A stretch of 64,000 bases of DNA from Ustilaginoidea virens (Eukaryota > Ascomycota > Sordariomycetes > Hypocreales > Clavicipitaceae): contig NC_057316.1 of NCBI RefSeq assembly GCF_000687475.1, forward strand, positions 7,402,041 through 7,466,040, written 5' to 3'. Shown in pieces: positions 1 through 64,000 of the stretch. Positions within the stretch are counted from its first letter, which is position 1. Each line of letters starts with the position of its first letter. Below the pieces are notes generated by a model that was not told the DNA's origin, did no database searches, and saw nothing but the letters and a program-made list of their open reading frames with translations. Both the position numbers and the translations under genes were made by a program.

Positions 1-247
1 GCCGTCTAACCACTTACTATAGTAGATACTGTGTGGTAAAAAGAAGGTGGCTAGGTTAGCACGCTATAGATTATTTGCTATGCTATTGTAGTTAGGTGAA
101 ACGCTCCTTTTTATACTATAACCCTTACTTTATTTACTATAGTAGGCCTATATTAATAAGGTGAGGGGTGAGGCATAGGTAATACGCTATGCTTTCCTTT
201 GTAGCCTTATAGCGCCTTCTTTGCTATGTATCCCTTATATTACCAAA

Positions 248-475
248 TGGAATTAATATCGCAATCGCCTAATTACTGCGATTATTATATATATAGTAAA
301 CCCGCTTTTCCCTATGCTCTTTTATAGGGTGTATAGGCAGCCCTGTAGAGCCGCACCACTACTTATTACGTACTACCTCGCGCGCGACCGTATATATAAC
401 TTATATCCTTTATACGATTTAAATCTGGCATACGAACCGCACCCCTATTGGCTGGCTATTAGAATAAACGTAGAG
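248..475 (+). repeat. LTR-like dispersed repeat, copy A1
   Basis: Starts with TGGAAT followed by a cgcaatcgcc segment, and contains a 'gcttttccctatgc...tagggtgtataggcagcc' type core with gaps. The same order of landmarks occurs at 18546-18760 and 22025-22365, and on the minus strand at 33790-34108. The least mutated member (33790-34108) begins TGTTGGAATCGC, so a solo LTR or a MITE-like element is likely. The right end is uncertain. Confidence 0.5.
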
Positions 476-959
476 TATATGCTAGTCATATGCTAGTCCA
501 CGCTAATGATAGGGTAGGGGCAGCAGCCAGCTTTTCTATACTAAATTATGCGCTAGTCTACGCTAATAGATAGGGTAGGGGAAGTAGCCGGCTCTTCTTT
601 AGCATATTCATATAGTAATAGTAAGGGTTAATATGGCAATAATATAGAACTTTTCTTTTTTTTACCCTCTTTCTATACGACTACCAACCTTACTATATAT
701 TCCTACTTACCTTTAGTACTCTAGAAAGTAGTAGCGCTAGCCTCTTATATTTATTGAATAAAAAGGATATATACGCTTGCCACCCTATACTAGGAAGTAT
801 GTCATCCCGCGCGCTTGCCACGAGCCCTATAGAAGTAACCCCCCCTAAGCGTCCTTATGGCCGCCCCCGGGTTAATCCTATAATATAACGACAGTATAGG
901 AATACTAGGTAATGGCAGTAGCGCGCGTAAAGGGTAGTAAATGCTTTAAACAAAGCTAT
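476..959. other. No gene seen; RIP-mutated intergenic DNA
   Basis: Contains a short near-duplicate stretch around 490-600 ('gctagtc...cgctaat...agggtagggg' twice) and no reading frame of interest. The counterpart is 40161-40639. Confidence 0.5.
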
Positions 960-1500
960 TTAGGATAACTAGCCTTTACAGCAGGAGCAGCTAGTATAGG
1001 CCGCGCCGCAAAGGATATCACCGAGGCTATCCGCTAGACCAGCCTCGAGCTAATACGGCAGCGTATCGCCGGCCCTATCTATAGCCTCTCTATGTGCCGG
1101 CCTGCGAAGGATATCACTAAGGCTATCCGCTAGACTAGCCTCGAGCTAATGCGGTAGCGTATCGCCGGCCCTATCTACAGCCTCTCTATATACCGGCCCG
1201 CAAAGGATATTACTAAGGCTATCCGCTAGACCAGCCTTAAGCCAACGCGGCAGCGCATCGCTAGCCCTATCTATAGCCTCTCTATATACTAATCCGCGAA
1301 GGATATCACCGAGGCTATCCGCCAGACCAGCCTCGAGCTAATGCGGTAGCGTATCGCCGGCCCTATCTATAGCCTCTTTATATGCCGGCCTGTAAAGGAT
1401 ATTACCGAGGCTATCCGCTAGATCGGCCTCGAGTAGCCGCAGCATTATATCCCTAGCCGCGTCTATAGCCCTACCTTTCTGCCGGCTATCCCCTATTGCT
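960..1500 (-). pseudogene. Minus-strand remnant made of 32-residue repeats (copy A)
   Basis: A 96-bp tandem repeat runs from about 1003 to 1445, with aaggatat landmarks at 1011, 1107, 1203, 1299 and 1395, exactly 96 bp apart. Because 96 is 32 codons, one minus-strand frame reads as repeated helical units containing GLADSL, ILRGPAYREAIDRAGD and WLEA blocks. The plus-strand frames carry stops. In this copy the minus frame is interrupted; copy B is cleaner. It would be transcribed divergently from gene 1, whose start lies only about 30 bp away. I do not recognise the family. It could be a small repeat protein or simply a satellite with one open frame. Confidence 0.45.
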
Positions 1501-1530
1501 GACTATCTCGCCCCTATACTAGAGCCTTAT

Positions 1531-4500
1531 ATGGCGGTCGCCGGAAGCTCGGCATTAGGCGCCCTAAAGCGTTATATCAGGCGCGAAGAGGCCTATATGC
1601 AGTACCAGGGCAATATACAGTCACTTACTATATCGATAGAAGGGCTATATATCCTATAAAATGCAGGCTCGGCAGCTACTAATGCCCTACCTAGACCGCA
1701 AGGCGATACTATAGTTATACTAGATTTATATAGCGAGAGCGAGACCGAGGAGCACTAGAATACCCTAATAGCTAGTAATTCGGCTCAAATAGATAATAAT
1801 AGTAGGGTTATACTAAACTCGGATAGTGAGAGCGATACTAAGGAGCGCAGGTATATCCTAGCAGCTAGCGACCCTGCTATATTATATAATAATACTAGGG
1901 TTATACTAAACTTAGATAGCGAGAGCGATGCCGAAGAATAAGAGTATATACTAGTGGCTAATAATACTAGAGCGGATAACGATACTATAATGGATACCGG
2001 GCGTAATAGCACTAGAGCGGATGACGATATTATAATGGATACCGGCCGTAATAGTAGAGCGGATGACGATACTATAACGGATACCGGGCGCGATAGCACT
2101 AGAGCGGATGACGATACTATAATAGATACCGGCTATAATAGTAGAGCGGATGACGATACTATAATGGATACCGGCCGCGATAGTAGAGCGGATAACAATA
2201 TTATAATAGATACCGGGCCCGATAGCACTAGAGCGGATAATAATATTATAACGGATACCGGCCGCGATAGTAGAGCGGATAATGATATTATAACGGATAC
2301 CGGCCGCAATAGTAGAGCGGATGATAATACTGTAATAGATACCGGCCGCGATAGTACTAGAGCGGATAATGACATAATAATGGATATCAGCCATAATAGC
2401 ACTAGAGCGGATGACGACGCTATAGATACTAGCCGCGATAGTAGAGCGGATAATGATATAATAATGGATATTAGTTATAATAGCACTAGAGCGGATGATG
2501 ATGCTATAGATACCGGCCGCGATAGTAGAGCGGATAACGATATAATAATAGATACCGGCCGCGATAGCACTAGAGCGGATAATAAAACTATAACGGATAT
2601 CAGCTATAATAGTATTAGAGCGGATGATAATGCTATAATAGATACCGGCCGCGATAGTATTAGAGCGGATAATGATTTTATACTAGATGCCGGCGGCAAT
2701 ACTAGGTAGTACCCCTATCTTCTCTATCTAATAGAATACTATAAGAAAAGCTAGACTAATTATAGCCCCGGTAATAGTATCGGCGGATGGGGCTTTAACG
2801 ATAGCCTGCTACAGCTAGAATACTATAGCAGCCTTAAGGAGACCGATAGCGAGCCGCTATATTATCCTTCTATAATACCGCTATTATTGCCTAATCTATC
2901 AGCTAGGCCCCTATCTAGTAGGGGTAACCCGCTTCTTGCAATCGCAAACCAAGCTAGATAGCGCCTCAATAATAGCGGGATTAAATATAGCGATACTAGC
3001 AGCGATAATAAGGGCGACGAGTTCCTACAGCGATAGGCCTCGGTATATAAGATTATCTTCCAAAAGGCGTTCTAACCTTTATGCTCTTATAGCGCACAAG
3101 AGAATGACGATAGCGATAGTAACGGCGATAATAGCGACGATCCTAAGGGCAATAGGGCCGCTAGGCCAAGCCCTAGCGACTTCTAGGATATAGCAGACTC
3201 CCTTAGTCTTAGCCGCAATACTATTACGCAGCTGCTTACGGTCGACCCTCTCTAATTATCCGTTTATTAGTTTTCCGCTCATTAGGTGGCTATAGGGGCT
3301 GGCGCCGAGGCCGACTAAAAGCGGCTATAGCCTATACGCTTCAGGCCGACGTTGAAACTGCCTATCTCGCTAAAGGCCATATAGAAGGCCCTCGCGCGCC
3401 TATATAATATAGAGATCCACCGTATATAGGATGTCGATAGTAGTTAGATAGGGGCTATATCGCTTGCTGTGGTCCCGCCGTCGATATATATATGCGTCTC
3501 CCTTATGCCGCCCTTTATGCTGTCTATCTAAGGTAATTAGGTGATCTAGCCCTATAGCGTCTAGCTAGGGAGGACACATTATACCTACCTAGGCTCCTAT
3601 GCTATAGCATTTCGCGGTATTACCTTCTCTATCTTTATCCTCTTCCTAAACGCCTATATTATACCTGGCAGTAAGTAGGGCAGCTAACCGTTTACCCTAA
3701 GCTACTAAAGGCAGGCCGAGTTTGTAGACAGCGCCCTACTACCGGCCATCCGCAGCTATATGCCGCAGCACTATATGCAGGAGATGCCTATATTATTCGC
3801 CATAGCAAAGGCTAAGTCGCAGTCCAACCAGGAGCGGTATAGGGCTATATATATAGGGCCGGCAGATATAGCCGCGCTATAGAGGGGCGAAAGGCCTAGC
3901 TAATACCACCTATGCTATACTATTCCCGGCGAGCACCTGGACGATATATAGTACGACTTTTGCTGGCGCTATAGCTCTATCGAGGTCGCGCTAGTATTAG
4001 GTAGGATAGTCTGCTACTTTAAGCACCCTAAGCTCCTCTTCTAGGCGCACAATACAAAAAATATTATAATTAGCGAGATAGTAGAATCGGCATTAGAGAG
4101 CTTTAGCGCCGTTATTTTAGGCTCCCTCAAGCTAGGCTATATCGATCCCTAGTCTACTTAAGTCGATATTGGCTTCCGCGACGCGGCTAAAAGGGCTAGG
4201 TAGGCTAGGCAGGCTAGGCAGGCCGAGGCTTACGATAACGCTATAGAGATCGACCGCGATTATAAAGATAGCGGCGATATTAATAATAATAACAATAAGG
4301 ATAGCGATACCCTTAGCGGCATAACGCTACTATAGAAGCACGCATATATAGAGTAGTATCACTAGACGCTATATAAGCCCTCTTTCGATATTAAGCTAAA
4401 TAAGAGCCTCTTCTACTCCTATAGTACGCGCGAGGCGGCCACCTATATAGGCAAGGCCCGCAGCATTATTAGGCAGGGCGCCGCCTACCTGCACCCCGGC

Positions 4501-7500
4501 CACCCGCTCTACCGCAAAATAGGCATTATGCGGGCTAAGGGCTACTACTTATATAAGGAGCTCTTCGGCAGTATATTTAGCGACTATAAGCTCTATACTA
4601 ACGCCGAGATAGCGACGCTCGCCCTGCCTAAGGCCGTAGTAGATAAGATATATATCGCGGGCTATAACTAGGGTAGGGCGACTAAGGCCAGCGCGCCGCC
4701 GCGGTCTAAGGTTAAGGCGGCCTAGGCGGCCAACCGGGCCTATCTGCGGACCCTATACGATAGCAAAATCGACGCCTAGGGCTATACGGCCAGGAAAGAG
4801 ATCACCTTTCGCCTCGATATTATAGCCACACTTTACGCGCAGGGCAGCTTTTCTGCCGGCCGCATTAGCGGCATCTTAGGCGGAAAGGTGCGGCTGTGCG
4901 CGCGTATAGGCGGCGGTATCTGGGATACAACCCCGCTAGGCGACCCTTATTATTACTACTACTACCCTTACTAGATCCTCCTAATGTGCGACCTTAATAC
5001 TATCGTCTTTACTAACGCTAGCCGCCTTATCGCTGCACTCAATAATATCTTCCTTATTAAAGCCTAGCCAGACCCGCCTAAGTCCTAAGTCGGCCACTCT
5101 ATCGCGCGGTATTATACGGCGTTGCTATTCCTACGGCTACTGCAGCTAGGCCTAACTAGCGAGGTCGATATACCCTACGACGACTAGATATAGCGCGATA
5201 TATAGCGGACCTGCATCCGCGGCGATAGTAGCAGGGCTATCGTTATACGCCGCTATAGGCTCGGCCTGCTCGGCCGGCTGCTTTACGATAGCTACCTCTA
5301 GCTCGATGAGGGGTAGGTCGACCCAATAAACCTATACCTCTCCTTCGCCACGCTAGCCACCTACTATATCCCCCATAATCCGCTTATAAATGCGTAGCTA
5401 TCGCAGAGCATTATATAAAGCTTTACCACAAGACTTATCCGCACCGGCTTCCTAGTAAAGTACTATACGCGCGCTACCGCCTACTTACGCCAGTAGGTCT
5501 CTATATCAGACCCCCCTGCATCTGCGGCTAGGCGGGCGAATCGGAGGGCCTAGAAGCTCGAGAGCAAGGTTATTACTCTTATCGTTAGTAAGGTGGCGCG
5601 CTCGTATGGCTTTCACCTCCTAGAAAAGCTATATAAGTACTAGACCACAGCCGCCTAGGGGCTACAGCCCCTCCCCGGCGAAGACGTAGAAAAGCCTACT
5701 ATCGCCCCTAAGGTCCCGGCGGTACTAGTAGCCGATGCTATTAGCGATGCCCTCCCTAGGATATCGGCAGCATACGCCCTATAGGCCTAATACATCCACA
5801 GCAGTCCGCCTACCCTCCGCCTCCTACTTAAGCGCTACCGCAATAACCTTAAGCCAGCCATCCTCCTCCCTATAAATATCGCTACCGTATACTACGAGGC
5901 ATACTCTATCTACTTTAAGGATAGTTAACCGTCCATCTTTAGCGATAGCAAAACGGCTATAGTATCTCTCCTTTGGCGGCCAGGCAGCAGGCCCTGCCCC
6001 GACCCTTCCTACGACGCCAAGGCCTAATATTTCCGCGATAAATATGCGAACCTATTTTACTATACTATAGCCGAACTCGACTGCTACTATAACGATAGCT
6101 ATAATAGCCGCAGCAGTAGTAACAGCAATAGCGATAGCGATAGTAATAGTCCTAAGGCCAAGATTAAGCTATACGGCATATACCTAAAGTGGCTATCCAA
6201 GCGCGGGGCCGGCAACAGGTAGTCCTAGCTTATCTATTATACCCTCTTCTACGATTAGGAGAAGAAGATATAAAGGATAAATACATTCTACAGCCTTTTT
6301 TAGATGCTACGCGATGCCTACTATAGGAACGCTCACCTAAGCGCCCTCCCATTCGACGATATTTTCTAAAAGTAGATCGGCAACTATATACTTATTATAT
6401 TTAACTCGGACCACTCTAAAGAGGTCGGCACCTTACGATATATACCAGAACCGGCAAGCCATAATAACCCGCTGGCGCAGCGCGCTGCTACCTCTTACGC
6501 CAGGCGGGCTAGCGTTATCCCATCCTTCTTCCTTATCCAGCTCCAGGCCCCTATAGTATATACATATACCGATAGCTACGGCCCCGAGTCCTGCTACGAC
6601 GACAGGCAGCAATAATACTACCGCAATAACTACCAGCACTTTATAACGCTTATACGGCTGCAGTAGTGGCATCGGGTACTGCCCATCCTACGCGCCGCCT
6701 AGCCCCGCGATATAGAGCAACCTACGATAATTCAAGCTATTACAGCACTTACCTACTACGCGTAGCGCCTATGCGATATACTTACTAACATCTAGGACCT
6801 AAACGGCATTAATCCACAGCTCGGTATAGATACGCCGGCCCCCTTGCCCTATAGGCAAAGGTTCGACCAAGGACACAAGGCCTAATCCCTATACGCCGCC
6901 AGCAACTTTAATATAATACGCGAGGTTCCGCGAGCTACCGTCGCTAAGTATAGCAAGGTCTATAATAGCTGGCCGGCTATATTCATGCCCTATAGGGAGT
7001 TAGTGCGGTTAATTCGGCGGCATTTAGCTGTAGTAGCCCGGTTCCTTACTATAGAGTATATCGGGTATATAATCGCCTTATATTACCTAGCCGATAAGTA
7101 TACTGTGGAAGCGCTATTCTGCTATTTGTATACCCTATGCCTCTGCCTATCTTCCGACCTTAGGCCTAAGGAAGGCGATAATAATATCTTTATAGACAGC
7201 CTATCGCGACCCGCCTTCCAGCCTATATAGTACCCCCCTGCTAAGCTGGATGCCGCTAAGACCCTTAGGAATAGGTTTAACGAGGAGCATAGCTAGGGCG
7301 ATAGCGTTAGGGACATAATAGCCTTCCTAAAGTAGAGGGAGCCGCCGCAGGAAGAAATCAGTATATTAACCGGGTTAGATAAGTTAGAAGCTAAATTAAC
7401 CGATAGGACTATAAGCGAGAGCGATGCCTAGTCTAACGTATGGTCGGGCGGTAAGGAGGGCTAAAAGCCCCCCTTAGGACCTATATATCCTAACTATATT

Positions 7501-7545
7501 CGATCCGAGGTATAGATAGGGGGTCTAATAGGTAACTACTATTAA
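1531..7545 (+). pseudogene. Gene 1 copy A: 2005-codon RIP-inactivated gene, unknown family
   Basis: One frame can be followed from ATG 1531 to TAA 7543-7545 with no frameshift or intron, but it is crossed by many in-frame TAG/TAA codons in Gln or Trp positions. Order: a short N-terminal segment; acidic SESDTEE-type patches; a repeat domain at 1954-2709 of about 14-15 residue units (RADDDTIMDTGRDS type); a second acidic D/S/N-rich stretch around 3050-3180; then a long non-repetitive region containing segments such as IPGEHLDD and FKHPKLLF, an Asn run near codon 915, and a clean final stretch at 6985-7230. The length equals copy B exactly, so decay was by substitution only. I do not recognise catalytic motifs. 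It may belong to the large hypothetical protein families seen near repeats in Pezizomycotina, but that is an impression, not a match. Confidence 0.7.
1954..2709 (+). repeat. Tandem repeat domain inside gene 1 (A)
   Basis: Units of 42-45 bp encoding variants of RADDDTIMDTGRDS, alternating with a form that has an extra Thr (NSTRAD against NSRAD). About 17 units are visible. Open frames also exist on the opposite strand because the unit lacks stops there, and those are not genes. The unit number matches copy B (equal total length), so the array has not slipped since duplication. Confidence 0.85.
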
Positions 7546-7812
7546 CGCCTTAGGGGGCCATCCGAGGCCATAAATAGGCAAACGTGGCACTAGATACTAG
7601 TGCGAAAAGGCCAGGTGTCTATATACGCGCTGTATTATGCGATACGCTAGGTTATCTTCTGCGTCTACTGCCCTCTCGTCCGATCCCAGCTATAGACTAT
7701 ACTACTAGCTAGCTAGCCCTATCTGTCTCTTTCCTCTATCCTCCCTGGTAAGGTAGAAGTACAGCCGTCTTTTCCCCCTCTCCCCCCCCCTTTCCCCCCC
7801 TTATACCTTACT
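7546..7812 (+). promoter_or_regulatory. Gene 1 to gene 2 interval with pyrimidine tract (A)
   Basis: 267 bp between the gene 1 stop and the gene 2 ATG. The last 80 bp hold a C/T-rich run including long poly-C (about 7775-7800), typical of fungal core promoters and 5' leaders. No TATA box is evident. Confidence 0.35.
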
Positions 7813-9552
7813 ATGCCCCGCCTTAAGAGGAGCTGCTAGGATAGCAGCCCGGAACCTATAGACCCTCCTTTAGAATGCGAACGCAAACGCGAATATAAAT
7901 GCGAACGCCTGACCAGGCTGCCTTACCCTGCCCTACGCTACGCCACTATATCAGTCTGCCTATTACCCGCCAACTCCCCCCCTAATACCGCCCCTGACGA
8001 TGCAACCCTTACCCCTTTTAGGGCTATAATATAGAGCCAACCGACCACCGCAGAGGCAGATAGCCAGCTAGAGGCCTAGGACGCATATGCTCCGGCAAGC
8101 CTGCTAGACCCGGCCAAAGACTACACGCAAATGCTGGGCCTAGTGCGGCAGCTTTTAGAAGCCACCCGCGCTATTAAAAGGTAGTTTATCTACCGCGGCC
8201 GCGATAAGGAGCTAGTGGCCGCGCTAATACTAGACTTAACCTATAACCACTTAAGTAGCCTCGCGTATACTATACGCCGGTTAGGGGCGCCAATCGGTAC
8301 TATTGATGCCCCCCCGCTATTCATCAGCCTCATATAGCTCTAATAGGGGGGCAAGCATATATAAGAAGACGCCTATCTAGATAAGCAGACCCTAATATAA
8401 GCCAACCTACTGCTCGCTATACTATACTGTAGGCCGGGTCCTAATCCCGACCCTACCTTACTCGACTAACTAGACGCGGCCTTTCTGCAGCACTTTATCG
8501 ACCCATAAGACCCAGACCTAATATAGTTTTAGCAACTAATGCTGCTTATATATATATTTTGCCTCCTTAAGCTACTCCCCCCTTAGCCTAGCTAGGACAA
8601 GGCAAGCATAGTAAAGGCCATCGCCACTATATTCTACTGCTGCTATACAGACCGTACTAACTAACATCGACTCTTTACCTATAGGCCCTTTAAGACCCTT
8701 ACCGGCTTATATGAGTAAAAGGCGACTGAAGAGGTAGAGATACTCAAGATAGCCAATTGGATCTATAAGGTAGAGGTAGCCCTCTAGAGCCTAGGAGACG
8801 TAAGCCTATGCCACCTACAAAAAACCTACTCCCAGCAGGCTATATTCGACACGCTTACCCATCTATATTTTAACGCTATCTACTATAAGCCCCGCAAGTC
8901 GAAACCTAAAGGCATAGGCACCTTAAAGTAGGACTAAGACGACGGCTTCTATACTAATAGTATCGCCATTATGCCGCCCCCCCACCGGGCGCTAATATAT
9001 AGGTATTTCCTCTTTTGCCGCTAGCCGCTGCCCTCTCCACCAATAATATCGCGGCTTCCGGCCCCTCCCCCGCTTTCTTACACAGGGATACCCTACTTAT
9101 ATAGGGGCAAGGACTATAGTAGCTAATCTACTATTTCCCCCTGCTAGGAACGCCCGTCGACCCTATTACAGGTAGTAGCGACCCTCCTACTAGTAGAGGC
9201 AGATAGCCTACTAAAGGCCCTTCGGACCTATAGGTCTTAACCCTATATAATAAGAGCGCTAAGCCCGATAATAGAAAAAAGGGAAGGGGGTAAGCTAAGG
9301 AGGATAAAGTATCGGGTAGTAGAATATAGCGCTAGACTCTAGTTATATAAGGTAGGTAGTAAGATAAAGGCCACTTATATTTATACGCAGTATGTATACG
9401 GCTACGGCTATAACCTTACGCTTATCGTATAGGGGGGGCAGCCCGGCTCGCAATAAGGGCCGCTAGGACCTATAGGTCCCAACCGGCCTACAGAAACCCT
9501 ATATATGCCTGCCTACCTTCCTAATAGAAGGTGGAAGGTGACTATTAGGTAA
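7813..9552 (+). pseudogene. Gene 2 copy A: about 580-codon RIP-inactivated gene, unknown
   Basis: The frame runs from ATG 7813 to TAA 9550-9552 with in-frame stops. The N-terminus is basic and Cys/Arg/Lys-rich, encoded by hexamer repeats (CERKRE type). The middle is Leu-rich and helical (for example LLEATRAIKRQFIYRGRDKE), and the C-terminal third is Pro-rich. Two copies of the GGACCTATAGGTCC palindrome, at 9224 and 9476, are crossed in frame as TYRS and GPIGPN. They may be in-frame insertions, or lie in an unrecognised intron or in the 3' UTR. A TAA at 9238 inside the first palindrome is absent from copy B. No domain recognised. Confidence 0.6.
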
Positions 9553-10158
9553 TAGTTACGTGTGTTGTCACATATATAATATATAAAACGCCCCCCCCCC
9601 ACTAGGCTAAGACGGCACGAATGCATTATAACGCGAAAAGTGGGTCGAGCCAGGCTATACCTTAGCATATCTTCCTATAGGAGAGTAGGCTTATGCGGAG
9701 CATTTGCCACCTACCTACCCTATTACGAGTTAACACCCGGCATATCGAGGCGAACCGCTAAACCCTCTCTTACCTTTGCCCCTAGGGGACCTGGCAGTAA
9801 GGCGCTAGATAATATAGATGCAGCAACGCACGATAGAGACTGCGCTAGGCCAGGCCTATAATACGGAGAGCCAGAGGCTATACGTCTAGTACAGTAGGTC
9901 CTAGCCAGCCAGCAGGGTAGAAAAAAGGTATTGCAGTATAGGTAGGTAAGCGCGGGTTCCACTCACTAATACCATTACCCGCCGCCTATACTACTACCAA
10001 TACTGCTCAAATAGGCAATATCTATTATAACTATATACCTAATAGCTCCCAGAAGGAGAATAGGGACGCATATATTACACCATTAAGACCTGTAAGTCCG
10101 AAAATTAATCATTATATAAGTCTGTTCTACCGCTCTATTGCCTTACCGCCTATAGGTC
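9553..10158 (+). other. Gene 2 to gene 3 interval with a small frame kept in both copies (A)
   Basis: Has a poly-C run near 9590 and a 73-codon frame at 9640-9861. The frame is also open in copy B and ends at the same place, with a GPGSKALDN block. An overlapping minus-strand frame (9723-9962) is not kept. It could be a decayed exon or chance. No family is recognised. Confidence 0.3.
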
Positions 10159-10260
10159 TATAAAACTTCTTCTTTTATGCTAACCTTTTCCTTTTCCTTT
10201 CTCTTCCTTATATCCTATAAATTAACCTTTTTTAGGACCTATAGGTTTAAGCCACCCTTC
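10159..10260 (+). promoter_or_regulatory. TATA box and CT-rich leader upstream of gene 3 (A)
   Basis: TATAAAA at 10159-10165 is followed at once by cttcttctttt and further pyrimidine-rich sequence. The same arrangement (TATAAAAA then cttcttctcttt) occurs at 17285, so both look like promoters of one style. A palindrome copy overlaps at about 10235. Distance to the gene 3 start is about 930 bp, so an upstream exon may exist. Confidence 0.35.
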
Positions 10261-10439
10261 CTAGATTACGCTTAGTCTTTTCGCACTATCTTAGAAGCAC
10301 CCGTCTATACTATAACGGCCGACTAATCGACTTAATTATCTCCCGTATTTTTTAACTTATTAGTTTTTTTATATACTATTAATTTGCTGTATAAAATAAA
10401 AGAACGAAAAAGAGGTAAAACTCTATATAGAAGAGGAGG

Positions 10440-11093
10440 GCTTAAGTTTAGACCTATAGGTCCAAACCGCCCTCTATGCGACCAACCTACTAACTAGCGA
10501 GCTAGATAGATTACGATAAGATAGTGCGTAAAACCCGCTAAAGCACTAAGAGGACTATAATTCGACTTATAAGATGCGCTTAGGAGTCGCTAAGCTAGTA
10601 AGACCAGCAGCAGCCTCTAAGGCAGCATATCGCGTAAATGCTACTAAGCGGGCAGGTCGATATATATACTACGCTAGTCTCGGAGGCAGATAACTATAAT
10701 AGTGCGCTATCCTAGTATATATAGCTCTTAGCTTAAGCGATAAAGGAGATAAAAGTGCCAGATAGTTAGGAAACTCCTAGTGATAGGCCATCGCATACTA
10801 TTAATACGCCATAATACGAAGGTAATATATTTAATAATAGCTTATAACCCGATATACCAACCCCTCGACTTTAAATAAGGCGTAGAGTTCCCAAGCCATT
10901 AGCCGTAATACTAGAGTAGGAAGACGAAGTATAGGAAAAAGACCAAAAAAAAGACCTATCGGAAAGGACCCCTATATAGCAAGTGCTAGCACGTAGAGGT
11001 AAGAAAGGAAAAAAGTAATAAAACAATAAAGCAGAATGTTCCCCTATAGCAGTAGACGACGAGGTAAATTAGCGCCGCGATATATACTAGCTT
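10440..11093 (+). other. Decayed stretch upstream of gene 3, possibly coding (A)
   Basis: A frame around 10570-10690 reads MRLGVAKLVRPAAASK and continues to a stop, and 10900-11060 is Lys/Arg-rich. Neither segment is open over the same span in copy B, and no splice link to gene 3 is obvious. A palindrome copy lies at 10450. Confidence 0.25.
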
Positions 11094-11421
11094 ATAACCA
11101 CTCTTATCAGCAATATATAGGCTCCTATTTCTATAATTACTGTGAATAAACCTAAAGAGAAGGAGGGTAAGGCCGAAAAGCTTAAGCGACTCCCGGCGGC
11201 TTATTTTAAGCAGTTTATAGAGTATAATATAGCGCCCTTCCTACCGCCGGCAGACTAAAAAGAGTAGTATCGGAGGGAGAGTATATAGCAGGCGTTTAGG
11301 TATATAGAGGGCCCGTATTTTCTAGAGAATAAGCCTAGTTTACAAATAAGAAATTATAATATTATATAGTATAACCATTTTAAGACGACGCTTAACCTTA
11401 AGTTATTTGCGGATGAGATTA

Positions 11422-11525
11422 GTACGTAATAACCCCGGCTGGGACCTATAGGTCCCACCCGCCTTCCTAGGGTTGCCCCCCCCCCCCCCCCTCCCCAAAC
11501 TACTAACTAACGCCTATATCCCTAG
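11422..11525 (+). other. Gene 3 intron 1 (A), with palindrome and poly-C
   Basis: The donor is GTACGT, the branch-like ACTAAC sits near 11503 and the acceptor is CCTAG at 11525. Splicing joins ATT-A to TT-CCG and brings exon 1 (frame 3) into exon 2 (frame 2). It carries the palindrome GGACCTATAGGTCC at 11452 and a long C run. Copy B has a GTATGT donor and is 1 nt shorter, the difference lying in poly-C. Confidence 0.7.
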
Positions 11526-13501
11526 TTCCGCGCATTATGCAACTATTAATACAGCTAGCTGGGTCCGGCCTAGACCATATAGAGCTTATTAAACTGATGT
11601 CGGAGGCGTAAAAAGCATAATATACTTCTGGTGGCTAAAAGGGACCTTTCGATAAGATGGTGAGGAAGCTATTTATATCGATATATCGAATTAAAGATAT
11701 AAAGGGTAAAGCTGCTAATAATAAACTTTTTGAGGTACTTAGTGCTATAGTTCGCCGCCTAGAAAACGCAGGGGTACGCCGGCTAATAGAGGCTATTATA
11801 AAGGACCTAAGAGCGCTATTTTTCCTGCCGATTACCGACGAGCTAGCGACTAGGCGCGACCTACTATCGCTAGTATTCGACTTTAACCTAATAGTAATAG
11901 GGTATGCGATACAGCTTCTTAAGTTTGCCCCTGCTAATATTAAAGAGTGGATAAAGGCTAGTCGCGTTTTAGGTAGGGAGGGCGATACTCCCTACTAATA
12001 CCGCTATTTAACACCTATACCTACCATTAGAATAGGAGAACTTAATATCCCTATTCGGAAGGAACCCCTATTTATAGGCATATACTTAGCAGAAGACATC
12101 GCATAAGCTTTTACGATTATTAGATATATTAATATACAGCGAAAGTCGATAAGTAGCTAAAAGGTGTATTAGATTAAGCACTATAAGGCCGTTGCACTAG
12201 TACTACCTACGAAATTCCTTGGCTATTATAACCCTAATAATAAGCCTATAACGAGTAGTAAGGATAGGGAAGAGTAAGAGCCTTTTCTTAATAGAAATAC
12301 TTCTTTAAGCCTTATTTATCGGTCTATAGTTTTAGCGCTAGGCGAGAAGTAGGATAAGATAGCTAAGCATCTGATAGGCGATAATAATAACGACAACGAC
12401 GATAATAATAATAACGAAAACAATAACGAGGATAATAATAATAATAATAATATTGGTAAGGATAATAGAAATGATACTAATAGTGGCAACGGGCCCGACG
12501 AGAGGCTAAAAGGTACTACTAGCGATTTCGACCCCCTTAGTATACTTTTCTCTAGTTCTTCTACCCTAATTAATCGTCTCATAAGGGCGAATAGAAAAGG
12601 CCTCCCCAAGGCTTATAATAGTCCAATAAAGGCCGAGTAGGTGTCCACACTCCGCGTACTGCAGCATAAGGCCGTAGACCTTAGTATTATTATCGCGCAG
12701 CGTATATCTATAATACAGCAAGAGAGGCGGAGCTTTACCGCAGTCTTTTATAGTGAGCACCTTAAGTCTTATATGCGGGAGGTTTCCACATATCTACATT
12801 ATATTGCAGCAACGCGCAAATCGCAGGCCCACGCTACTAAGGCCGGCAAGGCCCTAGATAAGATAAATAGCAGACTATAGGCCCTTCAATTGTAAGGCGC
12901 ATCAGCAGATAAGCTCTAAGCGTAGCATAATTTGCAAAGATAGGCGTTTACCCAAAATTTTTCGGTCGATAAGATGTACTATATATTATTCCTCCTAAAT
13001 GCGCATATCTAATCGTTCTAGCCACTAGAAATAGTAGATTTTAAAAGATTGCATCGATAGATAGCCCTTACCGCTAATTATAGACTATACGATATAGTCG
13101 GCATAGAGCCATTATTGCTATACTAGGTGGTAGACCTCGGCCGCATTATTGAAAAGTTAAAGAGGGGGGTTTCTATTGGCTTTAATCTCGATATAAGGCT
13201 AGGGAAGATAAAGATCGCGCTAGCTACTATTAAGGTAATAGCTCGCCGGACCGAGTTATATAATAAGTCTATCAAGTCCGGCGACGAGCCGCAACTATAT
13301 GCACCTATGCTATTTATCCTCTTAGTTAATATCCTAAAGCAGACTATTAAGGAAGTAAGCGCCTATAACCTAGGCTTCCGCCTTATTATCTTCTACGGTT
13401 CTAATAAGAAAAGCATTAGCAATACTAGCGTAAAGCTATTAGAGGTAGGGCGGTTTCACAAAGTGATGAAGCAGCTTATAGACGCTACTCATCTCCCCTA
13501 G

Positions 13502-13770
13502 GTAAGCAGATACTACTATCGGCTCTAGCACGCTATGGCGCTACTCTAGAGGGCATAGGACCTATAAGTCCGAACCTGGCTAGGGAGCTCGGGACCTGTA
13601 GTTCCTAACCAGTCCTATAGAAAGAGGAAGCAGCTATTGGCGCTGCTAGGCTATAGCGCCACTCTAGAGGACGTAGGACTTATAGGTCCCAACCTAGCTA
13701 GGGAGCTCGAGACCTATAGGTCCTAACTAATCCTATAGAAATATATCAATATTGCTAATATATAAGCCAG
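13502..13770 (+). other. Gene 3 intron 2 (A), built from palindrome pairs
   Basis: The donor GTAAGC follows a mutated CAG, the branch is GCTAAT near 13754, and the acceptor is CCAG at 13770. The 269-nt length is not a multiple of three and is exactly what moves frame 2 to frame 1. Inside are two tandem units of about 118 bp, each with two palindromes 32-33 bp apart (13559 and 13592; 13677 and 13710) plus a gctagggagctcg spacer. Confidence 0.75.
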
Positions 13771-15567
13771 ATAAGTAGGATAGTGATTTTTACTTTGTAT
13801 AATATATAGCGGGTCTGGATAGTTAGAATAACCTAAACGAGGTTTATATTTATTAAGAAAGATATAAATATTAAAGACGACCGAAAGATACTAGAGGCAG
13901 ACGATAACGATAATTTAGATAGTAAGCTTTTAGATCGTAAGGAAAATAAGGAGGATAAGGATAAAAAAGAGGAGGAGTAGGAGGAGGATAAAGAGGAAGA
14001 TAATATAGAAGATTAGGCGCGCGCAAGCACCCCTTATACCCCCTATACCCCCTATAAACGCAAGCGTTATAGCGATAATGCATTTGCATTAATACCAAAA
14101 AAACGGCGCTATGGTATTTACTGCACCTTAATAGAGAACGAGCTATAGCAGAGGATGCAAAATATTAGCGAGGAGATAGAGAAGAAGAAGAAAAAGGATA
14201 TAAACTAGAAGTATACTACCTATTACGTAAAGATAGAACTTAGCTACTGTAAGATTTATACTATTAGTAAAGAAAGTAATAAGGACCTAGACGGCAACCT
14301 AATTAATTATAAGTAGCGGGATGAGAGTTCCGCTTTATACTCGTTTAAGCTTTTTATACTTAATAAGGCGCATATTGCCTGTAACTTTCAGAAGAGTTAT
14401 AATCGCTATCTCAGTCTTATTAAGCGCGAGTATAGCATCTAGATTACCGGTATATTAATTATATCTGGCAATAAGGATATTATTGGATTCGCATGCTTTC
14501 TCTTTAAGTATATACCTATCGATAGAGTATAGCTCGCCGACTTTCTCTTCGCCGCTATCGACTGCCAGAGCCTTACCGCGCTTTAGAGTAGTAAATACGA
14601 TCCCTACTCTAGGCAATTGCCTGGCAATATCGATATTAGGGATAGGATCACAGCCAAAGAAAAAGGCCGCATTATTGGCATTCTATATGACGATTTCGCG
14701 CTTAACGACAATATTAAGACGGTACTGCAGTAGTACTACGATAATAGTATACATCTATAGCAGGTCTGCCCGCACCTTATACTAGCTATAGGAAGGATAA
14801 TTAGGTGGGAGTTCACGTTTAGTAACAGTATAACATCTGCACTAAAAAACAATTTTTGCATATTTCGCTTGGCAAGGGCTATTATTAATAGCCCCGATAG
14901 ACACAGCATCATATTTCCTGGAATCGACCTCCCGCTACAAACGGTACACTACAAAGAAGTGAACTACAGCATTTTGCATAAAAAGTTGGTTAAGACGTAT
15001 AGCGAGGAGTCGGCCTTATCGTCCTTTACCCCCCTATCCTAAGGCATAGATAATATTATTACGACGGCTATAGCTAGTAATAGGCTGCAGGCAACCGGTA
15101 ATATCGAGAAACCGCCTAATAGGAACTTTAGCTCGCAGCGCGCCGGTAATATAATTGCTTTCGACGCCAGATTTAAAAGAGTTTTAGAATATAATTTATA
15201 TAAAAAGATAATAAAGCGCAAAGAGGCCGTCGCCTAGGTATTATATGAGATTTCCTATAAAGGCATTAAACTTACCGACACTAAGATCGAGCGGATTCAG
15301 AAAGAGACCAATAAAGGTAGGGTTATTACCTTTAGTACTAATAGCTATCGGGACCTTATAAGGTCTGACCTCTATTACGGTCTTAGCACCTTCTTCTTAA
15401 TAACGAACCTAGAGCCAGGATAGTATAGACTATCTATATCGTTAGACTAGCTGTAGTACCTAGCGCACGGCAGCCCGGTTATTAACCGCGTGATCTAGCT
15501 TATCTACCTCTATATCATCTAGGGCAAGGAGAGGCTGCTAATATTTTATGATTTACCGGTTCTGCAG

Positions 15568-15684
15568 ATATAAGCTCCAAGCCAGCTATAGCCCCTTAAG
15601 ACCTATAGGTCTAAAAAGGTCCTCACTTCGGACCTATAGGTCTGAACCGGTGACTATAACTAACCAACCATATAACTACCTAGG
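15568..15684 (+). repeat. 117-nt palindrome-bearing insert in gene 3, in frame (A)
   Basis: Lies between the IFYDLP and YLYGTVLL segments of the C-terminal helicase lobe, where the family normally has a shorter linker. It holds two palindromes, at about 15599 and 15631. The length is a multiple of three and the frame is kept. A donor would need an extra G (CAG then ATATAAG) and the acceptor is unclear, so this is either a third intron with a lost donor or an in-frame insertion. Confidence 0.5.
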
Positions 15685-16593
15685 TACCTCTACGGCACTG
15701 TCCTACTTTGCGGGGTTCAGGCCTTTACAGCGCGTAGTACTAATAAGGGCTCTGAAAAGCAAGCAGCATTAGATGCCTTCCTTAACCCGAAGATAGGCCC
15801 ATACGTTTTTATTACTAATATATCGATTATAGGCACTGGCGTCAACCTATAGCGATAATACTATAAGGGTATCTTTATTAATTTCCACTCGAATGCATAA
15901 ATCATCCGGTAGGCATAAGCCAGGCTATATCGAATAGGACAGCTTCGGCATATTATTTGGTATATCATTAAAGTCGTAGACTCGTACTAAGACTATATAG
16001 AGCACGGTATACTTAAACGATGGACCATATAGCTTTAGGCCGATATGAAAGTACCGTCTTAGGCAGACGGTATTATTAAGGAAACCTTAGTATATAAACT
16101 ATAGAGGCAGTATTTCGGTTATTCCTTTAATAGAATGGCATAGCAGATTATTAAGGACACCTCGCAGAAGGAGTTCAAGCCGAATGCCAAGTCTACACGC
16201 AAGTTAGGTTACATACTTTTATGCCTTATGAAGCTTATCTATACTATCCCTCCCGAGGATACTAAAAAGACGATATTTTTCAATAACAATATGCATAATA
16301 TTTTAACATCCATATATACCATCTATCGGTCAAATACATACAATATACCTACCGTCCGAAGGTAGTATATAATATCTGCAGAGGAGATGTCGCCTATTAT
16401 GTGGGAGGAGGCGAAGAAAGCCCAGCACGCGGCTAAATCTCGCAGTAAGAGCGAAGAATAAACGCAAATCCTACATAGGTTATGTGAGTATAGTAAGGAA
16501 CTATTGGTAGGACGGGTGGATAAGGTGGAGAGTAAGTATCGAGATATACCGATTGATAGCAAAGAAGGAGAGGATAAGGACCTAGACGAATAA

Positions 16594-17284
16594 TTAGCAG
16601 CTCATTATTTTTTCTTTTACTACATTTTGCTTTATACCAGACAGTTATTATATATAGGCAAGTCTAGATAGACGGAGATGAATTCATATATATACTGCAC
16701 AAAGATTCCCTCTAAATATATAGTCAAGTTAACTAAATGAAAGTAAGCTTATATATATATACTACTGTAGCTGGCATACTTAGGCAGCCCTAACTACACT
16801 AGTGTCTAGTACCTCTATACTAATATATGTAGGAAACCTAAGGACCAGGGGAAAAACCTATATACGGTCGTGTGGCTATTGGTGCCCTATAAGGGGTATG
16901 ATGTGATATAAAGGAGGCTTAATTGAGCTAAGCTAGGATATATAATGGTGGAGTGCCTATATAAGTAAGGTTATATAATATGCCCCTACTAGTCCGTAAA
17001 GGCTTGGTGTTATTGCGTGGAAATTTATTGCCCTACTGCTAATATCGTCAGGCTGCTGGGCTGGGAGTATGTAGGTAGTAACGCAGATGCCGTAAGGATA
17101 AGGCTTATTGCCCCGATTCATTCAATTGTTAGGGCTTGGAAGTACGGTTATTATTTTGGTGGGGCTTTAGGGCAATCGCAGTGCCGTAGTCGGGCGCGTA
17201 CGTATTGTTATTTCCGAAAAGGGTGGGTTAAAGCCGACTGCATAATGCCGTATGCGTGTGTAAATTGGGGTGCCTCTTATAGGG
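16594..17284 (+). other. Gene 3 to gene 4 interval (A)
   Basis: AT-rich at first. A 90-codon frame at 17017-17289 (begins MEIYCPTANIVRLLGW) is open only in this copy; copy B has TAG in place of TGG. A ctattggtgccc...aaggggta motif near 16876 also occurs near 33780. No firm gene. Confidence 0.35.
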
Positions 17285-17365
17285 TATAAAAACTTCTTCT
17301 CTTTCCCACCTGCTTTTATTTTCCTTTCCTTCTTCTCTTTTTCCCTTAAGTTAACCTTCCTTTTT
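17285..17365 (+). promoter_or_regulatory. TATA box and CT-rich leader of gene 4 (A)
   Basis: TATAAAAA at 17285-17292 is followed by cttcttctctttccc and about 60 bp of pyrimidine-rich sequence. It lies about 350 bp upstream of the proposed gene 4 ATG and has the same style as 10159. Confidence 0.4.
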
Positions 17366-17635
17366 CTCTCGTGAAATTATATAATAGTTCTTTGACCCGG
17401 TATACTGCCGCTTATATCCTATCTTTTAACTTACCTTTTTCTTATCGCGATACCTCCTATACTGCCGATTACGCTTAAGTTAGGTCTAGGGGCTGCGCAC
17501 TCTTAGCCGTATTACGGTTATATGCAGTGCGGTGACCCTACGGTGCAGTATTATAATCAATAAGGTAAGGTGCCTTTAATTAGTATTATAGTAGTATACT
17601 GACCTCAATAGGTCTTAGCGGAGTGTGTTTTGATT

Positions 17636-18545
17636 ATGCCTCGCTATATCGTCTTTATATGCCGGTAGGTATCCTATCTATTATAATGCATTTTCCTATT
17701 AATATTTTATTAGCTGGAGCGAACCCCCTGGAACCGTAAGGCTATCGAGCGGTATATAGCTTTATAGACGGCTTTTATATCTGGGGAAGAAGTAAATGGT
17801 TTAGTTCCATTTTATTAGCCTTGCTGACCTTAGTAGGTTGGTCTAAAGGAGTAGTCAGACGCCTAGGAGGCGGCTTGCCGCGCTATAAAGCTAACGGATT
17901 CTCCTACGCGTCCTACTACTGCCGCTACCTCATCGGGGTCTTTCGCCTCTATTCCATTAGCACCTATCCCTCTTAACTGCAAGTTTTTAGATCTCTTTAG
18001 GCGCGGTATTATGGCTCTTAAGGGCATTTAGGCCCGGTTGGATAGCGCTTTCCCTACTAGCCTGTCTCTCTCTACTACGGTAGAGACTATTGACCTTTAG
18101 AATGCCGCCGACCCCTTACCTTCCCCTATAAGTCAAAAGAGGGCAGAGATCGCGAAAATTTTATCTAATATATATACCGTAAGGGATAGTAAAAAGCCGG
18201 AAAAGGCTGCTGCAGATACTAGTATACAGACTCACGGTACCTAGACTTCTCTTAGGCAGAAGAGGGGCTTTAGTACCGGTCTTACTACAACTCCTCTCTC
18301 GAAGAAGAAGAATACTATAACCCCATCTCGACGTTTAAAACCATAGGGAGGCCGCTCTGCCGCCACTACTCTAGGAATGCCCTAAGTTATCCAGAATAAT
18401 AAGCTTATATATTTTCTTTAGAAAACAATAAAGTTTTGGGAATTAAAGTATAAAACCTTAAGAATTAGAGATAGTATAGGGATTAATAGGTAAACTAGTA
18501 ATAACTAGATAGCTAATAAATATGCCTTTTTTAATATTTATATAA
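17636..18545 (+). pseudogene. Gene 4 copy A: small S/T/K-rich pseudogene
   Basis: Proposed exon 1 is 17636-17668 (11 codons, MPRYIVFICR then a stop in place of Gln). A 45-nt intron 17669-17713 has a GTATCC donor and a TTATTAG acceptor. Exon 2 runs from 17714 in one frame. It reads ERTPWNRKAIERYIAL, then S/T/P-rich sequence, a helical QKRAEIAKILSNIY segment and a basic tail (LSKKKN, SRRLKP). Stops are RIP-type. The 3' end abuts the LTR-like repeat at 18546, so the true C-terminus may be missing. Function unknown. A DNA- or RNA-binding gag-like role is possible only from the basic tail. Confidence 0.45.
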
Positions 18546-18760
18546 TATTGGAATCGCAATTGCCCTTTTAGTTAGGTATTACGACTAATATACCGTTATA
18601 TGCGCTATGCATATGATATATTTGCCGCCGTATATATAGTAGACCTGCTTTTCCTTACGCCTTAATTAGGCGTATAGGCGGCCTATAGAGCCGTATTACT
18701 ACCTATAATTACAGTATATATATAAAAGACTATATTATTAGGGAAAGTAGAGCTTTACCT
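18546..18760 (+). repeat. LTR-like dispersed repeat, copy A2
   Basis: Begins TATTGGAATCGCAATTGCCC, the RIP form of TGTTGGAATCGC at the end of the 34108 element. It contains the gcttttccttacgcc core and the tataggcggcc segment shared with 248-475. Confidence 0.5.
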
Positions 18761-18954
18761 AAGATTTGCGAAGAAATCGGAAGGTAAGGCAGGAAGGGCA
18801 TAGCTTTTTCCCGCTTTCCCTATTTAAAATATAATAAAGCCGTCCCATAGAGATATTTTTTTAAATCATCCGGGGATTAGACGAAAAAAGCGGGTAAAGT
18901 ACTATAATATTCTACTTCTACTAGCCTTAGTATTAAAGAATATATATCTACAAA

Positions 18955-19695
18955 AAAAGGCGGTGAGATTCTGCTATATAAAAGGCGGTAAAGAGACTGA
19001 TTCTGCCATTAAAGTACTGCGATGTTTTGTTCTACTAAAAAATAGTGCTGAATACCATATAGAAAGAAGGTAGTATAAAGGCGGTAAAAAGGGTAGTAAA
19101 AACGACAGTAAAATAAAATAGTAAAAAAGGCAGGGCAAAGGCGGTAAAATACGGCAGTAAAAGATGGTAAAATAAGGCAGTAAAAAGGCAGTAAAATAAG
19201 GTAGTAAAAAGCGGTGAAGTAAGACAGTAAAAAGGCGGTAAAAAAGGCAGGGTAAAAGTGGTAAAATACGGCAGTAAAAGATGGTAAAATGAGGCAGTAA
19301 AAAGGCAGTAAAATAAGGCAGTAAAAAGCGGTGAAATAAGATAGTAAAAAGGCGGTAAAAAAGGCAGGGCAAAAGCGGTAAAATACGGCAGTAAAAGATG
19401 GTAAAATAAGGCAGTAAAAAGGCAGTAAAATAAGGCAGTAAAAATATAGTAAAATAAGATTATAAAAATAGCATAAAAAAGGCGGTAAAAAAAGGCAGTA
19501 AAAAGCGGTGAAGTAAGATAGTAAAAAGGCGGTAAAATACAGCAGTAAAAGATGGTAAAATAAGGCAGTAAAAAAGCAGTAAAAGGCGGTAAAATAAGGC
19601 AGTAAAAAAGGCAGTAAAAAAAACAGTAAAAAGGCGGTAAAGGTAAAATAAGGTAGTAAAAAAAGCAGTAAAAAGAGTAGTAAAAAAAGGCAGCA
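18955..19695. repeat. A-rich minisatellite with 117-bp higher-order unit (A)
   Basis: Short units of the type ggcagtaaaa or ggcggtaaaa (10-13 bp) are arranged in a 117-bp higher-order repeat. The ggcaggg landmark recurs at 19131, 19248 and 19365. The minus strand shows Phe/Leu/Pro/Tyr-rich open frames, an effect of the lack of stops in the unit. Almost identical in copy B. Confidence 0.9.
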
Positions 19696-19805
19696 AATAA
19701 GCAGTAGCTAAACCAGACTAATATTTACCCGCCTGGCTACTCTGCTTTCCCTATGCCTTTAATACTAAAGAATTTAGTAGCACCCTAATATAATTCTTTC
19801 TATAG

Positions 19806-20370
19806 GTTTTACTAAGGGGTATTTAGTTATATATAAGGTTACGCGCGTAATATTATATACCGTAAGGTTACTAGTTAAAGATATAATTACTTTTTTAATT
19901 ATAATTTAACTAACTAAAAGGGAAGATAGGAAGCAGAAGAGGAATTATATAATATAGCCTTTTATATATATACTATTATTATATATATTAGTATAATTAG
20001 GCCGGGCTGCCTATATGCCCTATTAGGTATAGGGGTAAAAGGGGTAAAGGTATTAAAATAGCTATCGTAAAGTGCCTAATTAGGCATATTACGATAGATA
20101 TACCGCGCATACCTATTATATATAATATAGCTACTTTTGCCCTTATGCCCTTAAGCCCGGTAGAATATATAGGCAGCCTAGCCTAACTATACTAATATAT
20201 ATAATAATAGTATATATATAAAAAACTATATTATATAATTACTCTTTTTTACTTCTTTTCCTCTTTCTTAGATAATTATTAGTAAAATAATTAAATCCTT
20301 TACTTAATAATTACCCGGTATATATTACTATATATACTACCCTATATATAACTAAGTACCCTTTAGTAAA
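19806..20370. repeat. Imperfect 565-bp inverted repeat of LTR-like elements (A)
   Basis: The left arm begins ggttttactaaggggta and reads through gaattatataatatagcc and ggccgggctgcc. The right arm carries the same landmarks in reverse (ggcagcctagcc, actatattatataatta, taccctttagtaaaac). The centre is the near-palindrome tgcctaattaggca flanked by tatcgta and tacgata. It looks like two LTR-like elements head to head sharing one centre. Confidence 0.7.
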
Positions 20371-20574
20371 ACTAATACTAATTAGTAAAGTTAAAGTTTA
20401 CTTTATAGATTAACTAGGATTAATAAGAAGAGATAATTTAAAAAGATTATATTAATAAGGAATATAATTTATCTTAATTTAGTTAAAACGGCTTATATAT
20501 TATAGACTAAAGGATAAATTAATTATATCTAACATTCTATATTCATCTATTATAAGGAATAATTACTAAATATT

Positions 20575-21010
20575 ATAAGGTAGGCTTTTATTAGGCCTTA
20601 TTTTTAGTAAGGCTTAATATAATATATCGGGCCTTATTTTAAAATATATAGTAAGGCGGTATATAATACTAGGCCTTATTTAAAAATATTTAATATAGCT
20701 AGATATTATATAGGCATATTAGGCCTTATTTAAAAATATTTAATACGGCTGGATATTATATAGGTATATTAGGCTTTATTTAAAAATCTTTAATACGGCT
20801 AGATATTATATAGGTATACCGGGCTTTATTTAAAAGATATTTAATATAGCTAGATATTATATAGCATACTAGGCATTATTTAAAATATTTAATATAGCTA
20901 GATATTATATGGCATACTAGGTATTATTTAAAATATTTAGTAAGGCTTAATATAATATATTAGACCTTATTTTTTAAAATATATAGTAAGGCTAGATATA
21001 TTATAGTATA
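20575..21010. repeat. AT-rich tandem array, about 50-bp unit (A)
   Basis: The aggccttatttaaa landmark recurs at 20671, 20721, 20771, 20821, 20871 and 20919, with a tagatattatatagg segment in each unit. Heavily AT-biased and not coding. Confidence 0.8.
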
Positions 21011-21399
21011 ATAAGTATTATAAAGAGCTTTTTTATTAGCTACTTTAAATACCTAAGCCTATCCTCCTTTATATATATTTAAAATAGCTTTTCCTTTTCT
21101 TTTTAGATAATAAAAAAATAGTATAATTAAGTCTATTAATATACTATATGCCTTTTAATTCTTTTTACCTTTCCTATATTTTTAGTTATTTATATTTATC
21201 TTACTATTTTATACTAGTTTTACTTTATATTTACCTTTAAAATTATAATAGTTAGAGTAGGATAATATAATATATATTATATAGCTATAGAATTATTAAT
21301 TAATATAGATATATTTTTATTTAGTATAATAGGGTCTTCCCTATTAATAATAAATAAAGGCATTATATCTTTAGAGGTTATAAATATAAAAGGGTAAGA

Positions 21400-21600
21400 T
21401 ATTATAGTATTATTAGAAGGGTAAGATACTATAGTATCTTTAGTTTTATAAGATACTATAATATCCCTAGTATTAATTAGGTAAGATACTATAGTATCTT
21501 TAGTAATAATAATAGTGCGAGTTAGGTAAAATACTATAGTATCCCTAGTAATAATAGTTATAATAGTTAGGTAAGATACTATAGTATCCCTAGTTATAAT
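21400..21600. repeat. Palindrome cluster GATACTATAGTATC (A)
   Basis: At least four copies of the 14-bp palindrome gatactatagtatc or close variants, near 21429, 21485, 21530 and 21568, each preceded by ggtaa. RIP of GATACTGCAGTATC would give this form, parallel to the GGACCTGCAGGTCC family. Confidence 0.65.
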
Positions 21601-22024
21601 AATAGTATTAGTAGCTATAGTAACTTTACTATACTTGATAACCTATTAGCTAAATATCTAATAAATATAAAATAAACGGTCCTTATTATATATAATCTAG
21701 CTAATCTATAAGTTTTAATAGTAATTCGCATATATAAATCGCTCTAAGTTTGCTATATTAGTATAAAACGTTAGTATATATATTATATATAGTAGCTTAA
21801 AGATGCCTTTATTTATATTTAATAGCATTCTTCTATATCTTAATATAAAAAGATTAGATTCGCTAATAAATACTATTTTAGGCTTAATATTTAAAATATA
21901 ATCTAATAATTAGTCTTTATTATTAGTAATATAAATATTAGAATTACTATCTATTATCTAGGAATCTTTAAGTAGATAAGGTATAATAGAGAGAGATACC
22001 TATATACTAATAATAGGCAGAAAA

Positions 22025-22365
22025 AAGAAGCTATTAATATTAAAATTGCTATCGTAAGATACCTAATTAGGCATATTACAATAGATATGCCGTATAATTA
22101 ATATATATAATATAGCTACTTTTGCCCCTTTTCTTATACCTAATAGGGCATATAGGCAGCCTAGCCCAACTATACTAATATATATAATTATAATATATAT
22201 AAAAAGGCTATATTATATAACTACTTTCTTTTACTTTTTTCCCCCTTTTTTAGATAATTATTATTATTAGTAAAGTAATAGAATACTTTTACTTAGTAAC
22301 CTTACAGTATATAATACTATACGTGCGACCTTATATATAACTAAATATACCGAGTTTATATTAAT
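22025..22365 (+). repeat. LTR-like dispersed repeat, copy A3
   Basis: Reads gctatcgtaagatacctaatt, ggcatattacaatagata, ctacttttgcccc, ggcagcctagccc and then cgtgcgaccttatatataac. These landmarks match the minus strand of 33790-34108 along its whole length, with RIP-type changes. Confidence 0.65.
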
Positions 22366-23907
22366 ATATATAGCAATATTATTCTCTTAGCTTATAGTAT
22401 TATAGTAATTGCCTATAATTACGATAATTTAATATTAAATATTAATAAAAGCCTTTTTTTTATCTTTAAAAAAATAGGTAGAAAAGTAGGATAAATAAAA
22501 TAGATAAAATAGGTAAAATAAATAAAAAAGAATAATAATAGGAAAGAATAATAATTTAGCCTTAATTAAAGAAAATCTAATAGAATAAAAAATCTAAATA
22601 AATCTAAAAGGCTAAATAATCTTAAGTAAATAATTTTAGGTAAAAGTGATTAATCTAAATAGTTAATCTAATTAATCTAATTATAATATACTATATTTAT
22701 AGTATTTTAGCTTTAATAATTAAAAATTACTTACCACCTTTTTAAATTAGAAAAAATATTTCGCATAAGTAAATATATTAGTATTATTATATTCTTTTAA
22801 ACTATATTTTATATTAATAATTTATATAGTAGTATAAATACCCTAATAGAACTTTTGCATAAAGGTAATTTCTTTATTAAAAAGAATATTTAATTATAGA
22901 AAATTATCTAATAAAATAGTAATAATATAATAAAAGGTATATAAATAAGTAGTTAGTATACCTAGTATATAGCAAAAGTTAAAATAAAGCAATAGAATTA
23001 TAATATAAAAATATATAATTATATAGATTTATATACTATTTATTAGGGTTAGGTAGGGTTAATAATAGTATTAGCATAAAGGTATAAGAAATATAATAGT
23101 AAAAAAAATTAATATTATATAGAATATATAATTATACTTTTGCAACTAAAGTATAGCTATATATAGCTAGCTAAAGTCAGTATATAGCTATTTATTTATA
23201 TAATAAAAAAGAGAAGTACTTAGTAATTTATTAGACTAATTAATAATTTATTAGTATATAGCTAGTAATAAATATATATAAATAATAGTCTAAAAGAAAT
23301 CAATAAAATAAAATAAATAAAATAAAGTAATTTACTAAATATAAACTATACTTATAATTATTAAATAGTTTTCGTATATTAAAGTAATATAGTATATAAA
23401 AGATAAAAGTAGTAAAATAATAAAATTGCTATAAAGTAATAATATAGATAAGATATAAGATTAAAGTATAAAAATAATTTAATATTTACTTATATATATA
23501 TATATTTCTTTACTTTTCTTTTTATTATTTAGGTAGGAATATCTAAAGATTTAAATATATAATAGTTTAATATAAAATATCCCTAGTAAAATTAATCTAA
23601 TATAAATATTATAATTTTAATATAATATTATAGATATATAGCGAAATATGCATTTATAGTATATTAAAATTAGTAATAATAAAATAGTATAATTAATTTA
23701 TAATATATTATATATTTATATATAAGGGAATATATATAAGTACTAAATACTTAACTTAATTAATAGCTATTATATAAATATAAATACTAAATACTTAATA
23801 CCTTTTTTAATCTAATAATATAGCAATATATAAAGATTATTAGCAATAGATATCTAAAAAATAATAAAATAGATAATAATAATTAATTTTATTATAATAT
23901 ATAAACC
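22366..23907. other. Very AT-rich, gene-free tail (A)
   Basis: No reading frame, RNA gene or clear repeat unit apart from a short TTAGGG-like island at 23043. The composition is what saturated RIP leaves behind. Confidence 0.7.
23043..23062 (+). repeat. Short interstitial telomere-like island (A)
   Basis: TTAGGGTTAGGTAGGGTTAA within AT-rich DNA, same orientation as the chromosome end. Its TAGG variant unit resembles the inner telomere tract at 63884. Confidence 0.55.
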
Positions 23908-24120
23908 CTATTCTAATCCTATATTAACCCTTTAGAAACCCTATTTTAACCCTATAAAAACCCTATAGAAACCCTATATATTGACCCTATACTAACCCTA
24001 TAATAACTTTATAATAACCCTATAGAAACCCTATATAAACCCTAGATTAACTTTATAGTAACCTTATATTAACCCTATAGAAATCCTATATTAACCCTAT
24101 ATTAACCCTTTAGAAACCTA
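23908..24120 (-). repeat. Degenerate CCCTA array, reverse of the end telomere (A)
   Basis: Units of about 10-12 bp such as aaccctatag, aaccctatat and aaccctttag recur some 18 times. The C-rich strand is on the plus strand, opposite to the terminal TTAGGG tract. It may be a decayed telomeric array or a telomere-like minisatellite. Confidence 0.6.
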
Positions 24121-24173
24121 ATATATTTACCTATATAAGTATCTTAAAGTGGCTGCTAGAGCTGGAGCTATAG

Positions 24174-24888
24174 CCGCAGCCGCAGCCGGTAGATCAGAGT
24201 CCCTTCTGGGGGCAGGGTCAGGCCAGTGGGTCGCAGGTTCGGTATATGCAGATGCGCGCAAATTTTCGCGTGCACGCAAAGTACCGCTCTACTAAAAAAA
24301 AAATTTCCTGGCTTAATTCAGACAAGTGAGGGGCAACCAGTCGCATAGAGTACCAGTACATTAAGAGGCGCGTAAATTTTTGCGTGCACGCAAAGTACCA
24401 CTCTACAATTAAGGGGCAATTAGTTGCTCTGCTCTAAGTGGCAACCATTCGCATAAAGTACTTATATATAGAGAGCTATGTAAAATTCGCGTGCATATAA
24501 AGTACCGCTCTACAAATGAGGGGCAACCGTTCGTATAAGGTATTAGTATATATAGAGCCACGCAAAATTCGCGTGCACATAAAGTACTACTCTATAAATG
24601 AGGGGCAACCATTTGCCTAGGCAACTATTTACCTAAAAAACTATTTACTTAGGCAACTATTTCACTAGATAACTATTTGCCTAGGCAACTATTAGTATAT
24701 ATAGAGGCACGCAAATTTTCGCGTGCATATAAAGTACCGCTCTATAATTAAGGGGCAACTATTTCCCTAGGCAAATACTTATAGAGGCACGCAAAATCTA
24801 TATGTATATAAAGTACCGCTCTTTAAGTGACTATTTGACTAAAGTATCACTATATACTATACACTATTAAACTCGCGTGCACGTAAAG
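24174..24888. repeat. Unmutated junction DNA and irregular CGCGTGCAC-motif repeats
   Basis: The first 70 bp beyond the duplication are GC-rich and rich in CA/TG, so they have escaped RIP. From 24240 a motif (gcaaattttcgcgtgcac, then aaagtaccgctcta, then ggggcaac) recurs irregularly, with gcctaggcaactattt variants near 24610-24690. It leads into the 237-bp array, which uses the same motif. Confidence 0.7.
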
Positions 24889-26530
24889 TATCCGACTGTC
24901 GTTATTTTTTTAAGCTAAATCTAGAAAATCATCTGGCGATAGGGGTATTGTACCTACGTACCTACTAAATATTAAATCGACTTAGTACATACTCATATGC
25001 GCTAAATTTCGCGTGCATATAAAGTACCGCTCTATAATAAAGGGCAACTATTTGCTCCCTAGGGCAACCAGTTGAGTAAAGTATCACTATATACTATGCA
25101 CTATTAAACTCGCGTGCACGTAAAGTATCCGACTATCGTTATTTTTTTAAGCCAAATCTAGAAAATCATCTAGCGATAGGGGTGTTGTACCTATGTACCT
25201 ACCAAATATTAAATCGACTCAGTATATACTTATATGCGCTAAATTTCGCGTGCATATAAAGTACCGCTCTATAATAAGGGGCAACCATTTGCTCCCTAGG
25301 GCAACCAGTTGAGTAAAGTATTACTATATACTATACACTATTAAACTCGCGTGCACGTAAAGTATCCGACTATCGTTGTTTTTTTAAGCCAAATCTAGAA
25401 AATTATCTGGCGACAGGGGTGTTATACCTATATACCTACCAAATATTAAATCGACTCAGTATATACTTATATACGCTAAATTTCGCGTGCACATAAAGTA
25501 CCGCTCTATAATGAAGGGCAACTATTTGCTCCTTAGGGCAACCAGTTGAGTAAAGTATCACTACATACTATGCACTATTAAACTCGCGTGTACGTAAAGT
25601 ATCCGACTGTTGTTGTTTTTTTAAGCCAAATCTGGAAAATCATCTGGCGATAGGGGTGTTATACCTATATACCTACTAAATATTAAATCGACTTAGTATA
25701 TACTCATATGCGCTAAATTTCGCGTGTATATAAAGTACCGCTCTATAATAAGGGGCAACCATTTGCTCCCTAGGGCAACCAGTTGAGTAAAGTATCACTA
25801 TATACTATGCACTATTAAACTCGCGTGTATGTAAAGTATCCGACTATCGTTGTTTTTTTAAGCCAAATCTGGAAAATCCTCTAGCGATAGGGGTATTATA
25901 CCTACGTACCTACCAAATATTAAATCGACTTAGTACATGCTTATATGCGCTAAATTTCGCGTATATATAAAGTACCGCTCTATAATAAGGGGCAACTATT
26001 TGCTCTCTAGGGCAACCAGTTGAGTAAAGTATCACTATATACTATGCACTATTAAACTCGCGTGTACGTAAAGTATCCGACTGTTGTTGTTTTTTTAAGC
26101 TAAATCTGGAAAATCCTCTAGCGATAGGGGTGTTATACCTATGTACCTACCAAATATTAAATCGACTCAGTATATACTTATATGCGCTAAATTTCGCGTG
26201 TATATAAAGTACCGCTCTACAATAAGGGGCAACCATTTGCTCCCTAGGGCAACCAGTTGAGTAAAGTATCACTATATACTATGCACTATTAAACTCGCGT
26301 GCACGTAAAGTATCCGACTGTCGTTATTTTTTTAAGCCAAATCTGGAAAATCCTCTGGCGATAGGGGTATTATACCTATGTACCTACTAAATATTAAATC
26401 GACTTAGTATATGCTCGTATGCGCTAAATTTTGCGTGCATATAAAGTACCGCTCTATAAGTAAGGGGCAAACATTTAACTAAAGTATCACTACATATTAT
26501 GCACTATAAAATTCGCGTGCATATAAAGTA
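24889..26530. repeat. 237-bp tandem satellite, about 7 units
   Basis: The tccgact landmark recurs at 24891, 25128, 25365, 25602, 25839, 26076 and 26313, each exactly 237 bp apart; the last unit is shortened. Each unit contains two CGCGTGCA(C/T) boxes and an AAGTACCGCTCTA box. Units differ by C/T and G/A changes, so RIP is present but mild. No coding potential seen. Confidence 0.95.
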
Positions 26531-26537
26531 TCCTAAA

Positions 26538-27110
26538 GGCGCGCAAGCAATATATGTGATCACCTTACTGTAAAGGCTGGCAGGGGATTCGGCAAAAGGC
26601 GCGCAAGCAATACACGTGACCTCACTCTAAAGGCATGCAGTGCATATAGCAAAAGGCGCGCAAGCAATATACGTGACCTCACTCTAAAGGCATGTAGTGT
26701 ATATAGCAAAAGGCGCGCAAGCAATATATGTGACCTCACTCTAAAGGCATGTAGGGCATACAGCAAAAGGCGTGCAAGCAATATACGTGACCTCACTCTA
26801 AAGGCATGCAGTATATACAGCAAAAGGCGCGCAAGCAATACATGTGACCTCACTCTAAAGGCATGCAGTGCATACAGTAAAAGGCGCGCAAGTAATACAC
26901 ATGACCTCACTCTAAAGGTATGTAGGGCATACAGCAAAAGGCGCGCAAGCAATACACGTGACCTCACTCTAAAGGCATGCAGTGTATACAGCAAAAGGCG
27001 CGCAAGCAATACATATGACCTCACTCTAAAGGCATGTAGGGCATATAGCAAAAGGCGCGCAAGCAATATACGTGACCTTACTCTAAACACAGGCAGACGC
27101 GCTATTAGTA
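26538..27110. repeat. 57-bp tandem minisatellite, about 10 units
   Basis: The ggcgcgcaagc landmark recurs at 26598, 26655, 26712, 26769, 26826, 26883, 26940, 26997 and 27054 (57-bp steps; the first step from 26538 is 60). Units carry cacgtgacc and aaggcatgcag. Since 57 is 19 codons, one minus-strand frame stays open (26560-27138), which I regard as incidental. Confidence 0.93.
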
Positions 27111-27147
27111 TATATAATATTACCCTAAAGGCGTGCATATCAAATAA

Positions 27148-27982
27148 ACTACTTCAGACCTACAGGTCCCAACTATACTATTGATTTAGTAGAAGTAAGA
27201 TATATCTTCTTTATTCATTTATTATTTCCCTTTATATTACTTATCTCTTCGGACCTGCAGGTCCTAATAAGGCTTATATACCTACCTCTTCGGACCTGCA
27301 GGTCCTAGTAAGGCTTATATACCTACCTCTTCGGACCTATAGGTCCCAGTAAGGCTTGCATACTTATTTATTCGGACCTATAGGTCCCAATAGGCTTCTA
27401 TCTATACTAGGCGAAGCAGTAATAAGGAGGAAAAGGGCAGATAGCGCTACATCTAACAATATAGCCTTTTTATATATGCGTGCCGCAGTTATATATGCGT
27501 GCTGCGGTTATATAGGCAGCTGTAGCCGTACCGCGGCCTTATATGCTATATACCTAGTTAGATGCGCTAAATAATTGGCTGATTAACCGACTGATTAATA
27601 ATTCTAATAGCGTTATTACCTTACTTCTTACTATTTACTACCTTATGACCTTCTTCTTTACTAGCTTTATTCCCAATCTCTTTATATACTACCTTTTATA
27701 TTAATATTCTCCTTCTTCTTTTTTACCCTTACTCTTTTTTTTCTTTTTTATTTTTACTCTCCTTTTTCTTTTTTACTTTTACTTTCTTCCTTTTTTTTTA
27801 TATATTACTCTCTTCCTTCTTTTTTATACTTTACTCTCTTCCTTCTTTCTTATATATTACTTTTTTCCTTTTTTTTTATATTTTACTCTTTTCCTTCTTT
27901 CTTATATTTTACTCTCTTCCTTCTTTCTTATACTTTACTCTCCTCCTTATAGGATATAATTTAAGCTTATATGCATATTATT
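27148..27982. repeat. Palindrome-array module 1 with pyrimidine tract
   Basis: GGACCTGCAGGTCC-type palindromes at 27251, 27292, 27333 and 27374 form a 41-bp tandem, with one more near 27152. Then comes a block starting aggcttctatctatactagg, several tgccgcagttata repeats and a long C/T-rich tract (27640-27950) ending aggatataattt. The two central palindromes still have the unmutated CTGCAG. Confidence 0.85.
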
Positions 27983-28665
27983 CAGACCTATAGGTCCCAA
28001 TAGGGCTTGCATACTTATTTATTTAGACCTATAGGTCCCAATAGGGCTTGCAACTTATTTATTCAGACCTGTAGGTCCTAATAGGCCTTATATGCTTATT
28101 TATTTAGACCTATAGGACCTATAGGGCTTGTATGCTTATTTATTTAGACCTATAGGTCCTATAGGGCTTGTATGCTTATTTATTCAGACCTATAGGTCTT
28201 AATAGGCTTCTATCTATACTAGGCGAAGCGGGAAAAAGGAGGAAAAGGGCGGATAGTACTATATCTAACGATATAGCCTTTATATATATATATGCGGCAG
28301 TTATATATACGTGCCGCAGTTACGTATGCATGCCGCAGATATAAATACGTATTAGGGTCACGTGAGCAGCCGCTGCTATAACGCGGCTATATATGCCATA
28401 TACCTATATACCTATTAGGTACGCTTATTACTTCCTATAATTTACTGCTACCTTACGACCTTCTTTTTTACCAGCTTAATTTATAGCCTTTTTATCTACT
28501 ACCTGCTATACTTATACTCCCTTTTTTCTTCCTTACCTTTATTCTTTTCTTTTATTTTTACTTTTATCTTTCTTCCTTTTTTTTACTCTTTTCTATCTTT
28601 TTTTCCTTTATTCTCATCCTTCTTTCTTACCCTCTACTTTCTTCCCTTTAGGATATAATTTCCCT
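27983..28665. repeat. Palindrome-array module 2 with pyrimidine tract
   Basis: Tandem copy of module 1. Six palindromes between 27985 and 28200 are spaced about 38-41 bp, followed by the same aggcttctatctatactagg block, cgtgccgcagtta repeats, a C/T-rich tract and a closing aggatataattt. Confidence 0.85.
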
Positions 28666-28876
28666 ACTCTATCGCCGGATTATAATACCTATATTATTAT
28701 ATTAATGCCTCGGCCCTATAAATATTTTCATAAGGTTAGTAATATCATAAGTGGGTATAAAGAATTCCTTAAAAATAACTTAGCTAATATAGAGCTATAG
28801 GATCGTTATCCTGGCAAAATGCCAGTTTATACATCGCTATATAAGCAACGGCTCGCCCGGTCTAATATTATATTAT

Positions 28877-29135
28877 CCTGGCAAAATGCCAGTTCGCATA
28901 TCCCTATATAAGGATTAGCTCGGCCTATCCACTACCATATTATCCTTAACGAGATAGGGGTACCTATTAATAAGCTGCAGAAAATGATTTATTAGCAATA
29001 TTACTTATACGTAAGATCGACCACGCCTATATCGCTACACCCAGGCTTTTACTATACTTACCTTATAGGATAGGCAGCAAAAGCGCATGAGAATATCGCT
29101 ACTAGCGAAGGATTCTATATTAGCGGCAAAATGCC
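28877..29135 (+). pseudogene. Argonaute PIWI-domain fragment, copy 1
   Basis: Reads SSHIPI-stop-GLARPIHYH, then IILNEIGVPINKLQKMIY, a tract ending RSTTPISLHPG, and FYYTYLIG. This matches the C-terminal end of eukaryotic PIWI domains: IQG-x-x-RP-x-HYH, LQ, Y-x-R-x-T, then P-x-x-YYAHL. In active Argonautes the His of YYAHL completes the catalytic DEDH set; here it reads Tyr, a C-to-T change. It is followed by a KAHENIATSEGF tail and a ggcaaaatgcc motif. No MID, PAZ or upstream PIWI sequence was recognised next to it. Confidence 0.8.
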
Positions 29136-29149
29136 AATTATTAGTCATC

Positions 29150-29295
29150 ATACATAAGCAGTATTACTCGTACGCGAGATTAACCACGCCTATATCGCTA
29201 CATCCGGCCGTCTACTATACCCACCTTACACGATAGTAAGTAAAAGCGCATAAGAATATCGCTACTAGCAAAAGATTTTATATTAGCGGGAAACC
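29150..29295 (+). pseudogene. Argonaute PIWI-domain fragment, copy 2 (partial)
   Basis: Starts inside the LQK-MIYQQ region and reads YYSYARLTTPISLHPAVYY, then THLTRQ. The YYAHL histidine is kept (codon 29222-29224). It ends with the KNIATSK tail and an agcgggaaaccgct variant of the closing motif. No frame upstream. Confidence 0.75.
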
Positions 29296-29304
29296 GCTAA
29301 TGCC

Positions 29305-29388
29305 TATCTACTACTATATAGTTAATCTTACGTACGAGTAATATTGCTGATAGTAGTAGAATACGGCCGGGTGCAGCCATATAGGCGT
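29305..29388 (-). pseudogene. Argonaute PIWI fragments in reverse orientation
   Basis: The reverse complement of 29313-29348 matches the agcaatattactcgtacg segment, and that of 29350-29388 matches the acgcct-atat-gc-cacccggccgt segment of copies 1-3. Their order is swapped relative to a simple inversion. Together with copy 2 they could fold as an imperfect hairpin. Confidence 0.6.
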
Positions 29389-29590
29389 TATCCTGGACGA
29401 GATGGGGGTGCTTATAATTAAGCTGCAAAAGATGATATACCAGTAATATTATTTATACGCAAGATCGACTACGCCTGTATTACTACATCCGGCCGTCTAC
29501 TACGCCTACTTTACTAGATAGTAAGCAAAAGCGCATAAAAATATCGCGACTAGCAAAGGAGTATAGATTAGCGGTAAAATACGTATGCTA
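29385..29590 (+). pseudogene. Argonaute PIWI-domain fragment, copy 3
   Basis: Reads VILDEMGVLIIKLQKMIYQ, RSTTPVLLHPAVYYAYF and the KNIATSKG tail. The catalytic His position again reads Tyr. It ends with agcggtaaaatacg. Confidence 0.78.
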
Positions 29591-29599
29591 TTTTCGGCG

Positions 29600-30130
29600 A
29601 TAACGAAAAGATATTTAGTTATAAAGACTTAAGGATTATATTGTAATACCGAGCAAATAATATAAGACTATATGTGGAAATTATTTATAGTAAGAAGTTG
29701 AAACCGCCGATTAGTATTGACGAGCCTACGGATATTAATACTCTGCTTTAAGAGGGAAACTATCTGCCTAAAAGTAGGCTGCCCCCGTCTTTGCTATATA
29801 GCATACGCTAACTAGGTCTAGTTGCCTTTATAAAAGGTTCTGACTTTAAAAATAGCGCTTAATAACTCGGCGATAACTAGACACCTCTTAGCACTCTTTA
29901 CGAAACTATTAAGGGACTAAATAGAAAATATAAAGTCTGGAAGGGTAGCTTGGCTGACCCTATAGTTTTATAGCTGAATATATATATCTAAATCTTAATT
30001 CCTCTTTTTATCGAGGGCGGTTTCTATATTAGCTAGGACCCTAATTTAGACTCGCCTACGCTAGATTTATCCGATATAGACCGTTAGACTGTTTTTTTCC
30101 TATATTATACATAAAAGTCGATTGATAAAC
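29600..30130 (+). pseudogene. Decayed frame of unknown family leading into PIWI copy 4
   Basis: One frame from about 29616 reads GDNEKIFSYKDLRIIL, later LKPPISIDEPTDINTLL and SPTLDLSDIDRQTVFF, with scattered TAA/TAG codons. It may be continuous with the PIWI fragment at 30140, in which case it could be more of the same protein, but I do not recognise PAZ, MID or the upstream PIWI motifs in it. Confidence 0.45.
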
Positions 30131-30139
30131 CGGAGAAGA

Positions 30140-30375
30140 CTAATTCGCGTATCGCTATATAAGGAATATATCGGCCTATATACTACCACGTTATCCTAGA
30201 CGAGATTAGGATGCCTTTTAATAACCTATAGAAAATAATATATTAATAATCTTATTTATACGCAAGATCGATATCGCCTATATGGCTATACCCGGCCTTT
30301 TACTATACGTACCTTATAGTATAGCGAATAAGAGCGTAGGTATTCTTTAACGAGGTAAAGGATATATATAGGGAA
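30140..30375 (+). pseudogene. Argonaute PIWI-domain fragment, copy 4
   Basis: Reads NSRIAI-stop-GIYRPIYYH, VILDEIRMPFNNL, then YARSISPIWLYPAFYYTYL, and a longer C-terminal tail (VFFNEVKDIYREISITK). This is the fullest single copy. The HYH site reads YYH and the catalytic His is Tyr. Confidence 0.8.
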
Positions 30376-30689
30376 ATATCTATTACTAAATAAATTAATA
30401 AAGATAATAATAAACTAGTCCCGGATAGCGATAATAGACGAGGCCAAGTAGAGTTAGCAATACCTGCTCGGCTGCATTTAGAGCTAATTAGCGGGACTAT
30501 CTATATAGTCCTCAGCCTTATCGGGAGGGGCTTAGTATAATAAGCAAAGACTGGGGATTAATCTAATAGATTTCTTGCATATTTATACGAATATAAGCTA
30601 TTATCACTAGGCTCTTTTTTCCAGGTTATTAGGATATTATTCCTATAAGCGACACCATAAGAACCAGATATATTAACTTTATTTACGGT
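30376..30689 (+). other. Unrecognised RIP-mutated sequence between PIWI copies
   Basis: Weakly coding-like (for example LELISGTIYIVLSLIGRG near 30480-30535) but broken. No family recognised. Confidence 0.3.
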
Positions 30690-30910
30690 TGTGGAGAGAA
30701 AGACCTAAGAATATCGCAACTAGCGAAAGATTCTATATTGGCGGCAAAATGCTAACTCTTGATAATTATATATCAGCACTATTACTTATACGCTAGATCG
30801 GCCACTCCTCTATCGCTATACCCGCCTATTTTCTACATATACCTTACCAAATAGCAAGCAAAAGCGCATAAGAATATCGCAACTAGCAAAGGATTCTAGC
30901 TTAGCGGCAA
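30690..30910 (+). pseudogene. Argonaute PIWI-domain fragment, copy 5 (partial)
   Basis: Between two agcgaaagattctata/gcaaaggattctag tails it reads HYYLYARSATPLSLYPP, FYIYL and AKAHKNIATSKGF. Ends with an agcggcaaaatacc motif. Confidence 0.7.
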
Positions 30911-31504
30911 AATACCACCCGACTTTTAGTTATAATACATTAACTTCGTTTGCGGTTATAAAGAGAAAGACCTTAGAGTTAACTAATTAGCGAGGGGAAT
31001 AGCTCTACCTAGCACTAACAAGACTTAGGCCCCTAAGTTTAGGTCCTTTAGCGGCATCGGCTCTTTTTTTCACTACCTAACTCGATATAGAGGTATCCCT
31101 AGGCTATAGGCATTCCGTCTAGCTTATTAACGGCTGAAGAAGATAATAGCTGAAGAAGATAATAGCTAAAGAAGATAATTATTACGGCCCCTAGGCTATA
31201 GGCATTCTATCTAGCTTATTAACGGCAGAAGAAAATAACAACTAAAGAAGATAAATATTATAGCCCCTAGGCATTAATAATTTTCTATAGTGGCGCAACC
31301 GCATAGTGCGGGGCAACATCACTTGCCAGCTGATAGCAGCCGTCTGCCCCGCTCACCTAGACTATACACTATATATACACTATATAGCTAGGCGTGCTTC
31401 AGTCTTAGCATATAGTATGGCTTTACCTAGCTGCTCTAACTTCCCCCTTCTACCTCTTATCCGCTTTAGTTAGCGGTAAAATACCAACTAACTAATAGTC
31501 ATTC
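30911..31504. other. Unrecognised stretch with small AAGAAGATAA repeats
   Basis: At 31130-31260 a gctgaagaagataata unit repeats, and a 'cccctaggctataggcattct...agcttattaacggc' block occurs twice. No gene seen. A less mutated patch lies at 31290-31370. Confidence 0.4.
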
Positions 31505-31835
31505 TATATTAGTATAGGCATAAAGGAGAACTACGGTTCTCTGTAAACCTCGATAAAAATAGGCAGCTAGCCGGTACTCCGGTATAAGATTCAACACGCT
31601 TTCTCGTTATACTACGAGCTATAACTAAAATGCATATTGGCTACTTTTACCTTACAATCTTCCTAATGCCTAACTACCACTAATCAGTATAGGTATAAAG
31701 GAGAACTATGGTTCTCTATAAACCTCGATAAAAACAGGCAGCTAGCTAGTGCTTTAGTACGAGATTCAGTACGCTTTCTTATTACGCTGCGAGCCATAAC
31801 TAAAGTGTACATTAGCTACTCTTGAGATAATATAC
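31505..31835. repeat. 175-bp direct repeat, two units
   Basis: The agtatagg landmark at 31511 and 31686 starts two units, each with aaaggagaacta, ggttctct and aaacctcgataaaaa, a gcagctagc segment and a ctataactaaa end. They differ by transitions. Confidence 0.8.
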
Positions 31836-31935
31836 TAGTAATATTACTCGTACGCGAGATCGACTACGCCTGTATCGCTGTATCTAGCCGTCTACTATGC
31901 CTACCTTGCTAGATAGCAAGCAAAAGCGCTAATTC
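31836..31935 (+). pseudogene. Argonaute PIWI-domain fragment, copy 6 (partial)
   Basis: Reads YYSYARSTTPVSLYLAVYY then AYLARQQAKA. It is cut off after AKA and joins unrelated sequence. Confidence 0.72.
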
Positions 31936-32560
31936 TATATAGGCTGCAGGCCTTACTTAGTATACCTTTACTAATTTACCGCAAATAGACAAAGAGAGCA
32001 TTCTAAAGGCTACAATATAGCGCTAGGCGACAAAGAATCCACTCCCTAGGATATAAAAGGCTAAAGCGAACGGCCACTATAGTATATATATAGACTCGCT
32101 CCTTCAACTAAATATCATAGCGGCATTTAATATAGTAATTATACCCGCCTTATCTACTTACCCCTAAATAAAAGACTCCTACTATATGGAGAAGATCCGC
32201 AACGGACCTAAGAGCTACCGCTTAATTGCTAAGGCCAACGGAGCCATATTTAAGCTATACCGCACGCGTAGCGGCACGACAATCAAGCCTATAACGGCCG
32301 AGGAGGAAGGTTTCGCCAAGCCTAAGCCTATCTACCTGCTTACCAGCAGCAGCCCAGACGAGCAGCAGATATAGTAGCGCTTTAGGGATATAGCTGAGAA
32401 GGGGAATATAGAGCCGCCTATCGTAGCAGCAGACTAGCTTACAGATATAGCCATAGCGCAGTAAGTGCGATTTAAAGATAAGTTTCTAATTAAAAACTTT
32501 AGCCGAAAGACTCTTTCTTATAAAAGTATTAACCTATAAGGCTTTCCGGAAATATAGCTT
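31936..32560 (+). pseudogene. Decayed frame of unknown family with a clean 62-codon stretch
   Basis: A clean stretch at 32186-32374 reads MEKIRNGPKSYRLIAK and continues to DEQQI before a TAG. Further coding-like sequence follows after stops (QRFRDIAEKG, then FKDKFLIKNF in the same frame). No domain recognised. It precedes the 161-bp array, whose first copies begin where this frame fades. Confidence 0.4.
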
Positions 32561-32567
32561 GACTATC

Positions 32568-33345
32568 GCAATAAGGCTATTTTAGGCCTAGTTAATCGTC
32601 TTTCCAAAAAGATGGCTTAACCGTCGCAATAAGGCTATTTCGGGCCTGGTCAATCCGCAATAATGACGAGCAGATATTGAAAAAAATTTTGCAGACTTAA
32701 AGTTATCGGAGGACCCATACCTAAAAATATATAGCGTCGTTCCAGAAAGAGGGCTTTATATAAGCCATTCTAATATACTAACCATCGCAATAAGGCTATT
32801 TCGGGCCTGGTTAATCCGCAATAACGACGAGCAGATATTGAAAATAATATTGCGGACTTAAAGTTGTCGGAGGACCCATACCTGAAAATATATAGCGTCG
32901 TTCCAGAAAGAGGGCTTTATATAAGCCATTCTAACATACTGACTATCGCAATAAGGCTATTTCGGGCCTAGTTAATCCGTAATAACGACGAGCAGATATT
33001 GAAAATAATATTGCGGACTTGAAGTTGTCGGAGGACCCGTACCTGAAAATATATAGCGTCTTTCCGGAAAGAGGGCTTTATATAAGCCATTCTAATATAC
33101 TGACTATCGCAATAAGGCTATTTCGGGCCTAATCAATCCGCAATAACGACGAGCAGATATTGAAAATAATATTGCAGACTTAAAGTTGTCGAAGGACCTA
33201 TACCTGAAAATATACGGCGTCGGTCCGGAAAAAGGGCTTTATATAAGCTATTCTAACGTACTAACCGTTGCAATAAGGCTATTTCGGGCCTGGTTAATAG
33301 GCTTTCTAGGAAGAGGGCTTTATATAAGCCACTCTAAGGTCCGTT
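32568..33345. repeat. 161-bp tandem array, about 4.5 units
   Basis: The gcaataaggctat landmark recurs at 32626, 32787, 32948, 33109 and 33270 (161-bp steps), with a short extra copy at 32568. Units contain cgacgagcagatattgaaaa and agagggctttatataagcc. 161 is not a multiple of three, so it is not a protein repeat. Confidence 0.92.
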
Positions 33346-33789
33346 ACAACTAAAATAGAAATAGGAAATATAGCAGAGGCAGAGGATATAAAAGCAGAGG
33401 CATTTAATAATAAGGATTTATATAAGCATAATTAATAAGATAATAAGCAATAAAAGAAGGGAGATAAGGTTATAAATGTATAATACTCCTACTAGGCATT
33501 AGCTTATAGTTAGCGGCATTAGCTCTTAGTCGGCATTAATAAGCATAGGTTTAGTGCATATATTTAAATTCGGGATGTATATGAAGCCGATGATGTGTGT
33601 GTTTTATATGGTGGGACCATAAGCCTTGGTGGGGCACCTATTGGTGACACATACATACCGCGGGCTGCTGTAAGTCAGGTGATAGGCGGCCACCTGACCT
33701 AAGCATATGCAGCGAGTCGATTCCGCCACTATATATCGGTGCATCCTCGCACGTAGGAACCATTCTATACTGGCACTATTGGTGCCATA
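33346..33789. other. Less mutated spacer, no gene seen
   Basis: From about 33540 the sequence keeps many CA and TG dinucleotides (for example tggtggggcacctattggtg), so RIP is light. No reading frame or repeat unit recognised. Confidence 0.5.
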
Positions 33790-34108
33790 TTAAGGGGTAC
33801 CTATTTATATATAGGGTCGCGCGTGTGGTATAATATACCCATTAATCACGAAGCAAAGGTATTCTATTATTTTGCTAATAACTATCTAAGAAAGTAGGAA
33901 AGAGGCAAAAGAGAGGAATTACATAATATAGCCTCGGTTATGCGCGTGCTATAGTCACGTGCCTTAGCGCGGTCGGGCCGGGCTGCCCGCGTGCCCTACT
34001 AGGCATAGGGGGTAAACGGGCAAAAGTGGCTATATCGTGCGCAGCGGCGCGCGGCATATCTATCGCAGTATGTGCCCAATTGGGCACCTTACGATAGCGA
34101 TTCCAACA
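33790..34108 (-). repeat. LTR-like element, least mutated member
   Basis: On the minus strand it begins TGTTGGAATCGCTATCG at 34108, has a near-palindromic centre with GTGCCCAATTGGGCAC (34070-34085) inside tatcg...cgata arms, then cttttgcccg, gggcagcccggcc and a ctatatataaataggtacccc end. Five other members in the window share these landmarks in RIP-mutated form. The TGTTGG start would suit an LTR; no internal retroelement genes are attached. Confidence 0.65.
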
Positions 34109-34970
34109 GGCATAGTTATTATAGCTAGGCTAATGCAACTACCGATTCCAATATTCTGTTTCCAGCAAGGTAGATATCGTTTAGTATACCTAATTATATC
34201 AGGCCTTTATATATAGCGCGCTATATATCGCCGCGCTACGCCGAGCACCGCCGCTATATCCGCATCCTCGTCGTGCAGTAGATGGCTCGCTTATTCCTAC
34301 TGCTCTCCCTCTTCGAAGCATGTATATAGGTTAGGTAGCTAGGGCACTCGTATATACTATATTGCTGAGATATATGGTAATGCCCGATCGCGGCCCTTGA
34401 CCTCTCACCGGCCTCTTTCCCTTGGATAAGGCACCTACCTACGTGCGTAGGGCAGCGTAGCCATGTAGGTAACCCTCCTATATGCATAGACCAGGTGAAG
34501 CTTCGGACCTGCAGGTTTGAACTGGCCACCTAGTGCCGCCCCCATTAGCAGCGCCCGTCCCATCGGCTATATAACCAGTCTTAGCCTAGCCGGTCTTATC
34601 CTAGCCGACCTTTCAATATACCACCCTAGTAATAGTAGCTCACCTATAAAGCCTAAAGTGGGTTTTAGTAGGGGCTGGTAGACTTGGCCTTAGAGTTATC
34701 GTAGGAGGGGATAAAGCCTGCCGCCTATCCCCGACTAACCACTCCTCCCTTATAGCTGCCTCTACGGACTAACCGAGCGAAGGTTGCCTAGTATATAGGC
34801 CAGTATAGGCCTGTCTAGACCTGCACGTCCGAACCAGCCTCCCAGCGTCGCGTGTGCTAATATAGCCTAGAGCAAGCAATGCACTACGGAGATACTACAC
34901 TACCGTATAGGGTTCCTATATTCGCGAACGACCGTATGCTCTTCGTGTGTAGGCTCGCTTAGGCCTATTC
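34109..34970. other. Less mutated intergenic DNA with two palindrome copies
   Basis: Palindromes lie at 34505 (GGACCTGCAGGTTT) and about 34820 (agacctgcacgtcc), both with the CTGCA core unmutated. A small minus frame at 34254-34529 crosses the first. No gene supported. Confidence 0.5.
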
Positions 34971-35460
34971 GGACCTGTAGGTCCTAACCGGCTACGCACG
35001 CCACCGGGTCCCAACACAGCCTATGTTATAGAATCTACTATGGACGCACTATGATATATGGCTTGTGTCGGCCCACGACCGCGGTAACCTTCGGCATAGG
35101 CTAGCATATGCTAGCACAGACCTGTTCGGACCTGCAGGTCCCAACCGGCTACGCAGGCCACCAGATCCCAATATAACCTATATTATGGAATCTACTATGG
35201 ATGCACCATGATATATGGCTTGTGTCGGCCCACGACTGCGGTAACCTTCGGCATAGGCCAGTATATACTAGCGTAGACCTGTTCGGACCTATAGGTCCCA
35301 ACCGGCCACACAGGCCACCAGATCCTAATATAACCCATGTCATGGAATCTACTATAGACGCACTATGATATATGGCTTATATCGGCCTACGACTGCGGTA
35401 ACCTTCGGCATAGGCCAGCATATGCTAGCGCAGACCTATTCGGACCTATAGGTCCCAACC
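34971..35460. repeat. 157-bp tandem array with palindrome core
   Basis: Palindromes at 34971, 35128, 35285 and 35442 are exactly 157 bp apart. Units hold aatctactatg, atatatggctt, cggtaaccttcggcatagg and a gacctgttcgg join. The palindrome at 35128 keeps GGACCTGCAGGTCC, while those at 35285 and 35442 read GGACCTATAGGTCC, so RIP can be seen within one array. Confidence 0.93.
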
Positions 35461-35898
35461 GGCCCCTCAGACTACTATACATATGGAAGTCATAAGCACT
35501 AGAGTGTATAAGTAATGGGCAGAGGATGACGCGCGAGCCCTAATAAGATAGCCTATATACTAGTAGGCATAGTGGTGCGGCTCTACTGGTGCGGCTCTAC
35601 TACTATAAGTCCTGCAGTAGGGCTAGCAACTCCTAGTGCGGGGAAAAGCGGGGTATGCCTTATAATTCAGTGCGCCGACTTACCTAATACTCTTGAGTTA
35701 CTACAGAATCATATAGGAACTGCTATCGTAGCTTGTTTACTTTTATTATAGATAATGGAGAATTATACATACACAATCTGACTATATTTCATCTTAATAC
35801 CTACTTTTTTTTTTTTTTTTTTCCTATAAATTCGTTCTTCCTTTTTCTTCCTTCCTTTCTTTTTTCTTCCCCCTTTATCCCTCCTTTTTTCTTTTTTA
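35461..35898. other. Intergenic, poly-T and CT-rich leader
   Basis: An 18-20 base T run near 35804 is followed by a C/T-rich stretch up to 35895, directly before ATG 35899. It may be the promoter or leader of the next pseudogene. Confidence 0.4.
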
Positions 35899-36945
35899 TG
35901 CCAACAACCAAAATGGATATAATAGCTTAACCTACCTCGGCTGCAGATACTATAAAATACGGTATAGAGAAAGAGTTGATTATCCCTATAGTATTATTTA
36001 GCGCATTCGACGAGCTATTTACGAACCTTTATGCGTTAACCTATAGGAGGATCACTAGTAGACTAGACGCTTAAACCCATCTGCCCGATAGGCTTACCGA
36101 TAAAACCATCCAAATAGAAGACCAGGACGCTCTCGTGTAAGTATCGCCCGCGCAGCCATACTATAACTATACATACAACAGATTTATCTCTAGGTTCCTA
36201 TACTGCACTAGTATATAAGACGGTAGCTCCTGCGATCAGTATTTACTCTATAGCCGCTACTGCCTCAAAAAGAGTGAATTAATTATACGCCAGGAGATAT
36301 TAGCCGGCAAATACCTCACGCTCCTCAATATAATACGTAATAGAACCAGCCTTTAGAAGCTAATCGATAGTGCCGCCGCCCGCCCGCCTAGCACCAACGA
36401 AATATTAATAATAACGATAACGCTAGCGTTCTAGTCTATAGTAGCTATATTCCTCCGATACTTCGCGATGGCCAAAAGACGCTTACGAACGCTATATATC
36501 GAGGCGATAGAGTTCAAAAAGGCTATATACTAGAAGCATTTTTTGCATATTATAAACCCTTCCATATACCGTCCCTATCCAGCCTATTAGGATTTTAAAA
36601 GGGATATCGCCGAGTCTTTTTACTAGTAGCATTAGGAGTGCTTTAGCCGACCACACCCTATATAATCACTCCGCTATATCCCTCCCCCCCCCGGCAGTAT
36701 CGCTTCTTCCCGCACCAGCAGTATCGCATCCCCCCCCCCCTTACCCACCAATAGCATACTCTACAATATAGATAAGGATTAGGAATTCATAAAAATGGGC
36801 ACTAGCACCTATTCTAGCGCCTATAACAACGGCGACGCAAAAGATGCCGCATACGATAACTGTAGCAATAGCTATTTTGAAGATAGATTCTACTTCGAAG
36901 ATAATATCATATTATAGGAGTATAATTTAACTTATGAGTATTAAT
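35899..36945 (+). pseudogene. Decayed gene of unknown family, about 350 codons
   Basis: From ATG 35899 (MPTTKMDIIA then a stop) the frame can be read with relatively few RIP-type stops. Segments include FSAFDELFTNLYALTYRRIT, RQEILAGKYLTLLNIIRN and RYFAMAKRRLRTLYIEAIEF, then a Pro-rich region with poly-C at about 36680-36740 where the frame becomes uncertain. Helical and basic in the middle; no motif recognised. A CT-rich leader precedes it. Confidence 0.5.
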
Positions 36946-37452
36946 GATACGAATATACGCCGCTAGGCGCGCAGCAGTAGGAGGTGATTTGCTTTTTTTA
37001 TTTTTATTAACTACTAATGGGAAACATAAGGTAGCGTTTTATTTTATTTTTTTCGTTTTTAGCTAATACCAGGGGGGGGGGGCTATATTACTCGGCATAT
37101 AACTCAGGTGCATTCGCAGGCATTTTGCTTTACATTTTATCGAACGACTATAGGGGGATATATTTTTACTTAGCATGGCATTACGTTAGACGCAAACACA
37201 CAGCATAGATAGATGCATACCTATATAGCTAACCACAAATTGAGAGTATGTCACTATATATATGCGCCGTAATACGATAAGCTATACGGGCGGTAGGGTA
37301 GTTCAGACCTGCAGGTCCCAACCGGGCCGTATAGTCGCACTATAGCATCGCCCCCCAACCTACCAAGGTTACATATATATGCCATAGTGACTACTATATA
37401 AGCAGCGTGGCCCAACCCACGTGCCTAATTACGTTCTAACGGGGAGGGGGGT
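36946..37452. other. No gene seen; poly-G run and one palindrome
   Basis: A G run is at about 37070-37082. The palindrome agacctgcaggtccc, with its core intact, is at 37304. Confidence 0.45.
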
Positions 37453-37966
37453 ATTAGATATCGGAAACCTAGGTTAATCCAAAACCTCAGTCTAATATAA
37501 TTCCGACCCGATAATCCTCTTCTCCCTCTTCCCCAGTAGGCTCTATATAGTAGTTCATCATCGTATATAAGAATAAGATATATCAATCATTACGACTTAA
37601 CCGGGGGGGCATAGTAGTCAGAGTCTTCTAGTAACGTAGAGAACGCCTACCGATACATATAGTCTCTACGACCACCTACTCTATAAAGACCTATATACCA
37701 ACCTCCCTAACAGTAAAGCTTGCCAGCTTTATTCCAAGCTGCCAGAATACAGAGGGGGGCATCGCAGCAGATAGCACCTTATAATAGTACATAGCGCGTG
37801 GCATTATAAATACTTTCTATAGAACCTATAGCGCTATAGCCCTATATCTCGCCTTTATATCTACTCTTACCCTTCTTATCCCTTCTAGTCAGTCAGTAGT
37901 ATAGAAATACCATTAGAGTATTGCTTATCACTATAGTCTATAGAGAAGGTACTATTACTATTTCAT
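37453..37966 (+). mobile_element. Possible degenerate solo LTR
   Basis: Starts tattagatatcggaaacc (TG lost if RIP-mutated), contains a tatataagaataag promoter-like site near 37574, and ends near ttactatttca. No target-site duplication could be confirmed and no internal retroelement sequence follows. Weak call. Confidence 0.25.
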
Positions 37967-38498
37967 AGGATCTATATATTGTAGATAATAAAGCACAATA
38001 GAATGGCGATAAAGTAGGCGAGCAGGAGAACCGGCTTAGACTTATAGGTCCGAACCAAAACCACCCGCGATTTACAGCTATGCACCTAACCTTATCGCAC
38101 GTGCTTGCCTATTTAGCAGCGGAAGCGAGGCCTATTAAAGCAGAGAATTAATGCATTTCCTGCCTTCACTTTCCCTTTACCTTCCTTTTGCCTTCCTACC
38201 TTTACTTTCCCTTTACCTTTACTCCTATTCCCTTAATTTCTTTCTCCTATATAAAGCCTTAACTTCTCCCTCCCTTCTTCCTTTCTTTCCCCCTTATTAT
38301 AACTCACACTCTTTTTTTCTTATCCTACTGCTTGCCCTGCCTTTTTCTCTCTTTTCCTCTTTTATATAAGCAAGCCTTGGTATATCCCGCCCTTCTTCCT
38401 TTTTATCCTCTTTATAATACTATTTCCCCGCCAGCGACTAGTATTTCACATATTATATACCGCCACACTTTATCCCGCCTACAACCACGGCCTAAAGT
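37967..38498. other. No gene seen; CT-rich run and one palindrome
   Basis: A palindrome variant, gacttataggtccgaacc, is at 38039, with one extended arm kept. Between 38150 and 38370 C/T-rich sequence creates a Phe/Leu/Ser frame that I do not regard as coding. It may be the leader of the next frame. Confidence 0.45.
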
Positions 38499-38993
38499 GC
38501 CATAACTAACGAAAGGGATCCCTACTTCCCCTGCTTTATAATTATATGCCACTATAGCCTTAACGTCTGCCTTGCAGAGGAAGGATCCACCATCTGCTAT
38601 ATTTGCTATCGCTATAGGCCTTACGCAAAATGCCGAACCAGGATAGAACTAATTAATCGTTACCCTTATATACGCGAGACATACTGGAGAATCGTGCATA
38701 TAGTCTGCGACAAAGAGAGCACTATTAGTAGCGATATAAATAACCCTAACTATATGCTACTTACGGACGATTTTAAGTTGGAATCGATATTTTTCCTTAG
38801 CTTTATCAGACATTACGATAATCAGCTATATGATATAATTAGATAGGCAACTCCTAAAGAATAATCTATCTATATAGATGCGGCGATAGACTTTATGCAA
38901 GGTAGACTAATTAACGAGTAGCGCCTCCCGCATATATAGGATGCTGCCGAGTTCCTCGCATATGCCTTTTCTTACCACTAATTACTAGAATAG
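38499..38993 (+). pseudogene. Cys-rich decayed frame of unknown family
   Basis: Free of stops for 115 codons (38499-38843), then four RIP-type stops to 38993. No ATG at its start, so the N-terminus or a first exon is missing. It has a Cys/His cluster: PCFIIICHYSLNVCLAEEG, then ICYICYRYRPYAKC. The spacing suggests a small zinc-binding motif of the kind found in some fungal repeat-associated proteins, but I cannot assign a family. The C-terminal part is helical. Confidence 0.45.
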
Positions 38994-39229
38994 TAAGGCG
39001 GCCTTTTTCCTTTTCTGTTTTTTCCCCTCTAACTGACAATAGCTAGGCCGTATATAGTTATAGCGGCGCACTCATAAAAGGGGCATAGGGTATTTCTTTC
39101 GGTATATCTTGCCATACGTAATATCGTATAGAAGTCAGGTACTAGGGCGGCTTAGCATATAGATGCTTCTTACTTTCCGGGGTAACGTATATTGTAAGGC
39201 ATAAATAATTAATTATATATAGAGCTAAA
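38994..39229. other. No gene seen
   Basis: RIP-mutated sequence with no frame or repeat recognised. Confidence 0.4.
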
Positions 39230-39680
39230 GGCGATTAGTATAAGGTATTAATAGGTTTCCTATCTAAATCGATGTCGTTTTCCGACCTATTAGGATTCTT
39301 ACTATAGTCAACCAACCTTATAATCTCTTTCTTTCCTAGAGCTATTTAGTCAAACGACTAGGGTAGTAAATAATCCCCTAATAGGAAGTCTACCTTTAGA
39401 TTGCGCGCTTTATCCCATAAGCCCTATTAGTTATGTAGTATATCGAATATATCCCTATATTTCTCCTTAATTTTAGACTAGTAAGCATTCTCGGTCCGGA
39501 TAAGCCTAATAAGGAGGTTAGTATTATATAAAGACTATTAGTAGTAGCGCTAGGGGCGGCGCGCTAATACCTCACGCTGCCGCCTAGATAGAAAGCGGTC
39601 GGATTTTAATAACATACTAGCAAGGCGTGCTATAAAATAGCAAATATAATAGAGAGATAAGTCAGCACTATACCGAAATG
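39230..39680 (-). pseudogene. Decayed minus-strand frame next to the duplication edge
   Basis: On the minus strand one frame reads LKSDRFLSRRQREVLARRP, then NLLIRLIRTENAYQSKIKEK, RDIFDILHN and LGKKEIIRLVDYSKN, with a few Gln/Trp-to-stop changes. Helical and charged; no family recognised. Its 5' end lies at the boundary of copy B, so the duplication may have cut it. The equivalent region beside copy A is outside the window. Confidence 0.45.
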
Positions 39681-39938
39681 CGTCGCCTTAGGCCATCCAA
39701 CCACTTACTATAGTAGATACTGCGTGGTAAAAAGAAGGTGGCTAGGTTAGCACGCCGTAGATTGTTTGCTATACTATTATAGTCAGGTGAAACGCTCCTT
39801 TTTATACTATAACCCTTACTTTATTTACCATAGCAGGCCTATATCAATAAGGTGAGGGGTGAGGCATAGGCAATACGCTATACTTTCCTTCGTAGCCTTA
39901 TAGCGCCTTCTTTACCATATATCCCTTACATTACTAAA

Positions 39939-40160
39939 TGGAATTAATATCGCAATCGCCCAATCACCGCGACCATTATATATGTAGTAAACCCGCTTTT
40001 CCCTATGCTCTTTTATAGGGTGTATAGGCAGCCCTATAGAGCCGCACCACTACTTATTACGTACTACCTTATGCGCGACCGTATATATAATTATATCCTT
40101 TATACGATTTAAATCTAGTATACGAACCGCACCCCTATTGGCTGGCTATTAGAATAAACG
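39939..40160 (+). repeat. LTR-like dispersed repeat, copy B1
   Basis: Counterpart of the element at 248-475, with the TGGAAT start and the same landmarks. It differs from the A copy by transitions such as cgcccaatcaccgcg here against cgcctaattactgcg there. Confidence 0.5.
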
Positions 40161-40639
40161 CAGAGCATACGCTAGTTATGCGCTAGTCTACGCTAATAAT
40201 AGGGTAGGGGCAGCAGCCGGCTTTTCTATACTAAATTATGCGCTAGTCTACGCTAATAGATAGGGTAGGGGAAGCAGCCGGCTCTTCTCTAGCATATTTA
40301 TATAGTAATAGTAAGGGTTAATATAGTAATAATATAGAACTTTTCTTTTCTTTACCCTCTTTCTATACGATTACTAACCTTACTATATATTCCTACTTAC
40401 CTTTAGTACTCTAGAAAGCAGTAGCGCCAGCCTCTTATATTTATTAAATAAAAAGGATATACACGCTTGCCACCCTATACTAAGAAGCATATCATCCCGC
40501 GCGCTTGCTATAAGCCCTATAGAAGTAACCCCCCCTAAGCGTCCTTGTGGCCGCCCCCGGGTTAATCCTATAATATAACGATAGCATAGGAATACTAGGC
40601 AGCGGTAGTAGCGCGCGCAAAGGGCAGTAAATGCTTTAA

Positions 40640-41190
40640 ATGAAGCTATTCAGGATAACCAGCCTTTACAGCAGGAGCAGCTAGTATGGGCCGCGCCGCA
40701 AAGGATATTACCGAGGCTATCCGCCAGACCAGCCTCGAGCCAACGCAATAGCGTATCGCTGGCCCTATCTACAGCCTCTCTATATGCCGGCCCGCAAAGG
40801 ATATCACTAAGGCTATCCGCCAGACCAGCCTCGAGCTAATACGGCAGCGCATCGCCGGCCCTATCTATAGCCTCTCTACGTGCCGGCCCACGAAAGATAT
40901 CACTAAAGCTATCCGCTAGACCAGCCTCGAGCCAACGCAATAGCGCATCGCCAGCCCTATCTATAGCCTCTCTATATACTAACCCGCGAAGGATATCACT
41001 AAGGCTATCCGCTAGACCAGCCTTAAGCCAATGCGGTAGCATATCGCCGGCCCTATCTATAGCCTCTCTATATGCCGGCCTGCGAAGGATATTACCGAGG
41101 CTATCCGCTAGACCGGCCTCGAGTAGCCGCAGCACTATATCCCCAGCCGCGTCTATAGCCCTGCCTCTCTGCCGGCCATCCCTTATTGCT
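40640..41190 (-). pseudogene. Minus-strand remnant made of 32-residue repeats (copy B)
   Basis: Counterpart of 960-1500. The minus frame is open for 99 codons (40836-41135) across three 32-residue units with the pattern GLADSLSDILRG, YREAIDRAGDAL, RWLEA. Aaggatat landmarks at 40701 and 40797 show the same 96-bp period. The units vary at several residues without stops, which is weak support for former coding. No function is recognised. Confidence 0.45.
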
Positions 41191-41220
41191 GACTATCTCG
41201 CCCCTATACTAGAGCCTTAT

Positions 41221-44200
41221 ATAGCGGTCGCCGGAAGCTCGGCATCAGGCGCCCTAGAGCGTTATATTAGGCGCGAAGAGGCCCATATACAGTACCAGGG
41301 CAATATACAGTCACTTACTATATCGATAGAAGGGCTATATATCCTACAAAATGCAGGCTCGGCAGCTGCTAATGCCCTACCTGGACCGCAAGGCGATACT
41401 ATAGTTATACTAGATTTATATAGCGAGAGCGAGACCGAGGAGTACTAGAACACCCCAATAGCTAGTAATTCGGCTTAAATAGATAACAATAGTAGGGTTA
41501 TACCAAACTCGGATAGTAAAAGCGATACTGAGGAGCGCGGGTATACCCCAGCAGCTAGCGACCCTACTATATTATATAATAATACTAGGGTTATACCAAA
41601 CTCAGATAGCGAGAGCGATGCCGAAAAACAAAAATATATACTAGTAGCTAATAATACTAGAGCGGATGACGATACTATAACGGATACCGGGCGCGATAGC
41701 ACTAGAGCGGATAATGATACTATAATAGATACCGGCCGTAATAGTAGAGCGGATGACGATACTATAACGGATACCGGGCGCGATAGCACTAGAGCGGATG
41801 ATGATACTATAATAGATACCGGCCGTGATAGTAGAGCGGATGACGATACTATAATAGATACTAGCCGCAATAGTAGAGCGGATGACGATACTATAACAGA
41901 TACCGGGCACGATAGCACTAGAGCGGATGACGATACTATAACGGATACCGGCCGCGATAGTAGAGCGGATAACGATACTGTAACGGATACCGGCCGCAAT
42001 AGTAGAGCGGATAACGATACTATAATGGATACCAGCCGCGATAGCACTAGAGCGGATAATAACATAATAATGGATATTAGCTATAATAGCACTAGAGCGG
42101 ATGACGACGCTATAGATACCGGCCGCAATAGTAAAGCAGATAACGATATAATAATAGATATCAGCTATAATAGCACTAGAGCGGATGATAACGCTATAGA
42201 TACTGGCCGCGATAATAGAGCGGATAACGACACAATAACGGATACCAGCCGCAATAGCACTAGAGCGGATAACAAAACTATAACGGATATCAGCCATAAT
42301 AGCACTAGAGCGGATAATAACGCTATAATAGATACCGGCCGCGATAGCATTAGAGCGGATAATGATTTTATACTAGATGCCGGCGGCAATACTAAATAGT
42401 ACCCCTATCTTCTCTATCTAATAGAATACTATAAGAAAAGCCAGACTAATTATAGCCCTAGTAATAGTATCGGCAGATAGGGCTTCAACGATAGCCTGCT
42501 ACAGCCAGAATACTATAGCAGCCTTAAGGAGACCGATAGCGAGCCGCTATATTATCCTTCTATAATACCGCTATTATCGCCTAATCTATTAGCTAGGCCC
42601 CTATCTAGTAGGGGTGACCCGCTTCTTGCAATCGCAGACCAAGCTAGATGGCACCTCGGTAATAGCGGGATCGAATATAGCGATACTAGCAGTAATAATA
42701 AAAGCGATAAGTTCCTATAGCAGCAGGCCTCGGCATATAAGACCATCTTCTAAAAGGCGTTCTAACCCTTATGCTCCTACAGCACACAAGAGAATAACGA
42801 TAGCGATAGTAGCAGCGATAGTAGCAATAATCCTGAGGGCAATAGGGCCGCCAGGCCAAGCCCCGGCGACTTCCAGGATATAGTAGACTCCCTCGGTCTT
42901 AGCTGTAATACTATTATACGGCTGCTTGCAATCGACCCTCTCTAATCGTCTGCTTATTAGTTTTCTGCTCGTTAGGTGGCTATAAGGGCTGGCGCCGAGG
43001 CCGACTAAGAGCGGCTATAGCCTATATGCTTCAGGCCGATATCAAAACTACCCATTTCGCTAAAGGCTATGCAAAAGGCCCTCGCGCGCCTATATAATAT
43101 AGAGATCTACCGCACGTAGGATATTGATAGCAGCTAGATAGGGGCTATATTGCTCGCTGCGGTCCCGCCGTTAATATATATACGCGTCTCCCTTATGCCG
43201 CCCTTTATGCTATCTATCTAAAGTGATCAGGTAATCTAGCCCTATAGCATCCAGCTAGGGAGGACACATTATACCTACTTAGGCTCCTATACCACAGTAT
43301 TTCGCGATATTACCTTCTCTATTTTTATCCTCTTCCCAAATGCCTATATTATGCCTAGCAGTAAGTAGGGCAGCTAACTGTTTACCCTAAGCTACTAGAG
43401 GCAGGCCGAGTTTATAGACGGCGCCCTACTGCCGGCCATCCGCGGCCATATGCCGCAGCACTATACGCAGGAGATGCCTATATTATTCGCCATAGCAAAG
43501 GCTAAATCGCAGTCTAACTAGGAGCGATATAGGGCCATATATATAGGGCCGGCAGATATAGCCGCGCTGCAGAGGGGCGAAAGGCCCGGCCAATACCACC
43601 TACGCCATACCATTCCCGGCGAGCACCTAGACGATATATAGCACGACCTCTGCCGGCGCTATAGCTCTATCGAGGTCGCACTAGCATCGGGCAGGATAAT
43701 CCGCTACTTTAAGCACCCTAAGCTCCTCTTCTAGGCACATAATATAAAAAATATTATAATTAGCGAGATAGTAGAGTCGGCGCTAAAGAGCTTTAGCGCT
43801 ACTATCTTAGGCTCCCTCGAGCTAGGCTATATCGATCCCTAGTCTACCTAGGTCGATATTGGCTTCTATGATGCGGCCAAAAGGGCTAGGCAGGCCGGGC
43901 AGGCTAGGCGGGCCAAGGCTTATAATAACGCTATAGAGATCGACCGCAACTATAAAGATAGCGGCGATATTAATAATAATAATAATAAGGATAGCGATGC
44001 CCTTAGCGGCATAACGCTACTATAGAAGCATATATATATAGAGCAGTATCACTAGACGCTATACGAGCCCTCCCTCGATATTAAGCTAAGTAGGAGCCTC
44101 TTCTACTCCTATAGCACGCGTAAGGCGGCCACCTATATAGATAAGGCCCGCGGCATTATTAGGTAGGGCGCCGCCCACCTGCACCCCGGCCACCCGCTCT

Positions 44201-47200
44201 GCCGTAAGATAGGCGTTATGCGGGCTAAAGGCTACCACTCGTATAAAGAGCTCTTCGGCAGTATATTTAGCGACTATAAGCTTTATACTAACGCCGAGAT
44301 AGCGACGCTCGCCCTGCCCAAGGCCGTAGTAGATAAGATATATATCGCGGGCTATAACTAGGGTAGGGCGACTAGGGCTAGCGCGCCGCCGCGGTCTAAG
44401 GTTAAGGCGGCCTAGGCAGCCAACCAGGCCTATTTGCGGACCCTACATAATAGTAGGGTCGACGCCTAGGGCTATACGGCCAGGAAGGAGATTACCTTTC
44501 GCCTCGATATTATAGCCACGCTTTATACGCAAGGCAGCTTCTCTGCCGGCCGCATCGGCGGCGCCCTAGGCGGAAAGGTGCGGCTATACACACGCATAAG
44601 CGGCGGCATCTAGGATGCGACCCTACCGGGCGACCCTTATTATCACTATTACCACCTTTACTAGATCCTCCTGACGCGCGACCTTAATACTATCGTCTTT
44701 ATTAACGCTAGCCACCTTATTGCCGCGCTCGACGATATCTTCCTTATCAGAGCCTAGCTAGACCCGCCTAAGTCCCAGGTCGGCCACTCTATCGCGCGGT
44801 ACTATACGGCATCGCTATTCCTACGGCTACTACAGCTAGGCCTAACTAGCGAGGTCGATATACCCTACGACGACTGGATATAGCGCGACATATGGCGGGC
44901 CCGCGTCCGCGGCGATAGCGGCAGGGCCATCGTTATACGCCGCCGCAGGCTTGGCCTATTCGGCCGGCTGCTTCGTAATGGCTGCCTCTAGCTCGACGAG
45001 GGGCAAGTCGACCCGATAAACCTATACCTCTCTTTCGCCACGCTAGCCACCTGCTATATCCCCCGCAACCCGCTTATAAACGCATAGCTATCGCAGAGTA
45101 TTATATAAAGCTTTACCGTAGGACCCGTCTGCACCGGCTTCCTAATAGAGTACTATACGCGCGCTGCCGCCTGCTTATACTAGTAGGTCTCTACATTAGA
45201 CCCCCCCGCGCCCGCGGCCAGGCGGGCGAATTAGAGGGCCCGGAAGCTCGAGAGTAAGGTTATCGCTCTTATTATTAGCGAGGTGGCGCGCTTATACGGC
45301 CTTCACCTCTTAGAAAAGCTGTATAAATACTAGACTACGGCCGCCTAGGGGTTATAGCCCCTCCTTGGCGAGGATGCGGAAGAGCCTGCTATCGCCCCTA
45401 AGGTCCTGGCGGCACTAGTAGCCGATGCCGTCAGCGATGCCCTCCCTAGGATATCGGCAGCGCGCGCCCTATAGGCCTAGTACATCCACAACGGTCTGCC
45501 TACCCTCTGCCTCCTACTCGAGCGCTACCATAATAACCCTAAGCTAGCCATCCTCCTCCCTATAGATATCGCCGCTATATACTACAAGGCGTGCTCCATT
45601 TACTTCAAAAATAGTCAACCGCCCGTCTTTAGCGATAATAAAATAGCTATAGTATCTCTCCTTCGGCGGCCGGGCGGCGGGCCCCGCCCTAACCCTTCCC
45701 GCGACGCTAAGGCCTAATATTTCCGCGATAAATATACGAACCCGTTTTGCCATACTATAGCCGAACTCGACCGCTACTATAACGATAGCTATAATGGCCG
45801 CAGTAGTAGCGACGGCGATAGCGATAGTAATAGCGACGGTCCTAAGGCCGAGATTGGGCTATACGGCATATACCCGAGGTGGCTATCCAAGCGTAGGGCC
45901 GGCAACGGGTAATCCTAGCTCGTCTATTATACCCTCTTCTATAACTAGGAGAAGAAGACGTAGAGGATAAATACGTTCTATAGCCTCTTCTAGACGCTGC
46001 GCGATACCTACTATAAGAACGCTTACCTAGGCGCCCTTTTATTCGACGATATTTTCCAAGAGTAGATCGGCAACTATATACTCGTTATATTTAACTCGGA
46101 CCGCTCTAAAGAGGTCGGCACCCTACGATATATGCCGGAACCGGCAAGCCATAATAACCCACTAGCGTAGCGCGCCGCCACCCCCCGCGCCAGGCGGGCT
46201 GGCATTATCCCGTCCTTCTTCCTCATCCAGCTCTAGGCCCCTATAGTATACGCATATACCGACGGCTGCGGCCCCAAGTCCCGCCATAACGACAGGCAGC
46301 AATAGCACTACCGTAATAACTACCAGCACTTTATAACGCTTATACGGCTGCGGCAGTAGCATCGGGTACTGCCTATCCTACGCGCCGCCTAGCCCCGCGA
46401 TATAGAGCGACCTACGATAATTTAAACCATTACAGCGCTTGCCCACCACGCGCAGCGCCTGTGCGATATACTCACTAACGTCTAGGACCTAGACGGCATC
46501 AATCTATAGCTCGGTATAGATATGCCGGCCCCCCTGCCCTATAGGTAGAGGTTCGACCGAAGACGCAAGGCCTAGTCCCTATACGCCGCCGGCAATTTTG
46601 ACGTAATACGCGAGGTTCCGCAAGCCACCGTCGCTAAGTATAGCGAGGTCTACAATAGCTAGCCGGCCATATTTATGCCCTATAGGGAGTTAGTACGGTC
46701 GATTCGGCGGCATTTGGCCGTAGTAGCCCGGTTCCTTACCGTAGAGTATATCGGGCATATAATCGCCTTGCATCGCCTAGCCGACGAGTATGCCGTAGAA
46801 GCGCTACTCTGCTACTTATATACCCTATGCCTTTGCCTATCTTCTGACCTCAGGCCTAAAGAAGGCGACAACGATATCTTTATAGACGGCCTATTGCAAC
46901 CTGCCTTCTAGCCCGCATAATACCCCCCCGCCGAGCTAAATACTGCCGAGACCCTCGGGAATAGGTTCAATAAGGAGCATAGCTAGGGCGATAGTATTAG
47001 GGATATAATAGCCTTCCTAGAGTAGAGGGAGCCACCGCAGGAAGAAATTAGTGCATTAATCGGGTCGGACGAATTAGAAGCCAAGTCAACCGATAGGACT
47101 ATAAGCAAGAGCGACGCCTAATCTAATGCATAATCGGGCGGCGAAAAGGGCTAGAAGCCCCCCTTAGGACCTGTATATCCTAATTACGTTCGATCCGAGG

Positions 47201-47235
47201 TGCGGATAAGGGGTCTAATAGGTAACTACTATTAA
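41221..47235 (+). pseudogene. Gene 1 copy B: 2005-codon RIP-inactivated gene, start codon lost
   Basis: Same frame and same length (2005 codons) as 1531-7545. The start codon is ATA here against ATG in copy A, a G-to-A change. The shared TAA at 47233-47235 is the likely true stop. Many internal stops are shared with copy A and others are private, so mutation happened both before and after duplication. The best-preserved stretch is 46675-46911. Several minus-strand frames inside (for example 45544-45753 and 46162-46362) are shadows of this gene. Function unknown; nuclear localisation is possible from the acidic low-complexity regions but is not shown. Confidence 0.7.
41650..42395 (+). repeat. 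Tandem repeat domain inside gene 1 (B)
   Basis: Counterpart of 1954-2709 with the same 14-15 residue units and the same overall length. In this copy the coding frame is broken early in the domain, so only the last third is free of stops (42025-42399). Confidence 0.85.
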
Positions 47236-47502
47236 CGCCTTAGGGGGCCATCCGAGGCCATAAGTAGGCAAACGTGGCACCAGACACTAGTACGAAAAGG
47301 CCAGGTGTCTATATACGCGCCGCATTATACGATGCGCTAGATCATCTTCTGCATCTACTACCCTCTCATCCAACCCCAACTATAAACCATACCACCAGCT
47401 AGCTAGCCTTATCCGTCTCTTTCCTCCATCCTCCCCAGCAAGGCAGAAGTACAGCCGTCTCTTCCCCCTCTCCCCCCCCCCCTCCCCCCCTTATACCTCA
47501 CT
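47236..47502 (+). promoter_or_regulatory. Gene 1 to gene 2 interval with pyrimidine tract (B)
   Basis: Counterpart of 7546-7812, with the C/T-rich tract immediately upstream of ATG 47503. Confidence 0.35.
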
Positions 47503-49254
47503 ATGCCCTACCCTAAGAGGAGCCGCTAGGACAGCAGCCCAGAACCTATAGACCCTCCTTCAGAATGCAAACGCGAACGCAAATGCAAACGCAAATGCGA
47601 ACGCAAACGCCTGACCAGGCTGCCTCACCTTGCCCTACGCCACGCCACTATATTAGCCTGCCTATCACCCGCTAACTCCCCCCTTAATACCGCCCCCAAT
47701 AATACAACCCTTACCCCCTTTAGGGCCATAATATAGAGCCAACCGACTACTACAGAGGCAGACGGCCAGCTAGAGGCTTAGGACATATATACTCCGGCGA
47801 GCCTGCCGGACCCGGCCAAAGATTACGCGCAAACGCTAGGCCTAGTGCGGCAGCTCCTAGAAGCTACCCGCGCTATCGAAAGGTAGTTCATCTACTATAG
47901 CCGCGATAAAGAGCTAATAGCCGTATTGATGTTAGACTTAACCTACAACCACCTAAGCAGCCTCGCGTATACCATACGCCGGTTAGGGGCGCTAATTAGT
48001 GCTACCGATACCCCCCTACTATTTATTAGCCTCGCGTGGCTTTAGCAAAAGGGCAAGTATACGCAAGAAGACGCCTATCTAGATAGATAGACCCTAATAT
48101 AAGCCAACCTACTGCTCGCCATACTACGCTATAGGCCGGGTCCTAACCCTAACCCTACTTTACTCGACCAATTAGATGCGGCCTTTCTATAGCACTTTAT
48201 CGATCCGTAAGACTTAGACCTAATGCAGTTTTGGCAACTAATGCTGCTTATACGCATATCTTGCCTCCTTAAGCTGCTCCCCCTTTAGCCTAGCTAGGAT
48301 GAGGCGAGTATAGTAGAGGCTATCGCCACTATATTCTGCTGCCGCTATATAGACCGCACTAATTAATATTAACTCTTTACCTATAGGCCCTTTAAGACCC
48401 TTACCGGTTTATACGAGTAAAAGGCGACCGAGAAGGTAGAGATACTCAAGATAGCCGACCGGATCTATAAGGTAGAGGTAGCCCTCTAGAGCCTAGGAGA
48501 CGTAAGCCTACGCCACCTACGAAAAACCTACTCCTAGTAGGCTATATTCGACACGCTTACCTATCTATATTTTAACGCCATCTACTATAAGCCCCGTAAG
48601 TCGAAACCCAAAGGCATAGGCACCTTAAAGTAGGACTAGGACGACAGCTTCTATGCCGATAGTATCGCCGTTATACCGCCCCCCCACCAGGCGCTAATAT
48701 ATAGGTGTTTCCTCTTTTATTGCTAGCCGCTGCCCTCTCTACTAATAGCATCGCGGCTTCCGGCCCCTCCCCCGCTTTCTCACATAGGGATACCCTGCTC
48801 ACGTAGGGGTAAGGACTATAGTAGCTAATCTACTATTTCCCCCCGCTAGGAACGCCCGTCGACCCTATCACAGGTAGTAGCGACCCTCCTACTAGTAGAG
48901 GCAGATAGCCTGCCAAAGGCCCTTCGGACCTATAGGTCCCAACCCTATATAATAGGAGCGTTAAGCCTGATAATAGAAAGGAGGGAAAGGGGTGAGCTAA
49001 AGAGGATAAAGTATCGGGTAGTAGAGTATAGCGCTAGACTCTAGTTATATAAGGTAGGTAGTGAGATAAAGGCCACTTATGTTTATATGCAGTATATATA
49101 CGGCTACAGCTATAACTTTACGCTTATCGCATAGGGGGGGCAGCCTAGCTCGTAATAAGGGCCGCTAGGACCTACAGGTCCCAACCGGCCTATAGAAACC
49201 CTATATATGCCTGCCTACCTTCCTAATAGAAGGTGGAAGGTGACTATTAGGTGA
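47503..49254 (+). pseudogene. Gene 2 copy B: about 584-codon RIP-inactivated gene, unknown
   Basis: Counterpart of 7813-9552, four codons longer because the N-terminal hexamer run has two extra 6-bp units. Reading continues through both palindromes without a stop at the first. The final stop is TGA at 49252-49254 where copy A has TAA, so this position is probably the real terminus. It lies directly after gene 1 and before the helicase gene on the same strand. No function is recognised. Confidence 0.6.
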
Positions 49255-49860
49255 CGGTCATATGTATTATCATATATATAATGTGTGAAATGCCCCCCCC
49301 CCACTAGGCTAAAACGGCACGAACGCATTACAACGCGAAAAGTGGGTCGAGCTAGGCTATACCTTAGCACGTCTTCCCATAGGAGAGTGGGCTTATATAG
49401 AGCATTTGCTACCTACCTACCCTATTGCGAGTCAATACCTGGCATATCGAGGCGAACCGCTAAACCCTCTCTTACCTTTACCCCTAGGGGACCTGGCAGT
49501 AAGGCGCTAGATAATACGGATGCAGCGACGCACAGTAGAGACTGCGTTAAGCCAGGCCTATAACGCGGAGAGCCGGAGGCTATACGTCTAGTATAGTAGG
49601 TCTTGGCTAGCTAGTAGGGTGGAAAAAAGGTATTGCAGTATAGGTAGGTAAGCGCAGGTTCCACTCACTAATACCATCACCCGTCGCCTATACTACTACC
49701 AATACTGCTTAAATAGGCAACATCTATTATAACTATATACCTAATAGCTCCTAGAAGGAGAATAGGGATGCGTATATCACGCTATTAGGACCTATAAGTC
49801 CGAAAATCAATTATTACGTAAGTCTGTTCTGCCGCTCTATTGCCTTACCGCCTATAGGTC
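49255..49860 (+). other. Gene 2 to gene 3 interval with a small frame kept in both copies (B)
   Basis: The small frame spans 49285-49563 (92 codons), longer at the N-terminus than in copy A because an upstream ATG is in frame. The C-terminal 70 residues agree apart from RIP-type substitutions. Confidence 0.3.
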
Positions 49861-49960
49861 TATAAAACTTCTTCTTTTGCGCCGACCTCTTCCTTTTCCT
49901 TTCTCTTTTTTATATCCTATAAATCGACCTTTTTTAGGACCTATAGGTCTGAGCCGCCCT
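49861..49960 (+). promoter_or_regulatory. TATA box and CT-rich leader upstream of gene 3 (B)
   Basis: Counterpart of 10159-10260. The TATAAAA box and cttcttctttt are preserved. Confidence 0.35.
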
Positions 49961-50141
49961 TCCTAAATTACGCCCAGTCTTCTCGCACTATCTTAGAAGC
50001 ACCCGTCTATATTATAACGGCCGACTGATCGACTTAATTATCTCCTGCATTTTTTGACTTACTAGTTTTTTTATATACTATTGATTTGCCGTATAAAACA
50101 AAAGAACGAAAAAAAGGTAAAACTCTATGCAGAAGAGGAGG

Positions 50142-50795
50142 GCTTAAGTTCGGACCTATAAGTCTAAACCGCCCTCTATGCGATTAACCTACTAACCAAC
50201 GAGCTAGATAGACTACGATAAAATGGTATGTAAAACCCGCTAAAGCACTAAGAGGACTATAATTCGATTTATAAAACGTGCTTAGGAGTCGCCGAGCTAA
50301 TAGGACTAGTAGCAGCCTCTAAGGTAGTATGTCGCGCAAATGCTATTAAGCGGGCAGGTCGATATATATACTACGCTAGTCTTAGAGGCAAATGACTATA
50401 ATAGTGTGCTATCCTAGCGCATATAGCTCCTAGCTTAAGCAACAAAGGAGATAGAAGTGCTAAATAGTCAGGAAACTCCTAGTAATAAGCTATTGTATAC
50501 TATTAACATACCATAATACGAAGGTAATATATTTAATAATAGCTTGCAACCTGATACGCTAACCCCTCGACCTCGAATGAGGCGTAGAGTTCCCAAGCTA
50601 TTAGCCGTAATACCGGAGCAGGAAGATAAAGCGTAGGAAAAAGACTAGGAAGAAGACCTGTCGGAAAGGACCCTTATATAGTAAGTGCTAGTATGTAGAG
50701 GTAAGAAAGGAAAAAAGCAATAAAACGATAGAGTAGAATGTTCCCCTACGGCAGTAGACAATAAGGTAAATTAGCGCTGCGATATATACTAGCTT
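50142..50795 (+). other. Decayed stretch upstream of gene 3, possibly coding (B)
   Basis: Counterpart of 10440-11093. It shows the same weak coding-like segments broken by stops. Confidence 0.25.
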
Positions 50796-51123
50796 ATGAC
50801 TACTCTTGTTAGTAATATATAGGCTCCTATTTCTATAATCACCGTGAATAAACCTAAAGAGAAGGAGGGTAAGGCTAAGAAGCTTAAACGACTCCTAGCG
50901 GCTCATTTTAAGCAGTTTATAGAGTATAATACGGCGCCCTTCCTGCCGCCGGCAGACTAAGAAGAGTGGTATTAGAGGGAGAGTATATAGTAGGCGTTTA
51001 GGTACGCAAAGGGCCTATATTTTCTAGAGAATAAGCCTAATTCACAAATAAGAAATTATGATATTATATAGTATAACTATTTTAAGACGATGCTTAACCT
51101 TAAGTTATTTGCAGATGAGATTA

Positions 51124-51226
51124 GTATGTAATAACCCCGGCTGGGACCTATAGGTCTTACCTGCCTTCCTAGGGTTGCCCCCCCCCCCCCCCTCCCTAAA
51201 CCACTAACTAACGCCTATATCCCTAG
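51124..51226 (+). other. Gene 3 intron 1 (B)
   Basis: Counterpart of 11422-11525: GTATGT donor, CTAAC branch and CCTAG acceptor, 103 nt. The palindrome is present with one arm changed (GGACCTATAGGTCTT). Confidence 0.7.
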
Positions 51227-53202
51227 TTCCGCGCATTATGCAACTATTAATGCAGCTAGCTGGGTCTGGCCTAGACCACGCAGAGCTCATCAAACTGACG
51301 TCAGAGGCGTAAGAGGTATAGTGTGCTTCTAGTAGCTAAGAGGGACCTTTTGATGAGATGGTGAAGAAGCTATTTACATCGATACGTCAAATTAAGGATA
51401 TAAAGGGCAAGGCTGCCAATAATAAACTTTTTAAGGCACCTAGTGCTATGGTTCGCCGCCTAGAAAACGCGGGGGTGCGCCGGCTAATAGAGGCTATTAT
51501 GAAGGACCTGAGAGTGCTACTTTTCCTACCGATTACCGACGAGCTAGCGACTAGGCGCAACCTACTATCGCCAGTATTCGACTTTAACCTAATAGCAATA
51601 GGGTATGCGATGCAGCTTCTTAAGTTTGCCCCCGCTAATATTAAGGAGTAGATAAAGGCTAGTCGCGTTTTAGGTAGGGAGGGCGATACTCCCTACCAAC
51701 ACTACTATCTAATACCCGTACCTACTGTTAGAGTGGGAGAATTTAATGTCCCTGTTCGGAAGGAACCCCTATTTGTAGGCATATATTTAGCAGAAGATAT
51801 CGCACGAGCTCTTACGATTATTAGATATATTAATACGCGGCGAAAGTCGATAAGTGGCCGAAAGGTGCATTAGATTAAGCACTATAAGGCCGCTGCACTA
51901 GTACCACCCACGAAATTCCCTAGCTATCACAACCCCGATAATAAGCCTATAACGAGTAGTAAGGATAGGGAGGAGCAAGAGCCTTTTCTTAATAGAAATG
52001 CTTCTTTAAGCCTTATTCATCGGTCTATAGTTTTAGCGCTAGGCGAGAAGTAGGATAAGATAGCCAAGCGTCTAATAAGCGACAATAATAACAACAATAA
52101 CGACAATAATAACAATAAAAATAACAATAAAGATAATAATAATAATAATAATATTGGTGATAATAACGGAAATAATACCGATAGTAGCGATAGGCCCGAC
52201 GAGAGGCTAAAAGGCACTACTAGCGATTTCGACCCCCTCGGTACACTTTTCTCTAATTCCTCTACTCTGACTGATCGTCTCATAAGGGCGAACGGAAAAG
52301 GCCTCCCTAAGGCTTATAACGGTCCAATAGAAGCCGAGTGGGTATCCACACTCCGCGTACTATAGCACAAGGCCGTAGACCTTAATATTATCATCGCGTA
52401 GTGCATATCTATAATACAGCGAGAGAGGCAGAGCTTTACTGCGGTCCTTTATAGTGAGCACCTCGAGTCTTATATGCAGGAGGTTTCCATATGTCTACAT
52501 TATATTATAGCGACGCGCAAATCGCAGGCCTATGCTACTGAGGCCGGTAAGGCCCTAAATAAGATAAATAGCAGACTGCAGGCCCTTCAATTGTAAGGCG
52601 TATTAGCAGACGAGCTTTAGGCGCAGCGCAATTTGCAAGGATAGGCGTTTACCTAAAATTTTTCAGTCGATAAGATATACCATACGTCATTCCTCTTAAA
52701 TGCGTATATCCAGTCGTTCCAGCTATTAGAAACGGTGGATTTTGAAAGATTGCATCGATAGATAGCCCTTACCGCTAATCACAGACTATACGATATAGTC
52801 GGCGTAGAGCCATTATTGCTATACTAGGTGGCAGACCTTAGCCGCATTATTAAAAAGTTGAAGAGGGGGGTTTCTATTAGCCTTAATCTCGATATAGGGC
52901 TAGGGAAGACGAAGATCGCGCTAGCTACTATTAAGGTGATAGCTCGCCAGACCAAGTTATATAATAAGTCTGTTAAGTCCGGCGACGAGCCGCAACCGTA
53001 TGCACCTACGCTATTTATCCTCTTAGTTAATATCCTAAAGCAGACTATTAAGGAAGCAAGCGCCCATAACCCGGGCTTCCGCCTTATCGTCTTCTACAGT
53101 TCTAATAAGAAAAGCATTAGCAATACTAGCGCAGAGCTGTTGGAGGCAGGGCGGTTTCATAAAGTAATAAAGCAGCTTATAGACGCCACTTATCTCCCCT
53201 AG

Positions 53203-53471
53203 GTAAGCAGATGCTACTATCGGCTCTAGTACGCTATGGCGCTACTCTGGAGGGCATAGGACCTGTAAGTCCGAACCTAGCTAAGGAGCTCGGGACCTAT
53301 AGTTCCTAACCAGTCCTATAGAAAGAGGAAGCAGCTATCGGCGCTATTAGGCTATAGCGCCACTCTAGAGGATATAGGACTTACAGGTCCTAACCTGGCT
53401 AGGGAGCTCGGGACCTATAAGTCCTAACCAGTCCTATAGAAATGTATCAATATTGCTAATATATAAGCCAG
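53203..53471 (+). other. Gene 3 intron 2 (B), built from palindrome pairs
   Basis: Same length (269 nt), donor GTAAGC, branch GCTAAT and acceptor CCAG. The four palindromes are at the same relative places, with different transitions. Confidence 0.75.
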
Positions 53472-55268
53472 ATAAGCAGGATAGTAATTTTTACTTCGTA
53501 CGATATATAGCAGGTCCGGATAGTTAGAATAACCCAAACGAGGTTTATATTTATTAAAAAAGATATAGATATTGAAGACGACCGAAAGACACTAAAGGCA
53601 AATAACGATAATAATTTAGATAATAAGCTTCTAGATCGTAAGGAGAACGAAAAAGATAGGGATAAAGAGGAGGAGGAGCAAAAGGAGGATAAAAAGGAAA
53701 ACAATATAAAAGACTAGGCACACGCAAATACCCCCTATGCCCCCCATACCCCCCGTAAATGCAAGCGTTATAGCGATAATGCGTTTGCATTAACACTAAA
53801 GAAATAGTACTATAGCATTCGCCGCACCTTAATAGAGAATAAGCTATAGTAGAGGATGCAGGATATTAGCGAGGAGATAGAGAAGAAGAAGAAAAAGGAT
53901 ATAAGCTAGAAGCATACTACCTATTACGTAAAGATAGAACTTAGCTACCGTAAGATTCATACTATCAGTAAGGAAAGTAGTAAAGACCTAAACGGCAACC
54001 TAATCAATTACGAGTAGCGGGATAAGAGTTCCGCTTTATACTCGTTCAAGCTTCTTATACTTAATAAAGCGTATATTGCCTATAACTTTCAGAAGAGTTA
54101 TAATCGCTATCTTAGTCTTATTAAGCGCGAATATAGCATCTGGATTACCGGCATATTAATTATATCTGGCAATAGGGATATTATTGGATTCGCATACTTT
54201 CTCTTCGAGTATATACCTATCGATAGAGTATAGCTCGCCGACTCTCTCCTCGCCGCCATTGACTGCTAGAGCCTTACCGCGCTTTAGAGCAGTAAGTACG
54301 ATCCCTACTCTAGGCGATTGCCTGGCAATATCAATACTAGGGATAGGATTACAGCTAAAGAGAAAGGCCGTATTATTAGCATTCTATATAACGATTTCGC
54401 GCTTAACGATAATATTAAGACGATACTGCGGCAGTACTATAATAATAGCATACGTCTATAGTAGGTCTGCCCGCACCTTATACTGGCTATAGGAAGGATA
54501 ATTAGGTAGGAGTTCACGTTTAGTAATAGTATGATATCTGCACTAAAAAATAATTTTTGCATATTTCGCTCGGCAAGGGCTATTATTAATAGCCCCGATA
54601 GATATAGCGTTATATTTCCTAGAATCGACCTCCCACTGCAAACGGTATACTATAAAGAAGTAAACTACGGCATTTTGCATAAAAAGTTGGTTAAGACGTA
54701 TAGCGAGGAGTCAGCCTTGTCGTCCTTTACCCCCCCATCCTAGGGCATAGATAATATCATTACGACGGCCGTAGCTAATAATAGGCTGCAGGCAACCGGT
54801 AATATCGAGAAACCGCCTAATAGGAACTTTAGCTTGCAGCACGCCGGTAATATAGTTGCTTTCGATGCTAGATTTAAAAGAGTTTTAGAATACAATCTAC
54901 ACAAAAAGATAGTAAAGCGTAAAGAGGCTATCGCCTAAGTATTACACGAGATTTCCTATAAAGGCATCAAACTTACCGACGCTGAGATCGAGCGGATTTA
55001 GAAAGAGACTAACGAAGGTAGGATTATCACCTTTAGCACTAATAGCTATCGGGACCTTGTAAGGTCTGACCTCTACTACGGTCTTAGCACCTTCTTCTTA
55101 ATAATAAACCTAGAGCCGGGATAGTACGGACCATCTATATCGTCAGACTAGCTGCAGTACCTGGCGTACGGCAGCCCGGTTATCAACCGTGTAATCCAGC
55201 TTATCTACCTCTATATTATTTAGGGCAAGGAGAGGCTACTAATATTCTATGATTTACCAGTTCTGCAG

Positions 55269-55385
55269 ATATAAGCTCTAAGCCAGCCATAGCCCCTTAA
55301 GACCTATAGGTCCGAAAAGGTCCTCACTTCAGACCTATAGGTCTAAACCGGTGATTATAACTGACCAACTATATAACTACCTAGG
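55269..55385 (+). repeat. 117-nt palindrome-bearing insert in gene 3, in frame (B)
   Basis: Counterpart of 15568-15684, same length, with both palindromes present and differing only by transitions. Confidence 0.5.
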
Positions 55386-56294
55386 TACCTCTACGGCACT
55401 ATCCTACTTTATGGGGTTTAGGCCTTTATAATGCGTAGCACTAATAAGGGCTCTGAAAAGCAAGCAGCATTAAACGCCTTCCTCAACCCGAAGACAGGCC
55501 TATACGTTTTCGTTGCCAACATATCGATTATAGGCACCGGTATTAACCTGCAGCGATAATACTATAAGGGTATCTTTATTAATTTCCACTCGAATGTATA
55601 GATCATCCGGCAGGCGCAAGCCAGGCTATATCGAATGGGATAGCTTCGGCATATTATTTGGCATATCATTAAGATCGTAGACTTATACTAAAACTATATA
55701 GAGCACGGCATGCTTAAACGATAGACTATATAGCTCTAGGCCGATGTGAAAGTACCGTCTTAGGCAGACGGTATTATTAAGGAAACCTTAGTATATAAAC
55801 TGCAGAAGCAGTATTTCGGTCATTCCTTTAATAGAATAGTATAGCAGATTATTAAGGACACCTCGCAGAAGGAGTTTAAGCCGAATGCTAAATCTATACG
55901 CAAGTTAGGTTATATACTTTTATACCTTGCGAAGCTCATCTATACCATCCCTCCCGAAGATACTGAAAAAACGACATTTTTCAATAACAATATACATAAT
56001 ATTTTAATATCTATATATGCCGTCTGTCGGTCAAATATATACGATATACCTACCATCCGAAGGTAGTATATAATATCTGCAGAGGAGATATCGCCTATTG
56101 TATAGGAGGAGGCGAAGAAAGCCTAGCGTGCGGCCAAATCTCGCAGTAAAAGCAAAGAACAAACGCAAATCCTGCATAGGTTACGTAAGTATAGTAAGGA
56201 ACTATCGGCGGGGCGGGTAGATAAGGTAGAGAGTAAGTATCAAAATATACCGATTAATAGCGGGGAAGGAGAGGATAGGGACCTAGACGAGTAA

Positions 56295-56985
56295 TTAACA
56301 GCTTATTATTTTTTCTTTTGCTACGTTTTACTTTATACTAGACAGTTATTATATATAGGCAAGTCTAAATAGACGGAGATAAATTCATATATATACTGCA
56401 TAAAGATTCCCTCTGAATATATAGTCAAGTTAACTAAATGAAAATAAGCTTATATATATATACTACTATAGCTGGCATACTTAGGCAGCCCTAACTACAC
56501 TGGTGTCTAGTACCTCTATACTAATATACGTGGGAAACCCAAGGACCGGGGGAAAAACCTATATACGGTCGTATGGCTATTAGTGCCCTATAAGGGGTAC
56601 GATATGATATAAAGGAGGCTTGATTAAGCTAAGCTAGGATATATAATAGTAGAGTGCCTATATAGGTAAGGTCATATAATATACCCCTACTAGTCCGTAA
56701 GGGCTTAGTATCATTATATGGAAATTTATTGCCCTACTGCTGATATCGTTAGGCTGCTAGGCTAGGAGTATGTGGGTGGTAATACGGATACCGTAAGGAT
56801 AAGGCTTATTGCCCCAATTCATTTAATTATTGGGGCTTGGAAGTGCGGTTATTATTTCGGTAGGGCTTTAGGGCAGTCGCGGTGCTGTAGTCGGGCGCGT
56901 GCGTATTATTATTTCCGAAAGGGGTAGGTTAAAGCCGACTGCGTGATGCTGTATGTATATATAAATCGGGGTGCCTCTTATAGGG
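56295..56985 (+). other. Gene 3 to gene 4 interval (B)
   Basis: Counterpart of 16594-17284. The 90-codon frame of copy A is closed here by Trp-to-stop changes. Otherwise unrecognised. Confidence 0.35.
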
Positions 56986-57070
56986 TATAAAAACTTCTTC
57001 TCTTTCCTACCTGCCTTTATTTTCCTTTCCTTCTTCTCTTCTTCCCTTAAGTTAACCTTCCTTTTTCTCT
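56986..57070 (+). promoter_or_regulatory. TATA box and CT-rich leader of gene 4 (B)
   Basis: Counterpart of 17285-17365, with the TATA box and CT tract preserved. Confidence 0.4.
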
Positions 57071-57336
57071 CGTAAAATCGTATAATAGTTCCTTAACCTA
57101 GTATACTACCGCTTATATCCTATCTTTTGATTTACCTTTTTCTTATCGCAATGCCTTATATGCTGCCGACTACACTTAAGTTGGGTCCAGGGGCTGCACG
57201 CTCTTAGCCGTATTGCGGTTATATACAGTACGGTGACCCTACAGTGTAGTATTATGATCAATAAGGTAAAGTGCCTTTAATTAGTATTGCAGTAGCGTAC
57301 TAACCTCGATAGGTCTTAGCGGAGTGTGTTTTAATT

Positions 57337-58246
57337 ATGCCTCACTATATTATCTTTGTGTGCCGATAGGTATCCTATCTATTATAATGCGTTTTCCTAT
57401 TAATATTTTATTAGCTAGAGTGAACCCCCCGGAACCGTAAGGCTATCGAGCGGTATATAGCTTTATAGACGGCTTTTATATCTGGGGAAGAAGTAAATAG
57501 TTTAGTTCCATTTTATTAGCCTTACTAACCTTAGTAGGTCGGTCCAAAGGAGTGGTCAGACGCCTAAGAGGCGGCTTGCCGCGCCATAAAGCTAATGGAT
57601 TCTCCCACGCATCCTACTACTGCCGCTACCTTATCGGGGTCTTTCGCCTCTATTCTATTAGCACCTATCCCTCTTAACCGCGAGTTTTTAGATCTCTTTA
57701 GGCGCGGTATTATAGCTCTTAAGGGCATTTAGGCCTGGTTAGATAGCACTTTCCCTACTAGCCTATCTCTCTCTACTGCGGTAGAGACTATTAACCTTCG
57801 GAATGCCGCTAACCCCTCGCCTTCCCCTATAAGTCAAAAGAGGGCAGAGGTCGCGAAAATTTTATCTAACATATATGCCGCAAAGGATAGTAAAAAGCCG
57901 GAAAAGGCTGCTGCAGATGCTAGTATACAGACTTACGGTACCCAGACTTCTCCTAAGCAGAAGAGGGGCTCTAGCACCGGTCCTACTACGACTCCTCTCT
58001 CGAAGAAGAAGAATACTATAACCCTATCTCGACGTTTAAAACCGCAGGGAGGCCGCTCTACTGCCACTACTCCAGGAACGCCCCAAGTTAGCCAGAATAA
58101 TAAGCTTATATATTTTCTTTAGAAAATAATAAAGTTTTAGGAATTAAAGTATAGAACCTTAAGAATTAGAGATGGTATAGGGATTAATAGGTAAACTAGT
58201 AATAACTAGATAGCTAATAAATATGCCTTTTTTAATATTTATATAA
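57337..58246 (+). pseudogene. Gene 4 copy B: small S/T/K-rich pseudogene
   Basis: Counterpart of 17636-18545, with ATG 57337 and a 45-nt intron at 57370-57414 of identical length. The frame is better preserved between 57800 and 58110, including QKRAEVAKILSNIY and the K-rich tail. It again runs into the LTR-like repeat. Confidence 0.45.
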
Positions 58247-58460
58247 TATTAGAATCGCAATTGCCCTTTTAGTTAGGTATTGCGACTAATATGCCGTTGC
58301 ATACGCTATGCATATGATATATTTGCCGCCGTATATATAGTAGACCTGCTTTTCCTTACGCCTTAATTAGGCGTATAGGCGGCCTATAGAGCCGTATTAC
58401 TACCTATAATTACAGTATATATATAAAAGACTATATTATTAGGGAAAGCAGAGCTTTGCC
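58247..58460 (+). repeat. LTR-like dispersed repeat, copy B2
   Basis: Counterpart of 18546-18760, with one further G-to-A change in the first ten bases. Confidence 0.5.
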
Positions 58461-58654
58461 TAAGATTTGCAAAGAAATCGGAAGGCAAGGCAGGAAGGGC
58501 GTAGCTCTTTCCCGCTTTCCCTATTTAAAATACAATAAAGCCATCCCATAGAGATATTTTTTTAAATCATCCGGGGATTAGACGAAAAAAGCGGGTAAAG
58601 TACTATAATATTCTACTTCTACTAGCCTTAGTATTAAAGAATATATATCTATAA

Positions 58655-59397
58655 AAAAAGGCGGTAAGATTCTGCTATATAAAAGGCGGTAAAGAGACTG
58701 ATTCTGCCATTAAAGTACTACGATGTTTTATTCTACTAAAAAATAGTGCTGAATACTATATAGAAAGAAGGTAGTATAAAGGCAGTAAAAAGGGTAGTAA
58801 AAACGATAGTAAAATAAAATAGTAAAAAAGGCAGGGCAAAGGCGGTAAAATACGGCAGTAAAAGATGGTAAAATAAGGCAGTAAAAAGGCAGTAAAATAA
58901 GGTAGTAAAAAGCGGTAAAGTAAGACAGTAAAAAGGCGGTAAAAAAGGCAGGGTAAAAGTGGTAAAATACGGCAGTAAAAGATGGTAAAATGAGGCAGTA
59001 AAAAGGCAGTAAAATAAGGCAGTAAAAAGCGGTGAAATAAGATAGTAAAAAGGCGGTAAAAAAGGCAGGGCAAAAGCGGTAAAATACGGCAGTAAAAGAT
59101 GGTAAAATAAGGCAGTAAAAAGGCAGTAAAATAAGGCAGTAAAAATATAGTAAAATAAGATTATAAAAATAGCATAAAAAAGGCGGTAAAAAAAGGCAGT
59201 AAAAAGCGGTGAAGTAAGATAGTAAAAAGGCGGTAAAATACAGCAGTAAAAGATGGTAAAATAAGGCAGTAAAAAAGCAGTAAAAGGCGGTAAAATAAGG
59301 CAGTAAAAAAGGCAGTAAAAAAAACAGTAAAAAGGCGGTAAAGGTAAAATAAGGTAGTAAAAAAAGCAGTAAAAAGAGTAGTAAAAAAAGGCAGCAA
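58655..59397. repeat. A-rich minisatellite with 117-bp higher-order unit (B)
   Basis: Counterpart of 18955-19695 with the same unit order and only scattered transitions. Confidence 0.9.
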
Positions 59398-59504
59398 ATA
59401 AGCAGTAGCTAAACCGGACTAATATTTACCCGCCTGGCTACTCTGCTTTCCCTATGCCTTTAATACTAAAGAATTTAGTAGCACCCTAATATAATTCTTT
59501 CTAT

Positions 59505-60077
59505 AGGTTTTACTAAGGGGTATTTAGTTATATATAAGGTTACGCGCGTAATATTATATACCGTAAGGTTACTAGTTAAAGATATAATTACTTTTTTAAT
59601 TATAATTTAACTAACTAAAAGGGAAGATAGGAAGCAGAAGAGGAATTATATAATATAGCCTTTTTATATATATACTATTATTATATATATTAGTATAATT
59701 AGGCCGGGCTGCCTATATGCCCTATTAGGTATAGGGGCAAAAGGGGTAAAGGTATTAAAATAGCTATCGTAAAGTGCCTAATTAGGCATATTACGATAGA
59801 TATACCGCGCATACCTATTATATATAATATAGCTACTTTTGCCCTTATGCCCTTAAGCCCGGTAGAATATATAGGCAGCCTAGCCTAACTATACTAATAT
59901 ATATAATAATAGTATATATATAAAAAAACTATATTATATAATTACTCTTTTTTACTTCTTTTCCTCTTTCTTAGATAATTATTAGTAAAATAATTAAATC
60001 CTTTACTTAATAATTACCCGGTATATATTACTATATACACTACCCTATATATAACTAAGTACCCTTTAGTAAAACTA
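59505..60077. repeat. Imperfect inverted repeat of LTR-like elements (B)
   Basis: Counterpart of 19806-20370, nearly identical apart from 1-bp changes in T and A runs. Confidence 0.7.
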
Positions 60078-60279
60078 ATACTAATTAGTAAAGTTAAAGT
60101 TTACTTTATAGATTAACTAGGATTAATAAGAAGAGATAATTTAAAAAGATTATATTAATAAGGAATATAATTTATCTTAATTTAGTTAAAACGGCTTATA
60201 TATTATAGACTAAAGGATAAATTAATTATATCTAACATTCTATATTTATCTATTATAAGGAATAATTACTAAATATTAT

Positions 60280-60715
60280 AAGGTAGGCTTTTATTAGGCC
60301 TTATTTTTAGTAAGGCTTAATATAATATATCGGGCCTTATTTTAAAATATATAGTAAGGCGGTATATAATACTAGGCCTTATTTAAAAATATTTAATATA
60401 GCTGGATATTATATAGGCATATTAGACCTTATTTAAAAATATTTAATACGGCTGGATATTATATAGGTATATTAGGCTTTATTTAAAAATCTTTAATACG
60501 GCTAGATATTATATAGGTATACCGGGCTTTATTTAAAAGATATTTAATATAGCTAGATATTATATAGCATACTAGGCATTATTTAAAATATTTAATATAG
60601 CTAGATATTATATGGCATACTAGGTATTATTTAAAATATTTAGTAAGGCTTAATATAATATATTAGACCTTATTTTTTAAAATATATAGTAAGGCTAGAT
60701 ATATTATAGTATAAT
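60280..60715. repeat. AT-rich tandem array, about 50-bp unit (B)
   Basis: Counterpart of 20575-21010, same unit count. Confidence 0.8.
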
Positions 60716-61098
60716 AAGTATTATAAAGAGCTTTTTTATTAGCTACTTTAAATACCTAAGCCTATCCTCCTTTATATATATTTAAAATAGCTTTTCCTTT
60801 TCTTTTTAGATAATAAAAAAATAGTATAATTGAGTCTATTAATATACTATATGCCTTTTAATTCTTTTTACCTTTCCTATATTTTTAGTTATTTATATTT
60901 ATCTTACTATTTTATACTAGTTTTACTTTATATTTACCTTTAAAATTATAATAGTTAGAGTAGGATAATATAATATATATTATATAGCTATAGAATTATT
61001 AATTAATATAGATATATTTTTATTTAGTATAATAGGGTCTTCCCTATTAATAATAAATAAAGGCATTATATCTTTAGAGGTTATAAATATAAAAGGGT

Positions 61099-61300
61099 AA
61101 GATATTATAGTATTATTAGAAGGGTAAGATACTATAGTATCTTTAGTTTTATAAGATACTATAATATCCCTAGTATTAATTAGGTAAGATACTATAGTAT
61201 CTTTAGTAATAATAATAGTGCGAGTTAGGTAAAATACTATAGTATCCCTAGTAATAATAGTTATAATAGTTAGGTAAGATACTATAGTATCCCTAGTTAT
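61099..61300. repeat. Palindrome cluster GATACTATAGTATC (B)
   Basis: Counterpart of 21400-21600, copies in the same order. Confidence 0.65.
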
Positions 61301-61729
61301 AATAATAGTATTAGTAGCTATAGTAACTTTACTATACTTGATAACCTATTAGCTAAATATCTAATAAATATAAAATAAACGGTCCTTATTATATATAATC
61401 TAGCTAATCTATAAGTTTTAATAGTAATTCGCATATATAAATCGCTCTAAGTTTGCTATATTAGTATAAAACGTTAGTATATATATTATATATAGTAGCT
61501 TAAAGATGCCTTTATTTATAATTAATAGCATTCTTCTATATCTTAATATAAAAAGATTAGATTCGCTAATAAATACTATTTTAGGCTTAATATTTAAAAT
61601 ATAATCTAATAATTAGTCTTTATTATTAGTAATATAAATATTAGAATTACTATCTATTATCTAGGAATCTTTAAGTAGATAAGGTATAATAGAGAGAGAT
61701 ACCTATATACTAATAATAGGCAGAAAAAA

Positions 61730-62070
61730 GAAGCTATTAATATTAAAATTGCTATCGTAAGATACCTAATTAGGCATATTACAATAGATATGCCGTATAA
61801 TTAATATATATAATATAGCTACTTTTGCCCCTTTTCTTATACCTAATAAGGCATATAGGCAGCCTAGCCCAACTATACTAATATATATAATTATAATATA
61901 TATAAAAAGGCTATATTATATAACTACTTTCTTTTACTTTTTTCCCCCTTTTTTAGATAATTATTATTATTAGTAAAGTAATAGAATACTTTTACTTAGT
62001 AACCTTACAGTATATAATACTATACGTGCGACTTTATATATAACTAAATATACCGAGTTTATATTAATAT
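61730..62070 (+). repeat. LTR-like dispersed repeat, copy B3
   Basis: Counterpart of 22025-22365 with very few differences. Confidence 0.65.
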
Positions 62071-63606
62071 ATATAGCAATATTATTCTCTTAGCTTATAG
62101 TATTATAGTAATTGCCTATAATTACGATAATTTAATATTAAATATTAATAAAAGCCTTTTTTTTATCTTTAAAAAAATAGGTAGAAAAGTAGGATAAATA
62201 AAATAGATAAAATAGGTAAAATAAATAAAAAAGAATAATAATAGGAAAGAATAATAATTTAGCCTTAATTAAAGAAAATCTAATAGAATAAAAAATCTAA
62301 ATAAATCTAAAAGGCTAAATAATCTTAAGTAAATAATTTTAGGTAAAAGTGATTAATCTAAATAGTTAATCTAATTAATCTAATTATAATATACTATATT
62401 TATAGTATTTTAGCTTTAATAATTAAAAATTACTTACCACCTTTTTAAATTAGAAAAAATATTTCGCATAAGTAAATATATTAGTATTATTATATTCTTT
62501 TAAACTATATTTTATATTAATAATTTATATAGTAGTATAAATACCCTAATAGAACTTTTGTATAAAGGTAATTTCTTTATTAAAAAGAATATTTAATTAT
62601 AGAAAATTATCTAATAAAATAGTAATAATATAATAAAAGGTATATAAATAAGCAGTTAGTATACCTAGTATATAGCAAAAGTTAAAATAAAGCAATAGAA
62701 TTATAATATAAAAATATATAATTATATAGATTTATATACTATTTATTAGGGTTAGGTAGGGTTAATAATAGTATTAGCATAAAGGTATAAGAAATATAAT
62801 AGTAAAAAAAATTAATATTATATAGAATATATAATTATACTTTTGCAACTAAAGTATAGCTATATATAGCTAGCTAAAGTTAGTATATAGCTATTTATTT
62901 ATATAATAAAAAAGAGAAGTACTTAGTAATTTATTAGACTAATTAATAATTTATTAGTATATAGCTAGTAATAAATATATATAAATAATAGTCTAAAAGA
63001 AATCAATAAAATAAAATAAATAAAATAAAGTAATTTACTAAATATAAACTATACTTATAATTATTAAATAGTTTTCGTATATTAAAGTAATATAGTATAT
63101 AAAAGATAAAAGTAGTAAAATAATAAAATTGCTATAAAGTAATAATATAGATAAGATATAAGATTAAAGCATAAAAATAATTTAATATTTACTTATATAT
63201 ATATATATTTCTTTACTTTTCTTTTTATTATTTAGGTAGGAATATCTAAAGATTTAAATATATAATAGTTTAATATAAAATATCCCTAGTAAAATTAATC
63301 TAATATAAATATTATAATTTTAATATAATATTATAGATATATAGCGAAATATGCATTTATAGTATATTAAAATTAGTAATAATAAAATAGTATAATTAAT
63401 TTATAATATATTATATATTTATATATAAGGGAATATATATAAGTACTAAATACTTAACTTAATTAATAGCTATTATATAAATATAAATACTAAATACTTA
63501 ATACCTTTTTTAATCTAATAATATAGCAATATATAAAGATTATTAGTAATAGATATCTAAAAAATAATAAAATAGATAATAATAATTAATTTTATTATAA
63601 TATATA
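62071..63606. other. Very AT-rich, gene-free tail (B)
   Basis: Counterpart of 22366-23907, almost identical in sequence, and nothing coding. Confidence 0.7.
62746..62765 (+). repeat. Short interstitial telomere-like island (B)
   Basis: Same 20 bases as 23043-23062, about 1.1 kb from the true telomere. Confidence 0.55.
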
Positions 63607-63838
63607 AACCCTATTCTAACCCTATATTAACCCTTTAGAAACCCTATTTTAACCCTATAAAAACCCTATAGAAACCCTATATATTGACCCTATACTAACC
63701 TTATAATAACTTTATAATAACCCTATAGAAACCCTATATAAACCCTAGATTAACTTTATAGTAACCTTATATTAACCCTATAGAAATCCTATATTAACCT
63801 TATATTAACCCTATATTAACCCTTTAGAAACCTAATAT
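63607..63838 (-). repeat. Degenerate CCCTA array, reverse of the end telomere (B)
   Basis: Counterpart of 23908-24120, with one extra unit of 11 bp near 63797. It is separated from the real telomere by about 45 bp. Confidence 0.6.
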
Positions 63839-63883
63839 ATTTACCTATATAAGTATCTTAAAGTGGCTGCTAGAGCTGGAGCT

Positions 63884-64000
63884 GTAGGTAGGGTAGGTAG
63901 GTAGGGTAGGGTTAGTAGGGTAGGGTAGGGTTAGGGTTAGGGTAGGGTAGGGTTAGGGTTAGGGTTAGGGTTAGGGTTAGGGTTAGGGTTAGGGTTAGGG
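63884..64000 (+). repeat. Telomere repeat tract, right chromosome end
   Basis: The last 48 bases (63953-64000) are eight perfect TTAGGG units. The inner part, 63884-63952, mixes TAGG, TAGGG and TTAGGG units. The G-rich strand runs 5' to 3' toward the window end, which is the correct orientation for a right-hand terminus. The inner variants suggest either imprecise first additions by telomerase or old, mutated repeats. Confidence 0.97.

What the first reader, a model, noticed from the sequence alone, without database searches (positions are those of the whole stretch)
9224..38055. Dispersed GGACCTGCAGGTCC palindrome family in introns, reading frames and array cores
A 14-bp perfect palindrome recurs dozens of times across the window. 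Some copies extend to arms matching TTCGGACCTGCAGGTCCGAA (inferred consensus). Unmutated copies keep CTGCAG (27251, 27292, 35128, 37304). Most read CTATAG, which is what RIP of CpA on both strands gives. The placement is unusual: two phase-consistent introns of the SNF2 gene (11422-11525 and 13502-13770), a 117-nt in-frame insert in the same gene, two in-frame sites in gene 2, and the repeat core of the 41-bp and 157-bp arrays. It behaves like a tiny mobile or amplifying nuclear palindrome, similar in style to mitochondrial GC clusters or Rickettsia palindromic elements, which are analogies only.
Basis: partly seen in the sequence, partly recalled or inferred. Interest (0 to 1): 0.78.

Follow-up and report, generated by a model that had tools for sequence, protein, structure and literature searches.

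The report
Dispersed short palindromes in fungal subtelomeres
Near the chromosome ends of the rice false-smut fungus, a tiny mirror-image DNA sequence turns up at some seventeen to nineteen unrelated places, including every recognised intron of a now-dead helicase-like gene, and was then multiplied and mutated together with the DNA around it; whether it ever jumped by itself is unproven.

Summary
The window is the right end of chromosome 1 of Ustilaginoidea virens UV-8b. A 14-mer scan (3 mismatches) finds 37 copies against 0.4 expected; a RIP-tolerant scan finds 44 rows (43 places). The genome has 162 exact GGACCTRYAGGTCC; in three complete listings all copies lie within 170 kb of a chromosome end, except one on C3.

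Most copies come from amplification of two large units (about 15 and 24 kb) whose copies differ almost only by RIP. One A+B unit holds 32 copies at 17-19 independent sites with unrelated flanks. The consensus is a longer palindrome, GGTTN-GGACCTGCAGGTCC-NAACC, with a free base beside the core in each arm and no clear target duplication.

A spliced-looking, un-RIPped protein confirms introns 2 and 3 (1340 codons, no gap).

No single-copy site varies in presence among paralogous units, so mobility is not shown. Best reading: a short palindromic insertion family that colonised an ancestral subtelomeric segment, was amplified with it and now seems inert. A dimeric protein-binding site is the main rival.

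The parts
7477..7490 (.). degraded outlying copy (flanking arms match, core partly changed)
9224..9237 (.). palindrome copy upstream of SNF2-like gene
9466..9479 (.). palindrome copy upstream of SNF2-like gene
10086..10099 (.). palindrome copy upstream of SNF2-like gene
10235..10248 (.). palindrome copy upstream of SNF2-like gene
10450..10463 (.). palindrome copy just upstream of a possible start codon of the SNF2-like gene (start not confirmed)
11422..11525 (+). intron 1 of SNF2-like pseudogene, with palindrome at 11442; splice-site consensus only, outside P0121
13502..13770 (+). intron 2, two 118-bp repeats with palindromes at 13558, 13592, 13676, 13710
11657..16059 (+). part of the SNF2-like pseudogene covered by protein P0121; 4020 nt of exon without a palindrome, introns 2 and 3 between
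27156..27169 (.). palindrome copy
27232..27401 (.). 41-bp tandem array with palindromes at 27251, 27292, 27333, 27374
27965..28213 (.). 40-bp tandem array with palindromes at 27984, 28025, 28065, 28106, 28146, 28186; lies in DNA paralogous to the 27232 array (72.6%)
34505..34518 (.). palindrome copy, central CpA intact
34817..34830 (.). palindrome copy with one transversion in the core
34964..35463 (.). 157-bp tandem array with palindromes at 34971, 35128, 35285, 35442
37305..37318 (.). palindrome copy in a near-perfect longer palindrome
38038..38051 (.). palindrome copy; its fuller arm is on the minus strand
47167..55344 (.). second unit copy: homologues of the 7477 site and of the 12 sites 9224-15630 are present

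Best explanation
This is a family of short palindromic insertions (core GGACCTGCAGGTCC, weaker arms reaching about 32 bp in all) that settled at 17-19 independent places of one ancestral subtelomeric segment of U. virens. Its SNF2-like gene was presumably still under selection then, so only copies outside its coding sequence survived. Small tandem duplications multiplied some copies (41-, 40-, 118- and 157-bp arrays). The segment was then duplicated along and between chromosome ends as A (about 15 kb) and B (about 24 kb) units, and RIP altered most centres (162 of 190), mostly CTGCAG to CTATAG. Shown: the family, its independent contexts, intron placement, unit amplification, RIP, and presence in all paralogous copies examined. 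Inferred: that each site arose by insertion and not by convergence, and the order of events. The pattern TTN-core-NAA, with a free base on each side of the core and a weak symmetric preference outside, would fit insertion of the core into targets like GGTTN^NAACC without target duplication. The copying enzyme is unknown.
For: Far above chance. In one 39.7-kb unit 32 copies score at least 20 against 0.67 expected, and counts stay at 32 for thresholds 17 to 21, so the family is discrete. Information in 34 arms is near zero from position 18 on, so flanks are unrelated. The base beside the core is free (G16 C8 T7 A3) between positions with 27 of 34 C and 32 of 34 A. All 16 half-site hits in the unit lie in palindromes. 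In the SNF2-like gene all 7 copies (3 of 3 recognised introns, 5 of 5 independent events) are intronic; post hoc p about 7e-4 by intron and 5e-6 by event, with exon lengths that include an unconfirmed exon 1 and an intron-3 end 2 nt short. The introns share no long similarity beyond the palindrome; other matches are 8 bp. Window 1-24173 and 39692-63887 differ at 2041 sites, 2036 of them transitions.
Against: No presence/absence difference among unit copies at single-copy sites. No clear target duplication: the best of 672 offset and length combinations gave 35% identity against 21% for exchanged flanks, not tested for significance. No empty site found in the DNA held. A free base next to an invariant core, and information that fades gradually outward, are not expected if 25-32 bp are simply copied by descent. 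Copies are confined to chromosome ends except one at C3:909404, odd for an element that spreads in trans. No enzyme identified.
Confidence: 0.5

Rival explanations
1. The palindrome is the recognition site of a symmetric (dimeric) DNA-binding protein that acts on subtelomeres, for instance in chromatin, replication or recombination. Sites arose or were kept by selection in non-coding DNA while the unit was single-copy; the free base in each arm is an uncontacted position.
For: Symmetric logo with one free base at the mirror position of each arm and information fading outward; two sites 31 and 34 bp apart in introns 3 and 2; only intronic placement inside the gene; confinement to chromosome ends.
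Against: Most centres are RIP-altered now (TATA at 122 of 190), so the sites are not being maintained. A 14-bp core with few transversions is long for a binding motif. Only one copy is listed in the chromosome interior.
Confidence: 0.27
2. The whole A/B segment came from another genome or a giant mobile element in which such palindromes are common in all non-coding DNA; U. virens received them ready-made and no insertion took place here.
For: Confinement to the A/B units; the SNF2-like protein P0121 found no relative but itself.
Against: No donor is known: no exact match in prokaryote genomes or viral contigs, and no eukaryotic DNA collection could be searched. The search scored only candidates sharing short exact words. 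The unit also carries Piwi and HAT1 pieces.
Confidence: 0.12
3. The palindromes act as RNA hairpins in introns and untranslated regions.
For: Core forms a short hairpin in most predicted folds; copies in all three recognised introns.
Against: No support for outer pairing with exchanged flanks: p 0.11 and 0.13 to 0.83. No Rfam match. Bases beside the core do not pair consistently.
Confidence: 0.05
4. All copies are mere by-products of tandem and segmental duplication of a single palindrome.
For: Arrays and unit amplification explain most copies. The 27232 and 27965 arrays lie in paralogous DNA.
Against: Some 17 sites in one unit have unrelated flanks.
Confidence: 0.04

Closest known systems
Yeast mitochondrial GC clusters (GC42 family)
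   Same: Short, GC-rich, dispersed, hairpin-capable repeats, some in tandem arrays (title of a cited reference seen)
   Different: The commonest clusters are flanked by AG or ACT direct repeats and are absent at some homologous positions (PMC4478555, passages read). Here: nuclear, no clear duplication, no presence/absence variation among paralogues
Volvox carteri short palindromic repeats
   Same: Palindromes in intergenic and intronic non-coding DNA; judged selfish
   Different: They fill organelle genomes, average about 50 nt in the passage on plastid copies, and their nuclear copies are judged inert transfers (PMC2670323, abstract and passages). Here no copy is listed on C8, presumably the mitochondrial contig
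Neurospora mitochondrial PstI palindromes
   Same: GC-rich palindromes containing CTGCAG (recalled, not looked up)
   Different: Different sequence and compartment (recalled)
Fungal introners and sister stwintrons
   Same: Repeated sequences found in introns (search listing and abstract starts only)
   Different: There whole introns are similar; here three introns share only the palindrome and most copies are outside introns

Membership tests
Mobile short palindromic element (GC-cluster type) | dispersed near-identical short palindrome with unrelated flanks | tested here: met
Mobile short palindromic element (GC-cluster type) | target-site duplication at the ends | tested here: not met
   No clear signal over 672 combinations at 17 sites, no formal test
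Mobile short palindromic element (GC-cluster type) | presence/absence polymorphism among paralogous units | tested here: not met
   Palindrome present in every homologous copy at single-copy sites; only array copy number varies
Mobile short palindromic element (GC-cluster type) | presence/absence polymorphism between strains | not testable with these tools
   No DNA of other strains held
Introner element | introns share sequence over their length | tested here: not met
   Apart from palindrome matches, the three introns share only 8-bp matches at E <= 1
MITE or TIR DNA transposon relic | terminal inverted repeats around an internal sequence, with target duplication | tested here: not met
   Arms meet at the centre, no internal sequence, no clear duplication
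Dimeric protein-binding site | symmetric half-sites with position-specific constraint | tested here: met
   34-arm logo
Dimeric protein-binding site | sequence-specific binding by a protein | not testable with these tools
   Needs gel shift or DAP-seq
Structured RNA family | match to a known family or pairing beyond the core | tested here: not met
   No Rfam match at gathering score; pairing with exchanged flanks p 0.11 to 0.83

The most novel reading that the evidence does not exclude
A nuclear selfish palindrome with a core of about 14 bp that inserts without target duplication at GGTTN^NAACC-like sites and is confined to chromosome ends, where it seeded introns, upstream regions and tandem arrays of a fungal subtelomere before RIP overtook it. 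It would be among the smallest mobile sequences known in a nucleus.
Probability: 0.25. Interest if true: 0.8.

Novelty: new variant of a known kind. Interest (0 to 1): 0.5.

Why it matters
From what I read and recall, short mobile palindromes are documented mainly in organelles and bacteria. A nuclear family of this size, whose only surviving positions inside a gene are its introns, would be a test case for how such tiny sequences spread and for what subtelomeres tolerate. If it is instead a binding site, it points to an undescribed sequence-specific factor of fungal chromosome ends. Either way it corrects the annotation: the tested 'in-frame' palindromes are in an intron of a RIP-damaged gene, not in coding sequence.

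Tried and rejected
1. Orientation bias. The asymmetric pattern gave 100 of 100 hits in one orientation relative to the telomere. This is confounded: the hits are copies of the same oriented units and the pattern picks one arm. Comparing the outer arm on both strands at 17 independent sites gives 9 plus, 3 minus, 5 ties, so the claim is dropped.

2. Outer stems or RNA structure: p 0.11 and 0.13, 0.46, 0.83, 0.60 for four flank lengths. No Rfam match, no tRNA.

3. Target duplication: no clear signal. Empty sites: 3 junction-spanning hits, two weak (75 and 78% over under 50 bp) and one to the site's own tandem copy.

4. Organelle origin: no hit listed on C8 (98,050 bases by subtraction, presumably mitochondrial, not checked). 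Prokaryote or virus: no exact match to the 24-base pattern or the 20-base pattern, intact sequence only.

5. Introner: not met. Two of three LTR-like insertions on C2R lie within about 15 bp of a palindrome, one of them inside a dense array; taken as chance, not tested. Clustering of sites under 350 bp: p 0.03, under 50 bp: p 0.15, rough null.

6. A first check of intron 3 used a wrong exon-4 start, so its 1215 aligned residues covered intron 2 only; redone.

7. Rows dropped from the 17-site logo: 27984 (array rows misaligned) and 7477 (degraded core). Counting independent sites as 19 treats the 27232 and 27965 arrays as separate, although they lie in paralogous DNA; hence 17-19.

8. The list was cut at its first places; statements on location rest on the complete lists. 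Pfam searches of 17 read-through frames found only Piwi and HAT1; the RIP-damaged SNF2 frames themselves gave no Pfam hit, the SNF2 label rests on P0121.
Full report
Where this is. The window is the last 64 kb of contig C1 (7,466,040 bases) and ends in TTAGGG-type repeats. A 1267-residue Swr1 fragment from the same genome is 100% identical to a U. virens protein, and the lengths of C1 and C2 equal those of UV-8b chromosomes NC_057316.1 and NC_057317.1 in a table of PMC13233505 (passages read). So this is the right end of chromosome 1 of Ustilaginoidea virens UV-8b.

The observation. The palindrome is far above chance: 37 matches within 3 mismatches against 0.42 expected, and 44 rows (43 places, two rows overlapping) for the RIP-tolerant form. 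Genome-wide there are 162 exact GGACCTRYAGGTCC with 0 for the reversed control, 33 of them intact. The listings (33 sites; 100 rows; 96 rows, some sites on both strands) are complete; in them every hit lies within 170 kb of a chromosome end except one 2-mismatch copy at C3:909404. The C4 copy is 1.8 kb from that chromosome's end (lengths).

Why there are so many. The subtelomeres contain two large units, A (about 15 kb) and B (about 24 kb). Unit matches on the arms examined are all in one orientation; the three minus-strand pairings listed over 1.5 kb are more diverged (69-84%). In the window, 1-24173 matches 39692-63887 with 2041 differences, 2036 of them transitions and 5 transversions; of the C>T changes 880 are before A, 470 in unresolved context, 334 before G, 324 before T and 28 before C. 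The copies are therefore young apart from RIP, and most palindrome copies were made by this amplification and by tandem arrays.

Independent sites. One A+B unit holds 32 copies at 17-19 sites or array founders with unrelated flanks. For 17 of them I built a RIP-aware consensus from 3 to 6 unit copies each (27984 and 7477 dropped). Treating each half separately, 34 arms read YAGGTCC-N-AA-C, with a weaker cGgcc beyond; the base N is free (G16, C8, T7, A3), information fades outward and is near zero from position 18 on. All 16 hits to the half-site in the unit lie in palindromes, 0.15 expected on the plus strand. The score scan shows a discrete family: 32 copies at every threshold from 17 to 21, against 0.67 expected at 20.

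Placement. The SNF2-like gene is a RIP-damaged pseudogene. A read-through of exons 3 and 4 found one relative, P0121, 1340 residues, from a source labelled 'lgn' (by recall, Logan assemblies of public reads), on contigs of up to 5607 bases. With introns 13502-13770 and 15570-15683 removed, all 1340 residues align without a gap: 997 identical, 342 explained by C-to-T or G-to-A changes, 1 other. P0121 is thus an un-RIPped product of the same gene read across both introns, most simply from a transcript (inference). Intron 1 (11422-11525) has good donor, branch and acceptor sequences but lies outside P0121. All 7 intragenic palindromes are in these introns and none is in the 4020 nt of confirmed exon. 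Post hoc p is about 7e-4 by intron and 5e-6 by event, with slightly wrong lengths and an unconfirmed exon 1. Apart from the palindrome the introns share only 8-bp matches. Period-3 signal suggests more coding DNA at about 1.1-6.5 kb, also free of palindromes, although tandem repeats inflate that measure. I found no support for in-frame sites in a 'gene 2'.

Mobility. For 190 sites in 253 kb I looked for both flanks together elsewhere. At single-copy sites every homologous place holds the palindrome; only arrays vary, for example 2 against 4 copies of the 118-mer. There was no clear target duplication and no empty site. Among paralogues of one strain the sites are therefore fixed.

How it may work. 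The free base at the mirror position of each arm, between an invariant core and a conserved AA(CC), is awkward for copying by descent of a 25-32 bp element. Two readings fit: insertion of the 14-bp core between the two central bases of targets like GGTTN^NAACC, or a dimeric protein's binding site with an uncontacted base. The discrete family, unrelated flanks and absence from exons favour insertion. Confinement to chromosome ends, the symmetry and the gradual fading favour a site. I put insertion at 0.5 and binding site at 0.27.

Rejected. An apparent orientation bias (100 of 100 rows) disappeared when both arms were compared at independent sites (9 plus, 3 minus, 5 ties). Pairing beyond the core was not supported.

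Known relatives. The commonest GC clusters of yeast mitochondria have AG or ACT repeats at their ends and are absent at some homologous positions (PMC4478555, passages). Volvox palindromes fill organelle genomes and are judged inert in the nucleus (PMC2670323, abstract and passages). A text search for the 14-mer found 0 papers; listings for U. virens with subtelomeres, RIP, palindromes or telomeres showed no title or abstract start that reports this family. That is no proof that none exists.

Limits. From then on, every genome fetch and genome search failed as busy, so the internal C3 copy and the C4, C6 and C7 arms were not read. The interior of the genome was searched only with fixed patterns.

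Noticed in passing
window 11657-16059 and protein P0121: An un-RIPped version of the subtelomeric SNF2-like protein exists in a public sequence set, yet a search of 5.8 billion proteins (7992 word-sharing candidates scored) returned only itself. Its SNF2 domain is divergent (Pfam 1.7e-9).
   Followed up: partly
window 28366-30762: A read-through frame matches the Piwi domain (1.1e-21) and the HAT1 N-terminus (6.2e-23), suggesting that argonaute and HAT1 gene pieces lie in the subtelomeric A unit. A search for the chromosomal HAT1 gene did not complete.
   Followed up: no
window 1-24173 against 39692-63887: Two 24-kb copies differ by 2036 transitions and 5 transversions with 27 gap columns, a clean natural record of RIP.
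   Followed up: partly
window 23898-24109 and 63601-63823: (TATATTAACCC)n array at the distal end of each B unit; the second copy is followed by the telomere repeats.
   Followed up: no
C2 right arm, loci L017-L020: Three insertions with TG...CA ends and 5-bp target duplications, LTR-retrotransposon-like, interrupt the units; two lie within about 15 bp of a palindrome.
   Followed up: partly
window 995-2705: Tandem arrays with periods 96, 87, 129 and 45 (multiples of three) in a region of strong period-3 signal, perhaps a repeat-rich protein gene.
   Followed up: no
G000:C3:909404-909427: The only palindrome copy far from a chromosome end in the complete listings; its flanks could not be fetched.
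   Followed up: no
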